From the NCBI RefSeq assembly GCF_900141755.1, contig NZ_LT670844.1, forward strand, positions 1,922,001 to 1,986,000: 64,000 bases of DNA, read 5' to 3'. This DNA is from Bradyrhizobium lablabi. GTDB taxonomy: Bacteria > Pseudomonadota > Alphaproteobacteria > Rhizobiales > Xanthobacteraceae. Positions 1 to 64,000 of this stretch are shown in pieces (positions within the stretch are counted from its first letter, which is position 1; each line of letters opens with the position of its first letter). A program made the position numbers and the translations under genes. Below the pieces are notes generated by a model that had not been told where the DNA came from, ran no database searches, and saw only the letters and a program-made list of their open reading frames with translations.

Positions 1-370
1 GTGTCCGGATCAGTTCGCGCTCAAACTCGGCGAGACCGCCCAAAACGGTCAGCATCAAACGACCATGCGCCGTCGTAGTGTCAGCCCAGGTGTCTCTGAG
101 CGATTTGAAACCCGCCCCTTTTTCTCCGATCGTCCCCAGCAGGTTCAGGAGATCGCGTGTGGATCGCGCCAACCGATCGAGCCGGGTAACGACCAATACA
201 TCGCCCTTCGCCAGAACTGCCATTAGCCTAGCTAGTTGTTTGCGGTCGGAGCGAGCGCCGCTGATTTTTTCCTGAAATATCTTCTCGCATTTTGCTGCTT
301 TTAGCTCGGCCAATTGGGCGGACAAGGATTGGCCGTCGGTGCTCACGCGCGCATATCCGTAAACCGCCAT
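1..370 (-). CDS. Serine recombinase (resolvase/invertase), 3' end outside window
   Basis: The protein reads from the start at 370 off the left edge, so only about 123 N-terminal residues are seen. It begins MAVYGYARVST, the classic start of the resolvase catalytic domain, with the nucleophilic serine at residue 10. Further on are the dimer and active-site segments GDVLVVTRLDRLARS and GGLAEFERELI. Such enzymes make staggered double-strand cuts at paired sites and rejoin them by subunit rotation. A GGAGGG stands four bases before the start at 370; an in-frame ATG at 382 is the alternative. The C-terminal helix-turn-helix lies outside the window. A recombinase here fits an island or transposon end, but no partner gene is visible. 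Confidence 0.9.
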   Translation of the reverse strand, partial: MAVYGYARVSTDGQSLSAQLAELKAAKCEKIFQEKISGARSDRKQLARLMAVLAKGDVLVVTRLDRLARSTRDLLNLLGTIGEKGAGFKSLRDTWADTTTAHGRLMLTVLGGLAEFERELIRT

Positions 371-494
371 ATCGCCCTCCATTTCGCACATATAATATGC
401 ACAACATAAAGCCGCATTTTATATGGGTCAATGGCTTTGTGCATAAATCATGATTTTTGCACGAGACCGATCAATGTCCGTTATGCGGGGGGAG

Positions 495-545
495 AGCAGA
501 CTATTTGCGAACGACTTACGACTTCCGAGTCTGGACCCTTCTCGG
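495..545 (+). repeat. Partial copy of dispersed intergenic repeat
   Basis: The segment shares the tail of the repeat family found throughout this window (cgacttccgagtctg followed by gaccc), best matched by the copy at 6893-7020. The gap between the recombinase and the cyclase gene holds nothing else recognisable apart from an AT-rich stretch at 388-412 that probably carries the recombinase promoter. Confidence 0.4.
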
Positions 546-636
546 ACATCGCAACCGGCTGCCTTAATTCGAAATGCGTGAGTGGCCCCTATTCTGCTAA
601 GCTATGGTCTGTGACGGCCCAGGAGGAATCGGGTCA

Positions 637-2544
637 ATGGCGCAGCGGCGCATTGAGCGCAAGCTCGCGGCGGTGTTCGTCGCGGACGTGGCCGGCTACT
701 CCCGCCTCATGGAGCTCGACGAGGAAGGAACGCATGCGCGCTTAAGTGCAGTTCAGCGGGAATTGGTTAAACCGAAGATTCGCGAGCATCACGGGCGGAT
801 CATCAAAAATACCGGGGACGGCGTGCTCGTTGAGTTCGCCAGCGTCGTCGACGCCGTACGATGCGCCGTCGAGATCCAGCGCGAGATGGTCGAGCGCAAC
901 TCCGGTTTCCCTGAAGACCGACGTATTGTGTTCCGCATCGGCATTAATCTCGGCGACGTGATCGTGATGCCGGACGACATCTACGGCGACGGCGTCAACG
1001 TTGCCGCTCGTCTTGAAGGTCTGGGAGAACCCGGCGGGGTGTGCATTTCCGGTACCGCGTATGATCAGGTTCGCGACAAGGTCCCCTACAGCTTTGCCGA
1101 AATGGGGGAGCAAACGGTCAAGAATATTTCGCGTCCCGTGCGAGTCTATGTATTAGGCGCAACCGCGGTAGCGGCGCTGCCAGCTTCCACGCCGCCAGTG
1201 GAAGCCCCGCACTGGTCTCGGAGATACCGGCGGTCTAGCTGGCTGACCGTCGCAGGGATTGCGGCGGTCATTGTTGTCGCAGCAGCGCTTTGGTCCGGTA
1301 TCAAGCTCGCCAAAGAACCTTTACTGTCTGGGCCAGTACGGCGACTGTCCATCGTCGTGCTGCCGTTCACCAATCTGAATGTAGATCCGGCTCAGGACTA
1401 TCTGGGCGACGTCATCACCGACGAGTTGACGACCGCGTTATCGCGGCTCCGCGGCGCGACCGTCATCGCCTCCAGCAGCGCACTCACTCTCAAGAACCAG
1501 CACGTCGACATGAAGCAGTTGGGTGCCGACCTCGACGTGCGATATGCGTTAGAGGGTAGCGTGTTTCGAAGCGACGGATCGGTACGCATCAACGCAAGAC
1601 TTATCGACACACAGACCATGAAAACTCTTTGGTCGGACCAATTCGATGTGAATCGTGCCGACATTCTGCGGACGCAAGACGAGATCGTCACGCGCCTCGC
1701 GAGTACGCTTCACGGCGAACTGGTTCAGGCGGAAACCCGGCGCTCAATAGCCACAAGTACCTCGGGCCTCAACGCCGAAGATTTGGCGATGCAGTGTGAG
1801 GCGGCAACGTATCGCCTCGGTGGCGAGACGGGCGCACCGAACTTCGAATTATGCGAGAGGGCGCTGAGCATCGATCCTCGCAACGTTCGCGCGCTGGTTC
1901 AACTGGCCTCTTACTACGGTCAGCGTGTCTCGCGCGTGCAAAGTTCCGACCCCACAGGCGACCTGGAGCGAGCGAATGTGCTGGTTGCGCGCGCGCTTGA
2001 GATTGATCCCGGGTATTACGCGGCCCATTGCGTGAAAGCCACTGTGCTGGAAGGCCAACATCGGGTGCCGGACGGTATTGCTGCCGCGGAGCGTTGCCTG
2101 GCGCTGAATCCCACCTATGCCGGCGCGTACCTGAATCTGGCGCTTCTCCACTTCTTTCTCGCTGATCCCGAGAAGATGCTCGAATATGCCGACCGAGGGA
2201 TCCGTCTCAGTCCGCGCGACCCGCAGACATCAATCTTCCTGCTGATCAAGGGGTGGGCCTACTTCATGCTGGAGCAGGATGAAGAAGCATTGAGGTGGCT
2301 GCGCCGTGCGGCAGCCGCATCGCCGGAAACACCGACGATACTTGCCGCGTTGACCTCAGAACTCGCCTTGACGGGGCACGATGCTGAAGCAAGCACGACC
2401 TTGGCCCGGTACCTCTCGCTCAAACGCACTAGCAGCCGAACGATCGCGCAGTGGAACTACCTGCCGGACGCCAACCCCGCGTTCGTCCGGTTCGACGCGC
2501 GGTTCAAAAGCGGGCTGCGCAGGGCTGGAATGCCAGAACAGTGA
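637..2544 (+). CDS. Adenylate/guanylate cyclase with TolB-like and TPR domains
   Basis: The protein has 635 residues. Residues 8-165 form a class III nucleotide cyclase domain: the first metal aspartate is D17 in FVADVAGYSRL, the second is D61 in the GDG loop, and the adenine and transition-state region reads VNVAARLEG. A single transmembrane helix near residue 210 separates this cytosolic domain from a TolB/FlgO-like segment (IVVLPFTNL, ALEGSV) and C-terminal tetratricopeptide repeats. Cyclic AMP formation is therefore likely, with sensing by the C-terminal half. The start is set by AGGAGG at 621-626, eleven bases upstream; an upstream ATG at 604 lacks such a site. A close relative lies frameshifted at 4804-6713 on the other strand. 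Confidence 0.88.
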   Translation: MAQRRIERKLAAVFVADVAGYSRLMELDEEGTHARLSAVQRELVKPKIREHHGRIIKNTGDGVLVEFASVVDAVRCAVEIQREMVERNSGFPEDRRIVFRIGINLGDVIVMPDDIYGDGVNVAARLEGLGEPGGVCISGTAYDQVRDKVPYSFAEMGEQTVKNISRPVRVYVLGATAVAALPASTPPVEAPHWSRRYRRSSWLTVAGIAAVIVVAAALWSGIKLAKEPLLSGPVRRLSIVVLPFTNLNVDPAQDYLGDVITDELTTALSRLRGATVIASSSALTLKNQHVDMKQLGADLDVRYALEGSVFRSDGSVRINARLIDTQTMKTLWSDQFDVNRADILRTQDEIVTRLASTLHGELVQAETRRSIATSTSGLNAEDLAMQCEAATYRLGGETGAPNFELCERALSIDPRNVRALVQLASYYGQRVSRVQSSDPTGDLERANVLVARALEIDPGYYAAHCVKATVLEGQHRVPDGIAAAERCLALNPTYAGAYLNLALLHFFLADPEKMLEYADRGIRLSPRDPQTSIFLLIKGWAYFMLEQDEEALRWLRRAAAASPETPTILAALTSELALTGHDAEASTTLARYLSLKRTSSRTIAQWNYLPDANPAFVRFDARFKSGLRRAGMPEQ

Positions 2545-2583
2545 GCGCATTTTGATCGGGCGCTCCGGCAGACTGCGACGTTT

Positions 2584-2706
2584 GCAGGTCGTAGCACCTG
2601 AATGTCGTTTGTTGGCACCGAACGGACATGCCGACCCTATTGAGCGATGTCCGTTGTTGGCGCCAAAGCGGAAAACATCTGCTCGCAGCGAGTATTTCGC
2701 CTTTTG
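2584..2706 (+). repeat. Dispersed intergenic repeat copy
   Basis: This copy contains ttggcaccgaacggacat, a central gatgtccgttgttggcgc and the closing ttttgacccc, the same blocks in the same order as the copies at 6893, 9719, 12600 and 13560. It fills much of the gap between two convergent genes (2544-2960), in which no gene is visible. Confidence 0.75.
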
Positions 2707-2959
2707 ACCCCAAGGCGACCTCATGAGCCCCGTCTTTAAGCTGTGCCGAATTGAGCATTTGTGGTTAGCTTGGTGAGGTCTTCATCCACGACTAGTGCTC
2801 GATTGTAGGTCTCGCGTGTCTGCGCCACAATATCTCCGTCGTTACGTTTTGGCACGGTCGGCGTGCCAATGACCTAAAGATGGGTGTAGGCCGCGAGCTT
2901 GCTGCGCTTCAGTTGCCCGAGCGCACAACGGACATTGAACGCTACCCGAACATTCGTCC

Positions 2960-4570
2960 TCACTCCGCCTTGTCGATGTTCCAGAAGATCGGCGTGGCGG
3001 GGCCGTCGAGCACGCCTGAGAGCGATTTCCGCCACGCGCCGACCCCGCGCCATTGCCCGAGCGGGATATAGATCACCTGGTCATAGACGGCCGTCTGGAT
3101 ATCGGCGGCGATCTTCTTCTGCTCGGCCGGCGATGACGCACGCACGAACTTGTCTTTCAGCGCTTCGAGCTTGGCGTCTTCCGGCCAGCCGAACCAGCCG
3201 CCATTCTTGCCTCTACCGTTGACCAATATATTGACAACCGGGTTCACCACGTCGGCAATGATGAAATTGGTGAAGAACATGTTCCAGCCGCCCTCCTTCG
3301 GCGGCTTCTGGCTGGCGCGGCGGGAAACCACGGTCTGCCAATCGGTAGCCTGCACGTCTATCTTGAAACCGGCCCTACGCAGTAACTGCGCCGCGACGAT
3401 CGGCTGCGCCTTCAATACCAAGACATCACCGGGCGCCATGATCACGACGGGTGTGCCGTCGTAACCGGATTCGGCAAGCAGCTTCTTCGCTTCCGCCATA
3501 CCGTTGCCTTTCACCAGCGATTCCGAGCCGACGTCGGTGGCCAGCGGTGTGTCGCAGCCGAAAACTGCGCCGCATATCTGGTAGTATTCTGAATTGCCAA
3601 CCAGCGCGTCCAGCACATCCTTCTGGTTCAGCGCCAGGAACGCCGCACGGCGGACCTTGATGTTGTCGAAAGGCGGATAAAAGAAATTCATTCGTCCGAC
3701 GATCTGGAAGCCAAGCTTGTCCAGGGTTTCAACCTTCAAGTCCTTGTTGGCGGCCAGCATCGTCACAAGATCGAAGGGGAGACTCTCTATGAAGTCGATG
3801 TCACCAGATTGAAGCGCGTTCACGGCGGTCTGCGCATCTGGCATCGTGATCCATTCGACGCGATCGACCTTCGCCACCTTGCCGCCCGATGTCCAGTTCG
3901 GCGGCTCCTTGCGCGGCAGGTAATCCGTGTTCTTCTCATAGACCGCCTTTACGCCGGGCTGGAATTCCGCCTGAACGAATTTGAAGGGACCGGAGCCAAC
4001 TTGCTCTTTCACTTGTTGGCCCGGCGGCGTTTCGGCCAGACGCTTGGGCATCATGAACGGAACAATCGATGAAGGTTTTCCGATCGATTCCAGCACTAAG
4101 CCATAGGGCTCTTTCAGTTTCAGCGTGATAGTCCTGTCGTCAGTGGCCTCTATGGTGGCGGTGAAGTCCATGAGCGTCTGGCCCATAGTCTCGTTCTTGC
4201 TCCAGCGCTTGAGCGACGCGACGCAATCCTCCGCGGTGACCGGGCTACCGTCATGCCACTTCAGCCCGTCGCGCAGCGTAAAGACGTAGGTGAGCTTGTC
4301 CTCGGAGACTTTCCAATCCGCCATCTGAGGCTGGATCTTGAAGTTGGAATCGGTGGCAAGCAAAGTGTCATAGACCATGTAGCCGTGATCGCGCGTGATA
4401 TACGCCCCGGTAAAGACGGGATCGATGATGCGCAAATCGGAATGCATCACTGCAGTGAGGGTCTTCGCATGCGCCGGCGAAGATAGCACCAGCGCAGCCG
4501 AGAGCGCTAAGGTCGACCAGGTGACGTTGGACACCATAGTGCGATGTTGCCGACGTGAGATCTGAAACAT
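2960..4570 (-). CDS. ABC transporter substrate-binding protein, family 5 (peptide/opine type)
   Basis: The 536-residue protein has a Sec signal peptide ending in SSPAHA, then the family 5 extracellular fold: a lobe beginning LTAVMHSDLRIIDPVFTGAY and the conserved block LRDGLKWHDGSPVTAEDCV that contacts ligands in peptide and opine binding proteins. It should bind its solute in the periplasm and deliver it to a Dpp/Opp-type permease. No permease or ATPase gene lies beside it, so it is an orphan that must use a transporter encoded elsewhere or be a displaced gene. The ATG at 4570 follows a GAGA sequence; a GTG at 4582 is the alternative start. Confidence 0.88.
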   Translation of the reverse strand: MFQISRRQHRTMVSNVTWSTLALSAALVLSSPAHAKTLTAVMHSDLRIIDPVFTGAYITRDHGYMVYDTLLATDSNFKIQPQMADWKVSEDKLTYVFTLRDGLKWHDGSPVTAEDCVASLKRWSKNETMGQTLMDFTATIEATDDRTITLKLKEPYGLVLESIGKPSSIVPFMMPKRLAETPPGQQVKEQVGSGPFKFVQAEFQPGVKAVYEKNTDYLPRKEPPNWTSGGKVAKVDRVEWITMPDAQTAVNALQSGDIDFIESLPFDLVTMLAANKDLKVETLDKLGFQIVGRMNFFYPPFDNIKVRRAAFLALNQKDVLDALVGNSEYYQICGAVFGCDTPLATDVGSESLVKGNGMAEAKKLLAESGYDGTPVVIMAPGDVLVLKAQPIVAAQLLRRAGFKIDVQATDWQTVVSRRASQKPPKEGGWNMFFTNFIIADVVNPVVNILVNGRGKNGGWFGWPEDAKLEALKDKFVRASSPAEQKKIAADIQTAVYDQVIYIPLGQWRGVGAWRKSLSGVLDGPATPIFWNIDKAE

Positions 4571-4803
4571 TCGATTTCTCACGATATGAGCGGATCAAAA
4601 CATGATAATCAGTTGGGCAATGCGCGCATCCGTGATGCGGCAGAGCACAGCGCCAGCGACCACATGCAGAAAATGTCGGCGTGAGGTTTCATCGCAGTCC
4701 TCCCTCGCTCGTCCGGCAGAACGGCGCCCGCGGCGTCGTGAGTGGAAAACACGTGACCAAGTCGCGAGCCGGTTTTCTCGATCAACTCCAGCCAGTGCCT
4801 CAA

Positions 4804-5196
4804 TTACTTCATCCCAGCTTGCTGCAACCCCTTGTAGAGCTCCTGCAAGGTTTTTTGAAACGCTGGATCCTTGTTAGGAATTTCTTTGAGATAGATGTCC
4901 TGTATGCGCGCCAGAGAGTAGCCGGGCAGTGCGTTGCTAAAATCCTTCAAGGCGGCGGCGGCGTCAGCTCCATTACCGGTAAGCGCAAATGCACTCACCA
5001 AATGTGCTCGGCTAAACCAAACCGTGGGTCTTTCTGCAACCGATTTTCGAAGCCAGAGAATTGCGTCGTCGTAGTTTTTCATCGCGAAATACGCGCGCCC
5101 CAGGACCCAATAAAATATGCTAATAGCAGGATCACGAGGACTGAGTCTTATCGCCTTCAACACCAGCGGAGGCGCTTCTTGGGGATGCCCCGTCAA
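4804..5196 (-). pseudogene. C-terminal TPR part of frameshifted cyclase gene
   Basis: This frame encodes 130 residues continuing the TPR region of the gene at 5193-6713. It reads LTGHPQEAPP, then LKAIRLSPRDPAISIFYWVL, and ends GLQQAGMK. The intact homologue at 637-2544 has the equivalent blocks (GIRLSPRDPQTSIFLLIKG, GLRRAGMPEQ) without a break. The two frames overlap by four bases at a TTTT run (5195-5198). A one-base change there has split the gene; the only start codon available to this piece is an in-frame TTG with no ribosome site. Confidence 0.75.
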
Positions 5197-6713
5197 AACG
5201 AGTGATTGGCCTTCTGCGCGTAGGCGAGGGCAAGATTGGGATCGAGCGAGAGCGCCCGGTCAAAAGCGTCCAGGGCCCCTTGATGATCTCCCTTTGCGCG
5301 ACGAATAAAGCCATCATCCATATGGCTCAGAGCAACTGTCGGATCAAGGCTGAATGCCTTTTGCAGCGCATGCTCCGCCTGCCTCAGCAGATCCTCGCGT
5401 GCGTTGGCATCCTTCTCGGCCTCGTTCCAGAAATTCCAATAGTCACGCATCAAGACATCAGCCAATTGGCTCCAGGCGTTGGCTGACAACGGACTGAGCC
5501 GTACAGATTCCTGAAGATACTTGCGTGCGGCAAGATTGTGCTGTGGGGTAATAGAGTCAATGAGAATAGCCATGGCGCGTAACCTCATGTCAATCGCATT
5601 CGGATCTCTCGATCGCTCGCGTCGACGACTCTCAGCCTTGACCAGCTGAATGCCGAGAGACGAGGCGATTCGACCCGTTACGGCTTCCTGCAACTCGAAG
5701 AGGTCTGTAACATCACTATCAAACTGATCGGCCCAGATAGCGACGGCGGAATGCGCATCTACCAGATGCGTGTTGGCTTGCACCTTGGTACCGATTTTCC
5801 TGATGCTGCCTTCCAAGAGGTATCGAACATCGCAATCTTGTCCGATCCGCCTAGGGTCGACTACTTTTCCTTTGTACGTGAAAGCTGTCGCCCGCGCAAT
5901 GACCACAGTATCAGCCATGCGAGACAGATCAGTGGTTAGATCATCGGTGACTGCGTCGGCGAAATAGCCTTCCTCCGGATCATTGCTCATGCTGCGGAAC
6001 GGCAAAACCATAATGGAAGCTTGAACAGAATGCGCGTTTTGGCCACGCCAGACCGACAGTGCGCCGATAATCGCCGCGACGGCCAATACGACGGCCAATA
6101 CGGAGACCAAGAAGATCGGACGAGGTGTTAGAAAAAGTGCGAGACATCGGCGCGCAGCGAGCCGCACTCGCCGCAAGAGAGAAAGTGTTTTGGGCTCCTG
6201 GGCACGCGTGACGCGAAAGACTTGAATCGGAGGGTCAATGTTCTTGAGCCGGTGACGCCCCCTGTCCTCAAAGGCGAGGTCCGGATGACCTAAGAGCTGG
6301 TCGCGAACAGTATTGGTAACAAATAGTTCACCTGGCTCGGCAAGGGTCTCGAGCCGTGCTGCAATATTGACGCTGTTACCGTAGATATCGCGCTCGTCAA
6401 CAATGACGTCACCGGCATTTACGCCGATGCGCATTTGGAAGCGATGCTCAGTGCTGACACCGGCGTTGCGCGTGCTCAATTCTCGCTGAATTTCGATGCC
6501 GCAACGTACGGCATCCAGAGCGCTGTCAAACTCGACAAGCAATCCATCGCCGCTGGATCGGATCAGACGACCACCATGCTCGGAAATTTTGGGTTCGATC
6601 AAGCCGGCGAAACATTCGGTCAGCATCACATGTGTGGCCTCCTCGTCGGTGGACATGAGCCGACTGTAGCCAACTACATCTGCTAGTAGGACGGCTGTCA
6701 TCCTGCGTTTCAC
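5193..6713 (-). CDS. Adenylate/guanylate cyclase with TolB-like and TPR domains, C-terminus lost by frameshift
   Basis: The frame encodes 506 residues from a GTG start placed by a perfect AAGGAGGT ribosome site. The class III cyclase domain keeps both metal aspartates (D12 in LLADVVGYSRL, D56 in GDG) and VNIAARLET, so catalysis may survive. A transmembrane helix follows near residue 200, then a TolB-like region (IMVLPFRSM, YLLEGSIRK) and the first TPRs. The frame stops at 5193 inside a TPR, while the rest continues in the -1 frame (4804-5196). The truncated product could still be a membrane-bound cyclase without its full sensory end. Confidence 0.8.
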   Translation of the reverse strand: MKRRMTAVLLADVVGYSRLMSTDEEATHVMLTECFAGLIEPKISEHGGRLIRSSGDGLLVEFDSALDAVRCGIEIQRELSTRNAGVSTEHRFQMRIGVNAGDVIVDERDIYGNSVNIAARLETLAEPGELFVTNTVRDQLLGHPDLAFEDRGRHRLKNIDPPIQVFRVTRAQEPKTLSLLRRVRLAARRCLALFLTPRPIFLVSVLAVVLAVAAIIGALSVWRGQNAHSVQASIMVLPFRSMSNDPEEGYFADAVTDDLTTDLSRMADTVVIARATAFTYKGKVVDPRRIGQDCDVRYLLEGSIRKIGTKVQANTHLVDAHSAVAIWADQFDSDVTDLFELQEAVTGRIASSLGIQLVKAESRRRERSRDPNAIDMRLRAMAILIDSITPQHNLAARKYLQESVRLSPLSANAWSQLADVLMRDYWNFWNEAEKDANAREDLLRQAEHALQKAFSLDPTVALSHMDDGFIRRAKGDHQGALDAFDRALSLDPNLALAYAQKANHSF

Positions 6714-6892
6714 AGGTTACCTCCTTCCCGCGGCATCCCGCCAAATGTTCTTACAAGAGCAGGCGGTTGTTGTCACGTGCCGAGGTCAGGCGTAGATACA
6801 CGATACCCGTTTGGGTAGTGCCACGTGAGTGCCGAGGATGTGTCCCGGCATCCCTTCTCGCCCGCGCGGACGAAGTTATTGAATAGAAGCGC

Positions 6893-7020
6893 TGCACTTC
6901 CGCTTGTGTGCATTGGCACTTTTCGGACGTCACAACCGGACTCAGGAATGTCTGCTGTTGAGGGAAGAGCGGAAGTCGTGATTGCGTCGCCCGACTTCCG
7001 AGTCTGACCCAGAGCGGCCA
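6893..7020 (+). repeat. Dispersed intergenic repeat copy
   Basis: It holds the family blocks ttggcacttttcggacgt, aatgtctgctgttgaggg and the ending gagtctgaccca, in the same order as at 9719-9836. It occupies the 6714-7147 gap between two minus-strand genes; nothing else is recognisable there. Confidence 0.75.
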
Positions 7021-7147
7021 TCCGGTATGGTCGCTTTTTTGGCGGCGATGGCGGCTCAGTGACCTGATGACCGACATGGGCTAGCGATCCTAGACTTCAT
7101 TTGATGATGAATTTCGCCGGTTTTCTCGGTTTCGGCTTGCACCGTCG

Positions 7148-9361
7148 CTAATTGGGATCGGGCGATGGACACACAGTCCGCCCTCCCTGGATCGCCTCGA
7201 CAATCGAACCATCCAGCGTCCCAACTTGCTCCGGCTTTAGTTGGGACGAGATCGCCGAAAGTCCTAATCCCAGGGCATGGCGTTGGTTGGGATCGCCCCC
7301 TCCTTTGATTGCGTGAAGGATTAGCTCAGCGAGCGCCTGCGCATTCTCTGGCCTCAGTTTAAGTGAAATCGCTGCAAATGCCCGCGACAGGGCATTTATT
7401 TGAGCCGTGTCCGCTGTGTTCTGGATCTCCCGGAGGATAGAGCTACCGAGTGTCTGCACCTCCTCCGGTTTTAGGTCCGATGTGACGTCAACAAGTGCCT
7501 CCTGCAAGGCGCTCATCTGGTCGCTATTCGATGTGCTGCGCATCGTCTCAATGATCCGGCCAGCAGTCGCGTGAGCCTCCTCCGACTTTTGCGATACCAA
7601 TATGAGTACCTCCGACTTAAACGACCTCGTCAGAGCATGAATTTGTCGGGAATCAGTTACGCTATGGATTTCCTTGAAGAAAGAGTCGATTCCCGCGCGC
7701 GCCATACTGTTCATCTTCCAACTAAACGCGACACTCAGAAGGAGAAGAACTAAAACAAATGATCCCACAAAGCCGAGCATCCGAGCTGGGAGACGAGCGA
7801 GACTCCAGAGAACATAACTTCGGCGGTTCCCATAGCTAAACTGCCCCCTCAGCCGCGCCATTGCGAGGCGGCATTGCGTCCCCACAGGCAGAAGCGCCTT
7901 CCACTTCTTCCAAAGCGTGCTGGCATCCTGAAACGCCTTCGCTCGATCCTCTAGGAGATAGTGCCAGCGGTCGGCTCGCCGTTCGGCGGTCAACACGCCG
8001 CGAGTCAGGTAGTCGTGGTCGAGCCGGTAGGTAGTGCGACCGCTCTCCGGATCGCTAGAGCTGCGTAACATTTCCCCATGCTCCAGTTCCTCCAGCGCAT
8101 TGTCGAGATCATCGCTCGCGACCGGCTGCCCGCTCGCTTTCGCAGTGACAGCAAGAAGATCCTCCTTACCGCACAACCGCGTTTTGGTCGGGTTTAAGGG
8201 ATCTATCAGGTTCACAAGCAGTGCCCGGACCTGACTAGGAGCCAGCCCGACTTTGCGCGCGGTTCCATTGATTTGCTGCTCGACATAGAATGCCTCGATC
8301 CCGGCCACCCCGCCAACTCGCTCGTATTGCTTAGGGTTGAGTCGTTTCAGGCTTTGTATGCCAGCCAGGACGATCTTGAGCTGCTGTGGCAGTATGACGT
8401 CTTGTTCGGAAATGTCGCGTATTATGCGCTCGCGCAGCTTTGTCCAGCCGGCGTCCGGATCGGCAATCACCGGCGTTGTGGGCGTGCCTTCGGTGAGCCG
8501 CGTGAGCAATTCGTCAATATGCGGGGAGCGCACACGATCTAGGCGCATAGGTGGGACAGATCCGAAAAACGAAACAGAACTGAGGCCCCCGGCAGTGTCG
8601 CTACGCGTGACAAACAGGCAGCGCAGCTTATCCTGTTCTAAGAGTCGCGCCACCATGTCCCAGAAGGGGCTCTGTCGCAATGTAGCGGGATCGAGCCATA
8701 CCTTATTGGGCAGAAAGCGTCGCCGGTTACGTGCTTGATAGTCGTCGAACTGATCGAAGATAATCAGTGGAGTACGCATTTTCTCGTCATGGATTCGGAC
8801 AAGCTCTCGCTCCACGTCTGCGAGCGCAGACAAATTGGCCTTGGCATCGGAGCCGAGGGCGCCACTCGTCATCAAGGCGCTCTTCAGCGCCCTACTCGGA
8901 ATCCGCTCCCAATCGTTAACCCACCAATCGTCGAGCAGCAACGGCTGAACGGATTTGTCATCCTTGAGTTTCGTCAGGAGGCCGGCCCGCACCAGCGCTG
9001 ATTTGCCGGAGCCCGACTCGCCTTCCAGAAACACGATTTGCTTGGCGAGGCATTGCTGGCCAAGATTGTCGATGTCTTCCGCACGCCCGACAAGATGCTC
9101 GGCGTTGTCACGATCAAGCCTAAGGGCGTCGGGCTTCAGGAGCCGAGAATAGCGCGTGCGCCATTTAACCAGCATCCAGATGCCAAAGAGAATACTCGCG
9201 CCCCCGAGGACCCAAGACGTGTATGGCGGTAGCCCCGGAACCTTGTTTATCAAGTCAGTTACGTTAATGATGATTCCAAGGACGGCGCTGACAATCCCGC
9301 CGATGAGCTGAAGCTGTTTTTGGGCGCTGCCCGAAAACGTGACTTTTCCAACATCAGACAT
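7148..9361 (-). CDS. Membrane-anchored STAND-type NTPase with C-terminal 39-residue repeats
   Basis: The protein has 737 residues from the ATG at 9361; an upstream start at 9475 would add an unstructured arginine-rich stretch and is less likely. Two hydrophobic helices (about 17-37 and 48-66) precede VGRAEDIDNL, the entry motif of STAND ATPases, the Walker A loop GESGSGKS (114-121) and the Walker B strand PLIIFDQFDD (198-207). A winged-helix-like region carries YRLDHDYLTRGVL. A third membrane helix lies at 528-548. From about 573 the chain is four copies of a unit near 39 residues (ALxxAxxxISxxLxPExxQxL). STAND proteins act as nucleotide-driven switches in signalling or defence. The last repeat ends abruptly, so the tail may be shortened. 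Confidence 0.75.
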   Translation of the reverse strand: MSDVGKVTFSGSAQKQLQLIGGIVSAVLGIIINVTDLINKVPGLPPYTSWVLGGASILFGIWMLVKWRTRYSRLLKPDALRLDRDNAEHLVGRAEDIDNLGQQCLAKQIVFLEGESGSGKSALVRAGLLTKLKDDKSVQPLLLDDWWVNDWERIPSRALKSALMTSGALGSDAKANLSALADVERELVRIHDEKMRTPLIIFDQFDDYQARNRRRFLPNKVWLDPATLRQSPFWDMVARLLEQDKLRCLFVTRSDTAGGLSSVSFFGSVPPMRLDRVRSPHIDELLTRLTEGTPTTPVIADPDAGWTKLRERIIRDISEQDVILPQQLKIVLAGIQSLKRLNPKQYERVGGVAGIEAFYVEQQINGTARKVGLAPSQVRALLVNLIDPLNPTKTRLCGKEDLLAVTAKASGQPVASDDLDNALEELEHGEMLRSSSDPESGRTTYRLDHDYLTRGVLTAERRADRWHYLLEDRAKAFQDASTLWKKWKALLPVGTQCRLAMARLRGQFSYGNRRSYVLWSLARLPARMLGFVGSFVLVLLLLSVAFSWKMNSMARAGIDSFFKEIHSVTDSRQIHALTRSFKSEVLILVSQKSEEAHATAGRIIETMRSTSNSDQMSALQEALVDVTSDLKPEEVQTLGSSILREIQNTADTAQINALSRAFAAISLKLRPENAQALAELILHAIKGGGDPNQRHALGLGLSAISSQLKPEQVGTLDGSIVEAIQGGRTVCPSPDPN

Positions 9362-9718
9362 CGGGTGCCTGCTATTGTGAAAATGTGAAGCTCTGGCTCC
9401 GGCCACGGCCGGTGCTGTTATCGTTCTTTCGCACGCTGAACCAACATTTTCACGCCGGCGGTGCGGTCCCAGCACAGCGCGTACCTTGCGAACAAAGGAT
9501 CGCGACGCCCAAAGTTGGTTGGTCCTCTGCCGCGCTCATTGTCGTACTTAGCTCCGATGGGAATGTGTGAACAGTGTCACAGACAAGAAGAAATATTCGC
9601 TTCCTGAAGCCGCTGGAATCTTGTCGCGAGCGGACAGAAGGCGCGGCCTAGGATGTTGCCACCAATAGAAACACAATTTCTTGGTGTGGGCGGCCGCGTT
9701 CCGATCTGACCGCTGATG

Positions 9719-9836
9719 ATGTCGACTTCTGGCACCAAACGGACATGACGCCGCAGCGCCCGCATGTCCGTTGTTGAGGGATGAACGGACCAAGCTCAGA
9801 CGTGGGCCGAGGTCCGAGTTTGACCCATCTGCGACA
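9719..9836 (+). repeat. Dispersed intergenic repeat copy
   Basis: A well-preserved copy: tctggcaccaaacggacat, then catgtccgttgttgaggg and the closing gagtttgaccca. The inverse complement of the copy at 54035-54092 matches its second half closely. The rest of the 9362-9966 gap shows no gene. Confidence 0.8.
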
Positions 9837-9966
9837 TAAGCTGGATTGAAATCCCGCAGTGCAGCGTTCTCCCGCGCAACCGTGATGTGCTATCATATGG
9901 GTGGGAGCATAGGCGCGGGAACCAACTCCCCCATCCCCTTGGTAAGAAGCCCAAGGAGGAAGCTCC

Positions 9967-10944
9967 ATGTTCGACATGAGAAGGCGGGAGTTCATCGGGC
10001 TGCTCGGCGGCGCGGCGGCTGTGCGGCCGCTCGCGGCCCACGCGCAGCAGCTGAAGATGCCGACCGTCGGCGCATTGGTCATTGGCAATATCAACCCAGA
10101 ACAGTTTTGGCGGGAGTTTCGGCAGGGGCTGCGCGATCTGGGGTATGTCGAGGGGCAAAACATTCGATTTGAGTTTCGATCGGCTGAAGGACACCTCGAC
10201 CGGCTTCCCGAATTGGCTGCCGAGCTGGTCCGTCTCAAAATCGATATAATCGTCACGTGGTTCACACCCGCCGCTCTTGCGGCAAAGCAAGCGACGCTCG
10301 AAATCCCGATCGTCATGGCCGAGACCGGAGATCCCGTTGGTACCGGGCTGGTCGCGAGCCTTCCTCGACCGGGCGGAAATGTCACCGGGATAGCTTCCGC
10401 GACCGCCGAACTAGCCGGCAAAAGTGTGCAACTGATCCGCGATATGCTGCCGTGGGCGCGCCGCGTGATGGCTCTGGCCAATGCAACCGATCCCTTCTCC
10501 AAACCTTTCCTCGAACAGATAAAGCTTGGCGGCGAAGCCACCGGAACTACAATCAACCCTGTCTGGATCAGCAGCAGTGAGGAGCTCGAGACCGCCTTCG
10601 CATCGATGGAGAAAGACCGGCCCGATGCCGTCATCGTTCAACCCAGCCTGCCGAGCAAACGCGCAGCCGAGCTGGCGCTGAAGCTTCGTGTACCGGCGGT
10701 TTCAGTGCCGCGGTGGTTCGCCGAGGAACAAGGCGGGTTGATGTCCTACTCCGCGAGATATGTCGACCTTTTTCGCAAGGCTGCCGTGTACGTCGACAAA
10801 ATTCTGAAAGGCGCCCAACCGGCCGACCTACCGGTCGAACAGCCAACCCATTTCGAATTGATCATCAATATGAAGACTGCCAAGGCGCTCGGAATTGACG
10901 TGCCACCGACGCTGCTCGCCCGCGCCGACGTGGTGATCGAATGA
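9967..10944 (+). CDS. ABC transporter substrate-binding protein (ABC_sub_bind family)
   Basis: The 325-residue protein opens with a twin-arginine-like leader (MRRREFIGLLGGAAA) cleaved after AHAQQ. The mature part follows the ABC_sub_bind (TrpX-like) pattern: FRQGLRDLGYVEGQNIRFEF, RLPELAAELVRL, ETGDPVGTGLVASLPRPGGN and the C-terminal FELIINMKTAKALGIDVPP. These periplasmic receptors are very numerous in Bradyrhizobium and often sit alone, as here, with unknown ligands. AAGGAGGAA at 9953-9961 fixes the start. No permease or ATPase adjoins it. Confidence 0.92.
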   Translation: MFDMRRREFIGLLGGAAAVRPLAAHAQQLKMPTVGALVIGNINPEQFWREFRQGLRDLGYVEGQNIRFEFRSAEGHLDRLPELAAELVRLKIDIIVTWFTPAALAAKQATLEIPIVMAETGDPVGTGLVASLPRPGGNVTGIASATAELAGKSVQLIRDMLPWARRVMALANATDPFSKPFLEQIKLGGEATGTTINPVWISSSEELETAFASMEKDRPDAVIVQPSLPSKRAAELALKLRVPAVSVPRWFAEEQGGLMSYSARYVDLFRKAAVYVDKILKGAQPADLPVEQPTHFELIINMKTAKALGIDVPPTLLARADVVIE

Positions 10945-11099
10945 GTGCGCTAGGCAAGCTGGTGCGATCCAGCCGGTGGAAGACCGGTCCGAGTAAGGGG
11001 TAGCGCCCGCTTGGTAGCGAATGTTGCGTGGTCCCTGGAAAGAGCGATTGCACACGGATCTAAAGATAGCTCTCCCGGGTCTCAAGGAGGACCAACGTC

Positions 11100-12269
11100 G
11101 TGAAGCGAGACTTCGACCTTATCGTCTATGGCGCGACGGGTTACACCGGCCGTCTCATCGCCGAATATCTGGCGACGTCCTATCGCGGCGACGATGCTCC
11201 GTCCTGGGCGATCGCGGGACGCTCGACCGACAAGCTCCGGAAGGTGCGTGCCGACATCGGCGCACCAGACGATTTGCCTTTGGTTAAGGCGGATGCCGCC
11301 GAGCCGGCCAGCCTGCCCTCGATGTGCGAGCGTGCGGCCGTGATCATCACGGCGGTCGGGCCTTATCAGCTCCACGGTCCCGAGCTTGTGGCGGCCTGCG
11401 CGGCCACGGGCACGGCCTATGTTGATCTGTGCGGCGAGCCGGCTTGGATGCGGCGCATGATCGACGCCCATCACGAAGAGGCGAAACGGACCGGCGCGCG
11501 CATCGTCTTCTCCTGCGGCTTCGATTCCATCCCGTTCGATCTCGGCGTGCTCACGTTGCAGGAGAAGGCGCGCGAGAAATTCGGACGTCCGGTGCGGCGG
11601 GTCAAAGCCCGCCTGCGCAAGGTGAAAGGCGGCATGTCTGGCGGCACCGCGGCGAGCGCTCAGGCGACGTTGGCCGCCGCCGCGCGCGACCCGGCCCTGA
11701 TCCGGCTGCTGACCGATCCCTTCGCGTTGACGCCGGGGTTCACCGGGCCGTCTCAGCCGTCGGGCCTCATCCCCCAATACGACCCGAGCATGAACGTGTG
11801 GCTCGTGCCGTTCCCAATGGCGCCGATCAACACCAAGAACGTGCACCGCACGAATTTCCTGTTGGGTCATCCCTACCGCACGGACTTCGTTTACGACGAG
11901 ATGATGGTCGCGCCGGGATTTGGGGAAATCGCTCGCGTGTCGACGGAGACGTTCGCTACGATGGTTTCCTTGTTCAGGACCGGCGGTCTCAAACCCGGCG
12001 CAGGCCCGACTCGGGAAGAGCGCGAGAAGGGCTTCTACGACATCCTCTTCCTGGGCGAGCTGCCGGGTGGCGGACGGGTCGAGGCGGTAGTCACGGGCGA
12101 CCGCGATCCGGGCTACGGCTCGACCAGCAAGATGATCGCCGAGAGCGCTCTCTGCCTCGTGCGCGATGTGCAGGGCGAGGGCGGCACCTGGACGCCGGGC
12201 GCGCTGATGGGTCCGGCGTTGCGCAAGCGTCTGAAGGAGCGCGCCGGCCTCACCTTCAGCGCGCGTTGA
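11100..12269 (+). CDS. Saccharopine dehydrogenase-like NADP-binding oxidoreductase
   Basis: The 389-residue protein begins with a Rossmann fold (FDLIVYGATGYTGRLIAEYL). It continues with blocks typical of the saccharopine dehydrogenase-like/trans-acting enoyl reductase group: WAIAGRS, VGPYQLHGPELVAACAATG, YVDLCGEPAW and FSCGFDSIPFDLGV. The GTG start follows AAGGAGG at 11084-11090. Members include mycobacterial enoyl reductases and proteins of unknown substrate; lysine metabolism should not be assumed. It is monocistronic. The base composition of the gene makes a 412-codon open frame on the opposite strand, which is a shadow. Confidence 0.88.
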   Translation: MKRDFDLIVYGATGYTGRLIAEYLATSYRGDDAPSWAIAGRSTDKLRKVRADIGAPDDLPLVKADAAEPASLPSMCERAAVIITAVGPYQLHGPELVAACAATGTAYVDLCGEPAWMRRMIDAHHEEAKRTGARIVFSCGFDSIPFDLGVLTLQEKAREKFGRPVRRVKARLRKVKGGMSGGTAASAQATLAAAARDPALIRLLTDPFALTPGFTGPSQPSGLIPQYDPSMNVWLVPFPMAPINTKNVHRTNFLLGHPYRTDFVYDEMMVAPGFGEIARVSTETFATMVSLFRTGGLKPGAGPTREEREKGFYDILFLGELPGGGRVEAVVTGDRDPGYGSTSKMIAESALCLVRDVQGEGGTWTPGALMGPALRKRLKERAGLTFSAR

Positions 12270-12361
12270 GGTAACGCTCAGAACTGAAGCCGCGTGCTGG
12301 ATTACGTGGATCGTAATCAACGAAAGCGCGGCCTGGCGAGCGCGAGCCTCAAATCCGGTTC

Positions 12362-12440
12362 AATGCCCGCTTCTGGCACCTAACGGACATAACCGGCCGG
12401 GCTGACGACGTCCGCTCGTGGGGGTAAGGCGGACATCGCG
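12362..12440 (+). repeat. Dispersed intergenic repeat, partial copy
   Basis: The segment has the left half of the family (cttctggcacctaacggacat) followed by a second cggacat 40 bases later, but lacks the tttgaccca ending. The whole 12270-13095 gap is built from such repeats and the inverted-repeat element at 12708; no gene is seen there. Confidence 0.6.
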
Positions 12441-12599
12441 GCTGCGCTGGCCGTCACCCGATGCCAGCCGATCTCGCTTCAAGGATGACGCTGGCTCTGG
12501 CTGATGCTGGCGAGTCGAGGCTGGACCGATATCCGGCGACCAGCGGTGTTCTATCACTGTCACCATTGGATCGGTATTCTATGCCCGCTGATCCGCGAC

Positions 12600-12890
12600 G
12601 TTGACTACATGCCGAATGGCCTGCAGCACTCAAGCGTCTCGACGCAGGTCCGTTGTTGAGGGAAGAGCGGACATCGATCATTCGCTGCTTGAGGTCTGCC
12701 TTTGACCCAGGCTGTGTGAAAACACGGACGCTGGACCTGCGATTAGAAACTCCTTCTCGATTTCGACAGTGTGAAAGCCGGTTGCGCTTGCAACATCCAC
12801 AAGATGGCGGAATTTGAGAATTTAATTCTGCGCATTCTCGCTTGGTGCGAGTTTTCACACAGCCTGGACCCATAGCAGACTTGCAGTGAA
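12600..12890 (+). repeat. Dispersed intergenic repeat interrupted by a small element
   Basis: The copy runs through ggtccgttgttgaggg and aagagcggacat to tttgacc, is interrupted at 12708-12866, and resumes as gacccatagcagacttg. Removing the insert and one GACC restores the expected tttgacccatagcagac ending of the family. Confidence 0.75.
12708..12866. mobile_element. 159-bp miniature inverted-repeat element with GACC target duplication
   Basis: The ends are perfect 16-bp inverted repeats: CAGGCTGTGTGAAAAC at 12708-12723 and its exact complement at 12851-12866. Both sides are flanked by GACC (12704-12707 and 12867-12870), a 4-bp direct repeat expected from transposition. The interior has no coding capacity, so movement would need a transposase from a full-length relative elsewhere. 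It sits inside a copy of the dispersed repeat. The parent insertion sequence family cannot be named from the sequence alone. Confidence 0.8.
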
Positions 12891-13095
12891 CAGATTTACT
12901 AGGCTGGGCGTACCGGACCGCTTTGCGAAGCTTCATCAGATCGGAGCTCTACCATCGCCTCTCAGGCAATAGTCGCGCGGTGTTGCAGCCGAACTTCCGA
13001 TTATACGATCGTGCAGCGTCATACACGGGAGCGAATCTCATATTGGCTTTGCGGGCCCGCCACCCTAGAATTGCGGCGATCGCAGGACGGGCGAA

Positions 13096-13518
13096 ATGCA
13101 GTATGTTTGCGACGCGCCGAAGGGTAAGACCTGGTTCCGTATCGAGACGGAAGGTGAAGCGGCGCATGAGTCGCGCCTGATGAGCCACACAGTCGAGAAA
13201 TATTTCTGCCGCGAGCGGGAGAAGGCAGTCCAATCCTGGCGTCCGGTGTGGCCCAACGCGATCGAGCGCGACCTCGGCCTCGAGGCCCATGTACAGCGAG
13301 AGATGCCGCTTTTCCTCACGTTGCGCGACAGGGAGGGCAATGCACTGGCTACAGCGATGCTGCCACCGGGTGGCAAGGATCGCGGCGGGTTCCGGATCAT
13401 CATCGTTGCCGCATCCAATGCCGATCCTTATCCCGAGCAGGACGCGGCCATCGCTGCGCTAGGAGCGCATTTCGGTCTCACACTCGATCGCCACCGCTGC
13501 TTCCCCTACGGCCGCTAA
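13096..13518 (+). CDS. Hypothetical protein, 140 residues
   Basis: I do not recognise a domain. The protein is soluble and mixed in composition, with no signal peptide or membrane helix. It has a hydrophilic first half (SHTVEKYFCREREKAVQSW) and a compact second half (PLFLTLRDREGNALATAMLP, RIIIVAASNADPYPEQDAAI). The codon pattern looks like a real gene and the ATG is preceded by AGGACGGG. It stands alone between repeat-rich gaps. Its size and style resemble conserved hypothetical proteins of Bradyrhizobium, but that is memory rather than evidence. Confidence 0.6.
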   Translation: MQYVCDAPKGKTWFRIETEGEAAHESRLMSHTVEKYFCREREKAVQSWRPVWPNAIERDLGLEAHVQREMPLFLTLRDREGNALATAMLPPGGKDRGGFRIIIVAASNADPYPEQDAAIAALGAHFGLTLDRHRCFPYGR

Positions 13519-13559
13519 GGAGCCTGACAATTATCGCTGCTTGATTGGAGCGATGTCGG

Positions 13560-13675
13560 CTCATGGCACTTTTGAGACATGCCGGGGCGATCTGACTATG
13601 TCCGATTTTCGGGGAAGACCGGAAGTGACCGCCAACCGGCCAAACCGTCGCGAATGACCCGGAACGGCCATCAAC
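13560..13675 (+). repeat. Dispersed intergenic repeat copy
   Basis: It contains tggcacttttgagacatg, then ctatgtccgattttcgggg, aagaccggaagt and cgaatgaccc in the family order, with more divergence than the copy at 6893. It fills the gap between the hypothetical gene and the histidine-rich gene. Confidence 0.65.
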
Positions 13676-13778
13676 GGCCAGCAAGTTGATGAAATTGATG
13701 CGCCGCACATAGCGAGCAATCCATCAGACCGAAATGAAGCCAGGGCCGTGCGGTTCGATCACCATAGTGCACGCCCTC

Positions 13779-14117
13779 TCAGGCTAACTGCACGGGCCCG
13801 TGATCATCGCAATGATCGCCGTGCGGATGGTGCAGCCGACCGTCTACGAGATAGTCGACATGGTCGCCATGCGGCACCGCTTCGTGTCCGCAGTTTGGAC
13901 CGTGCGTGTGCGAGCAATGGACTTCGGGCGTGCACTGCATGGGATTTGTGGCGTTGACCACGATGGCGTGCTCATCCACGTGATCCTCGTGCATATGATG
14001 GAGATGGCCATCGTGCAGATGGTCCACATGACCGTCATGGCGAATCGCAGTGTGTCCGCAGTTCGGGCCATGCTTGTGAGTGTGGTTGGCGTGGTGTTTC
14101 TCGGTACATGTGGCCAT
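13779..14117 (-). CDS. Histidine-rich metal-binding protein with an internal duplication
   Basis: The protein has 112 residues, 27 of them histidine and 6 cysteine. Two copies of a 39-residue unit (about 12-50 and 68-106) share HGPNCGHxA, HxDHVDxLxDGxLHH and a DHxDxH tail. There is no signal peptide, so it is probably a cytosolic chelator, buffer or chaperone for zinc, nickel, cobalt or copper. The ATG at 14117 has AAGGAG eight bases upstream; the frame extends further up as a hydrophobic stretch that lacks a ribosome site. No transporter or hydrogenase gene is nearby to show which metal it serves. Confidence 0.8.
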   Translation of the reverse strand: MATCTEKHHANHTHKHGPNCGHTAIRHDGHVDHLHDGHLHHMHEDHVDEHAIVVNATNPMQCTPEVHCSHTHGPNCGHEAVPHGDHVDYLVDGRLHHPHGDHCDDHGPVQLA

Positions 14118-14476
14118 CGGCAATGCTCCTTCTGACTGGTGGTTCTCTCTCGAAAGCCTATCCACCATGGAAATAATTGCGAGGACCAGCACCCCAAGTG
14201 CACACAAGTCAAATTGAAATACGTAATGTTATAGCGTTGCGGGACCCTGGAACTGTTTGCGCGCCCTGGGGCGACGGTAGAGTTGTCCTCGCCACGCCCG
14301 TCAATCATCAGGCCGCCGTGGGTGCCTAGGGAAACCTTCGGCCGGCGCGTGCGCCACGGCCATGTCGTGATGATGCCGATTCGAGCCGCACGGCGGCCAT
14401 GGCCATCCGCACGGCACCCGCGATAATCGGCAAAAGCGCTGAACTGTGGCAACTCTGTTGGAGTCGCCTATTGGCA

Positions 14477-14692
14477 GATATTGTTGCGAAAGTCTTTTTG
14501 GGGTGACGAACGAAAATTTTTAGAGCCGCTGATGCGTTTTACGCGCGGCGACGTGAGGGGCCATATCGTTTCATCCAAAATCGATCACGGACCTCCGTGG
14601 CGCTGAAAGGCGACGCAGCAGCTGAGAAGTCCAAAGATCAACTTTCGCGAGATTTTTAGGGTTGTTCGATTTTCGACTTTTGCAACAATATC
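14477..14692. mobile_element. 216-bp inverted-repeat element (MITE-like or IS remnant)
   Basis: The ends GATATTGTTGCGAAAGTC (14477-14494) and GACTTTTGCAACAATATC (14675-14692) are inverted repeats matching at 17 of 18 positions. The 180 bp between them carry no gene. The right end touches the left end of the insertion sequence at 14693 without a gap. It could be a deletion derivative of a larger insertion sequence. The 14118-14476 stretch upstream shows nothing else. Confidence 0.6.
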
Positions 14693-15790
14693 GGCTGTGC
14701 CTACCGCAAATCAAACGCGCGCATATTGGTGATGCAGTCCACCCAGGATCGGACGGCACTGAATGCGTCCTGCTGCCTCGGCGGAACGTGATATCGGCGC
14801 GTCCTTGTTCAAGGATAAGTGAGTGCGCGTGCCATTATAGTATTGGGCGTAAGATTTCAGAATGCGGCGCAGATGCACCTCGCCCAGGACAATGATGTGG
14901 TCCAGACACTCCCGCCGGATCGATCCGATCAGCCGTTCGGCAAAGCCATTCTGCCAAGGTGAGGCCGGTGCAATCGGTTTGTCTCGAATGCCCATGGCGC
15001 GCAATCGGCGTGTGACGACGGCGCCATAGATCCGATCGCGATCACGGATCATATAACCCGGAGCCCCATCCCAAGGAAAAGCCTCGGTGATCTGGCGTGC
15101 GATCCATTCCGCCGTAGGGTTGGTTGTGACGTTGATCCAGATCAGCTCTCTACGGTCAATCCGTACAATCACGAAGCCGTACAGCAGTTTGAAGCCAATC
15201 GTCGGGACCACGAACAGGTCCATGGCGGCAATGTCTGGAGCGTGGTTTCGCAGAAAGGTCCGCCATCCCCGACTTGGAAGTCCGCGTCGCTTGACCATGT
15301 ACTTGGCGACGGTTGATTGAGCGACACTAAACCCAAGCTTGAGCAGTTCGCCGTGAATGCGTGGCGCACCCCAAAGCTGGTTCTCCGTGCTGATCTGCCT
15401 GATCAGTGCCCGCAATTCTATTTCGATTCGCGGGCGCCCTCCCCGCGAGTTCGATTTCCAACGCCAAAAGCGACGAAAGCCGGCCCGATGCCAATGTACC
15501 AGCGTTTCGGGCCGGACGATCGTAACGACCTCCAGGATCAACGGAAACCATCGATACATCTGGACGAGGAACCAGCGATCGTTGTTCGTGAGATGAGCGC
15601 GGCCCTTCACCTTACGTCGCAAGACCACCAGTTGATGTCGGAGCGTGGCATTCTCAGCCTCAAGCCGGATCTTCGACTTGAAGGCTGAGGCCAAGACAGC
15701 CACGACGAAACGCAGGAGCCCGATCATTCCGCCAGCTTAGGCGATTCCATCACGTCAGCAACTCGGATGAGGTTTTCGGTACACACAGCC
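14693..15790 (-). mobile_element. Insertion sequence of about 1.1 kb with DDE transposase
   Basis: The ends are imperfect inverted repeats: GGCTGTGCCTACCGCAAA at 14693-14710, against the complement of 15769-15790, which begins GGCTGTGTGTACCGAAAA. One transposase gene fills the interior. Related decayed copies at 58030-58924 and 59190-59556 end in the same ttttcggYaYacaca motif, which supports the boundary. No target duplication is evident, as expected if one flank was lost by deletion after insertion. The right flank is the middle of a monooxygenase gene. Confidence 0.8.
14711..15727 (-). CDS. DDE transposase with integrase core (IS3/IS481-like)
   Basis: The 338-residue protein is intact. 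An N-terminal coiled region (FKSKIRLEAENATLRHQL) and a helix-turn-helix part (RIHGELLKLGFSVAQSTVAKYM) precede the rve catalytic core. The acidic triad is visible as D in IAAMDLFVVPTIGF, D in YMIRDRDRIYG and E in GFAERLIGSIRREC. It would cut the element ends and join them to target DNA. The frame is undamaged, so the element may still be active. The fragment at 59190-59556 is a close relative and that at 58030-58924 a more distant one. Confidence 0.93.
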   Translation of the reverse strand: MIGLLRFVVAVLASAFKSKIRLEAENATLRHQLVVLRRKVKGRAHLTNNDRWFLVQMYRWFPLILEVVTIVRPETLVHWHRAGFRRFWRWKSNSRGGRPRIEIELRALIRQISTENQLWGAPRIHGELLKLGFSVAQSTVAKYMVKRRGLPSRGWRTFLRNHAPDIAAMDLFVVPTIGFKLLYGFVIVRIDRRELIWINVTTNPTAEWIARQITEAFPWDGAPGYMIRDRDRIYGAVVTRRLRAMGIRDKPIAPASPWQNGFAERLIGSIRRECLDHIIVLGEVHLRRILKSYAQYYNGTRTHLSLNKDAPISRSAEAAGRIQCRPILGGLHHQYARV

Positions 15791-16298
15791 GTTGTGGATT
15801 CTCGGATCAAGTAATTTCGGCGCCATGCTCGCGGCCGAGCTCGGGCTTCCCTATGCTTTCGCCTCGCATTTCGCGCCCGAACTGCTCATTCCCGCGATGC
15901 AGATCTACCGCAGCCGCTTCAAGCCGTCAGAGCAACTTGACCGCCCCTACGCGATGGTGGGCGTCAACATCATCGCCGCCGCGAGCGATGACGAAGCGCG
16001 CCGGCTGGCAACGACGCAGCAGATGTCCTTCGCGAACATCTTCCGCGGCGCGCGCGGCCTCAGCCAGCCGCCGATCGACGACATCGAAAGCTACTGGTCG
16101 CCGGCAGAAAAAGTGCAGGCGACGCGGATGCTCGCCCGCTCCATCGTTGGATCTTCCGACACCGTTCGCGCCGGCATCGATGCGCTCATTACGGAAACCG
16201 GCGCCGACGAACTCATCGTCGTGTCCGATGTCTTCGACCATGCAACCCGGCTGCACTCCTTCGAGCTGATCGCCAACGCCGCCGGCATCGCCTCCTAA
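15789..16298 (+). pseudogene. Luciferase-like flavin monooxygenase, N-terminal half removed by an insertion sequence
   Basis: The frame enters directly from the insertion sequence end as PLWILGSSNFGAMLAAELGL, a motif from the middle of LLM-class flavin-dependent oxidoreductases. It continues YAFASHFAPE, PYAMVGVNIIAA and the C-terminal IVGSSDTVRAGIDAL and ELIVVSDVFDHATRLHSFEL. About 170 N-terminal residues, including part of the barrel and flavin site, are missing and are not found on the other side of the element. An in-frame TTG at 15792 is unlikely to make a working enzyme. Confidence 0.85.
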
Positions 16299-16598
16299 CG
16301 GCAGCCTTCTTGGCTCGGACATCGCCAGGCCGGTAACAAGGCCCTCACATTTTTCTAATGCAGATCACTAGAGCTCCAGTCCGGCGCAGGCCAGTTTGCG
16401 CGTGACGAACACAATGCGGGTCCGACGATCGTTCGGCGGCCACGCGTCCATCTGGATTGGCGGATGTACACCGAGAATTTTTGCGCGATAAATCGTCTAC
16501 CTAAAGGGCTGGGACGACCCGTTCACCACGTCTTTGCGGAGATCTGCGGCTCGGTAATCCTGAAGAAAACGGGGTGGGTGACGGGGGGTTGCATTTTG

Positions 16599-16626
16599 TC
16601 CATATTTGGACTATATCCATATCTGG
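16599..16626 (+). promoter_or_regulatory. Paired operator-like repeats before the toxin-antitoxin genes
   Basis: TCCATATTTGG (16599-16609) and TCCATATCTGG (16616-16626) are direct repeats 17 bp apart, each close to a palindrome, ending 17 bp before the antitoxin start. Antitoxins of this class commonly repress their own operon at such sites. The rest of the 16299-16598 gap shows nothing recognisable. Confidence 0.5.
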
Positions 16627-16643
16627 CAAATGGGTAGGACCGC

Positions 16644-17171
16644 ATGCGGAACGACCACGAAACACACCCGTCTGAAGCGGAAAAAGGGCCTCAGCGCCTC
16701 AACGATTCGCGCTTTGCGCCGGCCAATCGAAGGCGGCTCAGCGCTCCCGCTCTGCGGACTTTCCTTGCCATTGCGGATCTATGGGGTTTGACGGAAGAGC
16801 AGCGTCTCTTGATCCTCGGCTATCCCTCTCGATCCACGTACCACAACTGGTGCAAGCAGGCGCGCGAGCACGGCGCTTTCACCCTCGACGTTGATGTCCT
16901 TACACGCATCTCGGCGGTACTCGGGATCCATCAGGGTCTCGGGATTCTGTTTCCGACGGAGCAGCTTGGCGTCGAGTGGCTGCGAGCCCCGCACACCGCT
17001 GTCATGTTCGGCGGGCGACCGCCGCTCGACCTCGCGACCAGCGGCTCCCAAGATGGGTTGCTCTCGGTGCGCCGTTTCCTCGACGGCGCGCGAGGCGGGC
17101 TCTACATGCAGCCGAACACCATTGACGAGGCGTTCACGCCTTACGACGACACGGAAATCGTCGTCCGGTGA
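16644..17171 (+). CDS. Antitoxin of the Xre/MbcA/ParS family
   Basis: The 175-residue protein has a helical N-terminal part (LSAPALRTFLAIADLWGLTEEQRLLILGYPSRSTYHNW) matching the Xre-like DNA-binding part of MbcA/ParS antitoxins. A toxin-binding domain of the DUF2384 type follows (LTRISAVLGIHQGLGILFP, WLRAPHTAVMFGGRPPLDL). The product should neutralise the neighbouring RES enzyme and repress the operon through the repeats just upstream. Its stop overlaps the toxin start as GTGA, so translation is coupled. An unusual hydrophilic N-terminal extension of about 30 residues precedes the domain. Confidence 0.87.
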   Translation: MRNDHETHPSEAEKGPQRLNDSRFAPANRRRLSAPALRTFLAIADLWGLTEEQRLLILGYPSRSTYHNWCKQAREHGAFTLDVDVLTRISAVLGIHQGLGILFPTEQLGVEWLRAPHTAVMFGGRPPLDLATSGSQDGLLSVRRFLDGARGGLYMQPNTIDEAFTPYDDTEIVVR

Positions 17172-17839
17172 CGGACGCTTTCGCACCCTCGCCTCGGCCT
17201 GCCCATCGCCTGATCCCGTCGCAATTCCCTCCCGTCGGACTGTTCGATACGGTTGCGACCGCGGCCGATCTTGCGACTGTGATGGAGCTGGTCGGCTGGA
17301 CTAACGATCGGCTTGTCGCTGACCGTATCTCTCGGCTGCCGCAGACAGAATGGGTATATGGCGTCGCCAATGCCAGCATCGTCATGGCAGCTTTCCTGCA
17401 CGTCGCTCCCGGTGGGATGCGATTCAATGGTCCCGAGCTCGGTGCCTGGTACGCAGCCGACGATCTCCGGACTGCAGCTGCCGAAGTCGGTCACCACCTT
17501 CGGCGCGAGACGGTCGCGCGCAATGTAACCACGATGAGCCGGACCTACAGGGCGTATGCCTCAACTCTGTTAGGCGACTATCTCGACATCAGAGGCCAGC
17601 AGACCAGGCGCCCTGACGTATACGCAAGCGACCGCTATGACGCCTCGCAAAAGTTTGGCGAGGAGGTTCGCGCGTCAGGTGGCGCGGGCCTGCTCTACGA
17701 CAGCCTGCGACGCCGGAACGGTGTCAACGTTGTAGCGCATCGGCCGCGCAACATCACAGACATCGTACAGACAGATCATTTCGAAATTTCGGTCCAGGCA
17801 ACGTCGCGCATGATCGACGTCCGCAAACTGTCGCTGTGA
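17168..17839 (+). CDS. RES-domain toxin (NAD+-degrading, MbcT type)
   Basis: The 223-residue protein has the order of conserved blocks of RES enzymes: HRLIPSQFPPVGLFDTVA near the start, RFNGPELGAWYAADDLRTA with the expected tryptophan and acidic residues, and LLYDSLRRRNGVNVVAHRP near the end. RES toxins such as MbcT destroy NAD+ by phosphorolysis and stop growth unless bound by their antitoxin. It starts at a GTG overlapping the antitoxin stop codon. The pair probably acts as a stress or phage-defence module. It follows a region broken by an insertion sequence, a common setting for such pairs. Confidence 0.88.
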   Translation: MTDAFAPSPRPAHRLIPSQFPPVGLFDTVATAADLATVMELVGWTNDRLVADRISRLPQTEWVYGVANASIVMAAFLHVAPGGMRFNGPELGAWYAADDLRTAAAEVGHHLRRETVARNVTTMSRTYRAYASTLLGDYLDIRGQQTRRPDVYASDRYDASQKFGEEVRASGGAGLLYDSLRRRNGVNVVAHRPRNITDIVQTDHFEISVQATSRMIDVRKLSL

Positions 17840-18009
17840 TGCGAGGGAGGAACCCCTAAGCTTCCGGCCGAATTTTGACAGTCCAATCAAACCGAACGTC
17901 CGTTTCGCGCCAAGAGCTGTCCTTCATCGACAATCATCATCCACGTTCGAAATATTTTTGGACTTGCGACCAAGGAAGCGAGCCACCCCTCGAAGATGGA
18001 AACGAGTCG

Positions 18010-18095
18010 AGCGACGACTTCCGCTGTACCCCCGACAGCAGACATCGTCGGCCATCGCGGCATGTCCGAAAAGTGCCAGGAACGGACTCACGCTT
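18010..18095 (-). repeat. Dispersed intergenic repeat copy, inverted
   Basis: Read on the minus strand it gives ctggcacttttcggacatg, gatgtctgctgtcggggg and agcggaagtcg, matching the copy at 6893-7020 block for block. It lies in the gap 17840-18196 between two convergent genes; no other feature is seen there. Confidence 0.65.
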
Positions 18096-18196
18096 TACTC
18101 ATTGCAGGCCCACCACCTGCCCAGCCAAAGTTATTGCGCAGGCGCAGGTATGGGCAGGATGCTCGACACTTTCCAGCCGCTCGGCGTCTTCACCGA

Positions 18197-18574
18197 TCAC
18201 CAACCGTAACGATACCCGCGATAGTACCGAGGGCCGTAGTATGAGTATGCGGGGCGAACAACGCGGTAACTCGATCCATATCCGCCGTAGTATGCGGGAG
18301 CGTAGCCGTACGCTGGGGCGTACCCGCCGTAATAAGCAGGGGCATAGCCGCCATAGTAGCCGTACCCCGGTCCGCCGTAGTAACCGTAGCCCGGGCCATA
18401 GGCGTAGGCGCTGGACGCTATTCCACCGATCACCGCACCAGCAATTAGTCCGCCTGCGAGACCGGCACCCCAACCACCCCAACCACCCCGCCACGCCTGA
18501 GCTGGTGATGGTGTCACCAAGGCAGTGACACCGATGGTGGCAGCGGTCGCTAACGCTAATACTGCTTTTTTCAT
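18197..18574 (-). CDS. Secreted glycine/tyrosine-rich protein
   Basis: The 125-residue protein has a clear signal peptide (MKKAVLALATAATIGVTALV, cleavage after PAQA). A glycine-rich hydrophobic patch (GAGLAGGLIAGAVIGGIASS) of the kind seen in small outer-membrane-associated proteins follows, then a low-complexity tail of YGG, GYY and YAPAYYGG repeats. It is probably exported to the periplasm or surface; no enzymatic role can be proposed. Similar proteins are widespread in Bradyrhizobium. The ATG at 18574 is chosen because it begins the signal peptide; the frame stays open upstream. Confidence 0.75.
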   Translation of the reverse strand: MKKAVLALATAATIGVTALVTPSPAQAWRGGWGGWGAGLAGGLIAGAVIGGIASSAYAYGPGYGYYGGPGYGYYGGYAPAYYGGYAPAYGYAPAYYGGYGSSYRVVRPAYSYYGPRYYRGYRYGW

Positions 18575-18817
18575 GTCCGAAGCCTTTCCAGTTCCCGGAA
18601 CTCCAACCCGCCGAGCAGGCAATGGTTTCCCGCGAGCACCATTTGCGAAAGGGCTGCCGTGAAATTTAATATTGATGAACGGCCCGCCTGGAGCGCCTGC
18701 ATGACACGCGCCCCGCCGCATGTGCCTGCCCCAAGCTTAGGAGATTATATCTTACCGGTTAGAACAATTGCCTTGATAGGGGCTGAAACCAGTACAGAAG
18801 CACAATCTCGGGCGCGG

Positions 18818-18955
18818 CTCTGATGTCGCCGTTGGGTCAAGAGCGCCGGTTTGATGCCCCGCCGACCACTTCCGGTCTAACCCAATCAACGGACTTCGCC
18901 AGACCGGCCCGACTGGGCCGCTTCGTGCCAGAAGGCGACATCGGTTCGGCCACCA
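18818..18955 (-). repeat. Dispersed intergenic repeat copy, inverted
   Basis: The complement reads ggcacgaagcggccc, gaagtccgttgattggg, agaccggaagtgg and finally gcgctcttgaccc. It resembles the copy at 24328-24440 most closely, so these two form a subfamily. It fills most of the gap 18575-18964. Confidence 0.7.
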
Positions 18956-18964
18956 GCTCAAGGA

Positions 18965-19381
18965 TTAAAGAGCTGCATCCGCTGTGGGCACCTTCTCAAT
19001 GAGCGCGTGAAGTCGAATGACGATTTCGGCTGCTCGCTTGCCGTCTCTAGCGATTAAATTGAGCACCTGCCGGACTTCTTCCAGATCTGGCGGTTCAGCG
19101 CGCAGCCAGTTTAACCCAGCCTGTGCATTAGTGACCGCCGCCGTCATCGCGTCGACGATCTCGTGGGCTTGGGCATTATAGGTGCGCTCGAATTCCGCCG
19201 AGGTCTGCAATGGAACTTGGCCCTTCGCGTCGCTCAAAATTCCCTCCGGCCGGACAAGTGTTGAACCGTTAGCATGACAAATCTCCTCAACCGTATTGAT
19301 GGACGGGTTGGTGATCGAAATGCTCGTGGCGGCCGAGCTAGACCGATCGATCGAAAGCTGGCAGATCGGGCGTTCGTGCAT
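18965..19381 (-). CDS. Histidine-kinase dimerisation/phosphoacceptor segment without ATPase domain
   Basis: The protein has 138 residues. Residues from about 70 match the DHp part of a sensor-kinase family common in Bradyrhizobium: AHEIVDAMTAAVTNAQAGLN, WLRAEPPDLEEVRQVLNLI and RDGKRAAEIVIRLHALI. The expected phospho-accepting histidine (AHEI) is present. The catalytic HATPase domain is absent; the frame ends right after the second helix. The first 60 residues are unrecognised. GGAGG five bases before the ATG at 19381 indicates that it is translated. It may be a kinase remnant, or a phosphotransfer or decoy dimerisation protein. It follows the hydrolase gene by 32 bases on the same strand. Confidence 0.62.
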   Translation of the reverse strand: MHERPICQLSIDRSSSAATSISITNPSINTVEEICHANGSTLVRPEGILSDAKGQVPLQTSAEFERTYNAQAHEIVDAMTAAVTNAQAGLNWLRAEPPDLEEVRQVLNLIARDGKRAAEIVIRLHALIEKVPTADAAL

Positions 19382-19413
19382 GGTCACCTCCCGCAAATAT
19401 CGCCTCCGCGAAG

Positions 19414-20235
19414 TCACGCGCTGATGAAGGTAAGCAAACAGTCGTTTATCTGCTCCTTGTGCGTCGTGCACATACCGTGCGGCGCCGCTGGGATTAACTT
19501 GAGCGTTGCGTTCTTGATGAGCTTAACCGATAGCATCGCCGAATCGGCTACCGGCACGATCTGATCGTCGTCGCCGTGGAGAATCAGAGTGGGCACATCG
19601 ATTTTCTTCAGATCTTCAGTCAGGTCGGTTTCGGAAAACGCCTTGATGCAAAAATAGCTCGCCGGCATCCCCGCCATCATTCCCTGCATCCAAAACCACT
19701 CCCGCACGCCTTCCGAAATGTCAGTACCCGGACGGTTGTAGCCATAGAATGGCATGCTGAGATCCTTCCATAGCTGGGACCGGTCAGCGTGAACGCGGGC
19801 ACGAAGCTGATCAAACACTTCGATCGGTGTACCACCGGGATTCTTCGCGGACTTCACCACTATGGGTGGCACTGCCCCAACCAGCACGGCTTTGGCAACG
19901 CGCCTGGTCCCGTAGCGTCCGATGTAGCGTGCGACCTCGCCCCCGCCTGCGGAATGCCCAACGAGGACGACGTCCGTCAGGTCGAGCTGCGTCAGCAGTT
20001 CTGCCAGATCGTCGGCATAATGATCCATATCGTTGCCGTCCCAGGGTTGACTGGAACGGCCATGGCCACGCCGATCGTGCGCGATGCAGCGGAAACCACG
20101 TTGCGCAAGGAACAACATCTGGTCTTCGAAAGCGTCTGAGCTGAGCGGCCAACCGTGACTAAATACGATGGCCCGACCGGTGCCCCAATCCTTGTAGTAG
20201 ATCTCGGCGCCATCTCGGGTGGTGAAGCTGCACAT
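19414..20235 (-). CDS. Alpha/beta hydrolase, non-heme chloroperoxidase/perhydrolase type
   Basis: The 273-residue protein starts [20 protein letters not shown], as in cofactor-free haloperoxidases and esterases. The oxyanion motif SHGWPLS, the nucleophile elbow GHSAGGGE, the acid in [10 protein letters not shown] and the histidine in APHGMCTTH complete a catalytic triad. Such enzymes hydrolyse esters or form peracids from acetate and hydrogen peroxide. There is no signal peptide, so it is cytosolic. It precedes the kinase-fragment gene and may be cotranscribed with it; the 216-bp gap upstream should hold its promoter. Confidence 0.9.
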
Positions 20236-20450
20236 CTTACGGGGCCCTTTTGTATCCGCTTCTTTCGCTCGCTTTCATTTTTGCTCGAGAGCCAAGGCTG
20301 TGGTTTGGTAGAGGCCGCAATGTTGGCGACACTAAATATTGCACGGGGACGGCGATCCCCGCTTTAAGGGCGCCTTATCATTTTCTTAAGATGGGCTTTA
20401 TTCGCGCTTCTAGCGGCACGCCGGCCGGCGACCAGCAGAGGCTGTTCGAG

Positions 20451-23400
20451 TCATTCCCCAAGCTCGCCGAGCAAGGCCTTGGCGTCGTTCAGATCGACTG
20501 TATCGAAGCCTTCGCTGAACCACTTGTAGACTGGCAAGAGAAGGGTACGAGCCGCATGGCGCTTATCCCGATTGCAAAGAAGCCTCGCCATGCTGATCGC
20601 GGCACGCAGTTCCAGAGACTTCGCTTGCTGCATGCGCGCAACTGTTAGCCCCCGCTTGAAGTAGGCCTCCGCCTTTTCCGGATCGCGATGTGGCGATCGC
20701 AGCGCTATTTCGCCGGCCACCCGATTGATCTCCGCCTCTAACCAGGTTTCCTTGCTCGTTCCGATTATAGCCATTGCTTCGTCAGTGCAGCGCCAAGCGT
20801 CTTCAAACTGGCCAAGTTCTGCGTGCGCGCTGGCCAAATACGACAGGTAAGAAGGCATCCAAACTGTTGCCCCAGTCGATCGAAATGCAGTTACCGCAGA
20901 GCTGATGATGTCGACCGCGTCCGAGGCATTGCCTGTCGCGGCCGACACGCAACCGCCGAGTACGGTTGCCGTCGTTTTCCAGAATAAGGCTCCCTTTTCT
21001 TCGGCAAGCGCGACAGCTTCACCGAGTTGCGCGTTCGCTATGGCATAGTTGCCGCAGAGCAAGTGGCTAAAACTTGTGAGGCTCAGCGCATAAATCAAGG
21101 TGGCTGCGTGCCCGATCTCTCGTGCGTCGCAGAGCGCCTCGTTGGCGTCTGCGATCGCGGCGTCGGGATAGCCAAGCAGCCACAATGCTATCGCTCGATA
21201 GGATAAAGCTGCCACCCGACTGTCTTGACCAAAACGTGTGGCCAGCGGAGGATGCGCAACGGGATCATAGACTGCAATCGCGCGATCGAGATGTGCACGG
21301 CCTTGCCTCAGGTCTCCAGTGCACAGCAGGCAAACACCCGTCGTGCGATTCGCGATTGTGAGCGACGCCGTTTGCCCCTGCTTCTCGGCCAGCGCAAGGA
21401 CCTGCGCGACAGCTTCGCGCAGGGCGTCGCCGTTAAATGTTACGAAGCTCGGGACCATAGCGGCATAGATGATCGAAAAGAGCACCAAAGGATCTTCGGG
21501 AGGTTCTCCGTGCGCCTCGGCTTGTTCGATTAGCAGATGAGCGCGCTCCACGGCTGCCTTGGTTTCCGCCGAAGCAAATCCATTGACGTGGACAAGGGCA
21601 TTAATTAGCGCAACCTGTAGTCTGATTTCCTCACGCCGCAACGTCGGAGTAGCGGGCAAGATCGCAATCTGGGCGAGCGCACGCCTGAGCTGGACCGCAG
21701 CTTCTATCAGAGCCGAACGCTCTAACGACCGCTGCCCCGCCTTGCCCCATTGGCGCACGGCGTTCTCGATCAGTCCCGCCTCCGCGTAGTGACGAGCCAG
21801 CACCTCCGGCTGGCTTTCGGCAATTTCCGCGAATTGCCTCTCGAACGCTTCGGCGATGCGAGCGTGAAGCGCCCGTCGCGGCTCGCGCAACAGCGTTCCA
21901 TAGGCCACATCCCGCACAAGCGCATGCTTGAAAAAATACATCGCGTGCGGAGGAACTCCCTGCCGAAACAGCAATCCGGCTTGAATAAGGCGATCAAGCG
22001 AGCCACTCAGCACGGCCTGTGGTTCCTGGATCACCGCGGCCAACAAAGCATGTGAAAACTCGCGCCCGATTGCTGCGCCAATTTGGGCTGTTAGCATCGC
22101 GGGACCTAGCCGGTCGAGTCGCGCCATCAGGGACGCATGCAAGCTTGCGGGGACCGCCAGCCCCGGCGCAGGGAACGCAGCAATTGTTTGCTTTTGCGCT
22201 TTCTCATCGTCCGCCTCAAGCACAGCCTTCGTCATCTCCTCAACAAACAGTGGAATGCCATCGGTTCGCTCAATGATTTCCTCCCGATTGCCTGCGGTCA
22301 GCAAGTTGTTACCAACGACACGGTCTATCATGGCGTCGACGTCATGCGGCGCCAACCGATTGATCGTGATAAGTGTCACTTGCGGCCGTCCAATCCAAGG
22401 CGCATCAAAGTCCGGTCGAAATGTCACAATGAGCAGGACGCGAAACTTCCCGATTTGGTCGATCGTCCGACTAAATGCTTCGAGGCTAGTGGGATCGGTC
22501 CAATGTGCATCCTCTAAGATCATCAGCACGGGATTTCGGCGGGCCAGGGCTTCTACCTGCGATATGAGCGCTCTGAGCGTTTCTTCGCGGCGCTGTGGCG
22601 CTGCCATTTCCAACGTGGGATAGCGGCCATCATTTCGCAGTGACAACATCTCGGCGAAAAGTCCCGCATGATAGGCTGAGGTCAGGGTATCAGCGAGCAG
22701 GGTATCAAGCTTGTCGAGTTTTGTTTGCGTCGTGTCGTCATGGGTCAATGCGGCGGCGCGCTCGATTCGGCTGATGATCGGATAAAGCGCACTATCGGTG
22801 TGTTGGGGTGAGCTGAAATAGCGTAGGCGCGTGTGTGGCTCGGCAGCAATACGCTCCAGCAGCTCCGCCGTGAGCCGCGACTTGCCGATACCGGCCTCAC
22901 CTGAGATCAGCACGACCTGGCCGGCGCCAGCCTTTGCCTTGGCCCAGCGGCGCTGCAATAGGTCCATTTCCTCTTCCCTACCCACCAAGGGCGTCAAAGC
23001 TGTCGCACGCAGCGCTTCGAAGCGGTTCTCCATGGGATTTGCTCGATGGACCAGCCAAGCCAACACCGGTTGAGTGACGCCCTTTAAGCGTCTTGATTTC
23101 ACGTGCTGCAACTCAAAGAGATTGCCGACAAGCCTTCGCGTACTGTCAGCGATGATCACACTGTCCGGTTCCGCGATGCTCTGCAGGCGCGCTGCCAGAG
23201 TCGACGTCTCGCCGACAACGTTGTACTCTCGAGCCTCTCCCGAGCCCTCCAGGCCGCTGACCACAACGACGCCGGTTGCAATCCCGACCCGGGCCTGCAA
23301 GGGAGGCGATAATGCCAGTGCTTTTACTTGCGCGATTAGTTCCAGCCCGCACTGCACTGCTCGCTCGGCGTCGTCCTCGTGCGCGACGGGAAAACCAAAA

Positions 23401-23978
23401 CAGATCACGACCGGGTTCGCGAGAGAGCGGGCTGCGACGAACCCATCGTGCCGTCGGCTCGTCGCAACGACGCAGTTATGGTAGGCCTGCATGATGTCGC
23501 GCAAATCCTCCGGGTCCATTCGGGCGATGTCGGCCCCGTGCAATAGCTCACATGATGCGACTGTGAGCTGACGACGCGCGTCGATGACTGGTCCCTCCTG
23601 GCGAGGCACAACAGGCTCTTTGGGGCCGTTCTCAGTTTCGGGAACAGCATTCGTATCGGGGGATTCGCGCGCTTCTCGCACCACTCCCACGAAGCGGATC
23701 CCCTTGCGGGGCAGAGTACGGATCAGTCGCTGCTCTTCTCCGTTGTCGCCAAGCGCAGTGCGCGCCGCATTGATCCGGGTTGTCAGCGCCGACTCCGACA
23801 CAATGCGCCCGCCCCAAATGGCATCAAGCATATCGTCCTTGGTGACGACGCGCTCGCGGTTGCTGATGAGGAATTCCAGAAGATCAAAGACCTGAGGCTG
23901 CACCGCGATTACGGCCCTTCCCCGGCGCAATTCACGGCGACCTGTATCCAAGACATAGTCTTCAAAAGAGAAAAGCAT
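20451..23978 (-). CDS. Winged-helix regulator fused to degenerate cyclase, ATPase and TPR domains
   Basis: The protein has 1175 residues. Residues 1-100 are an OmpR/CadC-type winged helix (QPQVFDLLEFLISNRERVVT, then TRINAARTALGD). Residues 135-310 align with class III cyclase domains but lack the metal sites: the first aspartate is E144 (ASCELLHG) and the GDG loop is replaced by ANP (187-189). R264 in LAARL remains. An AAA-type ATPase follows (LVGREEEMDLL, Walker A GEAGIGKS at 360-367, LMILEDAHWTDP). The rest, to the C-terminus, is helical TPR-like repeats. It is probably a large cytosolic transcriptional switch that binds, rather than converts, a nucleotide. Confidence 0.88.
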   Translation of the reverse strand: MLFSFEDYVLDTGRRELRRGRAVIAVQPQVFDLLEFLISNRERVVTKDDMLDAIWGGRIVSESALTTRINAARTALGDNGEEQRLIRTLPRKGIRFVGVVREARESPDTNAVPETENGPKEPVVPRQEGPVIDARRQLTVASCELLHGADIARMDPEDLRDIMQAYHNCVVATSRRHDGFVAARSLANPVVICFGFPVAHEDDAERAVQCGLELIAQVKALALSPPLQARVGIATGVVVVSGLEGSGEAREYNVVGETSTLAARLQSIAEPDSVIIADSTRRLVGNLFELQHVKSRRLKGVTQPVLAWLVHRANPMENRFEALRATALTPLVGREEEMDLLQRRWAKAKAGAGQVVLISGEAGIGKSRLTAELLERIAAEPHTRLRYFSSPQHTDSALYPIISRIERAAALTHDDTTQTKLDKLDTLLADTLTSAYHAGLFAEMLSLRNDGRYPTLEMAAPQRREETLRALISQVEALARRNPVLMILEDAHWTDPTSLEAFSRTIDQIGKFRVLLIVTFRPDFDAPWIGRPQVTLITINRLAPHDVDAMIDRVVGNNLLTAGNREEIIERTDGIPLFVEEMTKAVLEADDEKAQKQTIAAFPAPGLAVPASLHASLMARLDRLGPAMLTAQIGAAIGREFSHALLAAVIQEPQAVLSGSLDRLIQAGLLFRQGVPPHAMYFFKHALVRDVAYGTLLREPRRALHARIAEAFERQFAEIAESQPEVLARHYAEAGLIENAVRQWGKAGQRSLERSALIEAAVQLRRALAQIAILPATPTLRREEIRLQVALINALVHVNGFASAETKAAVERAHLLIEQAEAHGEPPEDPLVLFSIIYAAMVPSFVTFNGDALREAVAQVLALAEKQGQTASLTIANRTTGVCLLCTGDLRQGRAHLDRAIAVYDPVAHPPLATRFGQDSRVAALSYRAIALWLLGYPDAAIADANEALCDAREIGHAATLIYALSLTSFSHLLCGNYAIANAQLGEAVALAEEKGALFWKTTATVLGGCVSAATGNASDAVDIISSAVTAFRSTGATVWMPSYLSYLASAHAELGQFEDAWRCTDEAMAIIGTSKETWLEAEINRVAGEIALRSPHRDPEKAEAYFKRGLTVARMQQAKSLELRAAISMARLLCNRDKRHAARTLLLPVYKWFSEGFDTVDLNDAKALLGELGE

Positions 23979-24327
23979 GTCCTTCCCGCCGGTTAGTGTT
24001 TGGCTTGTTGGAAGGCGGATCGCGCCTTAGAGACCAGGTATCATCGCCTCGTCCATACTCCAGCCGCGGTAGCAACTTTGAACTAAGTTAGCACAACAAC
24101 GGCCTTTCATGGATACCTTCGAAGCGACTCGCTCTGCTTCGGGTCCATTCACGTCGTCTTGGCCGCACGCCGGCCGTGTCCGGTCTAGCCCCGACAAGCG
24201 GGCGGCGTGAGGGCAGCGGCGGCCCCGCCTGGGCGAGAGTAGCGGGTAGCCCTCTCTGAGGAACTATTAAGGGCTTCCCAGAAAAGCCAACAAAGGCGAA
24301 ACGGCAGATTCACCGCAATTTCCGAAA

Positions 24328-24440
24328 TGGGTCAATCGCGCCGGTTTGACCCTCTGCCAGCCACTTCCGGTCTACCCCGAACAACGGACATCATCAGACC
24401 GGCCCGTTTGGTCCGTTTCGTGCCAATAACGGACTGGCGG
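24328..24440 (-). repeat. Dispersed intergenic repeat copy, inverted
   Basis: On the minus strand it reads tggcacgaaacggaccaaa, gatgtccgttgttcgggg, agaccggaagtgg and gcgcgattgaccc, a near match to the copy at 18818-18955. The gap 23979-24554 also holds the promoter region of the large regulator at its left end; nothing else is visible. Confidence 0.75.
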
Positions 24441-24554
24441 CTTTCGTAATCGCCAGAAACACGACATTGATCGAGTAAGTCGCGTGGACCAGCGCCGTGT
24501 GCCGATAGATGAATCGGCCGTGGGGCCGATCGGCTCGCCGAGACTATCGCGTCG

Positions 24555-25160
24555 TCACATCGGCGGCTTCACGCCCTCAGCACCGATCACGACCGCAGCG
24601 GCTTCCGAACCGTCCTTCTTCATAACGATGAAGACCATGCGCCCAACTGCGAGCTGGTCGGCCGGTGCCTTGTCAAAGGCGACAACCGTCGCGCTCGTTG
24701 GGATGGTGATCGTCTGTTCTCCGCCTTTGTAGTTAAGCATGAGCACGCGGTCCGTTCCGACCTCCTCGACCTTGGAGATATTGGCGTTGGTCATCATGTT
24801 CGGCTTGGATTCAAGATCCCATGGATAGTGCCCCTCGGCCAGACCGCGCAAAGATTCATCAAACACATGAACCTCGCGCGCGACGCGCTTGCCGTCCTGC
24901 TCGAAAGACGTGATGCCGACGAACTTGCCAGACTGGATGGCGCTCATGTCGGCCTTCGTCACCAGGAAAAGGCCAGCGTCGTTGGCGAGTTTGATCGTTA
25001 CAGTTTCGCCCTTGGCGGTTTGAACGCTGATCGTTCCGTCCTTCGCGGCGGTCAGCGTGCCGCGGATATGCGCCTGCGCGAAGGCTGGCGCGGAAAGCAG
25101 CACACCAACAAGAACCGTTGCGGCTGCAATCGGTACCCAAAGAGCTCGAGACATGAGCAT
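24555..25160 (-). CDS. Exported protein with DUF5666-like beta domain
   Basis: The 201-residue protein has a signal peptide (ALWVPIAAATVLVGVLLSAP, cleavage after AFA). A beta-rich body follows in which IRGTLTAAKDGTISVQTAKG and TVTIKLANDAGLFLV suggest the OB-like fold of DUF5666-type periplasmic proteins. A conserved-looking middle contains VHVFDESLRGLAEGHYPWDL. Function is unknown; relatives are sometimes mislabelled as metal transporter parts. GGGAG about nine bases before the ATG supports the start. It is monocistronic. Confidence 0.75.
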   Translation of the reverse strand: MLMSRALWVPIAAATVLVGVLLSAPAFAQAHIRGTLTAAKDGTISVQTAKGETVTIKLANDAGLFLVTKADMSAIQSGKFVGITSFEQDGKRVAREVHVFDESLRGLAEGHYPWDLESKPNMMTNANISKVEEVGTDRVLMLNYKGGEQTITIPTSATVVAFDKAPADQLAVGRMVFIVMKKDGSEAAAVVIGAEGVKPPM

Positions 25161-25239
25161 CTGATTTCACTCCCTTTGGCGCTCGCCAGACAAGGTATGC
25201 CCACTCCAACGATTAGAATGCGAGCAACTGTGGCGACCT

Positions 25240-25385
25240 AATCTGGTCACTTTGAAGACGTCGCGGCTAGATCGAAGGAACTTTGGAGGTCGCTGACGTC
25301 CGAGAAGGGTCAAACTGAGAAATACTCGGAACGAGCAGATATTTTCCGGTCTTCCGCCGATAGCAGACATCCTCGGCGGCCGTTT
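25240..25385 (-). repeat. Dispersed intergenic repeat copy, inverted
   Basis: The complement contains gaggatgtctgctatcggcg, aagaccggaaaatatctgct and gagtatttctcagtttgaccc. The last parts match the ending of the copy at 2584-2706 (catctgctcgcagcgagtat). Confidence 0.65.
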
Positions 25386-25982
25386 GGCTAGGCTTAGTTC
25401 AGGCGGAAGGGAGTGTTTTCATTCCATATCCAATATTCCGCGAATGCCCGGCGAGCGCCCTGCCCGCGCCTGAGCAGACTGACGAGGTTTTGCGATCTCC
25501 TTGCCGGTTGGAAACTGGATAGTTTTCTACTCATTCGTTATCGACACGAGATCCCGTTTGCGTATGAACGGCCGCTTTGCGCCAGAACCGGACCTTCGTC
25601 GAAGTTCGCACATGCTGCTTGCAAAAGCTCGCATGCTGCACCGCCGATGTAGTCAGTTAGACCCAGCGGCCTGGCATAAATATGCGCGAGGGAAATCTGC
25701 TTCCTGGCGAACGTGATCGAATTTCGGAAAGCTGGGCTGCCACGAGCGCGCCCGCTCCTCTGTTGGCTTGGAGGCTGTTCATGATGATCACACTTTCCTT
25801 GTTCAGTGCCGCCGAGACCGCGGCGAGATCCGGGAAGTGCGTGCGCACGAGCATTCGATGATCAACGCAAAACGCTTGCCGGTATCGCCGACCGGATCCG
25901 TGCCAAGGAGGCGCTTGTATTGAAACTGGATCTTAGATTGCGGACGAAGTCTTGCTCCGCAGACGGTTGCAACCGTTCTCAG
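25386..25982. other. Gap with no recognised gene
   Basis: Short open frames occur on both strands but none has a ribosome site, domain or coding bias that I trust. A block at 25565-25590 (gccgctttgcgccagaacc) belongs to a second repeat type also seen at 52525 and 56262. The stretch separates the accessory region from the catabolic island. Confidence 0.5.
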
Positions 25983-27113
25983 TCAGATGACGAACGGCTG
26001 GTCAATCGCGAATTTGTCAGAGAGCAGTTGCGGCGCCCCATCGCCGATCAAGACGAGATCCTGCAGGTGCCAGTGCAGGCGCTGCGGTTCGACGGCCAGG
26101 ATCATTCCCTTTTCCAGCACGATAGCGCTGCCCCTGCGCAACACCGGCTCTTGCTGGTGAAACCATGGTCCCATGCCGTGCCCGACCAGCGATGCGGTGT
26201 AATCGATGCCCTTCTTCCTGAACTCTGCGACCGCAAAGGCATATATCTCGCCGGCCGTTACCCCGGCCTGGCAGCGGTCAATGGTCTTGCGGTGAATCTC
26301 GAGCGTCAGCTCATAGCCGCGCATCTGTTCGGCGCTCGGCGGCCCCAGAATGGCGAGCCGCGACTGATGCCCCGGACACCCATCGAAATAGGCGACATAG
26401 TCGTTGCGGACAAAATCGCCTGTGCGAAACGCGACATCGCTTTCGCCGCCATACATCACGTCGTTCGAACTTGAATTCAGGATGCCATGCACATAGGCAG
26501 CTCCCCGCCGCATGCAGGCCGCGACCATGCGGGCATGCACCTCACGCTCGGTTTCGCCGTCCCGGATGGTCGGGAAGATCTCGACCAGCACGTCGTCGAG
26601 CAGATCGGCCGCACTTTTCTGCTGGGCGATTTCGCCCGTCGTCTTGATCCATCGGACTTCGTCCATCATCCGCGAACAGTTGAACATTTCGAGCCTCGGC
26701 AGGGCGCACTGGATCTCCTCCCAGTGCGCCGCGCTCAGTCCATCCTGTTCGAAGCCGATCCGGGCTGCCGCCAGACCGGCATCGGCAATCAATTCCGCGA
26801 CCCGGCTGTAGAGCGATTTCTCGTAGGCCTGATAGACTTCGACCTGCGCGATCCACGATTCGCGCCGCGCCAGTTTCTCCGCAAAGGCGTCGAGGACGAT
26901 GACCGGCGCGCCATGACGCGGCCATAGCACCATGAAGCCGCGCACCGTACTGGCAATGTCGAGATGCCGGGCGAGCGTGCCCGGCATCGCCATGCCCGAC
27001 AGATAGGTAAAGTTTACGCCGGTCCGGACAGCGACCGCCGCCAGTCCATTCCTGTCCATGAAGGCATTGAGCCGGTCGATATTGGCCAGGACGCTGCGGC
27101 CGTGGTTTGGCAT
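25983..27113 (-). CDS. Creatinase-like M24 family hydrolase lacking canonical metal ligands
   Basis: The 376-residue protein has the two-part M24 layout: an N-terminal domain (NGLAAVAVRTGVNFTYLSGM) and a pita-bread C-terminal domain. The catalytic-side histidine (LVGHGMGPWFHQQEPVL) and one glutamate (GMILAVEP) are kept. The position of the second metal aspartate is histidine (FDGCPGHQSR), and the last glutamate is glutamine (WHLQDLVLI). Loss of two of five ligands points to a metal-independent enzyme like creatinase, which hydrolyses a C-N bond of a guanidino/urea compound, rather than a peptidase. It ends the BMP-transporter operon, 27 bases after the cupin gene. Confidence 0.85.
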   Translation of the reverse strand: MPNHGRSVLANIDRLNAFMDRNGLAAVAVRTGVNFTYLSGMAMPGTLARHLDIASTVRGFMVLWPRHGAPVIVLDAFAEKLARRESWIAQVEVYQAYEKSLYSRVAELIADAGLAAARIGFEQDGLSAAHWEEIQCALPRLEMFNCSRMMDEVRWIKTTGEIAQQKSAADLLDDVLVEIFPTIRDGETEREVHARMVAACMRRGAAYVHGILNSSSNDVMYGGESDVAFRTGDFVRNDYVAYFDGCPGHQSRLAILGPPSAEQMRGYELTLEIHRKTIDRCQAGVTAGEIYAFAVAEFRKKGIDYTASLVGHGMGPWFHQQEPVLRRGSAIVLEKGMILAVEPQRLHWHLQDLVLIGDGAPQLLSDKFAIDQPFVI

Positions 27114-27140
27114 CTCGGTATCCCCGGGATCGATGGAAAC

Positions 27141-27473
27141 CTAGCGCGCGTACCTGACTTCGAACGTCACCACCCCGCCCTCGGTCCGGTACGGGCCGTG
27201 CTTCATGCCCGGTGGCCGGCAGGCATACATGCCCTTCTCGAAGAACTGGTCGCCGTCCCACTGATTGCCTTCGAGGATGTAGACCTCTTCCCAGAAGTCA
27301 TGCACGAACGTCTCGGTGCTGGCGCAGCCCGGATCGACCTTCAGCATACGCGTCACGAACATCCTGTCGGGATCCTCGGTCAGAATCTTCTGGTAGTGAC
27401 CGGGAGGTGCGCCCTCGACCGGCACCCAGGGAATGTTCTCGGTCGGGAAGAATTCCAGTTCAGGCTTCGGCAT
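27141..27473 (-). CDS. Cupin-domain protein
   Basis: The 110-residue protein is a single small beta barrel. ETFVHDFWEEVYILEGNQWD supplies cupin motif 1 and PPGMKHGPYRTEGGVVTFEV motif 2, with likely metal ligands H, E and a second H. It resembles ChrR-type cupins. A role as a small isomerase, lyase or hydrolase acting on the imported compound is possible. It lies between the permease and M24 genes in the same orientation, with gaps of 62 and 27 bases, so it belongs to that operon. Confidence 0.8.
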   Translation of the reverse strand: MPKPELEFFPTENIPWVPVEGAPPGHYQKILTEDPDRMFVTRMLKVDPGCASTETFVHDFWEEVYILEGNQWDGDQFFEKGMYACRPPGMKHGPYRTEGGVVTFEVRYAR

Positions 27474-27535
27474 CGTCTTCTCCTTTGGTGGCTGTCAGAT
27501 CGAATGCGTGCACTTGCATGATGCGACCCCGGGCT

Positions 27536-28477
27536 TCATCGCTCTTCACGCACGTAGGGCAGTGCGAGCGCCTCGGGCGCGCCGGCGCGGCGCTTCATGG
27601 CGCGTCGGCCCATCACCGCCAGCACGATGATCGCCATCAGATAGGGGAACATCTGCATGACGTAGGTCGAGATCAGATAGAACACGCCGCCCAGAACCTG
27701 CGACTCCGCGATCAGGATGTAAGCGAAGCCGAACAGATAGGCGCCGCCGAGCAGTTTGATCGGGTGCCAGCCGGCAAAGATCACGAGCGCCAGCGCTACC
27801 CAGCCACGGCCGGCGATCATGCCCTCGGCCCAGCTGCTTAAATAGGCGACCGACAGGAACGCCCCGGCCAGTCCGGCCATGCCGGCGCCGAACATGACCG
27901 CGAGATAGCGAATCCGGAACACGTTCCAGCCGACAACGTCGACGGCGCTCGGCTTCTCGCCGGCCGCGCGCAGCGCCAGGCCGGGCCGCGTCCGGTAGAG
28001 GAAATACCAGACCACCGCGACCATGATGTAGGAGAGATAGACCAGCACATTTTGATTGAAGAAGATCGGGCCGAGCGCGGGGATATCCGAAACCAGCGGA
28101 ATCGGAAGCGCGTGCACGCTCTGGGGAACGTCAATGGCGACCAGGCCGTGCCCGGCAAAGCTCGACAGCCCGTCGCCGAACAGCACCATGGCGAGGCCGG
28201 CGACGACGTGATCGGCGCGGATCGTCACCGTCAACAGCGCGAACAACAGCCCGAGCAGCATGCCGGCCACGATCGCGCAGAGGATGCCGATCACGACCGA
28301 TCCCGAGCCGAGCGTCGCGGCCACCGCCGTGAGCGCGCCCACCAGCATGATGCCTTCGATCCCCAGATTCAGCACGCCGCTGCGTTCGACCACGAGTTCG
28401 CCGAGCGCGGCCAACAGCAGCGGGCTTGCAGCGGCCACGCTGGTCGCCAGCATGCTGATGAGGACCGTCATGTTCAT
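27536..28477 (-). CDS. ABC transporter permease, BMP/nucleoside type (second subunit)
   Basis: The 313-residue protein is polytopic with eight or more hydrophobic helices. The block LGELVVERSGVLNLGIEGIMLVGA is diagnostic for the YufQ/NupQ permease of the guanosine-type transporter family. The ATG at 28477 overlaps the stop of the preceding permease (ATGA), which sets the start; the longer frame upstream is arginine-rich and is a shadow of that gene. It should pair with the product of 28474-29520 in the inner membrane. Confidence 0.9.
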   Translation of the reverse strand: MNMTVLISMLATSVAAASPLLLAALGELVVERSGVLNLGIEGIMLVGALTAVAATLGSGSVVIGILCAIVAGMLLGLLFALLTVTIRADHVVAGLAMVLFGDGLSSFAGHGLVAIDVPQSVHALPIPLVSDIPALGPIFFNQNVLVYLSYIMVAVVWYFLYRTRPGLALRAAGEKPSAVDVVGWNVFRIRYLAVMFGAGMAGLAGAFLSVAYLSSWAEGMIAGRGWVALALVIFAGWHPIKLLGGAYLFGFAYILIAESQVLGGVFYLISTYVMQMFPYLMAIIVLAVMGRRAMKRRAGAPEALALPYVREER

Positions 28478-29520
28478 GCGCGGTCGACCTTCGCGAGCCG
28501 CGCACGCGGCCGGAACCCTCTCGCCAGGGTCAGGCCGGCGAGCGCAAAAAGGATGATCGCGGCCTGCATGATCCGAACCAGCGACGGATCGATCTGGGCG
28601 ATCTGCAGCGCCGAGCCGCCCTGGATCAGGATGCCGTAGAACACCGACATAACCAGCACCAGCACTGGATCGTGCCCGGCCAGCCACGAGACGAGAATAC
28701 CGAGATAGCCATAGCCCGGCGTCAGCACATAGAGACGTCCGGCCGTCCCGCTCACTTGCTGGATTCCCGCTATGCCGGCCAGCGCGCCGCTGAGGAGCAT
28801 GACGGCGATGGTGACGCGGGTGACGCTGATAGCCGCGTACCGCGCCGCTTCGTGCGAGTGGCCGACGACGGTGATCTCGAAACCCCAGCGGCTGAACCGC
28901 AGCAGCACGCTCAGCGCCAGCGCCACCAGCGGCGCCGCGATGATGCAGATATCGAGTTCGGACCCTATCGACGGCAGCCTTGCCTCATCGGGAAAAAATG
29001 CCGAATAGGGCCAGCCGCCGCCGGGCTCGCGCCATGGTCCATAGACTAGCGATTGCACCCACAGAATGGCCACGTAGTTCAACATCAGGCTCGACAACAC
29101 TTCGTTGACACCAAGCCAGACTTTCAGGGCCGCCGGAATGAAGGCCCAGATCGCACCGCAGGCGATGCCGCAGCCGGCGACCGCGAGCAACATCAGCGGA
29201 GGTGGCAGCGATGTATTGAGCGCGACGAGACCGGCGCCGAAGGCGCCCATCACCATCTGGCCCTCGCCGCCGATATTCCAGACCCGCGCTCGAAAGGCGA
29301 TGGCCGCGGCCAGACCGGTAAAGGCGATCGGCTCGGCAAACACCAGCGAACTCTCGAGCGCGCTCCACGAGCCGACAGCGCCGTCATAGATGGCACGAAA
29401 AGTTTCAAGAACGGGCGCATGCACGGCAACGAGGACAAGCGACGAGGCCGCCAGCCCAAGCAGGACCGACAGCACGAAGGCGCCAGGCATCCGCAGCCAG
29501 ATCGGAATGGCCATCATCAA
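28474..29520 (-). CDS. ABC transporter permease, BMP/nucleoside type (first subunit)
   Basis: The 348-residue polytopic protein carries the family signature FAEPIAFTGLAAAIAFRARVWNIGGEGQMVMGAFGAG, split over two helices, and GVNEVLSSLMLNYVAI, as in YufP/NupP. It overlaps the ATPase gene upstream and the second permease downstream, each by four bases. The overlaps show a tightly coupled operon: SBP, ATPase, permease, permease, cupin, M24. Confidence 0.9.
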   Translation of the reverse strand: MMMAIPIWLRMPGAFVLSVLLGLAASSLVLVAVHAPVLETFRAIYDGAVGSWSALESSLVFAEPIAFTGLAAAIAFRARVWNIGGEGQMVMGAFGAGLVALNTSLPPPLMLLAVAGCGIACGAIWAFIPAALKVWLGVNEVLSSLMLNYVAILWVQSLVYGPWREPGGGWPYSAFFPDEARLPSIGSELDICIIAAPLVALALSVLLRFSRWGFEITVVGHSHEAARYAAISVTRVTIAVMLLSGALAGIAGIQQVSGTAGRLYVLTPGYGYLGILVSWLAGHDPVLVLVMSVFYGILIQGGSALQIAQIDPSLVRIMQAAIILFALAGLTLARGFRPRARLAKVDRA

Positions 29521-31040
29521 GCCGCGTCCAGCAAATGGCCGCCCATCACGGCGCCGATGTCGCCGCGATTGGCATCCTGGCGATGCCAGGTGCCGCAGAT
29601 GGCGCCGTCATAGAGTACCATCACACGGTCGGATAATTGCAGGATCTCGTCGAGGTCCTCGGAAATGAGAATGATCCCGGCACCGCTCTCGCGCAGGTCG
29701 AGCAGGCGATCGTGCACCGCGCGCGCCGCCGCGATATCGAGACCACGGGTCGGTTGCGCGACGATGAACGCGACAGGCTCGGCCAGCACTTCGCGCCCAA
29801 TCAGGATCTTCTGCTGGTTGCCGCCGGAAAGCGAGCGGACCGCAGTGGCGGTGCCCGGCGTGCGCACGTCGTAATCGCGGATAAGGTTCTCGGCGCGCTC
29901 GCGCGCCACCCGCCGGCTGACCCACATGCCTTTCGCCAGCGGCCGCTCGCGATAGTCGCGAAGCAGCATGTTGTCGGTCATGTCGAGCTGCGGGACCAAT
30001 CCCATTCCGAGACGATCCTCGGGCACGAAGCGCAACCCGGCGCGAAGCCGCGACAGTGCATTGGCCTTTGTCATGTCATGGCCGTTGAGCCAGATCTGTC
30101 CCTGCTGAAGGGAGCGGATTCCGGCCACGCATTCGGCTAGTTCGACCTGGCCGTTGCCCGCAACGCCAGCAATGCCGAGGATTTCCCCGGCCCGCACCTC
30201 AAGCGTCACGCCCTTCAGGCCGCTGGCGCCGCGGTCGGCCGTCGCGCGGCCTTCCCGGACCTTGAGCACGGCGCCGCCGAAATTGCCGGCGCTGATCAGT
30301 CGCTGTGGCGGCATCGCGGCGCCGACCATCAACGCACCGAGTTCCTGGATCGAGGCTTCCGACTTGCCGAAGGACGCAACGACGCGACCGCGCCGCAGCA
30401 CCGTGACCCGGTCGGCGGTAGCAGCGACTTCGCGCAGCTTGTGGGTGATGAACACGACATATTTGCCCGCGTCCGCGAGCCGGCGCAGCGCGACGTAGAG
30501 ATCGGCCGCTTCGCCGGGCGTCAGCATCGAAGTCGGCTCGTCCAGCAGCAGGAAATCCGCGCCCCGGTAGAGCAACTTCAGGATTTCGACCTTTTGCCGC
30601 TGACCGACGGTCAATTGCCAGATCAGCGCATGGGGATCGATATGCAGCCCGTGCTCGCGTCCCACGGCTTCGACGCGCTGGGCCGCCTCGCGCCGATGCA
30701 GCCGGAGCGAGGATTCGGTCGCCCCGAGCAGGATATTATCGAGCACGGAAAAGGCATTCACCAGTTGAAAATGCTGGTGAACCATGCCGATCCCGCGACG
30801 AACCGCATCCCACGGCGAGCGAAACCTGGTCTTCTCGCCGTCGATGAAGATTTCACCGCTGTCGGGCATATAGACGCCCGACAGGATGTTCATCAGCGTC
30901 GATTTGCCGGCGCCGTTTTCGCCGAGCAGCGCGTGAATTTCTCCGCGCCGCAAGGTGAGATCGACGCGGTCGTTGGCGACGGTCTCGCCGAAGCGCTTGC
31001 TGATCGACGACAGTAAAACGCCTTCGCCGGCTGAGGCCAT
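29517..31040 (-). CDS. ABC transporter ATP-binding protein, duplicated NBD, BMP/nucleoside type
   Basis: The 507-residue protein has two ATPase domains. The first has Walker A GENGAGKST, signature LTVGQRQKVEIL and Walker B FLLLDEPTSML. The second has a degenerate Walker A (GIAGVAGNGQVEL) with an intact LSGGNQQKILIGREVL. This asymmetry is normal for RbsA/YufO-type subunits. It drives import through the two permeases encoded next. The start lies 24 bases after the binding-protein stop. Confidence 0.92.
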   Translation of the reverse strand: MASAGEGVLLSSISKRFGETVANDRVDLTLRRGEIHALLGENGAGKSTLMNILSGVYMPDSGEIFIDGEKTRFRSPWDAVRRGIGMVHQHFQLVNAFSVLDNILLGATESSLRLHRREAAQRVEAVGREHGLHIDPHALIWQLTVGQRQKVEILKLLYRGADFLLLDEPTSMLTPGEAADLYVALRRLADAGKYVVFITHKLREVAATADRVTVLRRGRVVASFGKSEASIQELGALMVGAAMPPQRLISAGNFGGAVLKVREGRATADRGASGLKGVTLEVRAGEILGIAGVAGNGQVELAECVAGIRSLQQGQIWLNGHDMTKANALSRLRAGLRFVPEDRLGMGLVPQLDMTDNMLLRDYRERPLAKGMWVSRRVARERAENLIRDYDVRTPGTATAVRSLSGGNQQKILIGREVLAEPVAFIVAQPTRGLDIAAARAVHDRLLDLRESGAGIILISEDLDEILQLSDRVMVLYDGAICGTWHRQDANRGDIGAVMGGHLLDAA

Positions 31041-31064
31041 GAGGCTGATCCCTGGCTATCGAGA

Positions 31065-32144
31065 TTATTTCGCCGCGCCTTGCACTCCTGCCACAAGCCA
31101 GTTCATCTTGGTGGCGGCGTCTTCGGAGCTGAGCTCGCCGCCGGCGGGAACGCGCAGCTTGCCCTCATTATCCTCGATCGGCCCGGCAAAGACTTTCAGC
31201 TCGCCCGACATGATCTTCTGCTTGGCCGCTTCCACCGCGTGCTTGGCCTCGTCGGTCACCATCGGGCCATAGGGCAACAGCACCACGATGCCGCTTTTCA
31301 GGTCGCCGAGATCGCGCGTGGATTCAAACTTGTTGGCCTTCACGGCTTCGACGGCCTTGACGTAAAACGGACCCCAATTCCAGGCGCTGCCGCTGAGGAA
31401 AGCCTGCGGCGCCGCGAACGACCAGTCGGCGTTCGAGGTCATGCCCCATTTGCCCTTTGCCGCGGCCGCCTGCAGCGTAGCCGAGGAGTCGAGGTGGTTG
31501 ACGATGATATCAGCCCCGGCGCTGAGCAGCGCATCGGCGGATTCCTTCTCCTTCGGCGGGTCGTACCAGCTGTTGACCCAGTTGGTGACGACCTTGGCGT
31601 TCGGATTGACCGATTTGACGCCGAGCGCGAACGCGTTCACGCCCGAGACGACGGCCGAATAAGGAAAGGCGCCGGAAAACCCGATGATGTTGGTCTTGGT
31701 CATCTTGCCGGCAAGGACACCCTCGAGATAGCGGACCTCTTCCAGCCTGCCATAGTAGGAGGCGACGTTTTTCGGGCCCTTCGGGTCGGACATCTGCACG
31801 ACGAAGTCGACCTCGGGGTGTTTCTTGGCGATCTCGGGAATAAAGGTTCCGTAGCCATAGCTGTTGGCAAAGATGACCTTGTTGCCCTTGGCGATCAGGT
31901 TGTTGATCACGGGCACCACGCCAGGGCCGTCAGCGACCGATTCGACGCGGGTGATATCGAGGTCAGGCACGTGCTCCTGCAGGTATTTGGCCGACTCGGT
32001 ATTGGCCCGAACCCACGACGATCCCGACGCCTGCGAAAATTCGACAAAAGCCACCTTGAGCTTTTCGTCGGCGACGGCCTGATTTGCGAACAACAATCCG
32101 CCGATCAGAGACATCAGCACGATACGCACTCGATCTAATTTCAC
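31065..32144 (-). CDS. BMP-family substrate-binding protein
   Basis: The 359-residue protein has a Sec signal peptide (cleavage after NQAVA) and no lipobox. It shows the BMP family order: VAFVEFSQASGSSWVR, the asparagine/glycine strand VIFANSYGYGTFIPEIA, HPEVDFVVQMSD, YLEGVLAGKMTKTNIIGFSG and ALGVKSVNPNAKV. Known members bind purine nucleosides or related amides. The start is a GTG at 32144 with GGAG eight bases upstream. It is the first gene of the minus-strand operon and is divergent from an XRE-cupin regulator, which may control it. Confidence 0.9.
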   Translation of the reverse strand: MKLDRVRIVLMSLIGGLLFANQAVADEKLKVAFVEFSQASGSSWVRANTESAKYLQEHVPDLDITRVESVADGPGVVPVINNLIAKGNKVIFANSYGYGTFIPEIAKKHPEVDFVVQMSDPKGPKNVASYYGRLEEVRYLEGVLAGKMTKTNIIGFSGAFPYSAVVSGVNAFALGVKSVNPNAKVVTNWVNSWYDPPKEKESADALLSAGADIIVNHLDSSATLQAAAAKGKWGMTSNADWSFAAPQAFLSGSAWNWGPFYVKAVEAVKANKFESTRDLGDLKSGIVVLLPYGPMVTDEAKHAVEAAKQKIMSGELKVFAGPIEDNEGKLRVPAGGELSSEDAATKMNWLVAGVQGAAK

Positions 32145-32230
32145 GGGTAGGTCTCCATTTGAAGAGCGGCGCTCAGGTCTGCCGCACGTCAGCGCGGCAC
32201 ACCTGAATACGATGCAACTCACATGCCATG

Positions 32231-32329
32231 GAGGAAACTCTGGAAAACCTAGGTTATTCGGCTTCCTGCCGCCGCATCTGACGCGAAAAACAGCAACATG
32301 CCCATGAATTAGAGGAAACTGCTTTCATG
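32231..32329. promoter_or_regulatory. Candidate operator region between the BMP operon and the XRE regulator
   Basis: The 9-mer GAGGAAACT occurs twice (32231-32239 and 32312-32320). The second copy sits inside an inverted repeat CATGAA (32303-32308) / TTCATG (32324-32329). TGCTTTCATG at 32320-32329 recurs in inverse orientation at 33140-33149, before the isochorismatase genes. These are plausible sites for the nearby XRE-cupin regulator. The rest of the 32145-32500 gap has no gene. Confidence 0.4.
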
Positions 32330-32500
32330 GTTTGCAAAATGCCCCGTACGCGATAAATGGAATGCTCAATGGCCTGGCCCATGGCAGCGCCGCTGCGGGC
32401 GTTGGCAGGGGACAGGCAATCGCCTCCGAAGTGCCGGATTGCCAGCGCCGGCGGTTAAACGGCAGGATACCAGTTCTTGGCGACTCGCGGAGAGGTTTTA

Positions 32501-33118
32501 GTGAAGAAGGCAACGTCAGCGACTCGATTTCCCCGAGACGGGTCGGCTCAAGACGAACTGGCGCTCGGCGTAAAACTGAAGCACGCGCGGATCGCCAAAG
32601 CCATGCGGCTCGCCGATCTCGCCGCGGCCTCCGGCTGTTCCGAAAGCCTGATCTCGAAGATCGAAAATCGGAAGGCCACCCCTTCGCTCAATACGCTGCA
32701 CCGCCTTGCAAAGGGTCTCGGCATCACGATCGCCACGCTGCTGAGTGAACAGACCCCGGCGCATGGCATCATCATGCGCGAGGGGCAGCGACCGGTGCTG
32801 AGCCGGATCGGGCTCGGCGGTTTCGGCGTCGACGGCGTTGAGACCGAGCTGCTGATTCCATTTGGCGCCGACTCGGCGCTGCAGGCGACCTTGCTTCGCG
32901 TTCAGCCGGGCGCGCGTAGCGACGGCATGCGCCAGCACGAGGGCGACGAAGTCGGCTACATCGTCACCGGCGAGATCGCCCTGACCGTGGAAGGCGATAC
33001 TTATGCGCTGAAGGCCGGCGATGCTTTCTTCTTTCCCTCCATGCGCCCGCACGGCGTCGCCAATCCCGGCGAGGCGGCCGCCATGATCGTGTGGGTGAAT
33101 ACGCCGCCCACGCTGTGA
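32501..33118 (+). CDS. XRE-family regulator with C-terminal cupin
   Basis: The 205-residue protein has a helix-turn-helix (MRLADLAAASGCSESLISKIENRKATPSLNTL, given in two halves around SLISKIEN) at about 25-75. A small-molecule-sensing cupin follows (LRVQPGARSDGMRQHEGDEVGYIVTGEI, DAFFFPSMRPHGVANPG). PuuR and related regulators of amine and purine use have the same layout. A GTG at 32501 with GGAG upstream is preferred over an earlier TTG at 32477. Its position between the BMP operon and the isochorismatase pair suggests control of both. A paralogue lies at 36724-37323. Confidence 0.88.
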   Translation: MKKATSATRFPRDGSAQDELALGVKLKHARIAKAMRLADLAAASGCSESLISKIENRKATPSLNTLHRLAKGLGITIATLLSEQTPAHGIIMREGQRPVLSRIGLGGFGVDGVETELLIPFGADSALQATLLRVQPGARSDGMRQHEGDEVGYIVTGEIALTVEGDTYALKAGDAFFFPSMRPHGVANPGEAAAMIVWVNTPPTL

Positions 33119-33139
33119 GCAGGGCGCCTTCTTTCTGCT

Positions 33140-33149
33140 CATGAAAGCA
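33140..33149 (+). promoter_or_regulatory. Possible shared operator before the isochorismatase pair
   Basis: CATGAAAGCA is the exact complement of the 10-mer at 32320-32329 in front of the BMP operon. It lies 93 bp upstream of the first amidohydrolase gene and 22 bp after the regulator stop codon. A common regulator could bind both sites. Confidence 0.3.
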
Positions 33150-33241
33150 CTTGACTATGGTGCAATTCTTGCTCGTAGTGGCGCAAATGCGCGACCGTCG
33201 CATGCGCCAGCTCAACCCACGATGGACCGACGGAGACCCCG

Positions 33242-33937
33242 ATGTCCGGCTACGCACTTTCCCAGGGCTTGATGGCAGCGGCGATCGCCGATCGCGGCAA
33301 CGTGCATCCGTGGGACGCCATCCCCGTCGCCCGGACCGCCCTGGTTGTCATCGACATGCAGAACTATTTCGTCGCGCCGAACGCGCAAGGCGAGGCGGAA
33401 ACAGCGCGCGACATCGTTCCCGCGATCAACCGGCTCGCCGCGGCGCTGCGCGAACGCGGCGGCCGCGTCATCTGGATACAAAACACGACGACGGATACCC
33501 GCGAGAAGTGGTCGGTTCGTCACGAACTCCTCCCGCCGGAAAAAGCCGAGACCCGCCTGGCCGCAATGGAACTGGGCGCAGAAGGATACCAGCTCTGGCC
33601 GACGCTCGATGTCCGCGCCGATGACACACGGATGGTGAAGAAGGTCTATTCGGCTTTCATCCAGGGCTCCTCCGACCTTGCCGCGCATCTCAGGGCGCAC
33701 GGAATCGAATTCGTGCTTATCGCCGGCACCTATACCAATGTCTGCTGCCAGGCGTCGGCGCAGGACGCCATGATGCTCAATTTCCGCACGATCATGGTCT
33801 CGGACTGCAATGCCGGGTCGACCGCCGAAACCCATGCCGCGGCGCTGAATAACTTCTTTGAATTCTTCGGCGACGTCTTGTCAGTCGACGAGGTCCTGGA
33901 CCGGCTTGAAGTTGACAAGGAAACGGCGGCAGCCTGA
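33242..33937 (+). CDS. Isochorismatase-family cysteine amidohydrolase
   Basis: The 231-residue protein has the triad of the family: D38 in ALVVIDMQNYF, a lysine in RMVKKVYSAF and the nucleophilic cysteine in GTYTNVCCQASAQDAM. The cis-peptide region precedes this cysteine. Relatives hydrolyse carbamoyl or amide groups (ureidoacrylate, N-carbamoylsarcosine, maleamate, biuret), releasing ammonia. It is followed after 16 bases by a second, different family member, and both lie next to an XRE-cupin regulator and an amide-type transporter system. The exact substrate is unknown. Confidence 0.9.
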   Translation: MSGYALSQGLMAAAIADRGNVHPWDAIPVARTALVVIDMQNYFVAPNAQGEAETARDIVPAINRLAAALRERGGRVIWIQNTTTDTREKWSVRHELLPPEKAETRLAAMELGAEGYQLWPTLDVRADDTRMVKKVYSAFIQGSSDLAAHLRAHGIEFVLIAGTYTNVCCQASAQDAMMLNFRTIMVSDCNAGSTAETHAAALNNFFEFFGDVLSVDEVLDRLEVDKETAAA

Positions 33938-33953
33938 CGAAGGACTAGACGCC

Positions 33954-34583
33954 ATGACGACCACGGTGCCGGGAAAGGCTGCTCTTGTCGTGGTCGACAT
34001 GCAGAACGACTATTGCAACGCGCGTGGGGTTTATCCGCGCAACGGGTTGCATTGTTTTGATATGGACAGCGTGGTGCCGGCCACCGCGGCCGCGGTGACC
34101 GCCTGCAAGACCCGCGCTATTCCCGTGATCTATCTGCGCATGGCGTGGAACACCGACGCCCACGGATTTCCGATTGACGCCGGGCTGATCATCGAACAGT
34201 CCCGCCCCTTCATCCGCAGCGAAGGACTGCGGCGCGGCACCTGGGGCGCGGAAGTGCTGGCGGAAATGCCCTCGCCCGACTACGTCGTCGAGAAAACCCG
34301 CTACAGCGGTTTCCATAACACTGCGCTCGAGGCCCTGCTGCGCGGTCTCGGCGTCGACACGATTTACCTCGCCGGCGTCATTACCAATATGTGCGTCGAG
34401 GCCACCGCGCGCGATGCCTTCCATCGCGACTTCCGCTTCGTGGTGCTGTCCGACTGCGTCTCCGGCTTCAGCCGCAAACTGCACGATGCGAGCCTGGAGA
34501 CGATGCAGATTTTCGGCCGCGTCGCCGCGTCGAGCGATCTGTTGGGTAGAACGTCGGACCTGACCATGCTTCAATCGGGTTGA
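33954..34583 (+). CDS. Isochorismatase-family cysteine amidohydrolase, second copy
   Basis: The 209-residue protein shows D15 in ALVVVDMQNDY, a lysine in VVEKTRYSGF and the cysteine in GVITNMCVEATARDAF. It is more like ureidoacrylate/biuret-type hydrolases than its neighbour and is only distantly related to it. The ATG at 33954 follows the upstream stop by 16 bases; a longer frame overlapping the first gene is a shadow. It is convergent with the deacetylase-like gene at 34592, with only eight bases between the stops and no terminator. Confidence 0.9.
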   Translation: MTTTVPGKAALVVVDMQNDYCNARGVYPRNGLHCFDMDSVVPATAAAVTACKTRAIPVIYLRMAWNTDAHGFPIDAGLIIEQSRPFIRSEGLRRGTWGAEVLAEMPSPDYVVEKTRYSGFHNTALEALLRGLGVDTIYLAGVITNMCVEATARDAFHRDFRFVVLSDCVSGFSRKLHDASLETMQIFGRVAASSDLLGRTSDLTMLQSG

Positions 34584-34591
34584 AGCTTACT

Positions 34592-35515
34592 CTAGGACTG
34601 CGGAAAGCGCCCGCGCCAGTGCTCGGCGATGTCGACGCCGCGGCAGAACCATACGTCCTCAAAACTCCGCATGTGATCGAGAAGCCTGATCAGCCCGGTG
34701 CAACGCCCCGGCCGTCCGATCAGCCGGTCATGCAGGCCGATCGACAGCAGCTTCGGCGAGCCTTTTTGGCCCTCGCGGCGGAGAACGTCGAAGGCGTCGC
34801 GCATGTAGCTGAAAAAGTCGTCGCCGGTGGAGAAACCGCTGTTTTCATTGAAGCGGTTGTCGTTCGCCTCGTAGGAATAGGGAATGACCAGATGCGGCCG
34901 GTCACCGACCCGCAGCCAATAGGGCAATTCATCGGCGAGCGAGTCCCGGTCGTACAGAAAGCCGCCGGCCTCGACGAGCAGGCGCCGCGTGTTCGGTCCG
35001 GGCCGTCCGGTCATCCATCCTACCGGCCTCATCCCGGTCAATCGTGTCAGCACGTCGATGGCACGCTGGATATGCTGGCGTTCGACCTCCTCGGCGACGT
35101 CGGCGTAATCGATCCAGCGATAGCCGTGGCTGACGATCTCGTGCCCGCGCTGGACGAAAGCTTTTGCCAGTTCGGGATTCTGCTCCAGCGCGCGCGCGAC
35201 GGCGAGCACGCTGACCTGGACCGAGAAATCGCGAAAAATATCCAGCACCCGCCAGGCGCCGCGACGGCTGCCGAACTCGAACACGGATTCGACGAGCGGC
35301 GAACGCTGTCCCGGTTTTGTGCCCACGCCGATATCGTTGAGCATGCCTTCCGACCCATCGTCGCCGTTGACGAGCGTCGCTTCGCCGCCGCCCTCGACGT
35401 TGAGATTGAAATTCACCGCGATCGAGGCGCCCCCGGGCCAGCCCGGGTCGGGCGGGAACTCGCCATAGCCGACGAGATCACGCGCAACCATTGGATCGGG
35501 TTTTGGCTCATACAT
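34592..35515 (-). CDS. Polysaccharide-deacetylase-family hydrolase, PuuE/allantoinase-like
   Basis: The 307-residue protein shows the NodB-fold pattern of the PuuE group, not of cell-wall deacetylases: AVNFNLNVEGGGE, SRRGAWRVLDIFRDF, GHEIVSHGYRWIDY, WMTGRPGPNTRRLLVE and GFLYDRDSLADELPYW. The closest characterised type is the cofactor-independent allantoinase PuuE, which opens the hydantoin ring of allantoin. A related hydantoin or amide could be the real substrate. It lacks a signal peptide, so it acts in the cytosol. The gene ends the run beginning with the FAD monooxygenase upstream. Confidence 0.87.
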   Translation of the reverse strand: MYEPKPDPMVARDLVGYGEFPPDPGWPGGASIAVNFNLNVEGGGEATLVNGDDGSEGMLNDIGVGTKPGQRSPLVESVFEFGSRRGAWRVLDIFRDFSVQVSVLAVARALEQNPELAKAFVQRGHEIVSHGYRWIDYADVAEEVERQHIQRAIDVLTRLTGMRPVGWMTGRPGPNTRRLLVEAGGFLYDRDSLADELPYWLRVGDRPHLVIPYSYEANDNRFNENSGFSTGDDFFSYMRDAFDVLRREGQKGSPKLLSIGLHDRLIGRPGRCTGLIRLLDHMRSFEDVWFCRGVDIAEHWRGRFPQS

Positions 35516-35555
35516 TGTCGTTGGCTCGCTTTACGATTGACAAGGGCGGTGGCGA

Positions 35556-36686
35556 TCAGTCCGGCGCGGCAAGCGGCGCCAGGCAGGGATCGTAGCAATA
35601 GAACCAGTCGGTTTCAGTCGGCCCGCGCATCCAGCTGTTCTCGATCGAGATACGCTGCACCTCCGTGACGCGCGGAATCCGGGTTGCCTCGTAGCAGCGA
35701 AACGCCTCGCCGTGATCGTCGCATGCCGCAAGGCAACGGCTGAGAATGACACCGTCTTCGACCGCCATGGCGCCGCCGGCCGCCATGAACGGACGCATCG
35801 GATGGCAGGCATCGCCCAGCAGCACGATCCTGCCGCCGCTCCAGCGGTCGTTGCGCTCGCGGTCGTAGATCGGCCACAAGCTGACGTCGTCAGCGACCTC
35901 CAGCACGCGGCGCAGGTCGACATGGAAGCCGGCGAAGGATTCGAGCATTTCGTCGCGGCTGCAGGGCAGCGAAGATGCCTCGCTGTCCCACTGCGCCGCC
36001 GGGATGACACCGATGACGTAGATCTCGTCGCGTCGGCTCGTCATGAAATAGGGCAGGATGTGCCGGTCCGGCCCCCACCACTTGGTACAGTCCGCTATCC
36101 CAGATCCGCGCAGCCGTTCGGTCGGAAAAATCGCCCGCTGCGCCACGGCGCCGACGAATCGCGGCGGCTCGAAGCCGAGCAGGTTCTCGCGCACCCTGGA
36201 GCGGATGCCGTCGGCACCGATGACGATGTCGGCTTCGATGCGGACGCCGTTCTCGAAGCTGAGGCGGACCGCCTCGCGGCTCTCGTCGAGCCCGACAAGG
36301 CGATGGTCGAACGCGATCGTGCCGGGAGTAACGACGCGTTCCAGCACGCCGTGGAGGTCGCCGCGATGAATATTCATGTAGGGGCCGCCGTAACGCGCTT
36401 CGCTTGCAGCATCGAACTTTATCTCGTACATCGTCTCGCCGCTGTCCCAAGCGCGGCTGACGTAGGACTCCGGCTTGATGCCGGTTTCGATCAAGTCTTG
36501 TTCGATGCCGAGACGGCGAAACGCCTTCATCGCGTTGGCGCTGAGAATGATTCCGGCCCCGATCCGCGAAAACGCCGGCGCCTGCTCATAGACCGTCACG
36601 GGGAACCCGGCGCGCTGGAGAAAGCCGGCAACGCTCAGGCCACCTAGGCCCGCGCCAATGACCGCGATTGTTTTTCTTGCACTCAT
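35556..36686 (-). CDS. FAD-dependent aromatic-ring monooxygenase, NicC-like
   Basis: The 376-residue protein is a class A flavin monooxygenase. It has the dinucleotide motif GAGLGG (11-16), the DG motif in DIVIGADGIRSRVRE and the GD motif in GRIVLLGDACHPMRPFMAAGG. Several blocks follow 6-hydroxynicotinate 3-monooxygenase: SRIGAGIILSANAMKAFRRLG, NIHRGDLHGVLE, TKWWGPDRHILPYF and the tail DWFYCYDP. It should hydroxylate, perhaps decarboxylatively, an N-heteroaromatic or similar ring using NAD(P)H and oxygen. Urate hydroxylase HpxO is a more distant alternative. It sits between a regulator and a PuuE-like gene. Confidence 0.88.
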   Translation of the reverse strand: MSARKTIAVIGAGLGGLSVAGFLQRAGFPVTVYEQAPAFSRIGAGIILSANAMKAFRRLGIEQDLIETGIKPESYVSRAWDSGETMYEIKFDAASEARYGGPYMNIHRGDLHGVLERVVTPGTIAFDHRLVGLDESREAVRLSFENGVRIEADIVIGADGIRSRVRENLLGFEPPRFVGAVAQRAIFPTERLRGSGIADCTKWWGPDRHILPYFMTSRRDEIYVIGVIPAAQWDSEASSLPCSRDEMLESFAGFHVDLRRVLEVADDVSLWPIYDRERNDRWSGGRIVLLGDACHPMRPFMAAGGAMAVEDGVILSRCLAACDDHGEAFRCYEATRIPRVTEVQRISIENSWMRGPTETDWFYCYDPCLAPLAAPD

Positions 36687-36723
36687 CGACGATTCCCAAC
36701 GAGCCCTGACACAGGTCGCTTTC

Positions 36724-37323
36724 TCAAAAGCTCGGCGGGGTGTTGACCCACAGCACGCGAGCGAGCTTTTTTCGATTGTTGATATAGGAGTGCGGCCGTT
36801 CGGAGCGGAAATAAAAGCTGTCGCCCGGGCGCAGCTGATAGCTGCGATTATCCACCGTCAGTTCGATCTCGCCATCGAGCACGTAGCCGAACTCTTCGCC
36901 TTCATGCTGGAGGATCCCTTCGCTTCCGCCGCCGGGCTCGATGTCGTTGATGTAACCGGACAGCAGGTTGCCGCGGCCACTCGGAATCAGCGCCTCGAGC
37001 CTGCTTTCCTTTCCTCGACGGATTTGATCGGTCCCGACCATCGGTCGTTCGCCCTGCCGCATCACGACACCGGACGGATCGCCATTTTCCTGGAACAATC
37101 CGGATACCGGCATGCCAAGCGCCAGCGCGACCCGGTGCATCATCTTGATCGAAGGGTTGGCGTTGCCGTTTTCGATTCGCGACAGCACCGATTCCGAACA
37201 TCCCGCCAAACCGGCAAGCTGCTTCAGGGTGAGTCCCTTCAGAAGCCGCGTGTGCTTCATCTTGAGGCCGACGCGAATTTCGGGGACCTCGACCGGCCCT
37301 TTTTTCCTGACTGCAGCAACCAT
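36724..37323 (-). CDS. XRE-family regulator with C-terminal cupin, second copy
   Basis: The 199-residue protein has a helix-turn-helix (LTLKQLAGLAGCSESVLSRI, ENGNANPSIKMMHRV) and a cupin sensor (ILQHEGEEFGYVLDGEIELT, GDSFYFRSERPHSYINN). It shares its architecture and the closing VNTPPSF/VNTPPTL with the regulator at 32501-33118, so the two are paralogues. Lying directly before the NicC-like gene, with 37 bases between, it probably controls the ring-attack genes in response to a pathway intermediate. Confidence 0.88.
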   Translation of the reverse strand: MVAAVRKKGPVEVPEIRVGLKMKHTRLLKGLTLKQLAGLAGCSESVLSRIENGNANPSIKMMHRVALALGMPVSGLFQENGDPSGVVMRQGERPMVGTDQIRRGKESRLEALIPSGRGNLLSGYINDIEPGGGSEGILQHEGEEFGYVLDGEIELTVDNRSYQLRPGDSFYFRSERPHSYINNRKKLARVLWVNTPPSF

Positions 37324-37544
37324 TGCCCCGTCCCTATCAATCCCTCAGATTTGCATATTTCTTCGGCAGTAACCGTTTCACCCAAGGCCTGCTCGCGACC
37401 GGCCACCAGGAGATGGCCGCCCCGCACACGGCGAGACCCAATCCCCAGCAAGGGTACAACCAACGGGAATAGTTCGTCGAAATCGCACCGAACCGTTACT
37501 TTTGCAATGGCCTTGATGACGGGGGCCGAGGTTGATTTCCCGGC

Positions 37545-38480
37545 TCAGGTCGGTGCCGCATGTTTGGGCCCGTGCATGAACTTGCCTATCCACCAGGTAA
37601 AGAAGGCGTAGCGCAGAACCTCAGCGTCGGTTTCGCCGTATTTTCCGGTGCTCTTCAACTGCTCGATCCATTCGAGTTCTTCACCTGTCAATTTCACGGC
37701 AAGCTCGGAAATCTGTAACGGAACATTGGTGAATTCCGGCCGGTAGGAGGCATCGCGATAGAGTTCGCGGTCGGCCTTGATGTTCTTGATCCGGAAATCA
37801 GACGGGCTTCGCTGATTCCGGAGCCGCGGCGGTTCGGAAACCCGGCTCCAGTCCTGGTCGGTACCCTCGAACACGACAAGCTTCAGCGGCTTCAATTCGA
37901 AATCGCTGGTCATCATGACGTCGGCACCGCACACGTTTGGAACCGCCAGCACGTCCATCAGCGCCAGCAGTTCGACGTAGTCGCCGCGCCCGGCGGTATT
38001 CTTGGCAATAAACAGATGACCCGCCGCATCGACCCCGGTGTGCATGAAGAAATTGAAGGAGTCGTGGACGTCATCGGGGGTGAGGCCGAATTCACGCTGC
38101 GCCTCCGCCTGGATGTCGTGGCAATTGGTGTGCACCGCCAGGCCGTAATGATGTTCGAACAGAAAACCGCTGCAGCGGGGATACAGCACGTCGTTGGTGC
38201 CGACGGTGTCCTCGATGATCGCCATCATAGGTCGTTCGCGAGGCGGCGCCGACCACAGGAAGTCGCCCTTGGTGGGATGCAGCCCGTGCAGATGCCGGGT
38301 CCGGCCGGTATGGAAGAATTCCTTGTAGTCATGCAGATTGAAGCAATTGAAATCGGCGCATTGCCGCCCGCTGGTCTGCTCGATCCGCAGCACCTGACCG
38401 CGCCGCAATTCGAGCGCCTTGCCGGTTCCGGGTTCGATCGTCAGTTCCTGAAGGGTCTTGCGTCCCGGCGACGTCGTCAT
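37545..38480 (-). CDS. DUF1989/urea carboxylase-associated protein with RHH-like tail
   Basis: The 311-residue protein contains the DUF1989 fold: LRRGQVLRIEQTSGRQCADF, LWSAPPRERPMMAIIEDTVG and HDSFNFFMHTGVDAAG. Cysteines stand at the metal-site positions (RCSGFL, NCHD, VCGADV). Family members accompany urea carboxylase, and some act as carboxyguanidine deiminase. After about residue 250 comes an unusual tail (LTGEELEWIEQLKSTGKYGE, TDAEVLRYAFFTWW) that resembles a ribbon-helix-helix DNA-binding unit. It overlaps by four bases with a separate ribbon-helix-helix gene upstream. The reaction here is unknown, but a guanidine, urea or carbamate intermediate is likely. Confidence 0.82.
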   Translation of the reverse strand: MTTSPGRKTLQELTIEPGTGKALELRRGQVLRIEQTSGRQCADFNCFNLHDYKEFFHTGRTRHLHGLHPTKGDFLWSAPPRERPMMAIIEDTVGTNDVLYPRCSGFLFEHHYGLAVHTNCHDIQAEAQREFGLTPDDVHDSFNFFMHTGVDAAGHLFIAKNTAGRGDYVELLALMDVLAVPNVCGADVMMTSDFELKPLKLVVFEGTDQDWSRVSEPPRLRNQRSPSDFRIKNIKADRELYRDASYRPEFTNVPLQISELAVKLTGEELEWIEQLKSTGKYGETDAEVLRYAFFTWWIGKFMHGPKHAAPT

Positions 38481-38644
38481 GATTTTTTCCCGTTGGCTGC
38501 GGCGGAGAGATGGGTGGCGGCGAACTCGCGCAGCGCCCAGCGGATGAGCTCTTCCCTGCTGCCGCTTTCGCCGGCCTCGATGCTGTTGTCGATCAACTCA
38601 AGCTGCTGCTGGTTCAAGCGAAGCCGAACCGTGGTTTCCGTCAT
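38477..38644 (-). CDS. Small ribbon-helix-helix protein
   Basis: The 55-residue protein is one CopG/MetJ-like unit: a strand (TVRLRLNQ) then two helices (QQLELIDNSIEAG, SREELIRWALREFAATH). Such dimers bind operators through the paired strands. The ATG at 38644 is preferred; two more in-frame ATGs lie upstream beside the hairpin. Its stop overlaps the DUF1989 start (ATGA). No toxin gene adjoins it, so it is more likely a local regulator than an antitoxin. Confidence 0.75.
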   Translation of the reverse strand: MTETTVRLRLNQQQLELIDNSIEAGESGSREELIRWALREFAATHLSAAANGKKS

Positions 38645-38665
38645 GGTGGTCATCCCCGCATGTTT

Positions 38666-38693
38666 GAGCCTCGCGTCGTGCGACGCGAGGCTC
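38666..38693 (-). terminator. Strong hairpin between the binding-protein gene and downstream genes
   Basis: GAGCCTCGCGTCG and its exact complement CGACGCGAGGCTC form a 13-bp GC-rich stem with a two-base loop, 14 bases after the binding-protein stop. There is no run of T after it on the minus strand, so it may act as a transcript-stabilising or attenuating hairpin that raises binding-protein levels over the genes beyond. Confidence 0.6.
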
Positions 38694-38707
38694 ATCCGGA
38701 CCAGAGG

Positions 38708-39691
38708 TTACGGAGTCCAGCCCTTGGGGGCCTGCATGCCGGACTTGTCGAGCGAATTGAGGTTCGCCATGGTCACCGGAATCAGCGCAACCTCGTCCTT
38801 CTTCTTCTCGAGCGGCTTGCCTTTCACCAGCGCATCCATCATCCGTACCGCGGAGCGGCCGATCACCACCGGCTGCTGCGCCACGACATAATCCGCGCAC
38901 CCCGCGCGCATCATCTCTTCGGCGGCCTCGCCGAGCACGGCGAACATCACCTTCATCTTGCCGCACTTCTGGGCGCCTTGCGCCGCGCGCGCGGCGCCGA
39001 CGCCGTAGGTATCGTCCGCGCCATAGAGCATGTCGACCTTGGGAAACCGCTGCAGAAAATCGTTGGCCAGCGACAGCGCGACCGCCGGATCCTGCTCGCT
39101 GGTCTGCTCCGCGACGATTTTCAGATTGGTGCCTGCGATGTCCTCCTTGAAGCAGCGAAGCCGGTCGGACGCCCAGAATGCGCCGGAGGGCCCCGCGAGC
39201 ACGGCGATCGTGCCGCCGTTCGGCAGCAGCGTCTTGGCGCCCTTGGCCAATTCGTGGCCGACATTGCAGTGGCTCGACGATGCCGCCGCATCGGCATCGA
39301 CGTCGCTTGCCACGATCGGACTGCCGGCGCCGATCACCGGAATTTTCGCAGCCTCGGCCTGCTTCACCGCCCCATTGAAGGACGCGGGATTGGCCGGATC
39401 CATCAGGATCGCCGCGACCTTCTGGACCACCAAGTTTTGAAACTGACTGACCTGCTTGTCGACATTGCCGTAGCCGCCGGCGTCCTGGATCACGACGTCG
39501 TAGCCCAGCTTCTTGGCTTCGTCGGAGATACCGTACAGCACCGGGGTGAACCAGGGCCCCTTGATGTTCGGCATCGAGACGCCGATCTTCTCGGCGGCAT
39601 GGGCCGGCTGGCCTGCCAGAAACAGCAGTCCAATCGAGGCGACCATGCCGGCCACGCCAGCCTTGCCGAGAGCGCGAACTTGGCTTTGCAT
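38708..39691 (-). CDS. Substrate-binding protein of a CUT2 (ribose-type) ABC transporter
   Basis: The 327-residue protein has a signal peptide (cleavage after AHAAE) and a periplasmic-binding type 1 fold: IGVSMPNIKGPWFTPVLYGI, SQFQNLVVQKVAAILMDPAN and DMLYGADDTYGVGAARAAQ. RbsB-like receptors bind pentoses, but catabolic relatives take polyols, nucleosides and other small polar solutes. Its genetic setting among amidohydrolases argues for a non-sugar ligand. It is the last transporter gene of the set (ATPase, permease, receptor) and is followed by a hairpin. Confidence 0.88.
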   Translation of the reverse strand: MQSQVRALGKAGVAGMVASIGLLFLAGQPAHAAEKIGVSMPNIKGPWFTPVLYGISDEAKKLGYDVVIQDAGGYGNVDKQVSQFQNLVVQKVAAILMDPANPASFNGAVKQAEAAKIPVIGAGSPIVASDVDADAAASSSHCNVGHELAKGAKTLLPNGGTIAVLAGPSGAFWASDRLRCFKEDIAGTNLKIVAEQTSEQDPAVALSLANDFLQRFPKVDMLYGADDTYGVGAARAAQGAQKCGKMKVMFAVLGEAAEEMMRAGCADYVVAQQPVVIGRSAVRMMDALVKGKPLEKKKDEVALIPVTMANLNSLDKSGMQAPKGWTP

Positions 39692-39730
39692 TATATTCTC
39701 CTGTTACGAGTTACGAGTAGTGACACGACA

Positions 39731-40740
39731 TCAAGCTTTTTTGCCTATGCGCGATTCGATGAAGGCCTGATCGAGCGCGACCGCCAGGATCAGCGCACCG
39801 CCGATCACCATCATCTGCGTGTAGGACGGAACGTTCAGCAAATTCAGGCCGTTCGAGAGGATGCTGACGAACAGCACCCCGAACGCCACGCCGACGACCG
39901 AGCCGCGGCCGCCGAACAGGGAGATGCCGCCGAGCACCACCGCGGCCACCGACTCCAGCGGCAGCGTGGTGCCGAGCGATGGCTGTCCGGAAGCGACGCG
40001 CGCGGTAAGAATGATCGAGCCGACCGCGGCGCAGATGCCGCTGAAGACGTAAGCGGCAGTCTTGATGGCGCCGATCCGAATGCCGGAAAGACGCGCCGCC
40101 TCTTCGTTGCCGCCGACCGCATAAATCCGGCGGCCAAGCCTGGTGTATTTCAGGACGACGAAGGCGGTCAGCAGGACCAGCAGCGCGATGATGACGGGAA
40201 CCGGAACGCCCAGCACCAGTTCATAGGCGAGATCGGCGAAAGCACCGGGAACGCCGGTCACGGCGACGCCGCCGCTCAGGCTCAACGCGAGACCGGAGAC
40301 GATCGACATCATCGCGAGCGTGGCAATGAACGGAAACACCTTGAGGCGCGTGATGACGATGCCGTTGACCAGACCGACGCCGGCGCCGGTGACAAGGGAG
40401 GCGATCAGCCCCGCCGGAATGCCGTGGTCGCGCATGACGATGGCGCCGACAATGCTGACCAGTGCGACGATCGAACCCACCGAGAGATCGAGACCTGCGG
40501 TGAGGATGGCGAAGGTCTGGCCGAACGAAACGGCGGCGAGTGCCGCGGCCGAGACACCGATATTCCGGAAATTGGCGACCGAGAAGAACACTTCTGAGTT
40601 GGCCGTAAACAGCACGATCAAGGCGACCACGATGACCGGAAGACCTATTTCGCGGCCGTAGCGCTGAAAGAACGCCAACGGCTTGAAGCGGTCAATATTG
40701 GCGGAAGGCATCTGGTCGGCGCTTTCGGAAATGCCCATCA

Positions 40741-40744
<4 letters not shown>
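39731..40744 (-). CDS. CUT2-type ABC transporter permease
   Basis: The 337-residue membrane protein carries the RbsC pattern: VSFGQTFAILTAGLDLSVGS, ITRLKVFPFIATLAMMSIVS, YAVGGNEEAARLSGIRI and LGGISLFGGRGSVVGVAFGV. Eight to ten hydrophobic helices are evident. It overlaps the ATPase gene upstream by four bases (ATGA) and leads into the binding-protein gene after 39 bases. Confidence 0.92.
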
Positions 40745-42323
<1,579 letters not shown>

Positions 42324-42327
<4 letters not shown>

Positions 42328-42770
42328 TTGGCGCCGGCGGTCGTCAGGTTGGACGGCACCGCCGCAATCATGTCGAGTTCGATTCGCGCCCCGGGGGCGC
42401 TGAGGTTGTTGATGCAGACCAGCGTTCCTGCCGGCACCCAGTCGCCGAAGTGCTCGACCAGCACTTCGTACATCGCATCCATCTCACGCATGTCGGTCAG
42501 GTATTTCGTCAGCTTGACGACGTGGCGCCAGGTCAGCCCCTTGCTGTCGAGAATGATCTTGATGTTGGCGAGCGCGCGGCGCGTCTGTTCGCGGATGTCG
42601 TCGGGAAGCACGTGCTCTTCGGGCACATGAGGGTGCTTGTGGTAGAGCGGGGAAGCCGTGCAGCCGGCGAGAAACAGAAAGCCCGCCGGCGCCTCGACGT
42701 AAACCGCCGGCGCATAGGGCATGTTGTGGGCTTCTTCGGGACGGGGCTGAACCCCGGTGATGATGGTCAC
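42324..42770 (-). CDS. RidA-family enamine/imine deaminase
   Basis: The 148-residue protein has the chorismate-mutase-like RidA fold: FLFLAGCTASPL, DIREQTRRALANIKIILDSKGLTW in the expected position and LVEHFGDWVPAGTLVCINNL. The last block includes the substrate-contacting region; the usual arginine of classic RidA is not at the normal place, so it belongs to a divergent subgroup. RidA proteins hydrolyse reactive enamines and imines, or aminoacrylate in pyrimidine breakdown. It overlaps the ATPase gene and follows a second RidA gene. Confidence 0.85.
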
Positions 42771-42831
42771 TTCTGAATTCTCCTGTTCATTGAATAGACA
42801 GCCGGACCGGCGATGCCGGATACTATTGGAG

Positions 42832-43320
42832 TCATCCAGGCGCGCTGGTTGCGGCTTTCAACGGGATGTACGCGGTCGCATCCACTTCAAGCAGCGAATC
42901 CGAGGTCGGCAGCAATTCCGAAATCTGAACGACCGTGCTCGCGGGCGGGTCGGCGAAGAAGGTCGCGCGAATGCGGTTGTAGGTGGGAAAATCCCTCAGA
43001 TTCCGGAAGTACTGCGTGATCTTCACGACGTCGTTGAGCGTGCCGCCGGCCGCTTCGACGGTCAGGCGCAGGCTGTTCAGGATCCACCACGACTGCGCGG
43101 CGATCGGGCCGTCCTTCATGTCGGTGGACAACTCGCCGGTTTCGCCGGCGAGCCGGCGCGCCTCCGGCGGAAGATCGGAATATCCGGTGATCACCTTCAT
43201 CGTGGCGGGATCGGCGGCGATGATGCCGGCGAAGAACACGAGATCGCCGGCGCGGCGGAACGGCGCATACCGCGACAGCGGCTTCGCACCCTTTATTTCC
43301 AACACTGGAGAGTTCGCCAC
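42832..43320 (-). CDS. RidA-family protein, second copy
   Basis: The 162-residue protein shares the fold (AGDLVFFAGIIAADP, LNSLRLTVEAAGGTLNDVVK, ISELLPTSDSLLEVDATAYI) but is only distantly related to its neighbour. A GTG at 43320 with GGAG eight bases upstream is preferred over an ATG at 43398, whose extra residues are basic and unstructured. Two RidA proteins side by side suggest successive or paired deamination steps, or a mixed trimer. Confidence 0.82.
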   Translation of the reverse strand: MANSPVLEIKGAKPLSRYAPFRRAGDLVFFAGIIAADPATMKVITGYSDLPPEARRLAGETGELSTDMKDGPIAAQSWWILNSLRLTVEAAGGTLNDVVKITQYFRNLRDFPTYNRIRATFFADPPASTVVQISELLPTSDSLLEVDATAYIPLKAATSAPG

Positions 43321-43463
43321 GCTGCAACTCCGACAAAAGCCGCGCACACCACGGTTGCGCAACAATTCCAGAATTGCAGCGACATGCTTCCTATGCAAGT
43401 TACTTTAATATGCAGACGTGGCCGCATTTTTAGTCACTGGCGCACGCGCTGCGGCCCAGGACC

Positions 43464-44168
43464 TCAGTGCACGCCGAGATGCTTGAACAAAATCTCGGTG
43501 TGCTGCGCCAACTCGCCGACATTGGCATGATGCACCACCTGCCCGGTCTCCAGGACGTAGACGCGATCGGCGACTGCCAGCGTACTGTAGAGATTTTGTT
43601 CGACCAGCAGGATCGACAGCCCCTCGCGCTTGAGACCTAGAATGATCTCCTCGAGATGCTGCACCATGACCGGCGCGAGGCCTTCCGATGGCTCGTCCAT
43701 CAGGATCAGCTGCGGATCGATCATGAGCGCGCGGCCGACCGCCAGCATGCCGCGCTCGCCGCCAGACAATTGTGCGCCACGATGATGCCGGCGCTCCGCG
43801 AGCCGCGGAAAAATCCCGAACACGCGCTCGACGGTCCAGCCGCCTTTGGCGCGCGCGTTCTTGAGCATGGTCAGATGCTCGATCACCGTCAGTGAAGTGA
43901 ACAGCCGCCGGCCCTGCGGCACAATCGCGATCTTGCGGTCGGCGATCTCGTGCGGCCGCAGGCCGAGCAGGCTCTCGTCACGCCAATTGATCGATCCCGA
44001 ACGGACCTGCGGCGGCGTCAGCCCCATGATGGAGCGGATCAAGGTCGTCTTGCCCATGCCGTTGCGGCCGAGCAGCGCGACGATTTCGCCGGCGCCGACA
44101 TCGAGCGATACGCCGCGAACGACGACCGCCTCCCCGTAACCGCTATGCAGGTCGCGAACCTCAAGCAT
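43464..44168 (-). CDS. Branched-chain amino acid/amide ABC ATPase, LivF type
   Basis: The 234-residue protein is a full ATPase domain: GRNGMGKTT (Walker A), QLSGGERGMLAVGRAL (signature) and LILMDEPSEGLAP (Walker B). SGYGEAVVVRGVSL near the start and SILLVEQNLYSTLAVADRVYV are typical of LivF. It overlaps the LivG-type gene by eight bases and is the last gene of the five-part importer encoded from 48141 downwards. Confidence 0.93.
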   Translation of the reverse strand: MLEVRDLHSGYGEAVVVRGVSLDVGAGEIVALLGRNGMGKTTLIRSIMGLTPPQVRSGSINWRDESLLGLRPHEIADRKIAIVPQGRRLFTSLTVIEHLTMLKNARAKGGWTVERVFGIFPRLAERRHHRGAQLSGGERGMLAVGRALMIDPQLILMDEPSEGLAPVMVQHLEEIILGLKREGLSILLVEQNLYSTLAVADRVYVLETGQVVHHANVGELAQHTEILFKHLGVH

Positions 44169-44916
44169 GGCGCGGCTTCCCGAGATAGACTTCCTGGACC
44201 TTCGCGTTGCGGCGAATGCGGTCCGGCTCCTCCTCCACCAGAATGCGGCCTTCGAACATGCAGGTGACGAAGTCGACGATCGCGAGCGCCAGATCCATAT
44301 CGTGTTCGATCAGCACCACGGTAATGCTGCGGTCGAGCGCGCGAATGATATCCGCGACCATCGAGCGCTCCGACGGCGAGAGCCCGGCGGCCGGCTCATC
44401 GAGCAGCAGCATGGTCGGCGAGGTGACGAGCGACAGCGCGATTTCGAGCTGACGCTGCTCGCCATACGACAATTCCTTGACCGGAATGTCGGCGCGCTCC
44501 CCCAGTCGGGCGGCAGCAAGTGCGGCGGCGATGCTTGCCGTCTCGGCGGAATCGGTGTCCGGCAGACCGAACAGCGAGAATTTTCGCCATGACCGCCCGC
44601 GCAGCGCCAGCACCATGTTGTCGTAGACGCGCAGGGTCGGAAAGAGATTGGTGATCTGAAACGTGCGGGAGATACCGAGCTGCGCGCGCCGATGCGGCGG
44701 CAGCCTCGTGATGTCGTGACCGTCGAACCTGATACGGCCGCTGCTCGGCGGCACCGCGCCGGCGATGGCGTTGAACAACGTGGTCTTGCCGGCGCCGTTC
44801 GGACCAATGATGGCGCGGCGCTGACCGCGCGGCACGGCCAACCTGATGCCATCGACCGCCCGAAGGGCGTGAAAAGCAACCACCACATCCGTCAGTATCA
44901 GGATCGGTTCGGACAC
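44161..44916 (-). CDS. Branched-chain amino acid/amide ABC ATPase, LivG type
   Basis: The 251-residue protein has GPNGAGKTTLFNAI, the LivG marker GISRTFQITNLFPTLRVYDNM, the divergent signature LSYGEQRQLEIALSL and the Walker B MLLLDEPAAGLSP. It pairs with the LivF-type ATPase to power the permeases at 46313-48141. A 111-bp gap separates it from the binding-protein gene; I see no terminator there, so read-through is likely. Confidence 0.93.
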   Translation of the reverse strand: MSEPILILTDVVVAFHALRAVDGIRLAVPRGQRRAIIGPNGAGKTTLFNAIAGAVPPSSGRIRFDGHDITRLPPHRRAQLGISRTFQITNLFPTLRVYDNMVLALRGRSWRKFSLFGLPDTDSAETASIAAALAAARLGERADIPVKELSYGEQRQLEIALSLVTSPTMLLLDEPAAGLSPSERSMVADIIRALDRSITVVLIEHDMDLALAIVDFVTCMFEGRILVEEEPDRIRRNAKVQEVYLGKPRHA

Positions 44917-45027
44917 GATCGTTTCCGGTGGAACAGCGTCCCGCGAAGCGGCAATCGATTTCCTTCGACAATGCGACAGCGACGAGCGAGACGCAGCAAA
45001 ATCGCCGGTCCCGCTGACAATGCCGGC

Positions 45028-46287
45028 TCAGCCCTTCTTGATGCCCTGAAACGTCCGAGAATAGGGCGGTTGCTTCATGTAGGTCTCCGGATCGTACTTC
45101 CAGAATTGCGACACGGCGGGATAGCTGGTGGTCGGCACGTTCCAGAACTTGCCGTCGGCGCGCTTCACGACCTTGCGAATGTAGACGTCGTAGATCGGGT
45201 TGCCGTAGGCATCGAGCTTGACCGACTTGCCGAGCGGCGACCCGCCGAGCTCGGTCTTCAGGACGGTGTCGATCAGGGCCTCGCGATCCTCCGCCTTGCC
45301 GTCCATCTTCTTCAACGCGGCGTCGATCCACATCATGCCGGAATGCATCGAGAAGCCGTAGAGCGAGGGGATCTTGCCGTACTTCGCCTCGTATTCCCTG
45401 ACAAATTTCTGCGTCACCGGATTGTCCGAGCCCTCGGCGAAATGCGCCGGCGACACGATGCCTTCGCAGTCATCGCCGAGCGTCCGGATCACGGACTGGT
45501 CGGTCCCGTTCATCGCGGCCAATAGCGGCGTCTTCGCCTTGAGGCCGAAGCTCGCATATTGCTGGATGAAGCGGGTGGCGTCGGCCCCGGTTTCCATCGT
45601 GAAGATGGCATCGACCTTGAGATCGGCAAGCTGGCCTAGATAGGGGCTGAAGTCCGCCGTGTTGAGCGGATGCCAAAATTGCTGCACGATCTCGCCGCCG
45701 CCCTCGGTGAACACCTGGGCGAGACCGCCGCACTGCTCGTGACCGAAAGTGTAGTCCTGGCTGACGGTCGCGATCTTCCGGTAGCCCTGCTTCAGCGCCC
45801 AGTCGCCGAGCGGATGGGTGAATTCACTGGCACTGTAGCCGGCGATGCGGATCACGTTCCTGATGCGCTGGCGCTGGGTCAGGTCGTCTGCCGCGATGAT
45901 CGGAATGAAGTATGGCGTTCCGGTGCCCTTGACGTAGTTGGCGACAGCAAGCCCGGTATTGGCCAGGAGATTGCCGATCAGCATATGACAATTGCCCTGC
46001 TCGACCAGTCGGCGCGCCTTTTGCAGCGCGGTGTCCGGATTGGAGGCATCATCCTCGATCGAGAGCTCGACCTTGCGCCCAGCCATCTCGTTGTTCACCT
46101 GCCCGAGATAGAACTGCACACCCTCGACCATTTCCTTGCCGCCCGACGCGACGACGCCGGTGAGCGGCGCCAGCACGCCGATCCTGATCGGCCCCGCCTG
46201 CGCGATGGCGCTGCGCCAGGGCGCCGTTCCCGTGCCCAGGGCGGCCAGCCCCACCGTGGTGGTCTTCAGAAATCGCCTGCGGTCCAT
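45028..46287 (-). CDS. Amide/branched-chain-type substrate-binding protein
   Basis: The 419-residue protein has a twin-arginine leader (MDRRRFLKTTTVGLAALGTG). Its type 1 binding fold is of the amide/urea/branched-chain class: IRIGVLAPLTGVVASGGKEM, RRLVEQGNCHMLIGNLLANTGLAV and YTFGHEQCGGLAQVF. Such receptors bind amides, urea or amino acids. AAGGAG six bases before the ATG at 46287 fixes the start; a longer upstream frame overlaps the permease end. Its place inside the Liv cluster, between permease and ATPases, identifies it as the receptor. Confidence 0.92.
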   Translation of the reverse strand: MDRRRFLKTTTVGLAALGTGTAPWRSAIAQAGPIRIGVLAPLTGVVASGGKEMVEGVQFYLGQVNNEMAGRKVELSIEDDASNPDTALQKARRLVEQGNCHMLIGNLLANTGLAVANYVKGTGTPYFIPIIAADDLTQRQRIRNVIRIAGYSASEFTHPLGDWALKQGYRKIATVSQDYTFGHEQCGGLAQVFTEGGGEIVQQFWHPLNTADFSPYLGQLADLKVDAIFTMETGADATRFIQQYASFGLKAKTPLLAAMNGTDQSVIRTLGDDCEGIVSPAHFAEGSDNPVTQKFVREYEAKYGKIPSLYGFSMHSGMMWIDAALKKMDGKAEDREALIDTVLKTELGGSPLGKSVKLDAYGNPIYDVYIRKVVKRADGKFWNVPTTSYPAVSQFWKYDPETYMKQPPYSRTFQGIKKG

Positions 46288-46312
46288 TTCGATCTCCTTT
46301 GGGGAAGCGTTT

Positions 46313-47284
46313 TTACTGTCGCACCTTGCGCGCCGAAACGGCGCGCAGCTTGCCGATGATGCCCTCGGGGGCAAAGATCATGATCAGGATGAAAGTGATG
46401 CCGAGCACCATCTGCCAGCGCTCGGTATGGGCGCTGACGATGTTCTCCAGCGCGATAATCGCGGCCGCGCCGACAAACGAGCCAAACAGCGTACCGACGC
46501 CGCCTGCGACCATCATCAGCACGCCCTCGACCGATTGCGCCAGCCCGACCGTCGACGGGCTGACGAAATTGTTGAACGTCGCATAGAGCGCGCCGGCTAC
46601 GCCGGCAAAGAAGCCCGACGCCGTAAAGCCGATGAACAGATGCAGCGGCACGTTATATCCGAGGCTTCGCATCCGGCTTTCGCTGTCGCGGATGCCGCGC
46701 AGTGTCAGCCCGAACGGCGAACGCACGAAACGCCACATGGCATATGTCACTACTGCGGCCCCGGCGAGCACTGCCCAGTAGAACCTGTTGTGCGCCAAAA
46801 GGATCACTGGGCGGACGTCACCGCGGATACCATTCTCGCCACCCGTGACCTGGGTCCATCGCAGGCAGATCCCCCACACGATCATGCCCAGCGCGAGCGT
46901 CAGCAGCAGAAAATACACTCCCGAGGTGCGCACGGCGAGCAGCGCGAATATCGCCGCGATCAAGGTGGCGGCGAGAACGCCGAGCGCGAACGCCGCGGCC
47001 GGCGGCAACCCGGCCTGAACGCTGGCATAGATCACGACATAGGTGGATACGCCGAAGATGGCGCCGTGGCCGAGCGAAGTGCGTCCGGCAAAGCCGCCGA
47101 GAATGTCGATCGACATCGCGAGGATGCCGAAGATCAGCACCTCCGTGGCAAGTCCGACCTGATAGGTCGACAGCACCAGCGGTAACGCCGCCGCTGCCGC
47201 GACAATGATGGCGGCGATCGACGCATCGCCACCGGTCATGCCGGCGACCCTTGCGGAGACGAAGCTGGATCGCGCGTTCATCAT
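46313..47284 (-). CDS. Branched-chain/amide ABC permease, LivM type
   Basis: The 323-residue membrane protein has the LivM block GFAGRTSLGHGAIFGVSTYVV and the C-terminal EGVLMMVAGGVGTLFGSFVG. About nine hydrophobic helices are seen. It overlaps the LivH-type gene by four bases, and the binding-protein gene follows 25 bases later. Confidence 0.92.
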   Translation of the reverse strand: MMNARSSFVSARVAGMTGGDASIAAIIVAAAAALPLVLSTYQVGLATEVLIFGILAMSIDILGGFAGRTSLGHGAIFGVSTYVVIYASVQAGLPPAAAFALGVLAATLIAAIFALLAVRTSGVYFLLLTLALGMIVWGICLRWTQVTGGENGIRGDVRPVILLAHNRFYWAVLAGAAVVTYAMWRFVRSPFGLTLRGIRDSESRMRSLGYNVPLHLFIGFTASGFFAGVAGALYATFNNFVSPSTVGLAQSVEGVLMMVAGGVGTLFGSFVGAAAIIALENIVSAHTERWQMVLGITFILIMIFAPEGIIGKLRAVSARKVRQ

Positions 47285-48141
47285 GCCGCTCGTCCGAACA
47301 GGCCGAGCGGGCGGAACGCCAGCAGCACCGCCATCGGGCCGAAGATCACGAAATAAGCGAGTTCGGGAAATAGCACCTGGCCCAGCGTATTGAGCAGCCC
47401 AACCAACAGACTGCCGATGGCAACGCCGACCAGGCTGCCGCGTCCACCGATGATCACGACGGCGAGGCTGAATACCAGGATCTCGGCGTCGGCCGATGGA
47501 TAAAGCGACAGAAACGCGCCGCCCATCAACCCGCCGAGCCCAGCCAGCGCCGAGCCGAGCAGAAAGGTGATCAGCAGCACCCGGCGGATGTCGACGCCGG
47601 AGGCTTCCACCATCTCGGCGTCATCGACGCCGGCGCGGATCAGCGCGCCCAGCCTTGTATGATTGAGCAGCAGCCAGAGCGCGGCGAACAGGACGATTCC
47701 GGTAGCCAGCACGAACAGCCGGTAGGCCGGATAATAGACGCCGAACGCGCGCAGCCCGCCACGCAGCATTGGCGGGATCGGCACCGTGAAACTGTCGCCA
47801 CCCCAGATCACAAGCGCCAGGTCCTTCAGCACGAAGGCGACGCCGAGCGTCAGCAGCACCTGACGCAACTCGTTGCCGCGCACGAAGCGCAACAGGCCCT
47901 GTTCGAGCGCAAAGCCGATCGCCGCGACCGACGCCATCGCGCCGACGCCGCCGAGCAGGAAGCTGCCGGTTCGGGTCGCCACGTCATAACCGACATAGCC
48001 GCCGAACAGATAGAGCGCGCCATGCGCCAGATTGACGATGCGCAACAGACCGAAAATCAATGTAAAGCCGCTGGCCACCACGAACAGCAGGGCGGCGAAG
48101 GTCAATCCATTGAGAATCTGAAAGAGGCTCATCCGTTCCAT
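47281..48141 (-). CDS. Branched-chain/amide ABC permease, LivH type
   Basis: The 286-residue membrane protein reads SLFQILNGLTFAALLFVVAS, GLLRIVNLAHGALYLFGGYV and FSLAVVIIGGRGSLVGVAIG, the LivH pattern. It forms a heterodimeric channel with the LivM-type protein. The gene starts nine bases after the stop of a deacetylase-family gene, so importer and enzymes are in one operon. Confidence 0.92.
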   Translation of the reverse strand: MERMSLFQILNGLTFAALLFVVASGFTLIFGLLRIVNLAHGALYLFGGYVGYDVATRTGSFLLGGVGAMASVAAIGFALEQGLLRFVRGNELRQVLLTLGVAFVLKDLALVIWGGDSFTVPIPPMLRGGLRAFGVYYPAYRLFVLATGIVLFAALWLLLNHTRLGALIRAGVDDAEMVEASGVDIRRVLLITFLLGSALAGLGGLMGGAFLSLYPSADAEILVFSLAVVIIGGRGSLVGVAIGSLLVGLLNTLGQVLFPELAYFVIFGPMAVLLAFRPLGLFGRAA

Positions 48142-48150
48142 AAATTGTGT

Positions 48151-49029
48151 CTAGGGCGCCTTCGGTCCCACCGAGAGGTACCAGTCGAGGATCTGTTCAC
48201 CGGTCATGAAAGCGACATCGGATTTCTTCCGGATGGTTTCGAAGATGCGGCGAAAATATTTCAGGCGATGCGGCACGCCCATGATGTAGGGATGCACAAC
48301 CAATGCCATGACCCGGGCGGAACCCTCCGCATCTTCATAAATCTGCTCGAACTGGTCGATGGCGCGCTGGTAGTATTCCGAGGCCTGGTGGTGCTGGATC
48401 AGCATCATTGCCACGTCGTTGCATTCCTGGGTATAGGGCACGTTGACGATCGGTGTGGAAGTGGTCTTCAGCCAGACCGGCTGATCATCGAGAACCCAGT
48501 CGGCGACGTAGTCGTAGCCTTCCTGCTTGAGCAGGTCCGGCGTCTCCCAGGTTTCAGTGAGGCCCGGTCCAAGCCAGCCGCGCGGCCGCTTTCCGGTGGC
48601 GGCTTCGATCACATCGGCGGTCTTGCGAATGTCTTCGCGCTCGTTCTCCACCTTCTGCATGTTGCGCTGGGTAAAGCCGTGGCCCATGAATTCCCAGTTT
48701 CGCTCCAGCGCCGCCTTCACGATCGGCGGATAGGCTGTCAGCGCCGAGCCGTTGATCGCGAGCACGCCGGGGATCTTGTGGTCGTCGAATACCTTGAGCA
48801 GCCGCCAGAATCCGACGCGGTTGCCGTATTCATGCCAGGCCCAGTTCGGAATATCCGGCGTCGGCGAGCCGCCGGCCGGCGGCGTCAGCACCGTGCGCGG
48901 CATCGTCTGCTTGGGATCCCACTCCTCGACATTGACAATCACCCACACCGCCATGCGGGCGCCGTTCGGCAGTTTGAGCGGCGAGCGGTTCGCGATCGGC
49001 GAATAAGAGATGCGTTCGGTGGGCAGCAT
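48151..49029 (-). CDS. Polysaccharide-deacetylase-family hydrolase, PuuE-like group
   Basis: The 292-residue protein has a NodB fold without the usual TFDDG motif. The first acidic position is in MAVWVIVNVEEWDP, followed by WHEYGNRVGFWRLLKVFDDH, WEFMGHGFTQRN, GWLGPGLTETWETPDLL and the late histidine ALVVHPYIMG. It closely resembles the product of 49736-50638 and only distantly that of 34592-35515. Cytosolic PuuE-like enzymes hydrolyse cyclic or linear amides. It lies between the FAH-fold gene (two-base gap) and the LivH-type permease. Confidence 0.87.
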   Translation of the reverse strand: MLPTERISYSPIANRSPLKLPNGARMAVWVIVNVEEWDPKQTMPRTVLTPPAGGSPTPDIPNWAWHEYGNRVGFWRLLKVFDDHKIPGVLAINGSALTAYPPIVKAALERNWEFMGHGFTQRNMQKVENEREDIRKTADVIEAATGKRPRGWLGPGLTETWETPDLLKQEGYDYVADWVLDDQPVWLKTTSTPIVNVPYTQECNDVAMMLIQHHQASEYYQRAIDQFEQIYEDAEGSARVMALVVHPYIMGVPHRLKYFRRIFETIRKKSDVAFMTGEQILDWYLSVGPKAP

Positions 49030-49031
49030 GG

Positions 49032-49739
49032 TCAGGCCTCTGTTGGCGTGATGGTGATGGTGAGCGAAGGCAGTCCGTCGATCTGCGCGCTGATCAGATC
49101 ACCGGGAACGACGGGGCCGACGCCGGCCGGCGTGCCGGTGTAGACCAGGTCGCCGGCAGCGAGCGTGACTTGCTGCGACAATTGCGCAATCACTTCGGGG
49201 ACGCTCCAGATCATCTGCCCGATGTCGCCACGCTGGCGCTCGCTCCCGTTCACCGACAGCGTGATGGCGCAGCCCTTGAAATGCCGGGCATCGCGCGCCC
49301 GCGAGATCGGGCCGCACGGCGCCGAGGCATCAAAACTCTTGCCGACCTCCCACGGTAACCGCAGATCGCGGGCATCGCGCTGGCGGTCGCGCCGCGTCAG
49401 ATCGATGCCGGCGGCATAGCCCCAGACATGATCGAGCGCGCGCCCGACCGGGATGTTGCGCCCGGCCAGACCGATCGCGATCACCAACTCCACCTCGAAC
49501 TGGAAGTCGGCGGTGAACGGCGGATACGGTACATGCGCGCCATCGCAGACCACGGCATCGCGCGGCTTCTGGAAGAAGAACGGCGGATCTCGCTCGTCGG
49601 CTTCCTTCATCTCGCGGATATGATCGACGTAATTTCGGCCGACGCAATAAACGCGGCGCACGGGAAACATGCCGCCGCCAGCGACCGGCACCTGGGTCGG
49701 CGGCATGTCGGGCAATATGCGTTGCGCCGAGACGGTCAT
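49032..49739 (-). CDS. Fumarylacetoacetate hydrolase-family protein
   Basis: The 235-residue protein has the FAH fold: VYCVGRNYVDHIREMKEAD, FFFQKPRDAV, FEVELVIAIGLAGRNI with the metal glutamates, GYAAGIDLTRRDRQ, KSFDASAPCGPI and LVYTGTPAGVGPV. Members cleave C-C bonds of acylpyruvates, hydrate or decarboxylate dicarboxylates, or isomerise. The ATG at 49739 overlaps the previous stop (ATGA). Its position between two PuuE-like genes suggests that it acts on the carbon skeleton left after ring opening. Confidence 0.9.
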   Translation of the reverse strand: MTVSAQRILPDMPPTQVPVAGGGMFPVRRVYCVGRNYVDHIREMKEADERDPPFFFQKPRDAVVCDGAHVPYPPFTADFQFEVELVIAIGLAGRNIPVGRALDHVWGYAAGIDLTRRDRQRDARDLRLPWEVGKSFDASAPCGPISRARDARHFKGCAITLSVNGSERQRGDIGQMIWSVPEVIAQLSQQVTLAAGDLVYTGTPAGVGPVVPGDLISAQIDGLPSLTITITPTEA

Positions 49740-50638
49740 GGCTTCGATCCCGACTGTTCGGCCATTTGCCCCTTGTACCAGTCGAGGATTTGCTCGCCGT
49801 TCCAATGCAGAACACCGTCGAACTTGTTGACGTAATCGTAGATCGCCTCAAGAAACTTGATCCGGAACGGCTGGCCGCTGATGTAGGGATGGACCGCGAG
49901 CGACAGGATTTTCGGCCGAACCTTGCTCTCCTCATAGAGCCGGTCGAAGCAGTCGATGGCGCGCTTCATCATGTGATCGCTTTCGTGATGCTGCACCATC
50001 ATCATCGGGATGTCGTTCAGCTCGACCGTATAGGGCAGCGTTACCAGCGGCCCCTTGGCGGTGCGGATCGTGGTCGGCTCGTCGTCATAGACCCAGTCGC
50101 CGATATATTTGACGCCAGCTTCAGCGAGATATTCGGGGGTCTGCAGCGTCTGGGTCAGGCCGGGTCCGAGCCAGCCCACCGGGCGCTTGCCGGTGAATTT
50201 CTCGATCACGCCCATCGCGCGCTCGATCATCGCCTTCTGGTCCGGCTCCTTGTGGATCGGCCCCTGTTCATAGGCATGGCCCATGAATTCCCACCCGGCG
50301 TCTCGGGCTTGCTGCGCGACGCGCGGGTAATCCTCGCAGACGCGCGCATTGATGGAGAGCGTGGGCGCAATGCCGAGCTTCTTGTAGAGATCGAAAAAAC
50401 GCCATACGCCGACGCGCATGCCGTATTCGTGCCAACTCCAGTTCGGCACGTCCGGCAGCAGCGGAATGCCGGTGGGCGCCGGAATCACCTGCCGGGCCAT
50501 CGGCTTGCCGATGTCCCAAACCTCGAGATTGACGATGCTCCAGATCACGATACGAGCGCCGCCCGGCAACTTCATTGCCGGGCGATCGACGATGGCGGAA
50601 AAGTCGCAGCGGTCGCGCGGCAGCATCGGGCCGGTCAT
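49736..50638 (-). CDS. Polysaccharide-deacetylase-family hydrolase, PuuE-like group
   Basis: The 300-residue protein matches the one at 48151 block by block: IVIWSIVNLEVWDI, WHEYGMRVGVWRFFDLYKKL, WEFMGHAYEQGPI, GWLGPGLTQTLQTPEYL, VTLPYTVELNDIPMMMVQHH and LSLAVHPYISGQPFRIKFLE. The two are probably a duplicated pair with different substrates or a mixed oligomer. It lacks a signal peptide. It follows the third isochorismatase gene by 42 bases. Confidence 0.87.
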   Translation of the reverse strand: MTGPMLPRDRCDFSAIVDRPAMKLPGGARIVIWSIVNLEVWDIGKPMARQVIPAPTGIPLLPDVPNWSWHEYGMRVGVWRFFDLYKKLGIAPTLSINARVCEDYPRVAQQARDAGWEFMGHAYEQGPIHKEPDQKAMIERAMGVIEKFTGKRPVGWLGPGLTQTLQTPEYLAEAGVKYIGDWVYDDEPTTIRTAKGPLVTLPYTVELNDIPMMMVQHHESDHMMKRAIDCFDRLYEESKVRPKILSLAVHPYISGQPFRIKFLEAIYDYVNKFDGVLHWNGEQILDWYKGQMAEQSGSKP

Positions 50639-50680
50639 GGCAAGCTACTCATCGGTCGTTGGGGGAAGGATATTGAACCA

Positions 50681-51382
50681 TTACTCAGGGCTGGTCCGGC
50701 GTGAGGCAAGTCCATCGAGCGCCATGACGGCATCGGTATCCATCACCAAACCGAGGGCCGTCCTGATGCAGGCGAGGCCGGCCGCGTGCAGTTCCGGTCC
50801 GTCCATGCTGTCGACGCAGTCCTCCACGACGATGACGGCATAGTCACGGACATTGGCGGCGGTGGTGGTCGCCAGCACGCAGGAATTGGTGTTCACGCCC
50901 GTGATCAACAGGGTGTTGATGCCGTGCGAACGCAGCACAAAGTCGAGGTCGGTACCGAGAAAGCAATCGTAGCGCTTCTTGGTGTCGACGACGAAGTCGC
51001 CGGGATCGAGCAGTTGCGGCATCACCGTGCAGCCGGGACCACCGATGATGTTGTGGCGCAGGACGTTCTTGCGGGTCGCTGCCGGATCCTCGGCGCGGGT
51101 GCGCCAGAACGGGTTGGCGCGGATTTCCTCGGCGTCGCGATACGACGTCAGCTGATGGATGACGGGAATTCCGACGCTCCGGCACCAATCGAACAACCGC
51201 TTGTTGGCGGCGACGACCCTGGCGGCGACCTCCGGCGAGGTCGGCATCGTCGCCACCGCCATGTCGAGATGACCGCGGTGCAGGTCGATCGCGACCACGG
51301 CCGCTTTCGGGTGATCGACGCCGATACCCCTAGAGATCGGTCGGATGGCTGTTTTGCTGAAGCTGGAACTTGCCGTCGCCAT
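50681..51382 (-). CDS. Isochorismatase-family cysteine amidohydrolase, third copy
   Basis: The 233-residue protein has D33 in AVVAIDLHRGHLD, a lysine in VVDTKKRYDCFLGTDL and the cysteine in GVNTNSCVLATTTAANVRDY. It is the first gene of the minus-strand operon that runs into the Liv-type importer. It is divergent from the GntR regulator, with a 220-bp AT-rich intergenic region that should hold both promoters. It probably removes an amide or carbamoyl group from an intermediate. Confidence 0.9.
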   Translation of the reverse strand: MATASSSFSKTAIRPISRGIGVDHPKAAVVAIDLHRGHLDMAVATMPTSPEVAARVVAANKRLFDWCRSVGIPVIHQLTSYRDAEEIRANPFWRTRAEDPAATRKNVLRHNIIGGPGCTVMPQLLDPGDFVVDTKKRYDCFLGTDLDFVLRSHGINTLLITGVNTNSCVLATTTAANVRDYAVIVVEDCVDSMDGPELHAAGLACIRTALGLVMDTDAVMALDGLASRRTSPE

Positions 51383-51602
51383 CGGATGTGCACTGCCTTG
51401 AGCGAAAATGGTTACCTCATGGTTCGCTCAACAGGAAAGCGAGTCAAACAAAAATTGCATACAGTTTTGCCGATGCATATCATTTGCGCGCCAAGCCTAA
51501 ATAATATGCGAGATTTTTTGATCGATTATCAGTGGATTTATGACGGGTTGTATGATGATCTGTCGATGCCCATCGTAAGTGTATCCAGATTGTCCTCGCG
51601 AG

Positions 51603-52364
51603 ATGGCTGCTTCGATGCCCGATCGCCCCAAACCGCCCCTCTCGCAGCCAGCGCTCGGATTGCGCGCGGGCAATCGCGCGCTCTCGGTGGCGGACCAAAT
51701 TCGGGAGGCCATTCTCGGCGGTTCGATCGGGGCCGGCGAGCGGCTCAACGAGGTCAGGCTGAGCAAGACGCTGGCAGTGTCGCGCACCCCGGTGCGCGCC
51801 GCATTGCAGGCGCTGGCGGGCGAAGGGCTATTGGACTACGCGCCCAATCGCGGTTTCACGGTCCGTGAATTTCCGCTCAGCGCGATCGTCGATGCCTACG
51901 ATATCCGCGCCTCGCTGGAGGGCCTCGCTGCCCGCTTCGCGGCGGAACGCGGTTTCAGTCCGGAGGAAAAGGCCGTGATCGAGCGCAGCCTCTCGGCCGG
52001 CGACACATTGCTGGACCACGGTTCGTTCGAGGCCGGCGACCTCACGCGCTACCGCGACATCAATGGCGACTTCCACGACACGCTGCTCGCCGCCGCCCGC
52101 AACCGCATGCTCGCCGAAATGATCCGGATCTGCCACCACGTGCCGGTGTCGTCTAGTCGCAACATCGTGGCTTTCGAGCATCGTGACGTCCGCCGCCGTC
52201 ACGACGATCACCATCGGATCTATGAAGCCATCATGGCTCGCGAACCGTGGCGCGCGGAAATGCTGATGCGTGAGCATGTCGCCGGCGTAAAGGCATCCCT
52301 GATCAGGCTTTTGACCCAACGCAGCAAGGATATAGGCCCCGTTGACGCTGTTGCCGCCGGTTGA
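51603..52364 (+). CDS. GntR-family transcriptional regulator, FCD subgroup
   Basis: The 253-residue protein has a winged helix (LSVADQIREAILGGSIGAGE, RLNEVRLSKTLAVSRTPVRAAL) and an all-helical FCD ligand domain with the metal/ligand histidines seen in RYRDINGDFHDTLL, RRRHDDHHRIYEAI and LMREHVAGVKASL. FCD regulators typically release DNA on binding an organic acid. Being divergent from the isochorismatase/PuuE/Liv operon, it is the natural candidate to control it. Starts at 51579 or 51615 are also possible; no clear ribosome site decides. Confidence 0.9.
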   Translation: MAASMPDRPKPPLSQPALGLRAGNRALSVADQIREAILGGSIGAGERLNEVRLSKTLAVSRTPVRAALQALAGEGLLDYAPNRGFTVREFPLSAIVDAYDIRASLEGLAARFAAERGFSPEEKAVIERSLSAGDTLLDHGSFEAGDLTRYRDINGDFHDTLLAAARNRMLAEMIRICHHVPVSSSRNIVAFEHRDVRRRHDDHHRIYEAIMAREPWRAEMLMREHVAGVKASLIRLLTQRSKDIGPVDAVAAG

Positions 52365-52572
52365 ACGATTAGCCGCAAGCCGCCCGCGCGCGCTATATCG
52401 ACGGGATACATGGTTGCACTTACGTTTCGGTAGCCATCGTCGCGGGCCTGAGACATCCGAGAAAAGCACGACGGGACATCGTAGCGCCTGCGTTCATCTG
52501 CGTCACTCGGTAAGGCCGGCCGCCAAAAAACGCGAACGCCCGCTTTGCGCCAGAAGCAGACGTTACCCAAGC

Positions 52573-53877
52573 CTACGGGTCTGACACGTTTACGCGAGGA
52601 TCGTCAGTCCGCACGGAAGTTTGAAACTGGGCGGGATCAACCTTCTTGCGCTGTGCCCACTCAACAAGATTGGCCGGGCGATACGTTGGATCGGCACGCC
52701 ACCGCTTGAATACGTTGGCGTCGATCGTCTCGTTGATGTTGATGTGGCTTCCGTCTTCCCGAACATCCGGCTCTCGGCCGATGGTACGATAAAGAGGCGG
52801 GAAAACCTTGGCGTAGAATCCCGAGCCAAACGACTTATAGGAGTCGGCAATCGGCGCTGTGACGTCATCTCCATCCAGATTGACCTCTGATCGGAACGTA
52901 AGTCCGTGCGATTCCGCCTTCTTCATCATCCAGCGCAGCGGAGGCTGAGCAAGAAGGTCGGTCTGATAGCCGCCCCCAACATTTGCATGGGCACCTACAA
53001 ACCAGCGCTGTTCAACGCCGGAAAGAGGGCGTGGCTGGGCAATGACTGCGTTCGGATCTTTCGGGTGGCGAACGTCCCAGATCGTAGGAGCGAAGTCAGT
53101 ACGGTGCTCATCGATGGCGAGGGCGTGATAGCCGTTCTGGATATGGATGCGTAATCCTGTCTGCAGATAATCGAACTGGGAACGGCTAATGCCCGGAATA
53201 TTCCCAGCCGCCACACCGACCGAACCGACGGTATCCCACACGCCGATGACCTTCACTTTCGCTGGCTGGGAGTATTTGAGCAGCCACTTTTCCTGGTCTG
53301 TCAGCTTGCTGGTGTCTCCGGACGTCTCGACCTCCTTCAACGTCCAGATGCTCTCCTCGTTTCCCTTCCTGTAGCGATCAAACAGCTCAGTCACGCCGAT
53401 AGGTGAGCCTGCTTTCAAGACGCCGTCGATGGCGATCAATCCAGCCAGAGCTCTCGCTGTAAATGCGCCCCGGCTGAAACCAAAAATGAAGATTTCATCG
53501 CCGTCGTTGTAGTTTTCGACGAGCCATTCGTAAGCCAGACGGATGTTCTCATCGAGTCCTTGTCCAAAAACGCCGCCTAAGAACCCGTTGACTCCGACCT
53601 CGTAGTAGACGAGCTGAGGCTTGCCATCCTTGCTTTTCGAAGCGCACAGCGCCCGCATGCGCCACACGTTTGTGTTGCTGTTGATGCTGTTCCATGTGCC
53701 GTCGAGAAAGACCGCGAGGCGCTTTTGCGGCTGCTCTGCGCCGACAAAGTTCGGCTGGTTGCCACTTTTCTCCGAAGGGCGACCAACGAGGACCCCGAAT
53801 GCGATCATGGCCGCGATAGCAATCAAGAGAGCGAACCAATGCGCAATCCTCTCGATCAATCGCACAACAACCTTCAT
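52573..53877 (-). CDS. DUF2235 alpha/beta hydrolase (Tle-like phospholipase fold)
   Basis: The 434-residue protein has one N-terminal membrane helix (FALLIAIAAMIAFGVLVG). The DUF2235 domain follows: RLAVFLDGTWNSINSNTNVW, the nucleophile elbow FGFSRGAFTARALAGLI, VKVIGVWDTVGSVG with the catalytic acid, and WFVGAHANVGGGYQ with the histidine. DUF2235 proteins include type VI secretion phospholipase effectors, but no secretion or immunity gene is near. The membrane anchor suggests a housekeeping or periplasm-facing hydrolase. AGGGAG upstream supports the start. Confidence 0.88.
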   Translation of the reverse strand: MKVVVRLIERIAHWFALLIAIAAMIAFGVLVGRPSEKSGNQPNFVGAEQPQKRLAVFLDGTWNSINSNTNVWRMRALCASKSKDGKPQLVYYEVGVNGFLGGVFGQGLDENIRLAYEWLVENYNDGDEIFIFGFSRGAFTARALAGLIAIDGVLKAGSPIGVTELFDRYRKGNEESIWTLKEVETSGDTSKLTDQEKWLLKYSQPAKVKVIGVWDTVGSVGVAAGNIPGISRSQFDYLQTGLRIHIQNGYHALAIDEHRTDFAPTIWDVRHPKDPNAVIAQPRPLSGVEQRWFVGAHANVGGGYQTDLLAQPPLRWMMKKAESHGLTFRSEVNLDGDDVTAPIADSYKSFGSGFYAKVFPPLYRTIGREPDVREDGSHININETIDANVFKRWRADPTYRPANLVEWAQRKKVDPAQFQTSVRTDDPRVNVSDP

Positions 53878-54034
53878 GGGGTAACTCCCTGCATGGCGCT
53901 GGCCGACCCAAGAGAGAATCGGCGACCTTGCCGGAGAATAAACCGTCTGCTGATTCGGTGCACGTCATGCGCACAAATAACGCGCTTTCTACTTTGGCGC
54001 GTTTCTTACGTATCTGGAGGCTATGGTCAATTTG

Positions 54035-54092
54035 AGACCTCGGGCCGTGTCTGGGCAAGGTCCGTTCATCCCTCAACAGCGGACAAGTAGCG
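54035..54092 (-). repeat. Dispersed intergenic repeat, partial inverted copy
   Basis: The complement contains ttgtccgctgttgaggg, atgaacggacctt and gaggtctcaaattga, matching the second half of the copy at 9719-9836. The gap 53878-54582 holds this, the decayed gene at 54159-54350 and nothing else recognisable. Confidence 0.65.
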
Positions 54093-54158
54093 ACTGCGGC
54101 GGCGTGATCATGCGGTCGAGCGCCGCGTCTCCTGGTTGACTGGATCGTTCGGATCCAT

Positions 54159-54350
54159 CTAGTTTTTCTCCGAGGGCACTTGATTAGCGCGCGGCTGGCG
54201 GTGCCCAACCGGCGCTTCCGGCAGCAATTGCTGGTTCGAGTTCGTCGACGGAGGTGCGGCTGGATTTCGCGAACCAGCCGTTTGCGCAATCGCCACCGAA
54301 GTGTCGACCAGGGCCAGCAACGCTATCGTCGCGATCAACCTTCGCGTGAT
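54159..54350 (-). pseudogene. Decayed small secreted protein gene, start codon lost
   Basis: A 63-codon frame reads TRRLIATIALLALVDTSVAI, a signal peptide, then a proline-rich part ending VGHRQPRANQVPSEKN before a stop. At the expected start position the codon is ATC, preceded by a well-placed GGGAGA. Downstream, past the stop and in a shifted frame, DAALDRMI follows, the kind of ending seen in relatives such as the gene at 54893. Start loss, a nonsense codon and a frameshift together suggest a dead gene. Confidence 0.55.
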
Positions 54351-54582
54351 GGGGTCTCCCGAGTTGGGCCCCTCTCACAATCGCGGTGAAGGGGAAGTTC
54401 GATCACAAGGTGCGGCAAGCCTCCCGTTTTGTTCAAATGCTCCAGCGAGTGGGCGCACGAGCGATGCCTCGCGCCCCCAATCGCGCATATCGCCGAGCAT
54501 TTCACGATTGCGAGAAGGAAACTGCTTACCGTTCACGCTAATTGGATTGGACGTTACAACCGGCGCGGCGTCAAATTGCAGT

Positions 54583-54762
54583 GTGAGGCGGTTCTATTCA
54601 TCCGAGCGGTGCGAGCACTGCGGCGCCTTGATGGTGCTGGTGATGCCGGTAGACGGCAAAGGGCCGGGAGCGCTCCGTTGCTGGGAATGCGATCGGATTG
54701 ATCCGTTGCAGCTGGCATGGACCATGGCGTGGCTCGTCGGCGAGCTTCGCCCTCCAAAGTAG
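54583..54762 (+). CDS. Small zinc-ribbon-like protein
   Basis: The 59-residue product, if started at the GTG at 54583, is VRRFYSSERCEHCGALMVLV followed by a second CxxC (RCWECDRIDP) and the ending WLVGELRPPK. Two CxxC pairs 27 residues apart form a rubredoxin-like or zinc-ribbon knuckle. Similar short proteins of unknown role are common in Bradyrhizobium. The frame extends far upstream without a convincing start, so the beginning is uncertain. Confidence 0.5.
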   Translation: MRRFYSSERCEHCGALMVLVMPVDGKGPGALRCWECDRIDPLQLAWTMAWLVGELRPPK

Positions 54763-54892
54763 GTTCCGCCGGGGCGAGACCACCTTCCCTTCCACACTCG
54801 TGCCGCATGTGCCCGGCGGGCGTAGCCATCGACGTCCTTGAATACCGAGGCAAGCAAGCCGTGGAAAATCTGCGGGTGAAGTGAGGATTGAA

Positions 54893-55093
54893 GTGCGAAC
54901 GCTGGTCGCGATCACGATCATGGTACTTATGGCAACGTCGTCGGCCTTCGCACGCAAGGCCTCGCAGCATCATTCCAAACGCGCGGCGTCCAATCATCAC
55001 TCGACGACTAAGACCGATCCGGGTGGCGTCGCCCGCGATCCCGCCGACGTGGAGCTTGATCGAAAGATCGGAAGCATCTGTCGAGGTTGCTAG
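54893..55093 (+). CDS. Small secreted protein ending in CRGC
   Basis: The 66-residue protein has a signal peptide (RTLVAITIMVLMATSSAFA), a basic histidine-rich linker and a conserved-looking tail DPADVELDRKIGSICRGC. The two closing cysteines may form a disulphide or bind metal in the periplasm. A GTG at 54893 with GAGGA upstream is preferred over one at 54881. The decayed gene at 54159-54350 appears to belong to the same family. Confidence 0.6.
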   Translation: MRTLVAITIMVLMATSSAFARKASQHHSKRAASNHHSTTKTDPGGVARDPADVELDRKIGSICRGC

Positions 55094-55141
55094 TTTCTTC
55101 ATAGTTAGACCTTGAGCGCCGTTCCTTAGCCCTGCCTAAAA

Positions 55142-55636
55142 ATGCTACTTTCGCCTCTCCAACTTGTCGGACGAGCAGCGCGAGAAGCATTATTGGAGGG
55201 TCGCGATCGTGCGGCTGGACTGGCTCGCATCCCTTTGTTTCCGTTCGGTCGATCGATACTTGTTGAAGTTTTCCAAGAGTCCGCTTTCATACAGATTTCT
55301 GACGCACTAACCCGCCAATCCCCGCGGATTGTGGGCAGGTCGGGCGCATTCGATGTGCCAATGGTCGCGGTCAACCTATCCGCAATCCAGCGCAAGCGAC
55401 CCGAAGTTGAGCGGGACATACTCGCAAGTCTCACGCGCTGGAAAATCGCACCCGACCGGATCGAACTCGAACTAACCGAGTCCGTTCTATTGGAGGCCAC
55501 CAAACACCATCGCGATATTATCAGGCGGCTGCGGGCGATCGAGCTGAGACTTGTAATAGATGATTTCGGCACCGGTTATTCATCGCTCAACTATCTGAAA
55601 TTTCGGTCAAAGTTCACTGCGGACGATGGTGCGTAA
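55142..55636 (+). pseudogene. EAL-domain remnant (cyclic di-GMP phosphodiesterase)
   Basis: The frame has 164 codons. VAVNLSAIQRKRPEVERDIL, IELELTESVLLEATKHHRDI and LVIDDFGTGYSSLNYL are clear EAL-domain motifs, but the EAL triplet itself is absent. The N-terminal 60 residues do not fit the fold, and the sequence departs right after NYL and stops 10 codons later. The C-terminal catalytic loops are missing, so no activity is expected. Confidence 0.75.
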
Positions 55637-55852
55637 GATGAAGGTCAGGACCGTCCCAGATCTCGTGCGAGCGGCCGAGATGCTAAGATCGGAACGATGA
55701 CGGCTTCTGACGCGCCGGCGGTCCTTCGATAGATCAGTTTGGCCGGTCGGAAGGGGTCTCTCCAGTTGAGCGTGGTGTTTGAACTCGTGCTCTGCAGCAC
55801 TTCGCTAGTTGGCTGTACATCATGGTCCCTTGACTGATCGCAGCTAGTCCCG

Positions 55853-56104
55853 ATGGCGCTGAAGGTCCGCTTCGCGCCAATGTTTTCGCGCGCTACCGCT
55901 CGGCACATTCGCGAACTGGTTGTTGGAGGCCGGACTATCGTTAAAGACGGACGCATACCAGGCATCGATCTACGCGCAATTCGGCACGAGGTGCTGTCGC
56001 AGATGCGATCAGGCATGGCAAAAAATGCAACACTCGTCTCTGCGTTGTCAGCGCTCGATCAAGCCATCGCTCGCCACTATCTTCCGGATCCGCATTGCTG
56101 CTGA
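55853..56104 (+). pseudogene. C-terminal remnant of an amidohydrolase
   Basis: The 83-codon frame contains ARHIRELVVGGRTIVKDGRI, the closing strand pair of metal-dependent amidohydrolases such as cytosine or 8-oxoguanine deaminases, then a helix to the stop. All metal-binding motifs are missing and a stop codon stands a few codons before the ATG. It is a left-over tail, possibly of a gene once related to the nitrogen-compound island. Confidence 0.6.
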
Positions 56105-56344
56105 ATCAGACTCTTTCACGTTTCGTGGCTCGCAGTCTCGAACAACTCTGAGCTCGCCCGGAAGCAAATGCGCGTCGCGCCTTTGAGAGTGCGCGCTCGG
56201 GATCCTTCAAAAGCGCATTCAATAACCTCTCATTCTGGGAATTGGCGACAGTCGCCAACATCCGCTTCGCGCCAGAAGCGGCCGCTCGGTCAGCGGCGCT
56301 TTGGACCCACAGCCGACTCTCGACGATTGAAGTGCCGGTTCATC

Positions 56345-57205
56345 TCAGATCGCCGGGCGTGATGGTCCCTGTGCAAGCGTCAGCAGAACCGCAGCCAGTG
56401 CCGCGGCGGCCTTGTCGGGCCGCGCCTTCTCGTAGATCGCGAACTCAAGGTCAGGAAGAGGCGGCAGCCCCTCTTCCACACCGAGAATGCGCAAGCCCGC
56501 GATCAGCGCGCTGGCAGGAAGCGGGGTGATGGCGAGGCCCGCGAGCGCCGCCGCGCGCACGCCTGTCAAACTGGGGCTGGTATAGTTGATCTCCCAGGTC
56601 AGTTCGTTGTCGTTGAGCGCGGCGAGTGCAGCCTCGCGAGAAACGGATCGCTCGCGATACAGGGCCAGCGGCAGCGCCGCACCCGGAACAAGATCGAACG
56701 TGTCGGCCGCGGCCCAGACCAGCGGCTCCCGCCACACCAGACGCCCTTTCGAGGTTCCGAGCGGGCGCTTTGCGAACACGACGTCAAGCCGCCCCGCATT
56801 AAGTTGCTCGATCAATTCCGCGCTGACGCCGATCTGCACCTCGAGCTTCACGCCCGGATGGAGCTTGGCAAAGCGGCCGAGCGCCGAAGGCAGCGAGCCG
56901 CCGGCGACCTCCTCGACCACGCCGAGACGCACCGTGCCAGACAGCCGCGGCCCCGCCAGGCGATGACGGGCCGCTTCCTCAAGTTGCAACAGGCGACGCG
57001 CGTCGCCGAGCAGCATCTCGCCATCGTCGGTCAGTGCGACGCTGCGCGTTGTCCGCCGGAACAAGGGCCGTTTGGTCTCGAACTCAAGCCGCTTGATCTG
57101 CTGGCTTACGGTCGACTGCGTCAGGTTGAGCCGCTCCGCGGCACGGTGGAAACCGCCGCAATCGGCGACGGCAACGAAGGTGCGCAACAGCTCGAAATCC
57201 AGCAC
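56345..57205 (-). CDS. LysR-family transcriptional regulator
   Basis: The 286-residue protein has the LysR helix-turn-helix (FELLRTFVAVADCGGFHRAA, ERLNLTQSTVSQQIKRLE) and a periplasmic-binding-like effector domain (GTVRLGVVEEVAGGSLPSAL, GVKLEVQIGVSAELIEQL). It starts at a GTG. It is divergent from a truncated winged-helix/NTPase gene, with 103 bp between; that gap holds an inverted repeat (57208-57232) suited to LysR binding. The target genes are unclear because the divergent gene is broken. Confidence 0.92.
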   Translation of the reverse strand: MLDFELLRTFVAVADCGGFHRAAERLNLTQSTVSQQIKRLEFETKRPLFRRTTRSVALTDDGEMLLGDARRLLQLEEAARHRLAGPRLSGTVRLGVVEEVAGGSLPSALGRFAKLHPGVKLEVQIGVSAELIEQLNAGRLDVVFAKRPLGTSKGRLVWREPLVWAAADTFDLVPGAALPLALYRERSVSREAALAALNDNELTWEINYTSPSLTGVRAAALAGLAITPLPASALIAGLRILGVEEGLPPLPDLEFAIYEKARPDKAAAALAAVLLTLAQGPSRPAI

Positions 57206-57207
57206 AC

Positions 57208-57232
57208 GATTGATCCTGATTTACGATCAATC
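57208..57232. promoter_or_regulatory. Inverted repeat in the divergent promoter, likely LysR site
   Basis: GATTGATC (57208-57215) and GATCAATC (57225-57232) are exact complements 9 bases apart, directly beside the LysR start codon. The spacing and AT-rich context fit an autoregulatory LysR site. Confidence 0.55.
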
Positions 57233-57308
57233 ATATTATAAAATATCGTTTCAATAATCAATGATGGCCTCCTAGCTTTCATTATGAGGACAGCGAAGGA
57301 GATTCATC

Positions 57309-58040
57309 ATGTCAGACAAGTCACCACTGGTGTACGAGTCGGGTGAGTGGGAGATTGATCTTGCTCGCCGTGAACTGCGGGCCCGTGGAGCTCCCGTCCT
57401 GATCGGCAGTCGCGCATTCGACATCATCGAAGTTCTGGTTCGCTCGGCCGGCGAGCTCGTCACCAAGCACGATCTCGCGAGTCGCGTATGGCCGGGCGCG
57501 ATTGTCGAGGACAATGCACTTCAATTTCACATATCGGCAATTCGCAAGACGCTCGGCCCGGATCGAGAACTCCTGAGGACGGCGTCCGGGCGTGGCTATC
57601 GCCTGCTCGGTGATTGGACATTCCAGCAGGAGAGCACGTCACCAGCTGGTTCGATCGACCTCGAACCGGTGCAGATCGCGGCCGAGCCGTTTCAGACCAA
57701 TTTGCCTGCGGCAGCATCCGACCTGGTCGGCCGAACCACTGCGGTGCGGCATCTGCGCGATCTTCTGTCCGCCTACCGGCTAGTCACGCTGACCGGACCC
57801 GGGGGCATCGGAAAGACCAGGCTTGCATTAGAGGTGGCCCGCGGCTTGTTTCCGAGCTTCCAGGGTGACGTCCGGCTGGTCGAGCTGGCCTCGCTGTCGG
57901 ATCCTGGTCTCGTGCCCTCCGCCGTGGCGGGAGGCCTCGGCCTGAAGCTCGGTGGCGACCAGATATCCGCCGAGTCCGTCGCTCGGGCGATCGGAGCACA
58001 GAGACTTCTGCTGGTTCTCGACAATTGCGAGAGCGACTAG
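57309..58040 (+). pseudogene. Winged-helix/NB-ARC-type ATPase regulator truncated by insertion sequence
   Basis: The 243-codon frame begins with an OmpR/CadC-type winged helix (GSRAFDIIEVLVRSAGELVT, LQFHISAIRKTLGPDRELL). An ATPase follows: LVGRTTAVRHLRDLL, Walker A GPGGIGKTR and the Walker B strand RLLLVLDNCE. After DNCE the sequence changes to transposase sequence and stops. The C-terminal half, normally several hundred residues of ATPase and TPR sequence, is gone. AAGGAG precedes the ATG, so a DNA-binding fragment could still be made. Confidence 0.85.
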
Positions 58041-58924
58041 GCTTCATCAGCATCGACCGTCTGGTATTTGCCGGGTTGTATCGGCTGGCACCTGGCGTGC
58101 TGGACGCGTTGAAGATCGTCAGGCCGGAGACCGTGATCCGCTGGCATCGTGCCGGCTTCCGGGCGTATTGGCGCTGGAAATCAAGACCGCGCAGTGGCCG
58201 TCCAACGACCCCGCTGGAAATCCGTCAGCTCATTCGCGAGATCAGTCTCGCCAACCCGTTGTGGGGCGCAACCACGGATTCATGGCGAGCTTCTCAAGCT
58301 CGGCATCGATGTCGGACAAACCACCGTTGCAAAGTATATGGCGAGGGGAAGGCGACCGCCGTCCCAAGGGTGGAAGACATTCCTTCATAATCACGCCGAC
58401 GGCATCGCGTCGATGGACCTATTCGTGGTTCCGACAATCTCATTCCGACTGCTCTACGGGTTGCTGATACTGCATCACGGTCGCCGCCAAATCCTGTGGC
58501 TGGGAGTGACCGCGCACCCAACGGCTGAATGGATTTCGCACCAGCTCACCGAGGCCTATGGTTGGAAAGTAGCACCGCGATACATCATTCGTGACCGCGA
58601 CGCCGTCTACGGTGACGTCTTCATCCGCCGCCTTCGGGCAATGAGCATTCGGGATCGGCCGACCGCGCCGCGATCGCCGTGGCAGAACGGATATTGTGAA
58701 AGGGCGATCGGTTCGATCCGGCGGAATGTCTTGACCACGTTGTCGTGTTCGGCGAGCGGCATCTTCGCCATTTGCTGCGATCTTACGCGACCTACTATAA
58801 TGTGTCGAGGACCCATCGATCTCTGAACAAGGACGCCCCTCTCCATCGCGCGATTGAGCGCCTCGGCGCCGTCGTCTCACGACCTGTCCTTGGCGGCCTT
58901 CACCATCAATATTGCAGAATCTAA
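58030..58924 (+). pseudogene. Transposase remnant with two frameshifts
   Basis: Three frames in turn give one integrase-type transposase: FISIDRLVFAGLYRLAPGVL and PETVIRWHRAGFRAYWRWK; then RIHGELLKLGIDVGQTTVAK, MDLFVVPTISFRLLYGLLI, RDRDAVYGDVF and RSPWQNGYCERAIGSIRR; then LDHVVVFGERHLRHLLRSYA to LGGLHHQYCRI. Shifts lie near 58265 and 58730. The first 50 or so residues are missing at the junction with the NTPase gene. The right end is followed by ttttcggcacacaca, the element terminus. Confidence 0.88.
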
Positions 58925-58934
58925 TTTTCGGCAC

Positions 58935-59173
58935 ACACAATGGGCATTGTGGTTGAGTCCGAAAGCGACATGGAAGTCGACCTGTTGAGTTGGGCTCAGA
59001 TGATAAAGCCCGCCCGAATTCAGGAGGTGGCTCGGACTCGCATTCACGGGGTAATCTCCAACGTATTCGACCAACAGGCTCGCCTTCTCGGTCACTTTCT
59101 TTTCGACCACAAAGGTCGTTTCCGTGATGCGTTTGGTTGTTAGCCCCGAGGGGCGGAAGAATTCGGTCAGCAT
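58935..59173 (-). pseudogene. Outer-membrane barrel fragment between two transposase remnants
   Basis: The minus-strand frame reads TTFVVEKKVTEKASLLVEYV, GDYPVNASPSHLLNSGGLYH and QQVDFHVAFGLNHNAH. This is the C-terminal hairpin pattern of transporter-like barrel proteins of the phenol-degradation MetA type. It is cut at both sides by insertion-sequence ends, so only about 80 codons survive. Confidence 0.5.
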
Positions 59174-59189
59174 CCCGCTCAGGCCCCAC

Positions 59190-59556
59190 CCGTCGCGTCA
59201 AATCACGGAGGCATTTCCTTGGGATGAGGCTCCGGACTACCTCATCCGCGATCGGGATCGCATTCATGGCACTATCGTCACGCGCCGATTGCACGCCATG
59301 GGCATCCGGGACAAGCCTACCGCACCAGCCTCGCCCTGGCAGAATGGCTTTGCGGAACGGCTGATCGGATCGATCCGGCGTGAGTGTTCGGACCATATCA
59401 TTGTCCTGGGCGAGGTGCATCTACGCCATATGCTGCATCAGAACGCATCGGTCATTGGATAAGGATGCGCCGGTCACTCGCCAAATTCAGCGAATCGGAA
59501 GCATCAAATCACACGCCATCCTTGGCGGCCTTCACCACCACTACGCCCGAGTTTAA
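59190..59556 (+). pseudogene. Transposase remnant related to the intact element at 14693
   Basis: The fragment reads RQITEAFPWDEAPDYLIRDR, AMGIRDKPTAPASPWQNGFA and ERLIGSIRREC, nearly identical to the transposase at 14711-15727. It then loses about a dozen codons and changes frame near 59450 before SLDKDAP and AILGGLHHHYARV. The N-terminal half is absent. The element end ttttcggtatacaca follows the stop. Confidence 0.85.
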
Positions 59557-59951
59557 GTTTTCGGTATACACAGCGGCTCTGGCGGCAAGACTTCTGTCGA
59601 ATCCTCCGATTTGGCCCGGCTCGATCTGCGTCATCACTTGCTCCATCCTATCGTGCCGGGTGCATCCGGCGAGCAATGCGTCGCGCTTCCAACCCGGTGA
59701 TGGATCGCGACCCTTCTTGGCTTGTTTTTCGACAGCCGCGCATCCGAGTATGAGGATCTGATGCGATGTGTCTCGTCACATCCCTTTCGGATAACGACTG
59801 CGAGGATCGAAGCTTTGCATCCATGTCGGGAAATGCGGCGGCGGCTCACGCAACTCTCTTAGGCTTTTCGATATCTTCATCCGAGAGCTCCCTGAAACGA
59901 ACGGACGGTCGCAAAGATCGCCGGCGGGCGGCCATCTCCAGATGTGCGTTT
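59557..59951. other. Gap with gene debris, no intact gene
   Basis: Short minus-strand frames (for example SLRELREPPPHFPTWMQSFD near 59850) look like coding sequence broken by stops, and one is cut by the insertion-sequence end at about 59570. I cannot name the original gene. The stretch ends at the stop codon of the molybdenum enzyme operon. Confidence 0.4.
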
Positions 59952-62222
59952 CTAGTGTGAACCAGGTATCACGAGGTCCTCGATCTTGATTGGAAAACGG
60001 CGGACCCGGATTCCGGTCGCGTGCCAGACCGCGTTGGCGACCGCGCCGGCCGAGCCCGTCACGCCGATTTCGCCGACGCCCTTGATGCCCAGCGCATTCA
60101 CGTGGGGATCGTGCTCGTCGATCATGAGGGCCTCCAGGCTCGGCACGTCGGCGTTCACAGGAACATGGTACTCCGAAAAGTTGGGGTTCAGCGGCCGGCC
60201 GGAGCGGCGGTCCATGATGGCCTCCTCGTGCAGGGCAAATGACATGCCCCAGATCATGCCGCCAAAGATCTGACTTTGCACAAGGCGAGGGTTGATGACC
60301 CGCCCTGCCGCGAAAGCACCGACAAGGCGGGTGACGCGGATCTGGCCGAGATCGGGATCAACCTTGACCTCGGCGAAAACCGCGCCGTGCGCATGCATGG
60401 CATAGCTCGATTGCGCCGCGGGGTCGGCGGCGCCATTGCCGCGGGCTTCGATCTGCGTCAGGCCAGCGCGGCCGAGAATATCGGCGTAGCTATCGCTCCG
60501 CGTTTCATCGTCGCGGCGGAACAGGCGGCCGCCGCGCGCGACTACGCCTGCGTTGCCCGCCCCGAACAAGGGCGAACGTTGGTCGCCTGTCGCGAGATCC
60601 GCGAGCTTGGCGATGACCGCGGCGCCGGCATTGTGGATGGCCATGCCTGCCGTGGCGGTATGGGATGAGCCGCCGGCGATGCCCGCGTCCGGCAGGTCGG
60701 ACGTGCCTGCTTTGAATTCCATTTGCTCGAGGTCGAGCCCCAACGCGTCTGCCGCGATCTGGGCGAACGCGGTCCAGGCGCCCTGGCCCATGTCGTGGGC
60801 GCCCGTCTCCATTAGTCCGGATCCGTCGCTGCGCACCACCGCACGCGCTTCGGCCTGGAACATCAGCGCCGGAAATGTCGCGGTGCCCATGCCCCAGCCG
60901 ACCAGGCAGCCGGTCTCGTCGCGCAACTGGCGTGGCGCCAGTGGGCGCCGCGACCAGCCGAACCGCTCGGCTCCCCGCGCGTAGCAGTCGCGCAAGGCTT
61001 TCGAGGAGAATGGCTTGCCCGAAATTGGCTCGACTTCGGCGTAGTTTTCGATGCGGAACGCCAGCGGGTCCATCCCACAGGCCCATGCCGCTTCGTCGAT
61101 CGCGCTCTCCGGCGCGATCGAGCCTGTTGCCTCGCCGGGAGCCCGCATGAACAACGGGGTGCCGGTGTCAATCCGGACCGCCTCGTGCGAGGTGGCAATG
61201 GCAGGGCTTGCATAGAGCGTATGCGAAACGTCGGCGGCCGGCTCGAAGAAATCGTCGAAGGTGCTCGACACGGTTTTCGCGCGATGGTCGATCGCGGTCA
61301 GCAGGCCGTTGCCGTCGGTGCCAATGCGAAGTGTCTGACGGGTCGGCGCACGGTGGCCCACCGGACCGTACATGTGTTCACGGCGCAGCACGAGTTTGAC
61401 CGGCCTGCCGACCAGCCGGGCGGCCATGATGCCGAGGATCTGCGGCCCAGAGATCAGGCCCTTCGAACCGAAGCCGCCACCGAGGTATGGACTGCGAATA
61501 TGGATCTTCTCCGGGGAGATGCCGAACAGTCCCGCGATCCGCCCCTGGGCCATGGCGAGGCCCTGGCTCGGCGTATCGATGGACAGCGCATCGCCGTTCC
61601 ACGCCGCCACGATGGCATGAGGCTCGATGGGATTGTGGTACTGGGTGGGAGTCTCATAGGTCGCTTCGATGCGACTGGATGCTGTTGCGAGACCAGCCTC
61701 GACATCGCCCCGCCGCAGTTCGGCCGGCTTGCCGACGCCAACGGCGGGCGGGACGAAGCTTTCGCCGGCATCGAGACCCACGCGGGCGGGCTGCGCTTGG
61801 TATCGCGCCGACAGCAGCGCCGCGCCTTCCGTTGCAGCTTCCAGAGTCTCCGCGATCACCACCGCAATTGGCTGGTTCGCGTAGCGCACCTGGTCGTTCT
61901 GCAGAACATCGAGCCGGAACATGAAGGGGTTCGTCTTGGCGTCCGGATCTTCCGCGAGCGCCGGCTTGTTGGCCGGGGTCATGACATCGACGACCCCTGG
62001 GTGGCTCTTGGCGGCTTGCACGTCAAGAAAGGTGACGCGACCGCGCGCGATGCTGCTGACCGCCAGAACGGCATGGAGCATCCCAGGCGGGTGGTTATCC
62101 GCGGCATAGCGGGCTCCTCCCGTAACCTTCAGGACCCCCTCGCGGCGGGTCAGCGGCTGACCGATGTTCGAGCCATGGCGGCGATGGGATGGGTCTTGGG
62201 TGAGGCTGATCTCAGGCGTCAT
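59952..62222 (-). CDS. Molybdopterin-binding catalytic subunit, xanthine dehydrogenase/PaoC type
   Basis: The 756-residue protein is the large subunit of a molybdenum hydroxylase: GQPLTRREGVLKVTGGARYA, the cofactor loops LGGGFGSKGL, FMRAPGEATGSIAPE and HDMGQGAWTAFAQI, and the catalytic glutamate in IKGVGEIGVTG near the C-terminus. It hydroxylates an aldehyde or N-heterocycle using water. It has no signal peptide. The start overlaps the FAD-subunit stop by 11 bases. The motif FMRAPGEA, rather than the purine-oxidising pattern, favours an aldehyde or aromatic substrate. Confidence 0.93.
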   Translation of the reverse strand: MTPEISLTQDPSHRRHGSNIGQPLTRREGVLKVTGGARYAADNHPPGMLHAVLAVSSIARGRVTFLDVQAAKSHPGVVDVMTPANKPALAEDPDAKTNPFMFRLDVLQNDQVRYANQPIAVVIAETLEAATEGAALLSARYQAQPARVGLDAGESFVPPAVGVGKPAELRRGDVEAGLATASSRIEATYETPTQYHNPIEPHAIVAAWNGDALSIDTPSQGLAMAQGRIAGLFGISPEKIHIRSPYLGGGFGSKGLISGPQILGIMAARLVGRPVKLVLRREHMYGPVGHRAPTRQTLRIGTDGNGLLTAIDHRAKTVSSTFDDFFEPAADVSHTLYASPAIATSHEAVRIDTGTPLFMRAPGEATGSIAPESAIDEAAWACGMDPLAFRIENYAEVEPISGKPFSSKALRDCYARGAERFGWSRRPLAPRQLRDETGCLVGWGMGTATFPALMFQAEARAVVRSDGSGLMETGAHDMGQGAWTAFAQIAADALGLDLEQMEFKAGTSDLPDAGIAGGSSHTATAGMAIHNAGAAVIAKLADLATGDQRSPLFGAGNAGVVARGGRLFRRDDETRSDSYADILGRAGLTQIEARGNGAADPAAQSSYAMHAHGAVFAEVKVDPDLGQIRVTRLVGAFAAGRVINPRLVQSQIFGGMIWGMSFALHEEAIMDRRSGRPLNPNFSEYHVPVNADVPSLEALMIDEHDPHVNALGIKGVGEIGVTGSAGAVANAVWHATGIRVRRFPIKIEDLVIPGSH

Positions 62223-63270
62223 GGAGCGCTCCGGAAACGGATGAAAAAGGGGAGGCCGGGAGGGCGGGAATGCGCTGTGGCGTTCCCGCCGCGGCGAGCG
62301 TCAGCGCGCGCACGATGATCCGTTGCGCGAGTTCGATCTTGAACCGATTGTCGCCGGAGGGTTTTGCGTCGGCGAGCGCCGCCTCCGCCGCACGGCGGAA
62401 GGTGGCCGGATCGGGATGGCAGCCTGCCAGGATCTTCTCCGCCGCGTGGGCCCGCCATGGCTTGGGGGCCACTCCGCCGAGCGCGATCCGCGCATCCCGG
62501 ATCGTGCCGTGTTCGATCCGCATCGCCGCGGCGGCCGAGACGATCGCGAACGCGTAGGAGGTACGCTCGCGGACCTTCAGATAGCGCGCATGCGCCGAGA
62601 GCGTGCGGGCCTCGCTCGGCAGCCGCAGGGCGACGATCAGATCACCCGGTTCAAGGACACTCTCTCGCTCGGGCGTATTGCCGGGCAGACGATGAAGGTC
62701 CTCGAGCGCGACCTTGCGCCGGCCGTTTCTGCCCTCGATCTCCACGAAAGCGTCGAGGGCGACGAGCGGCACACAGAAATCCGACGGATGGGTGGCGATG
62801 CAGGCCTCGCTCCAGCCGAGCACGGCGTGCAACCGGTTCTCGCCGTCGCGGGCATCGCAGCCGGCACCCGGCTGGCGTTTGTTGCAGGCGCTGGCGGGGT
62901 CGTAGAAATATCCGCATCGCGTTCGCTGCAGCAGATTGCCGCCGACGGTAGCGGCATTGCGGAGCTGAGCCGACGCGCCGGACAACAGCGCCTCGGCGAT
63001 TGCCGGATAGGACCGGGCGAAATCCGGGTCGTGGGCAAGATCGGCGTTGCGAACCAGCGCGCCGATGCGGACCCCGCCGTCGGGCAGCCGCTCAATGCGG
63101 TCGAGGCCCGGCAGACGCATGACATCGACCAGACGGCTCGGACCGGTGATGCCGCCCTTCATCAGGTCGAGCAGGTTCGTACCGGCTGCGAGATAGGCGG
63201 CACCTGGTTCGGCCGCGGCTGCGATAGCATCGGAGATGGTCGCGGGCCTGACGTAATCGAAGGTTTTCAT
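62212..63270 (-). CDS. FAD-binding subunit, PaoB type with extra cysteine cluster
   Basis: The 352-residue protein has the CO-dehydrogenase flavoprotein fold: FDYVRPATISDAIAA, AAGTNLLDLMKGGI, RNAATVGGNLLQRTRC and the C-terminal domain LRLPSEARTLSAHARYLKVR. The insertion TRCGYFYDPASACNKRQPGAGC supplies spaced cysteines that bind an additional [4Fe-4S] cluster in PaoB and 4-hydroxybenzoyl-CoA reductase-like enzymes. It passes electrons from the 2Fe-2S subunit to an acceptor. Start and stop both overlap the neighbouring genes. Confidence 0.92.
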   Translation of the reverse strand: MKTFDYVRPATISDAIAAAAEPGAAYLAAGTNLLDLMKGGITGPSRLVDVMRLPGLDRIERLPDGGVRIGALVRNADLAHDPDFARSYPAIAEALLSGASAQLRNAATVGGNLLQRTRCGYFYDPASACNKRQPGAGCDARDGENRLHAVLGWSEACIATHPSDFCVPLVALDAFVEIEGRNGRRKVALEDLHRLPGNTPERESVLEPGDLIVALRLPSEARTLSAHARYLKVRERTSYAFAIVSAAAAMRIEHGTIRDARIALGGVAPKPWRAHAAEKILAGCHPDPATFRRAAEAALADAKPSGDNRFKIELAQRIIVRALTLAAAGTPQRIPALPASPFSSVSGALHDA

Positions 63271-63764
63271 GCGGAGCGCCTCTGGTCGGCCTCGACGAGG
63301 CTTTTCTGTACTTCGAGCACGGCGTCCGTGATCCCGGAATAAGCCCCGCAGCGGCAGAGATTTCCGCTCATGCCTTCGCGGATACGCTCCGGGTCATCGC
63401 TGGCTTGCCCTTCATGGATCAGTCCGATCGCGCTCATGATCTGGCCAGGCGTGCAGAATCCGCATTGCATGCCGTCATGCGCGATGAAAGCGGCCTGGAC
63501 CGGATGCAGTTCGTTGCCGCGAGCGACGCCCTCGATGGTGGTGACGTCGGCACCGTCCTGGCTGAGCGCCAAAGTCATGCACGAATTGATGCGCCGGCCG
63601 TCGACCAGGACCGTGCACGCGCCGCATTGGCCGCGGTCGCATCCCTTTTTGGTTCCGGTCAGGTGGAGACGCTCACGCAGGAGGTCGAGCAGCGTAACGC
63701 GCGGGTCTCTCAGCTCGATGTTCTGCCGCACACCGTTGACGGTGAGGCTGATGGAAAAGTTCAT
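63267..63764 (-). CDS. 2Fe-2S subunit of molybdenum hydroxylase
   Basis: The 165-residue protein has two iron-sulphur modules: the plant-type ferredoxin motif GCDRGQCGACTVLVDGRRINSC and the helical motif MQCGFCTPGQIMSAI followed by GNLCRCGAYSGI. It relays electrons from the molybdenum site to FAD. It lacks the twin-arginine leader of E. coli PaoA, so this enzyme is probably cytosolic. It is the first gene of the operon; its promoter lies in 63765-63926, where I see no clear operator. Confidence 0.93.
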   Translation of the reverse strand: MNFSISLTVNGVRQNIELRDPRVTLLDLLRERLHLTGTKKGCDRGQCGACTVLVDGRRINSCMTLALSQDGADVTTIEGVARGNELHPVQAAFIAHDGMQCGFCTPGQIMSAIGLIHEGQASDDPERIREGMSGNLCRCGAYSGITDAVLEVQKSLVEADQRRSA

Positions 63765-63926
63765 GCAGGGCTCCGATCAGTGCTATTGCCAAATTAGATC
63801 CCGCCCCGATGGCTCGAGCGCCAGGTCGATATTGCGCACGCTTACGAGACGTCGATGGTTCGAGGGTTATTCGGCGGCCATCGTGTACTGACCGACTGGC
63901 GACGGAATGGCGGAGCAGAAGATGTT

Positions 63927-64000
63927 ATGAGCGACCCTGCGGAAGCCTCCTACCGAAGGCGCCCTCCGGAACTCCGACAAAAGGCAGATCAGGTGCTGTT
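63927..64000 (+). CDS. Possible gene start at window edge
   Basis: An open frame begins ATGAGCGAC and runs out of the window as MSDPAEASYRRRPPELRQKA. A GGAG lies about 13 bases upstream, rather far. Too little is visible to judge whether it is real or to name it. It would be divergent from the molybdenum hydroxylase operon. Confidence 0.25.
   Translation, partial: MSDPAEASYRRRPPELRQKADQVL

Follow-up and report, generated by a model that had tools for sequence, protein, structure and literature searches.

Gene content of the island

The window, i.e. the whole 64,000-nucleotide stretch of Bradyrhizobium lablabi DNA that was analyzed (contig NZ_LT670844.1, positions 1,922,001 to 1,986,000), contains an island of 27 genes at 25983-52364, which consists of three modules and is not a single unit: module A (25983-36686), module B (36724-43398) and module C (43464-52364). 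Scans of the window for tRNA genes and Rfam families gave no matches. Pfam and NCBIfam recovered all families named in an earlier sequence-only reading, namely BMP, CUT2 and Liv importers, a FAD monooxygenase, a DUF1989 protein, an FAH-fold enzyme and an M24 protein, together with three isochorismatase-fold proteins, three PuuE-like proteins of the polysaccharide deacetylase fold and (Pfam) two RidA proteins. Its count of four regulators was reduced to three, the cupin it listed is present only as a domain inside the two HTH-cupin regulators (Pfam), and the RHH domain it attached to the DUF1989 protein was not found by Pfam.

Module A begins with an M24/creatinase-fold protein on the minus strand (25983-27113; PF00557 104 bits, PF01321 59 bits) that did not reach equivalog cut-offs and whose relatives (47-49%) accompany another ABC importer gene set, not module A. 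Also on the minus strand are two BMP-type permeases (27536-28477 and 28474-29520; PF02653, pair scores 125 and 126 bits), the importer ATPase (29517-31040; PF00005, 169.5 bits) and an AtzT-like BMP binding protein (31065-32222; PF02608), the start of which is likely internal to the listed ORF. The plus strand encodes the first HTH-cupin regulator (32477-33118; PF07883, PF01381; under the cut-off of the PuuR model) and the isochorismatase-fold hydrolases IsoA (33242-33937; PF00857, 134 bits) and IsoB (33954-34583; PF00857, 153 bits); the IsoB ORF opens at 33858, with 33954 adopted as the start, and antisense ORFs at IsoA and IsoB had no Pfam match. PuuE1 (34592-35515) and a NicC-like FAD monooxygenase (35556-36686; PF01494) complete the module on the minus strand.

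All genes of module B lie on the minus strand: the second HTH-cupin regulator (36724-37323; PF07883, PF01381), the DUF1989 metal protein (37545-38480; PF09347, 166.5 bits), a CUT2 importer (PF13407, PF02653, PF00005) with binding protein (38708-39691), permease (39731-40744) and ATPase (40741-42327), RidA1 (42324-42770; PF01042, 69 bits) and RidA2 (42832-43398, start uncertain; PF01042, 59 bits). Module C comprises, on the same strand, a Liv importer (PF00005, PF13458, PF02653) encoded by LivF (43464-44168), LivG (44161-44916), LivK (45028-46290), LivM (46313-47284) and LivH (47281-48141), followed by PuuE2 (48151-49029; PF01522), the FAH-fold enzyme (49032-49739; PF01557 197 bits, PRK10691 133.5 of 201), PuuE3 (49736-50638; PF01522) and IsoC (50681-51382; PF00857, 115 bits), with a GntR/FCD regulator on the plus strand (51579-52364; PF00392, PF07729). 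Two overlaps, both TCAT on the plus strand, had been read as tying enzymes to transporters; this is correct for 42324-42327, where RidA1 meets the ATPase of the CUT2 importer, whereas both genes that overlap at 49736-49739 encode enzymes (PuuE3 and the FAH-fold protein).

The GC content of the island is 0.629, compared to 0.586 for positions 1-25000 and 0.615 for the right flank; elsewhere in the genome, five further stretches gave values from 0.587 to 0.630. Because a GC content like that of the island is also found in other parts of the genome, its composition is not foreign, and an assignment as foreign DNA by GC was rejected. Plasmid searches with DUF1989 and IsoB gave no match at the limits used.

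Relationship to characterized families

The individual proteins were compared to curated models and structures. PuuE1 scored 386.4 of the 424.6 bits required by TIGR03212 and 356 bits with PDB entry 3cl6, and PuuE2 and PuuE3 reached 134.6 and 107.3 of 424.6 bits, respectively. For the branch of fungal-type cyclic imide hydrolases (HxnM, Pseudomonas putida CIH), 3qbu served as a stand-in, with which PuuE1 scored 53 bits and PuuE2 63 bits. When the PuuE1 clade (n=5) was aligned with PuuE from urate clusters (n=5), 95 columns were invariant across all ten sequences and 18 positions were fixed differently in the two groups. PuuE-like proteins of this kind go under allantoinase or polysaccharide deacetylase in sources.

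RutB was the best model for IsoB, and its cut-off of 378 bits was missed by IsoB (107.6), IsoC (60.9) and IsoA (65.1), as was the BiuH cut-off of 370 bits (73, 71 and 41.6, respectively). The DUF1989 protein scored 84.3 bits with the UAAP1 model (TIGR03425; cut-off 205.95) and 79.9 bits with the UAAP2 model (TIGR03424; cut-off 284.7). Its three zinc cysteines C103, C120 and C184, together with H117 and D187, did not vary between the query and the 47 ORFs matched to it, a number that includes redundant copies. DUF1989 proteins of this branch are found in other gene contexts as well, in many cases together with a BMP-type binding protein.

Distribution and linkage of the modules

Relatives were mapped by ORF picking, and tblastn maps were added because ORF picking missed or mis-framed genes in relatives, e.g. 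DUF1989 in locus L009 and the monooxygenase and PuuE1 in L056. The searches for modules B and C left out genomes G211, G400 and G424. Of 195 congeneric genomes, 16 carry IsoC (the own genome among them), and PuuE2, FAH and LivH were also kept at 11 of the 12 other mapped IsoC sites. DUF1989 at a minimum identity of 80%, a cut-off picked after the table was seen, was present in six of the 195, again counting the own genome. The two sets overlap in five genomes (hypergeometric 1.1e-5, phylogeny ignored), or in four with the own genome excluded (1.1e-4, likewise ignoring phylogeny). Since 11 of the 16 IsoC genomes lack DUF1989 at 80%, module C mostly occurs without B; conversely, G032 carries B without C, and in G190 the two lie approximately 435 kb apart.

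Module B adjoins C in three of the five other DUF1989 genomes (G048, G144 and G073) and in Pseudolabrys sp. Root1462, where IsoC and the GntR gene would fall past the end of the examined sequence, and the gene orders differ among these four genomes. In G111 (L131), a unit of CUT2 and RidA1-like genes adjoins C. Outside the phylum, RidA, CUT2 and DUF1989 occur together on five actinobacterial contigs, all of them metagenome bins, and four of these include IsoC, so that relatives of B (RidA2, CUT2, DUF1989) and C (IsoC) are found within one cluster. These clusters encode an AllB-like amidohydrolase at the place of the Bradyrhizobium PuuE-like enzymes; neither this type of enzyme nor the TRZ/ATZ type that the actinobacterial clusters also have is encoded in the island. 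Given the adjacency in G048, G144, G073 and Pseudolabrys and the mixed actinobacterial clusters, the possibility that the sub-operons are never linked elsewhere fails for B and C, which probably constitute one pathway.

For module A this possibility partly holds. The NicC-like and PuuE1 genes were adjacent in five of five close relatives and none of four distant ones, using a 58% hydroxylase identity cut-off that was set after the tables were seen, and the pair adjoins an SsuA-type importer instead of the BMP type in all five other loci examined. Linkage of the two genes was found in all six members, own included, of a clade in which the position of NicC His47 is occupied by Ile; the pairing of an Ile47 NicC-like protein with PuuE1 may hence serve as an annotation marker setting these apart from other NicC-like genes. 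Phe or Tyr at the position that we take to be that of NicC His302 was rejected as a mark of the PuuE1 clade, as Tyr also occurs in three relatives outside it. Relatives of the BMP binding protein (E 1e-80) were found in none of 326 other genomes of the class, and those of IsoB in none of 194 other genus genomes (E 1e-45) and none of 346 other order genomes (E 1e-42). Inheritance of the island as one gene set was rejected, as IsoB and the BMP binding protein are without close relatives in the sampled genomes. On metagenome contigs, relatives of these two proteins appear to co-occur.

Proposed pathways and alternatives

The shared pathway suggested by the sequence-only reading is thus supported for B and C and only suggestive for A, one route for all 27 genes not being established, while its nitrogen-heterocycle theme is supported. 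We favor, at roughly even odds (about 0.5), two catabolic pathways side by side, one encoded by B and C and the other by A. Our best guess for the B and C substrate is a cyclic ureide or imide of the hydantoin or pyrimidine type: uptake of a nitrogen-rich cyclic compound would be by the CUT2 importer, the Liv importer or both, hydrolysis by the PuuE-like enzymes would open the ring, IsoC would take off amide or carbamoyl nitrogen, the DUF1989 metal enzyme and RidA proteins would free more nitrogen via imine/enamine intermediates, and the FAH-fold enzyme would split or decarboxylate the carbon skeleton. For module A, the best guess is a flat aromatic N-heterocycle, which the AtzT-like importer would bring in, the NicC-like flavoenzyme would hydroxylate and PuuE1 would then open in its oxidized form, with IsoA/IsoB hydrolyzing the resulting amides.

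Points for the two-pathway view are the adjacency of B and C, the actinobacterial clusters, the G111 unit, the DUF1989 metal residues, the NicC-like/PuuE1 adjacency and the aromatic sandwich of AtzT in the module A binding protein. Against it are the missed curated cut-offs for PuuE, RutB, RutC, BiuH, UAAP1/2 and TMAO demethylase, the occurrence of C mostly without B, the arrangements in G032 and G190, the other settings of the DUF1989 branch, the lack of AllB-like and TRZ/ATZ-type enzymes in the island, and the metagenome-bin origin of the actinobacterial contigs. If B and C form one pathway, a testable role follows for the DUF1989 branch and the PuuE-like proteins. A bolder joint reading, which we advance only tentatively, is that B and C represent an undescribed cross-phylum N-heterocycle pathway, in which a DUF1989 metal enzyme and its RidA partner work with ring-openers that can replace each other, of the AllB type in actinobacteria and of the PuuE type in Bradyrhizobium, and that the Ile47 NicC-like/PuuE1 pair represents a new 'hydroxylate, then hydrolyze' opening of aromatic N-rings that would need no ring-cleaving dioxygenase.

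That the modules are instead independent operons without shared function, gathered at one insertion-prone site, is somewhat doubtful. Of the genomes examined, the own genome is the only one in which A directly adjoins B and C, most of the 16 genomes with C have it on its own, and related insertion-sequence stretches lie to either side of the island (14687-15792 and 58100-59435) and at both ends of the G073 contig carrying B and C. Evidence against such accretion comes from B-C adjacency in four other genomes with differing gene orders, from the mixed actinobacterial clusters, and from the two congeners having a close module A pair, which also carry B and C, unlinked to the pair, and which together with the own genome are not sisters in an rpoB tree. 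Guanidino or creatinine catabolism around DUF1989 and the M24 protein appears unlikely: DUF1989 is reported to include carboxyguanidine deiminase (PMC11271267), and isochorismatase-fold proteins to include guanylurea hydrolases (PMC9800807), but the UAAP1/UAAP2 cut-offs were missed, none of the island proteins matched a urea carboxylase or allophanate hydrolase family in Pfam, and the M24 gene lies in module A, away from DUF1989.

Two further alternatives concern the PuuE-like enzymes. Ordinary urate/allantoin catabolism of the HpxO and PuuE type is very improbable and was rejected, despite the closeness of PuuE1 to the PuuE family and the co-localization of uraD and puuE with the gene of a flavin-dependent urate hydroxylase in Pseudanabaena (L143): a separate PuuE is encoded elsewhere in the genome (C1:1710102; 535 bits, above the curated cut-off), all three island proteins fall under that cut-off, PuuE1 differs from five PuuE at the 18 fixed positions, with the HpxO model the hydroxylase scored 151 of 500 bits, vs 345 bits with NicC (8uiq/5eow), and none of the island proteins was assigned to uraD, uraH or allantoicase by Pfam. 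We also regard it as improbable that module A represents, in bacteria, the equivalent of the nicotinate route of Aspergillus nidulans, in which, according to PMC9304392, the NicC-like hydroxylase HxnX is followed by the cyclic imide hydrolase HxnM and the amidase HxnN. The same enzyme classes are present in module A (a NicC-like hydroxylase, a PuuE-fold ring opener and amide hydrolases) and NicC His211 and Tyr215 are kept; on the other hand, His47 is replaced by Ile, no counterparts of HxnS, HxnV, HxnT or HxnW were recognized within the island, and PuuE1 scores 356 bits with PuuE vs 53 with 3qbu, the closest structural homolog of HxnM.

Comparison with known systems

The families are known already and a catabolic island is not an unusual context for them, such islands being common in rhizobia. 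Our literature search found no paper combining most of the gene families of the island. The available text of the riboflavin paper (PMC12746152) mentions one FAH-like protein without an assigned role, and the words 'isochorismatase' and 'polysaccharide deacetylase' are absent from it.

The module A binding protein scored 230 bits with AtzT (6pi5), the guanine/2-hydroxyatrazine binding protein of pADP-1, and a residue map showed Trp194 and Ser97 to be kept and the Tyr45 position to be aromatic, thus retaining the aromatic sandwich. In contrast, Glu165, Asn169, Asn218, Asn220 and Thr139 are replaced by Ala, Gly, His, Asp and Arg, respectively; among these, Glu165, Asn218 and Asn220 are guanine contacts, and module A was therefore rejected as a guanine importer. 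Cys202, His211 and Tyr215 of the 6-hydroxynicotinate 3-monooxygenase NicC are found in the island hydroxylase, the latter two being 6-hydroxynicotinate-binding residues according to PMC9304392, whereas the island hydroxylase and its five close relatives have Ile instead of His47 and the partner here is PuuE1; His47 is likewise not conserved in fungal HxnX, according to the same source.

In its fold and over much of its sequence PuuE1 resembles PuuE allantoinase, which opens a cyclic ureide hydrolytically, and the same mechanism is proposed for PuuE1; it is, however, under the cut-off and without urate genes nearby, and the relationship of PuuE2 and PuuE3 to PuuE is much more remote. In the comparison with the fungal nicotinate enzymes, PuuE1 sits by its scores on the PuuE side and not close to 3qbu. 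RutB/RutC of pyrimidine degradation and BiuH of biuret degradation combine, as in the island, an isochorismatase-fold hydrolase with RidA proteins, but all their curated cut-offs were missed. Finally, the DUF1989 protein keeps the zinc cysteines and the proposed iron residues of TMAO demethylase, with a cysteine spacing of 17/64 vs 16/64 in that enzyme, and differs from both TMAO demethylase and carboxyguanidine deiminase in missing their curated models and in its company of RidA, CUT2 and IsoC.

Gene content and setting of the island

The B. lablabi genome is a single contig of 7.91 Mb with the window at C1:1922001-1986000, and its DUF1989 protein puts Bradyrhizobium sp. dw_78 as the nearest named relative (90%). 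All 27 genes read in 25983-52364 have a Pfam family match (27/27), and the gene content described in the sequence-only reading stands. The gene families are already known; for the gene set as such, no description was found in the literature searched, with most subscription journals outside that search. The same reading had proposed one shared pathway for an N-heterocycle, hydantoin, guanidino or ureide compound, which is supported for modules B (36724-43398) and C (43464-52364) but weak for module A (25983-36686). The three modules were contiguous solely in the B. lablabi genome among those examined.

Related insertion-sequence stretches flank the island (14687-15792 and 58100-59435), and further related stretches lie at both ends of the contig carrying B and C in genome G073 (347-1449 and 18421-18614 of locus L066). 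Module C may have occupied this site before the other two, since a right-flank LysR gene (56262-57327) shares 94% DNA identity with a LysR gene located ~4 kb from C in G053 (L122), in the same relative orientation. A three-subunit molybdenum hydroxylase (MoCoBD, FAD and 2Fe-2S subunits; 59952-63764, minus strand) is encoded 7.6 kb right of the island; enzymes of this kind often hydroxylate N-heterocycles. The gene directly right of the island (52573-53877, minus strand) has a T6SS Tle1-like catalytic domain in its product (234 bits), and the window further encodes an Xre/MbcA/ParS antitoxin and RES-domain toxin pair (16644-17839, plus strand), a 1175-aa protein combining winged-helix regulator, cyclase and AAA domains (20451-23978, minus strand) and a 775-aa STAND NTPase (7148-9475, minus strand).

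Modules B and C

DUF1989 relatives at E 1e-100 were found in 11 of 195 Bradyrhizobium genomes, with at least 80% identity in six, B. lablabi included. RidA2, the CUT2 importer, DUF1989 and HTH-cupin regulator 2 were seen in all five other genomes of the latter set. RidA1 was present at 95–96% in G048, G144 and G073, and G190 and G032 encode a different RidA after the regulator, 89–91% identical to a Pseudolabrys RidA. Module C adjoins B in G048, where the two are collinear and separated by a PF04909 gene, and, inverted, in G144 and G073. The modules lie ~435 kb apart in G190, and C was absent from the 40 kb covered in G032, a genome that also had no match to IsoC at E 1e-50. In Pseudolabrys sp. 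Root1462, B is found together with the Liv genes, PuuE3, FAH and two copies of PuuE2, and genes for an AtzE-like amidase and a PF04909-protein relative lie in between; this locus ends before the expected place of IsoC. The DUF1989 and IsoC genome sets have five genomes in common (1.1e-5, or 1.1e-4 with B. lablabi excluded, uncorrected for phylogeny). A second DUF1989 gene of the same branch (61%) occurs in B. lablabi at C1:1669267-1670160, with genes for an isochorismatase-fold relative and a BMP-type binding protein nearby.

At E 1e-50, IsoC had matches in 16 of the 195 genomes, B. lablabi included, and 12 of the 15 other sites were mapped together (L122-L133), G048, G144 and G073 being mapped separately. 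GntR, IsoC and a PuuE3 relative (48–91%) were seen at 12/12 sites, and PuuE2, FAH and LivH at all except L133 (G020). Seven loci have the window-type order IsoC-PuuE3-FAH-PuuE2-Liv (L122-L128, one cut by the end of the stretch) and L129-L132 have IsoC-FAH-PuuE2-Liv-PF04909-PuuE3. A PF04909-protein relative was located near C in 9/12 loci, and a weak alpha/beta-hydrolase match (23–25%) between GntR and IsoC in 7/7 window-type loci; neither was found in the window. The neighbours of C in G111 include a different CUT2 importer (36–44%) and a relative of RidA1 (60%). Plasmids from Cupriavidus, Variovorax and Streptomyces carry an FAH/PuuE-like/MFS/amidohydrolase cassette: by annotation, FAH adjoins a polysaccharide-deacetylase protein, an MFS transporter, a TauE/SafE protein and an amidohydrolase in the latter two (PuuE2 identity 70% in Streptomyces), and on the unannotated Cupriavidus plasmid FAH, PuuE2 (74%), MFS and amidohydrolase were all recognised by similarity.

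Among 49 DUF1989 loci surveyed across phyla, five from actinobacterial taxa (Conexibacter, Cryobacterium, Actinomycetota, Nocardiopsaceae and Frankiales; loci L009, L012, L023, L026 and L027), all metagenome bins, combine RidA2, CUT2 and DUF1989. All five encode a TRZ/ATZ-type amidohydrolase, and four encode IsoC (48–60%) and an AllB-like amidohydrolase, the fifth locus (L012) being just 9.9 kb long; two AllB-like proteins tested scored 305 and 293 of 357.85 bits. A PF04909-type protein is found in L026 and L027, and an alpha/beta hydrolase in these and L023. As parts split over two modules in B. lablabi make one cluster here, these loci are the best evidence for B and C as one pathway. The other DUF1989 loci have different neighbours, with a BMP-type binding protein at 28–35% in many and, in Acidimicrobiia, a RidA relative immediately upstream, which tells against a tight B-C tie.

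Module A

All three modules are present in G048 and G190, with the pair of NicC-like monooxygenase and PuuE1 elsewhere in the genome, and these two and B. lablabi were not sisters in an rpoB tree that covered 30 of the 195 genomes. Co-occurrence of the pair with B and C (2/2 within 5/194, 5e-4, at a cut-off set post hoc) is only suggestive of a tie between the modules.

The binding protein and IsoB had no close relative in the sampled genomes, and a large protein collection contained many relatives of both (binding protein up to 95%; IsoB 92% at best beyond the window's own 99% cluster). Contigs of equal size were counted as one contig. Among the matches listed, the BMP and IsoB lists shared three contig sizes >30 kb, and the IsoB and PuuE1 lists one (58333), with shifted controls giving 0 for sizes in this range; two shorter coincidences (3193 and 5086) are within chance reach (0.74 expected), and the BMP and PuuE1 lists had no size in common (0.40 expected). 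IsoA relatives on four plasmids have neighbours unlike the window's, with an ABC importer and TauE/SafE directly upstream in 3/4 and, in Roseomonas, an ABC importer ~2 kb away. The M24 protein (25983-27113, minus strand) has a 48% relative at C1:4324723 of the same genome, beside another ABC importer set.

Comparison with characterized proteins

The module A binding protein was nearest to AtzT (230 bits) and 3s99 (211 bits). PMC6834077 places guanine between Tyr45 and Trp194 of AtzT, with contacts to Ser97, Glu165, Asn218 and Asn220, and in the pADP-1 AtzT sequence 9/9 residues checked agreed with its numbering. At AtzT positions the window protein has W45, S97, Y98, R139, A165, G169, W194, H218 and D220, which makes a flat ring a likely ligand; guanine itself is not likely, as contacts 165, 218 and 220 are A, H and D.

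The FAD enzyme matched 6-hydroxynicotinate 3-monooxygenase with 345 bits. Aligned with 8uiq and compared at the residues that PMC9304392 lists, it retains Cys202, His211 and Tyr215 and has Ile in place of His47; the 8uiq chain itself carries Gln47, which we take as an engineered form. Ile47 also occurs in five relatives at 58–79% identity (G190, G048, G400, G211 and G424), and three relatives outside that group have His or Gln. The NicC-like enzyme and PuuE1 form a paired subfamily, since PuuE1 (73–82%) adjoins in 5/5 Ile47 relatives and was seen in 0/4 more distant relatives searched. A divergent SsuA-type binding-protein gene accompanies 5/5 and a MarR gene 4/5, unlike the BMP importer and HTH-cupin regulator of the window pair. 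PuuE1 differs from five PuuE at 18 fixed positions, and the genome's own PuuE (535 bits) sits elsewhere. The cross-phylum gene set and this clean paired subfamily make direct experiments feasible.

The DUF1989 protein misses the curated cut-offs for TMAO demethylase and carboxyguanidine deiminase activities, the latter being another DUF1989 enzyme (PMC11271267). C103, C120, C184, H117 and D187 show no variation across the query and its 47 matched ORFs, a count that includes redundant copies. The cysteine spacing is 17 and 64, compared to 16 and 64 for C263, C279 and C343 of TMAO demethylase, and the His and Asp match in offset the residues H276 and D346 that PMC12560246 proposes as its iron ligands; by this likeness, the protein would be a metal-dependent C-N bond enzyme.
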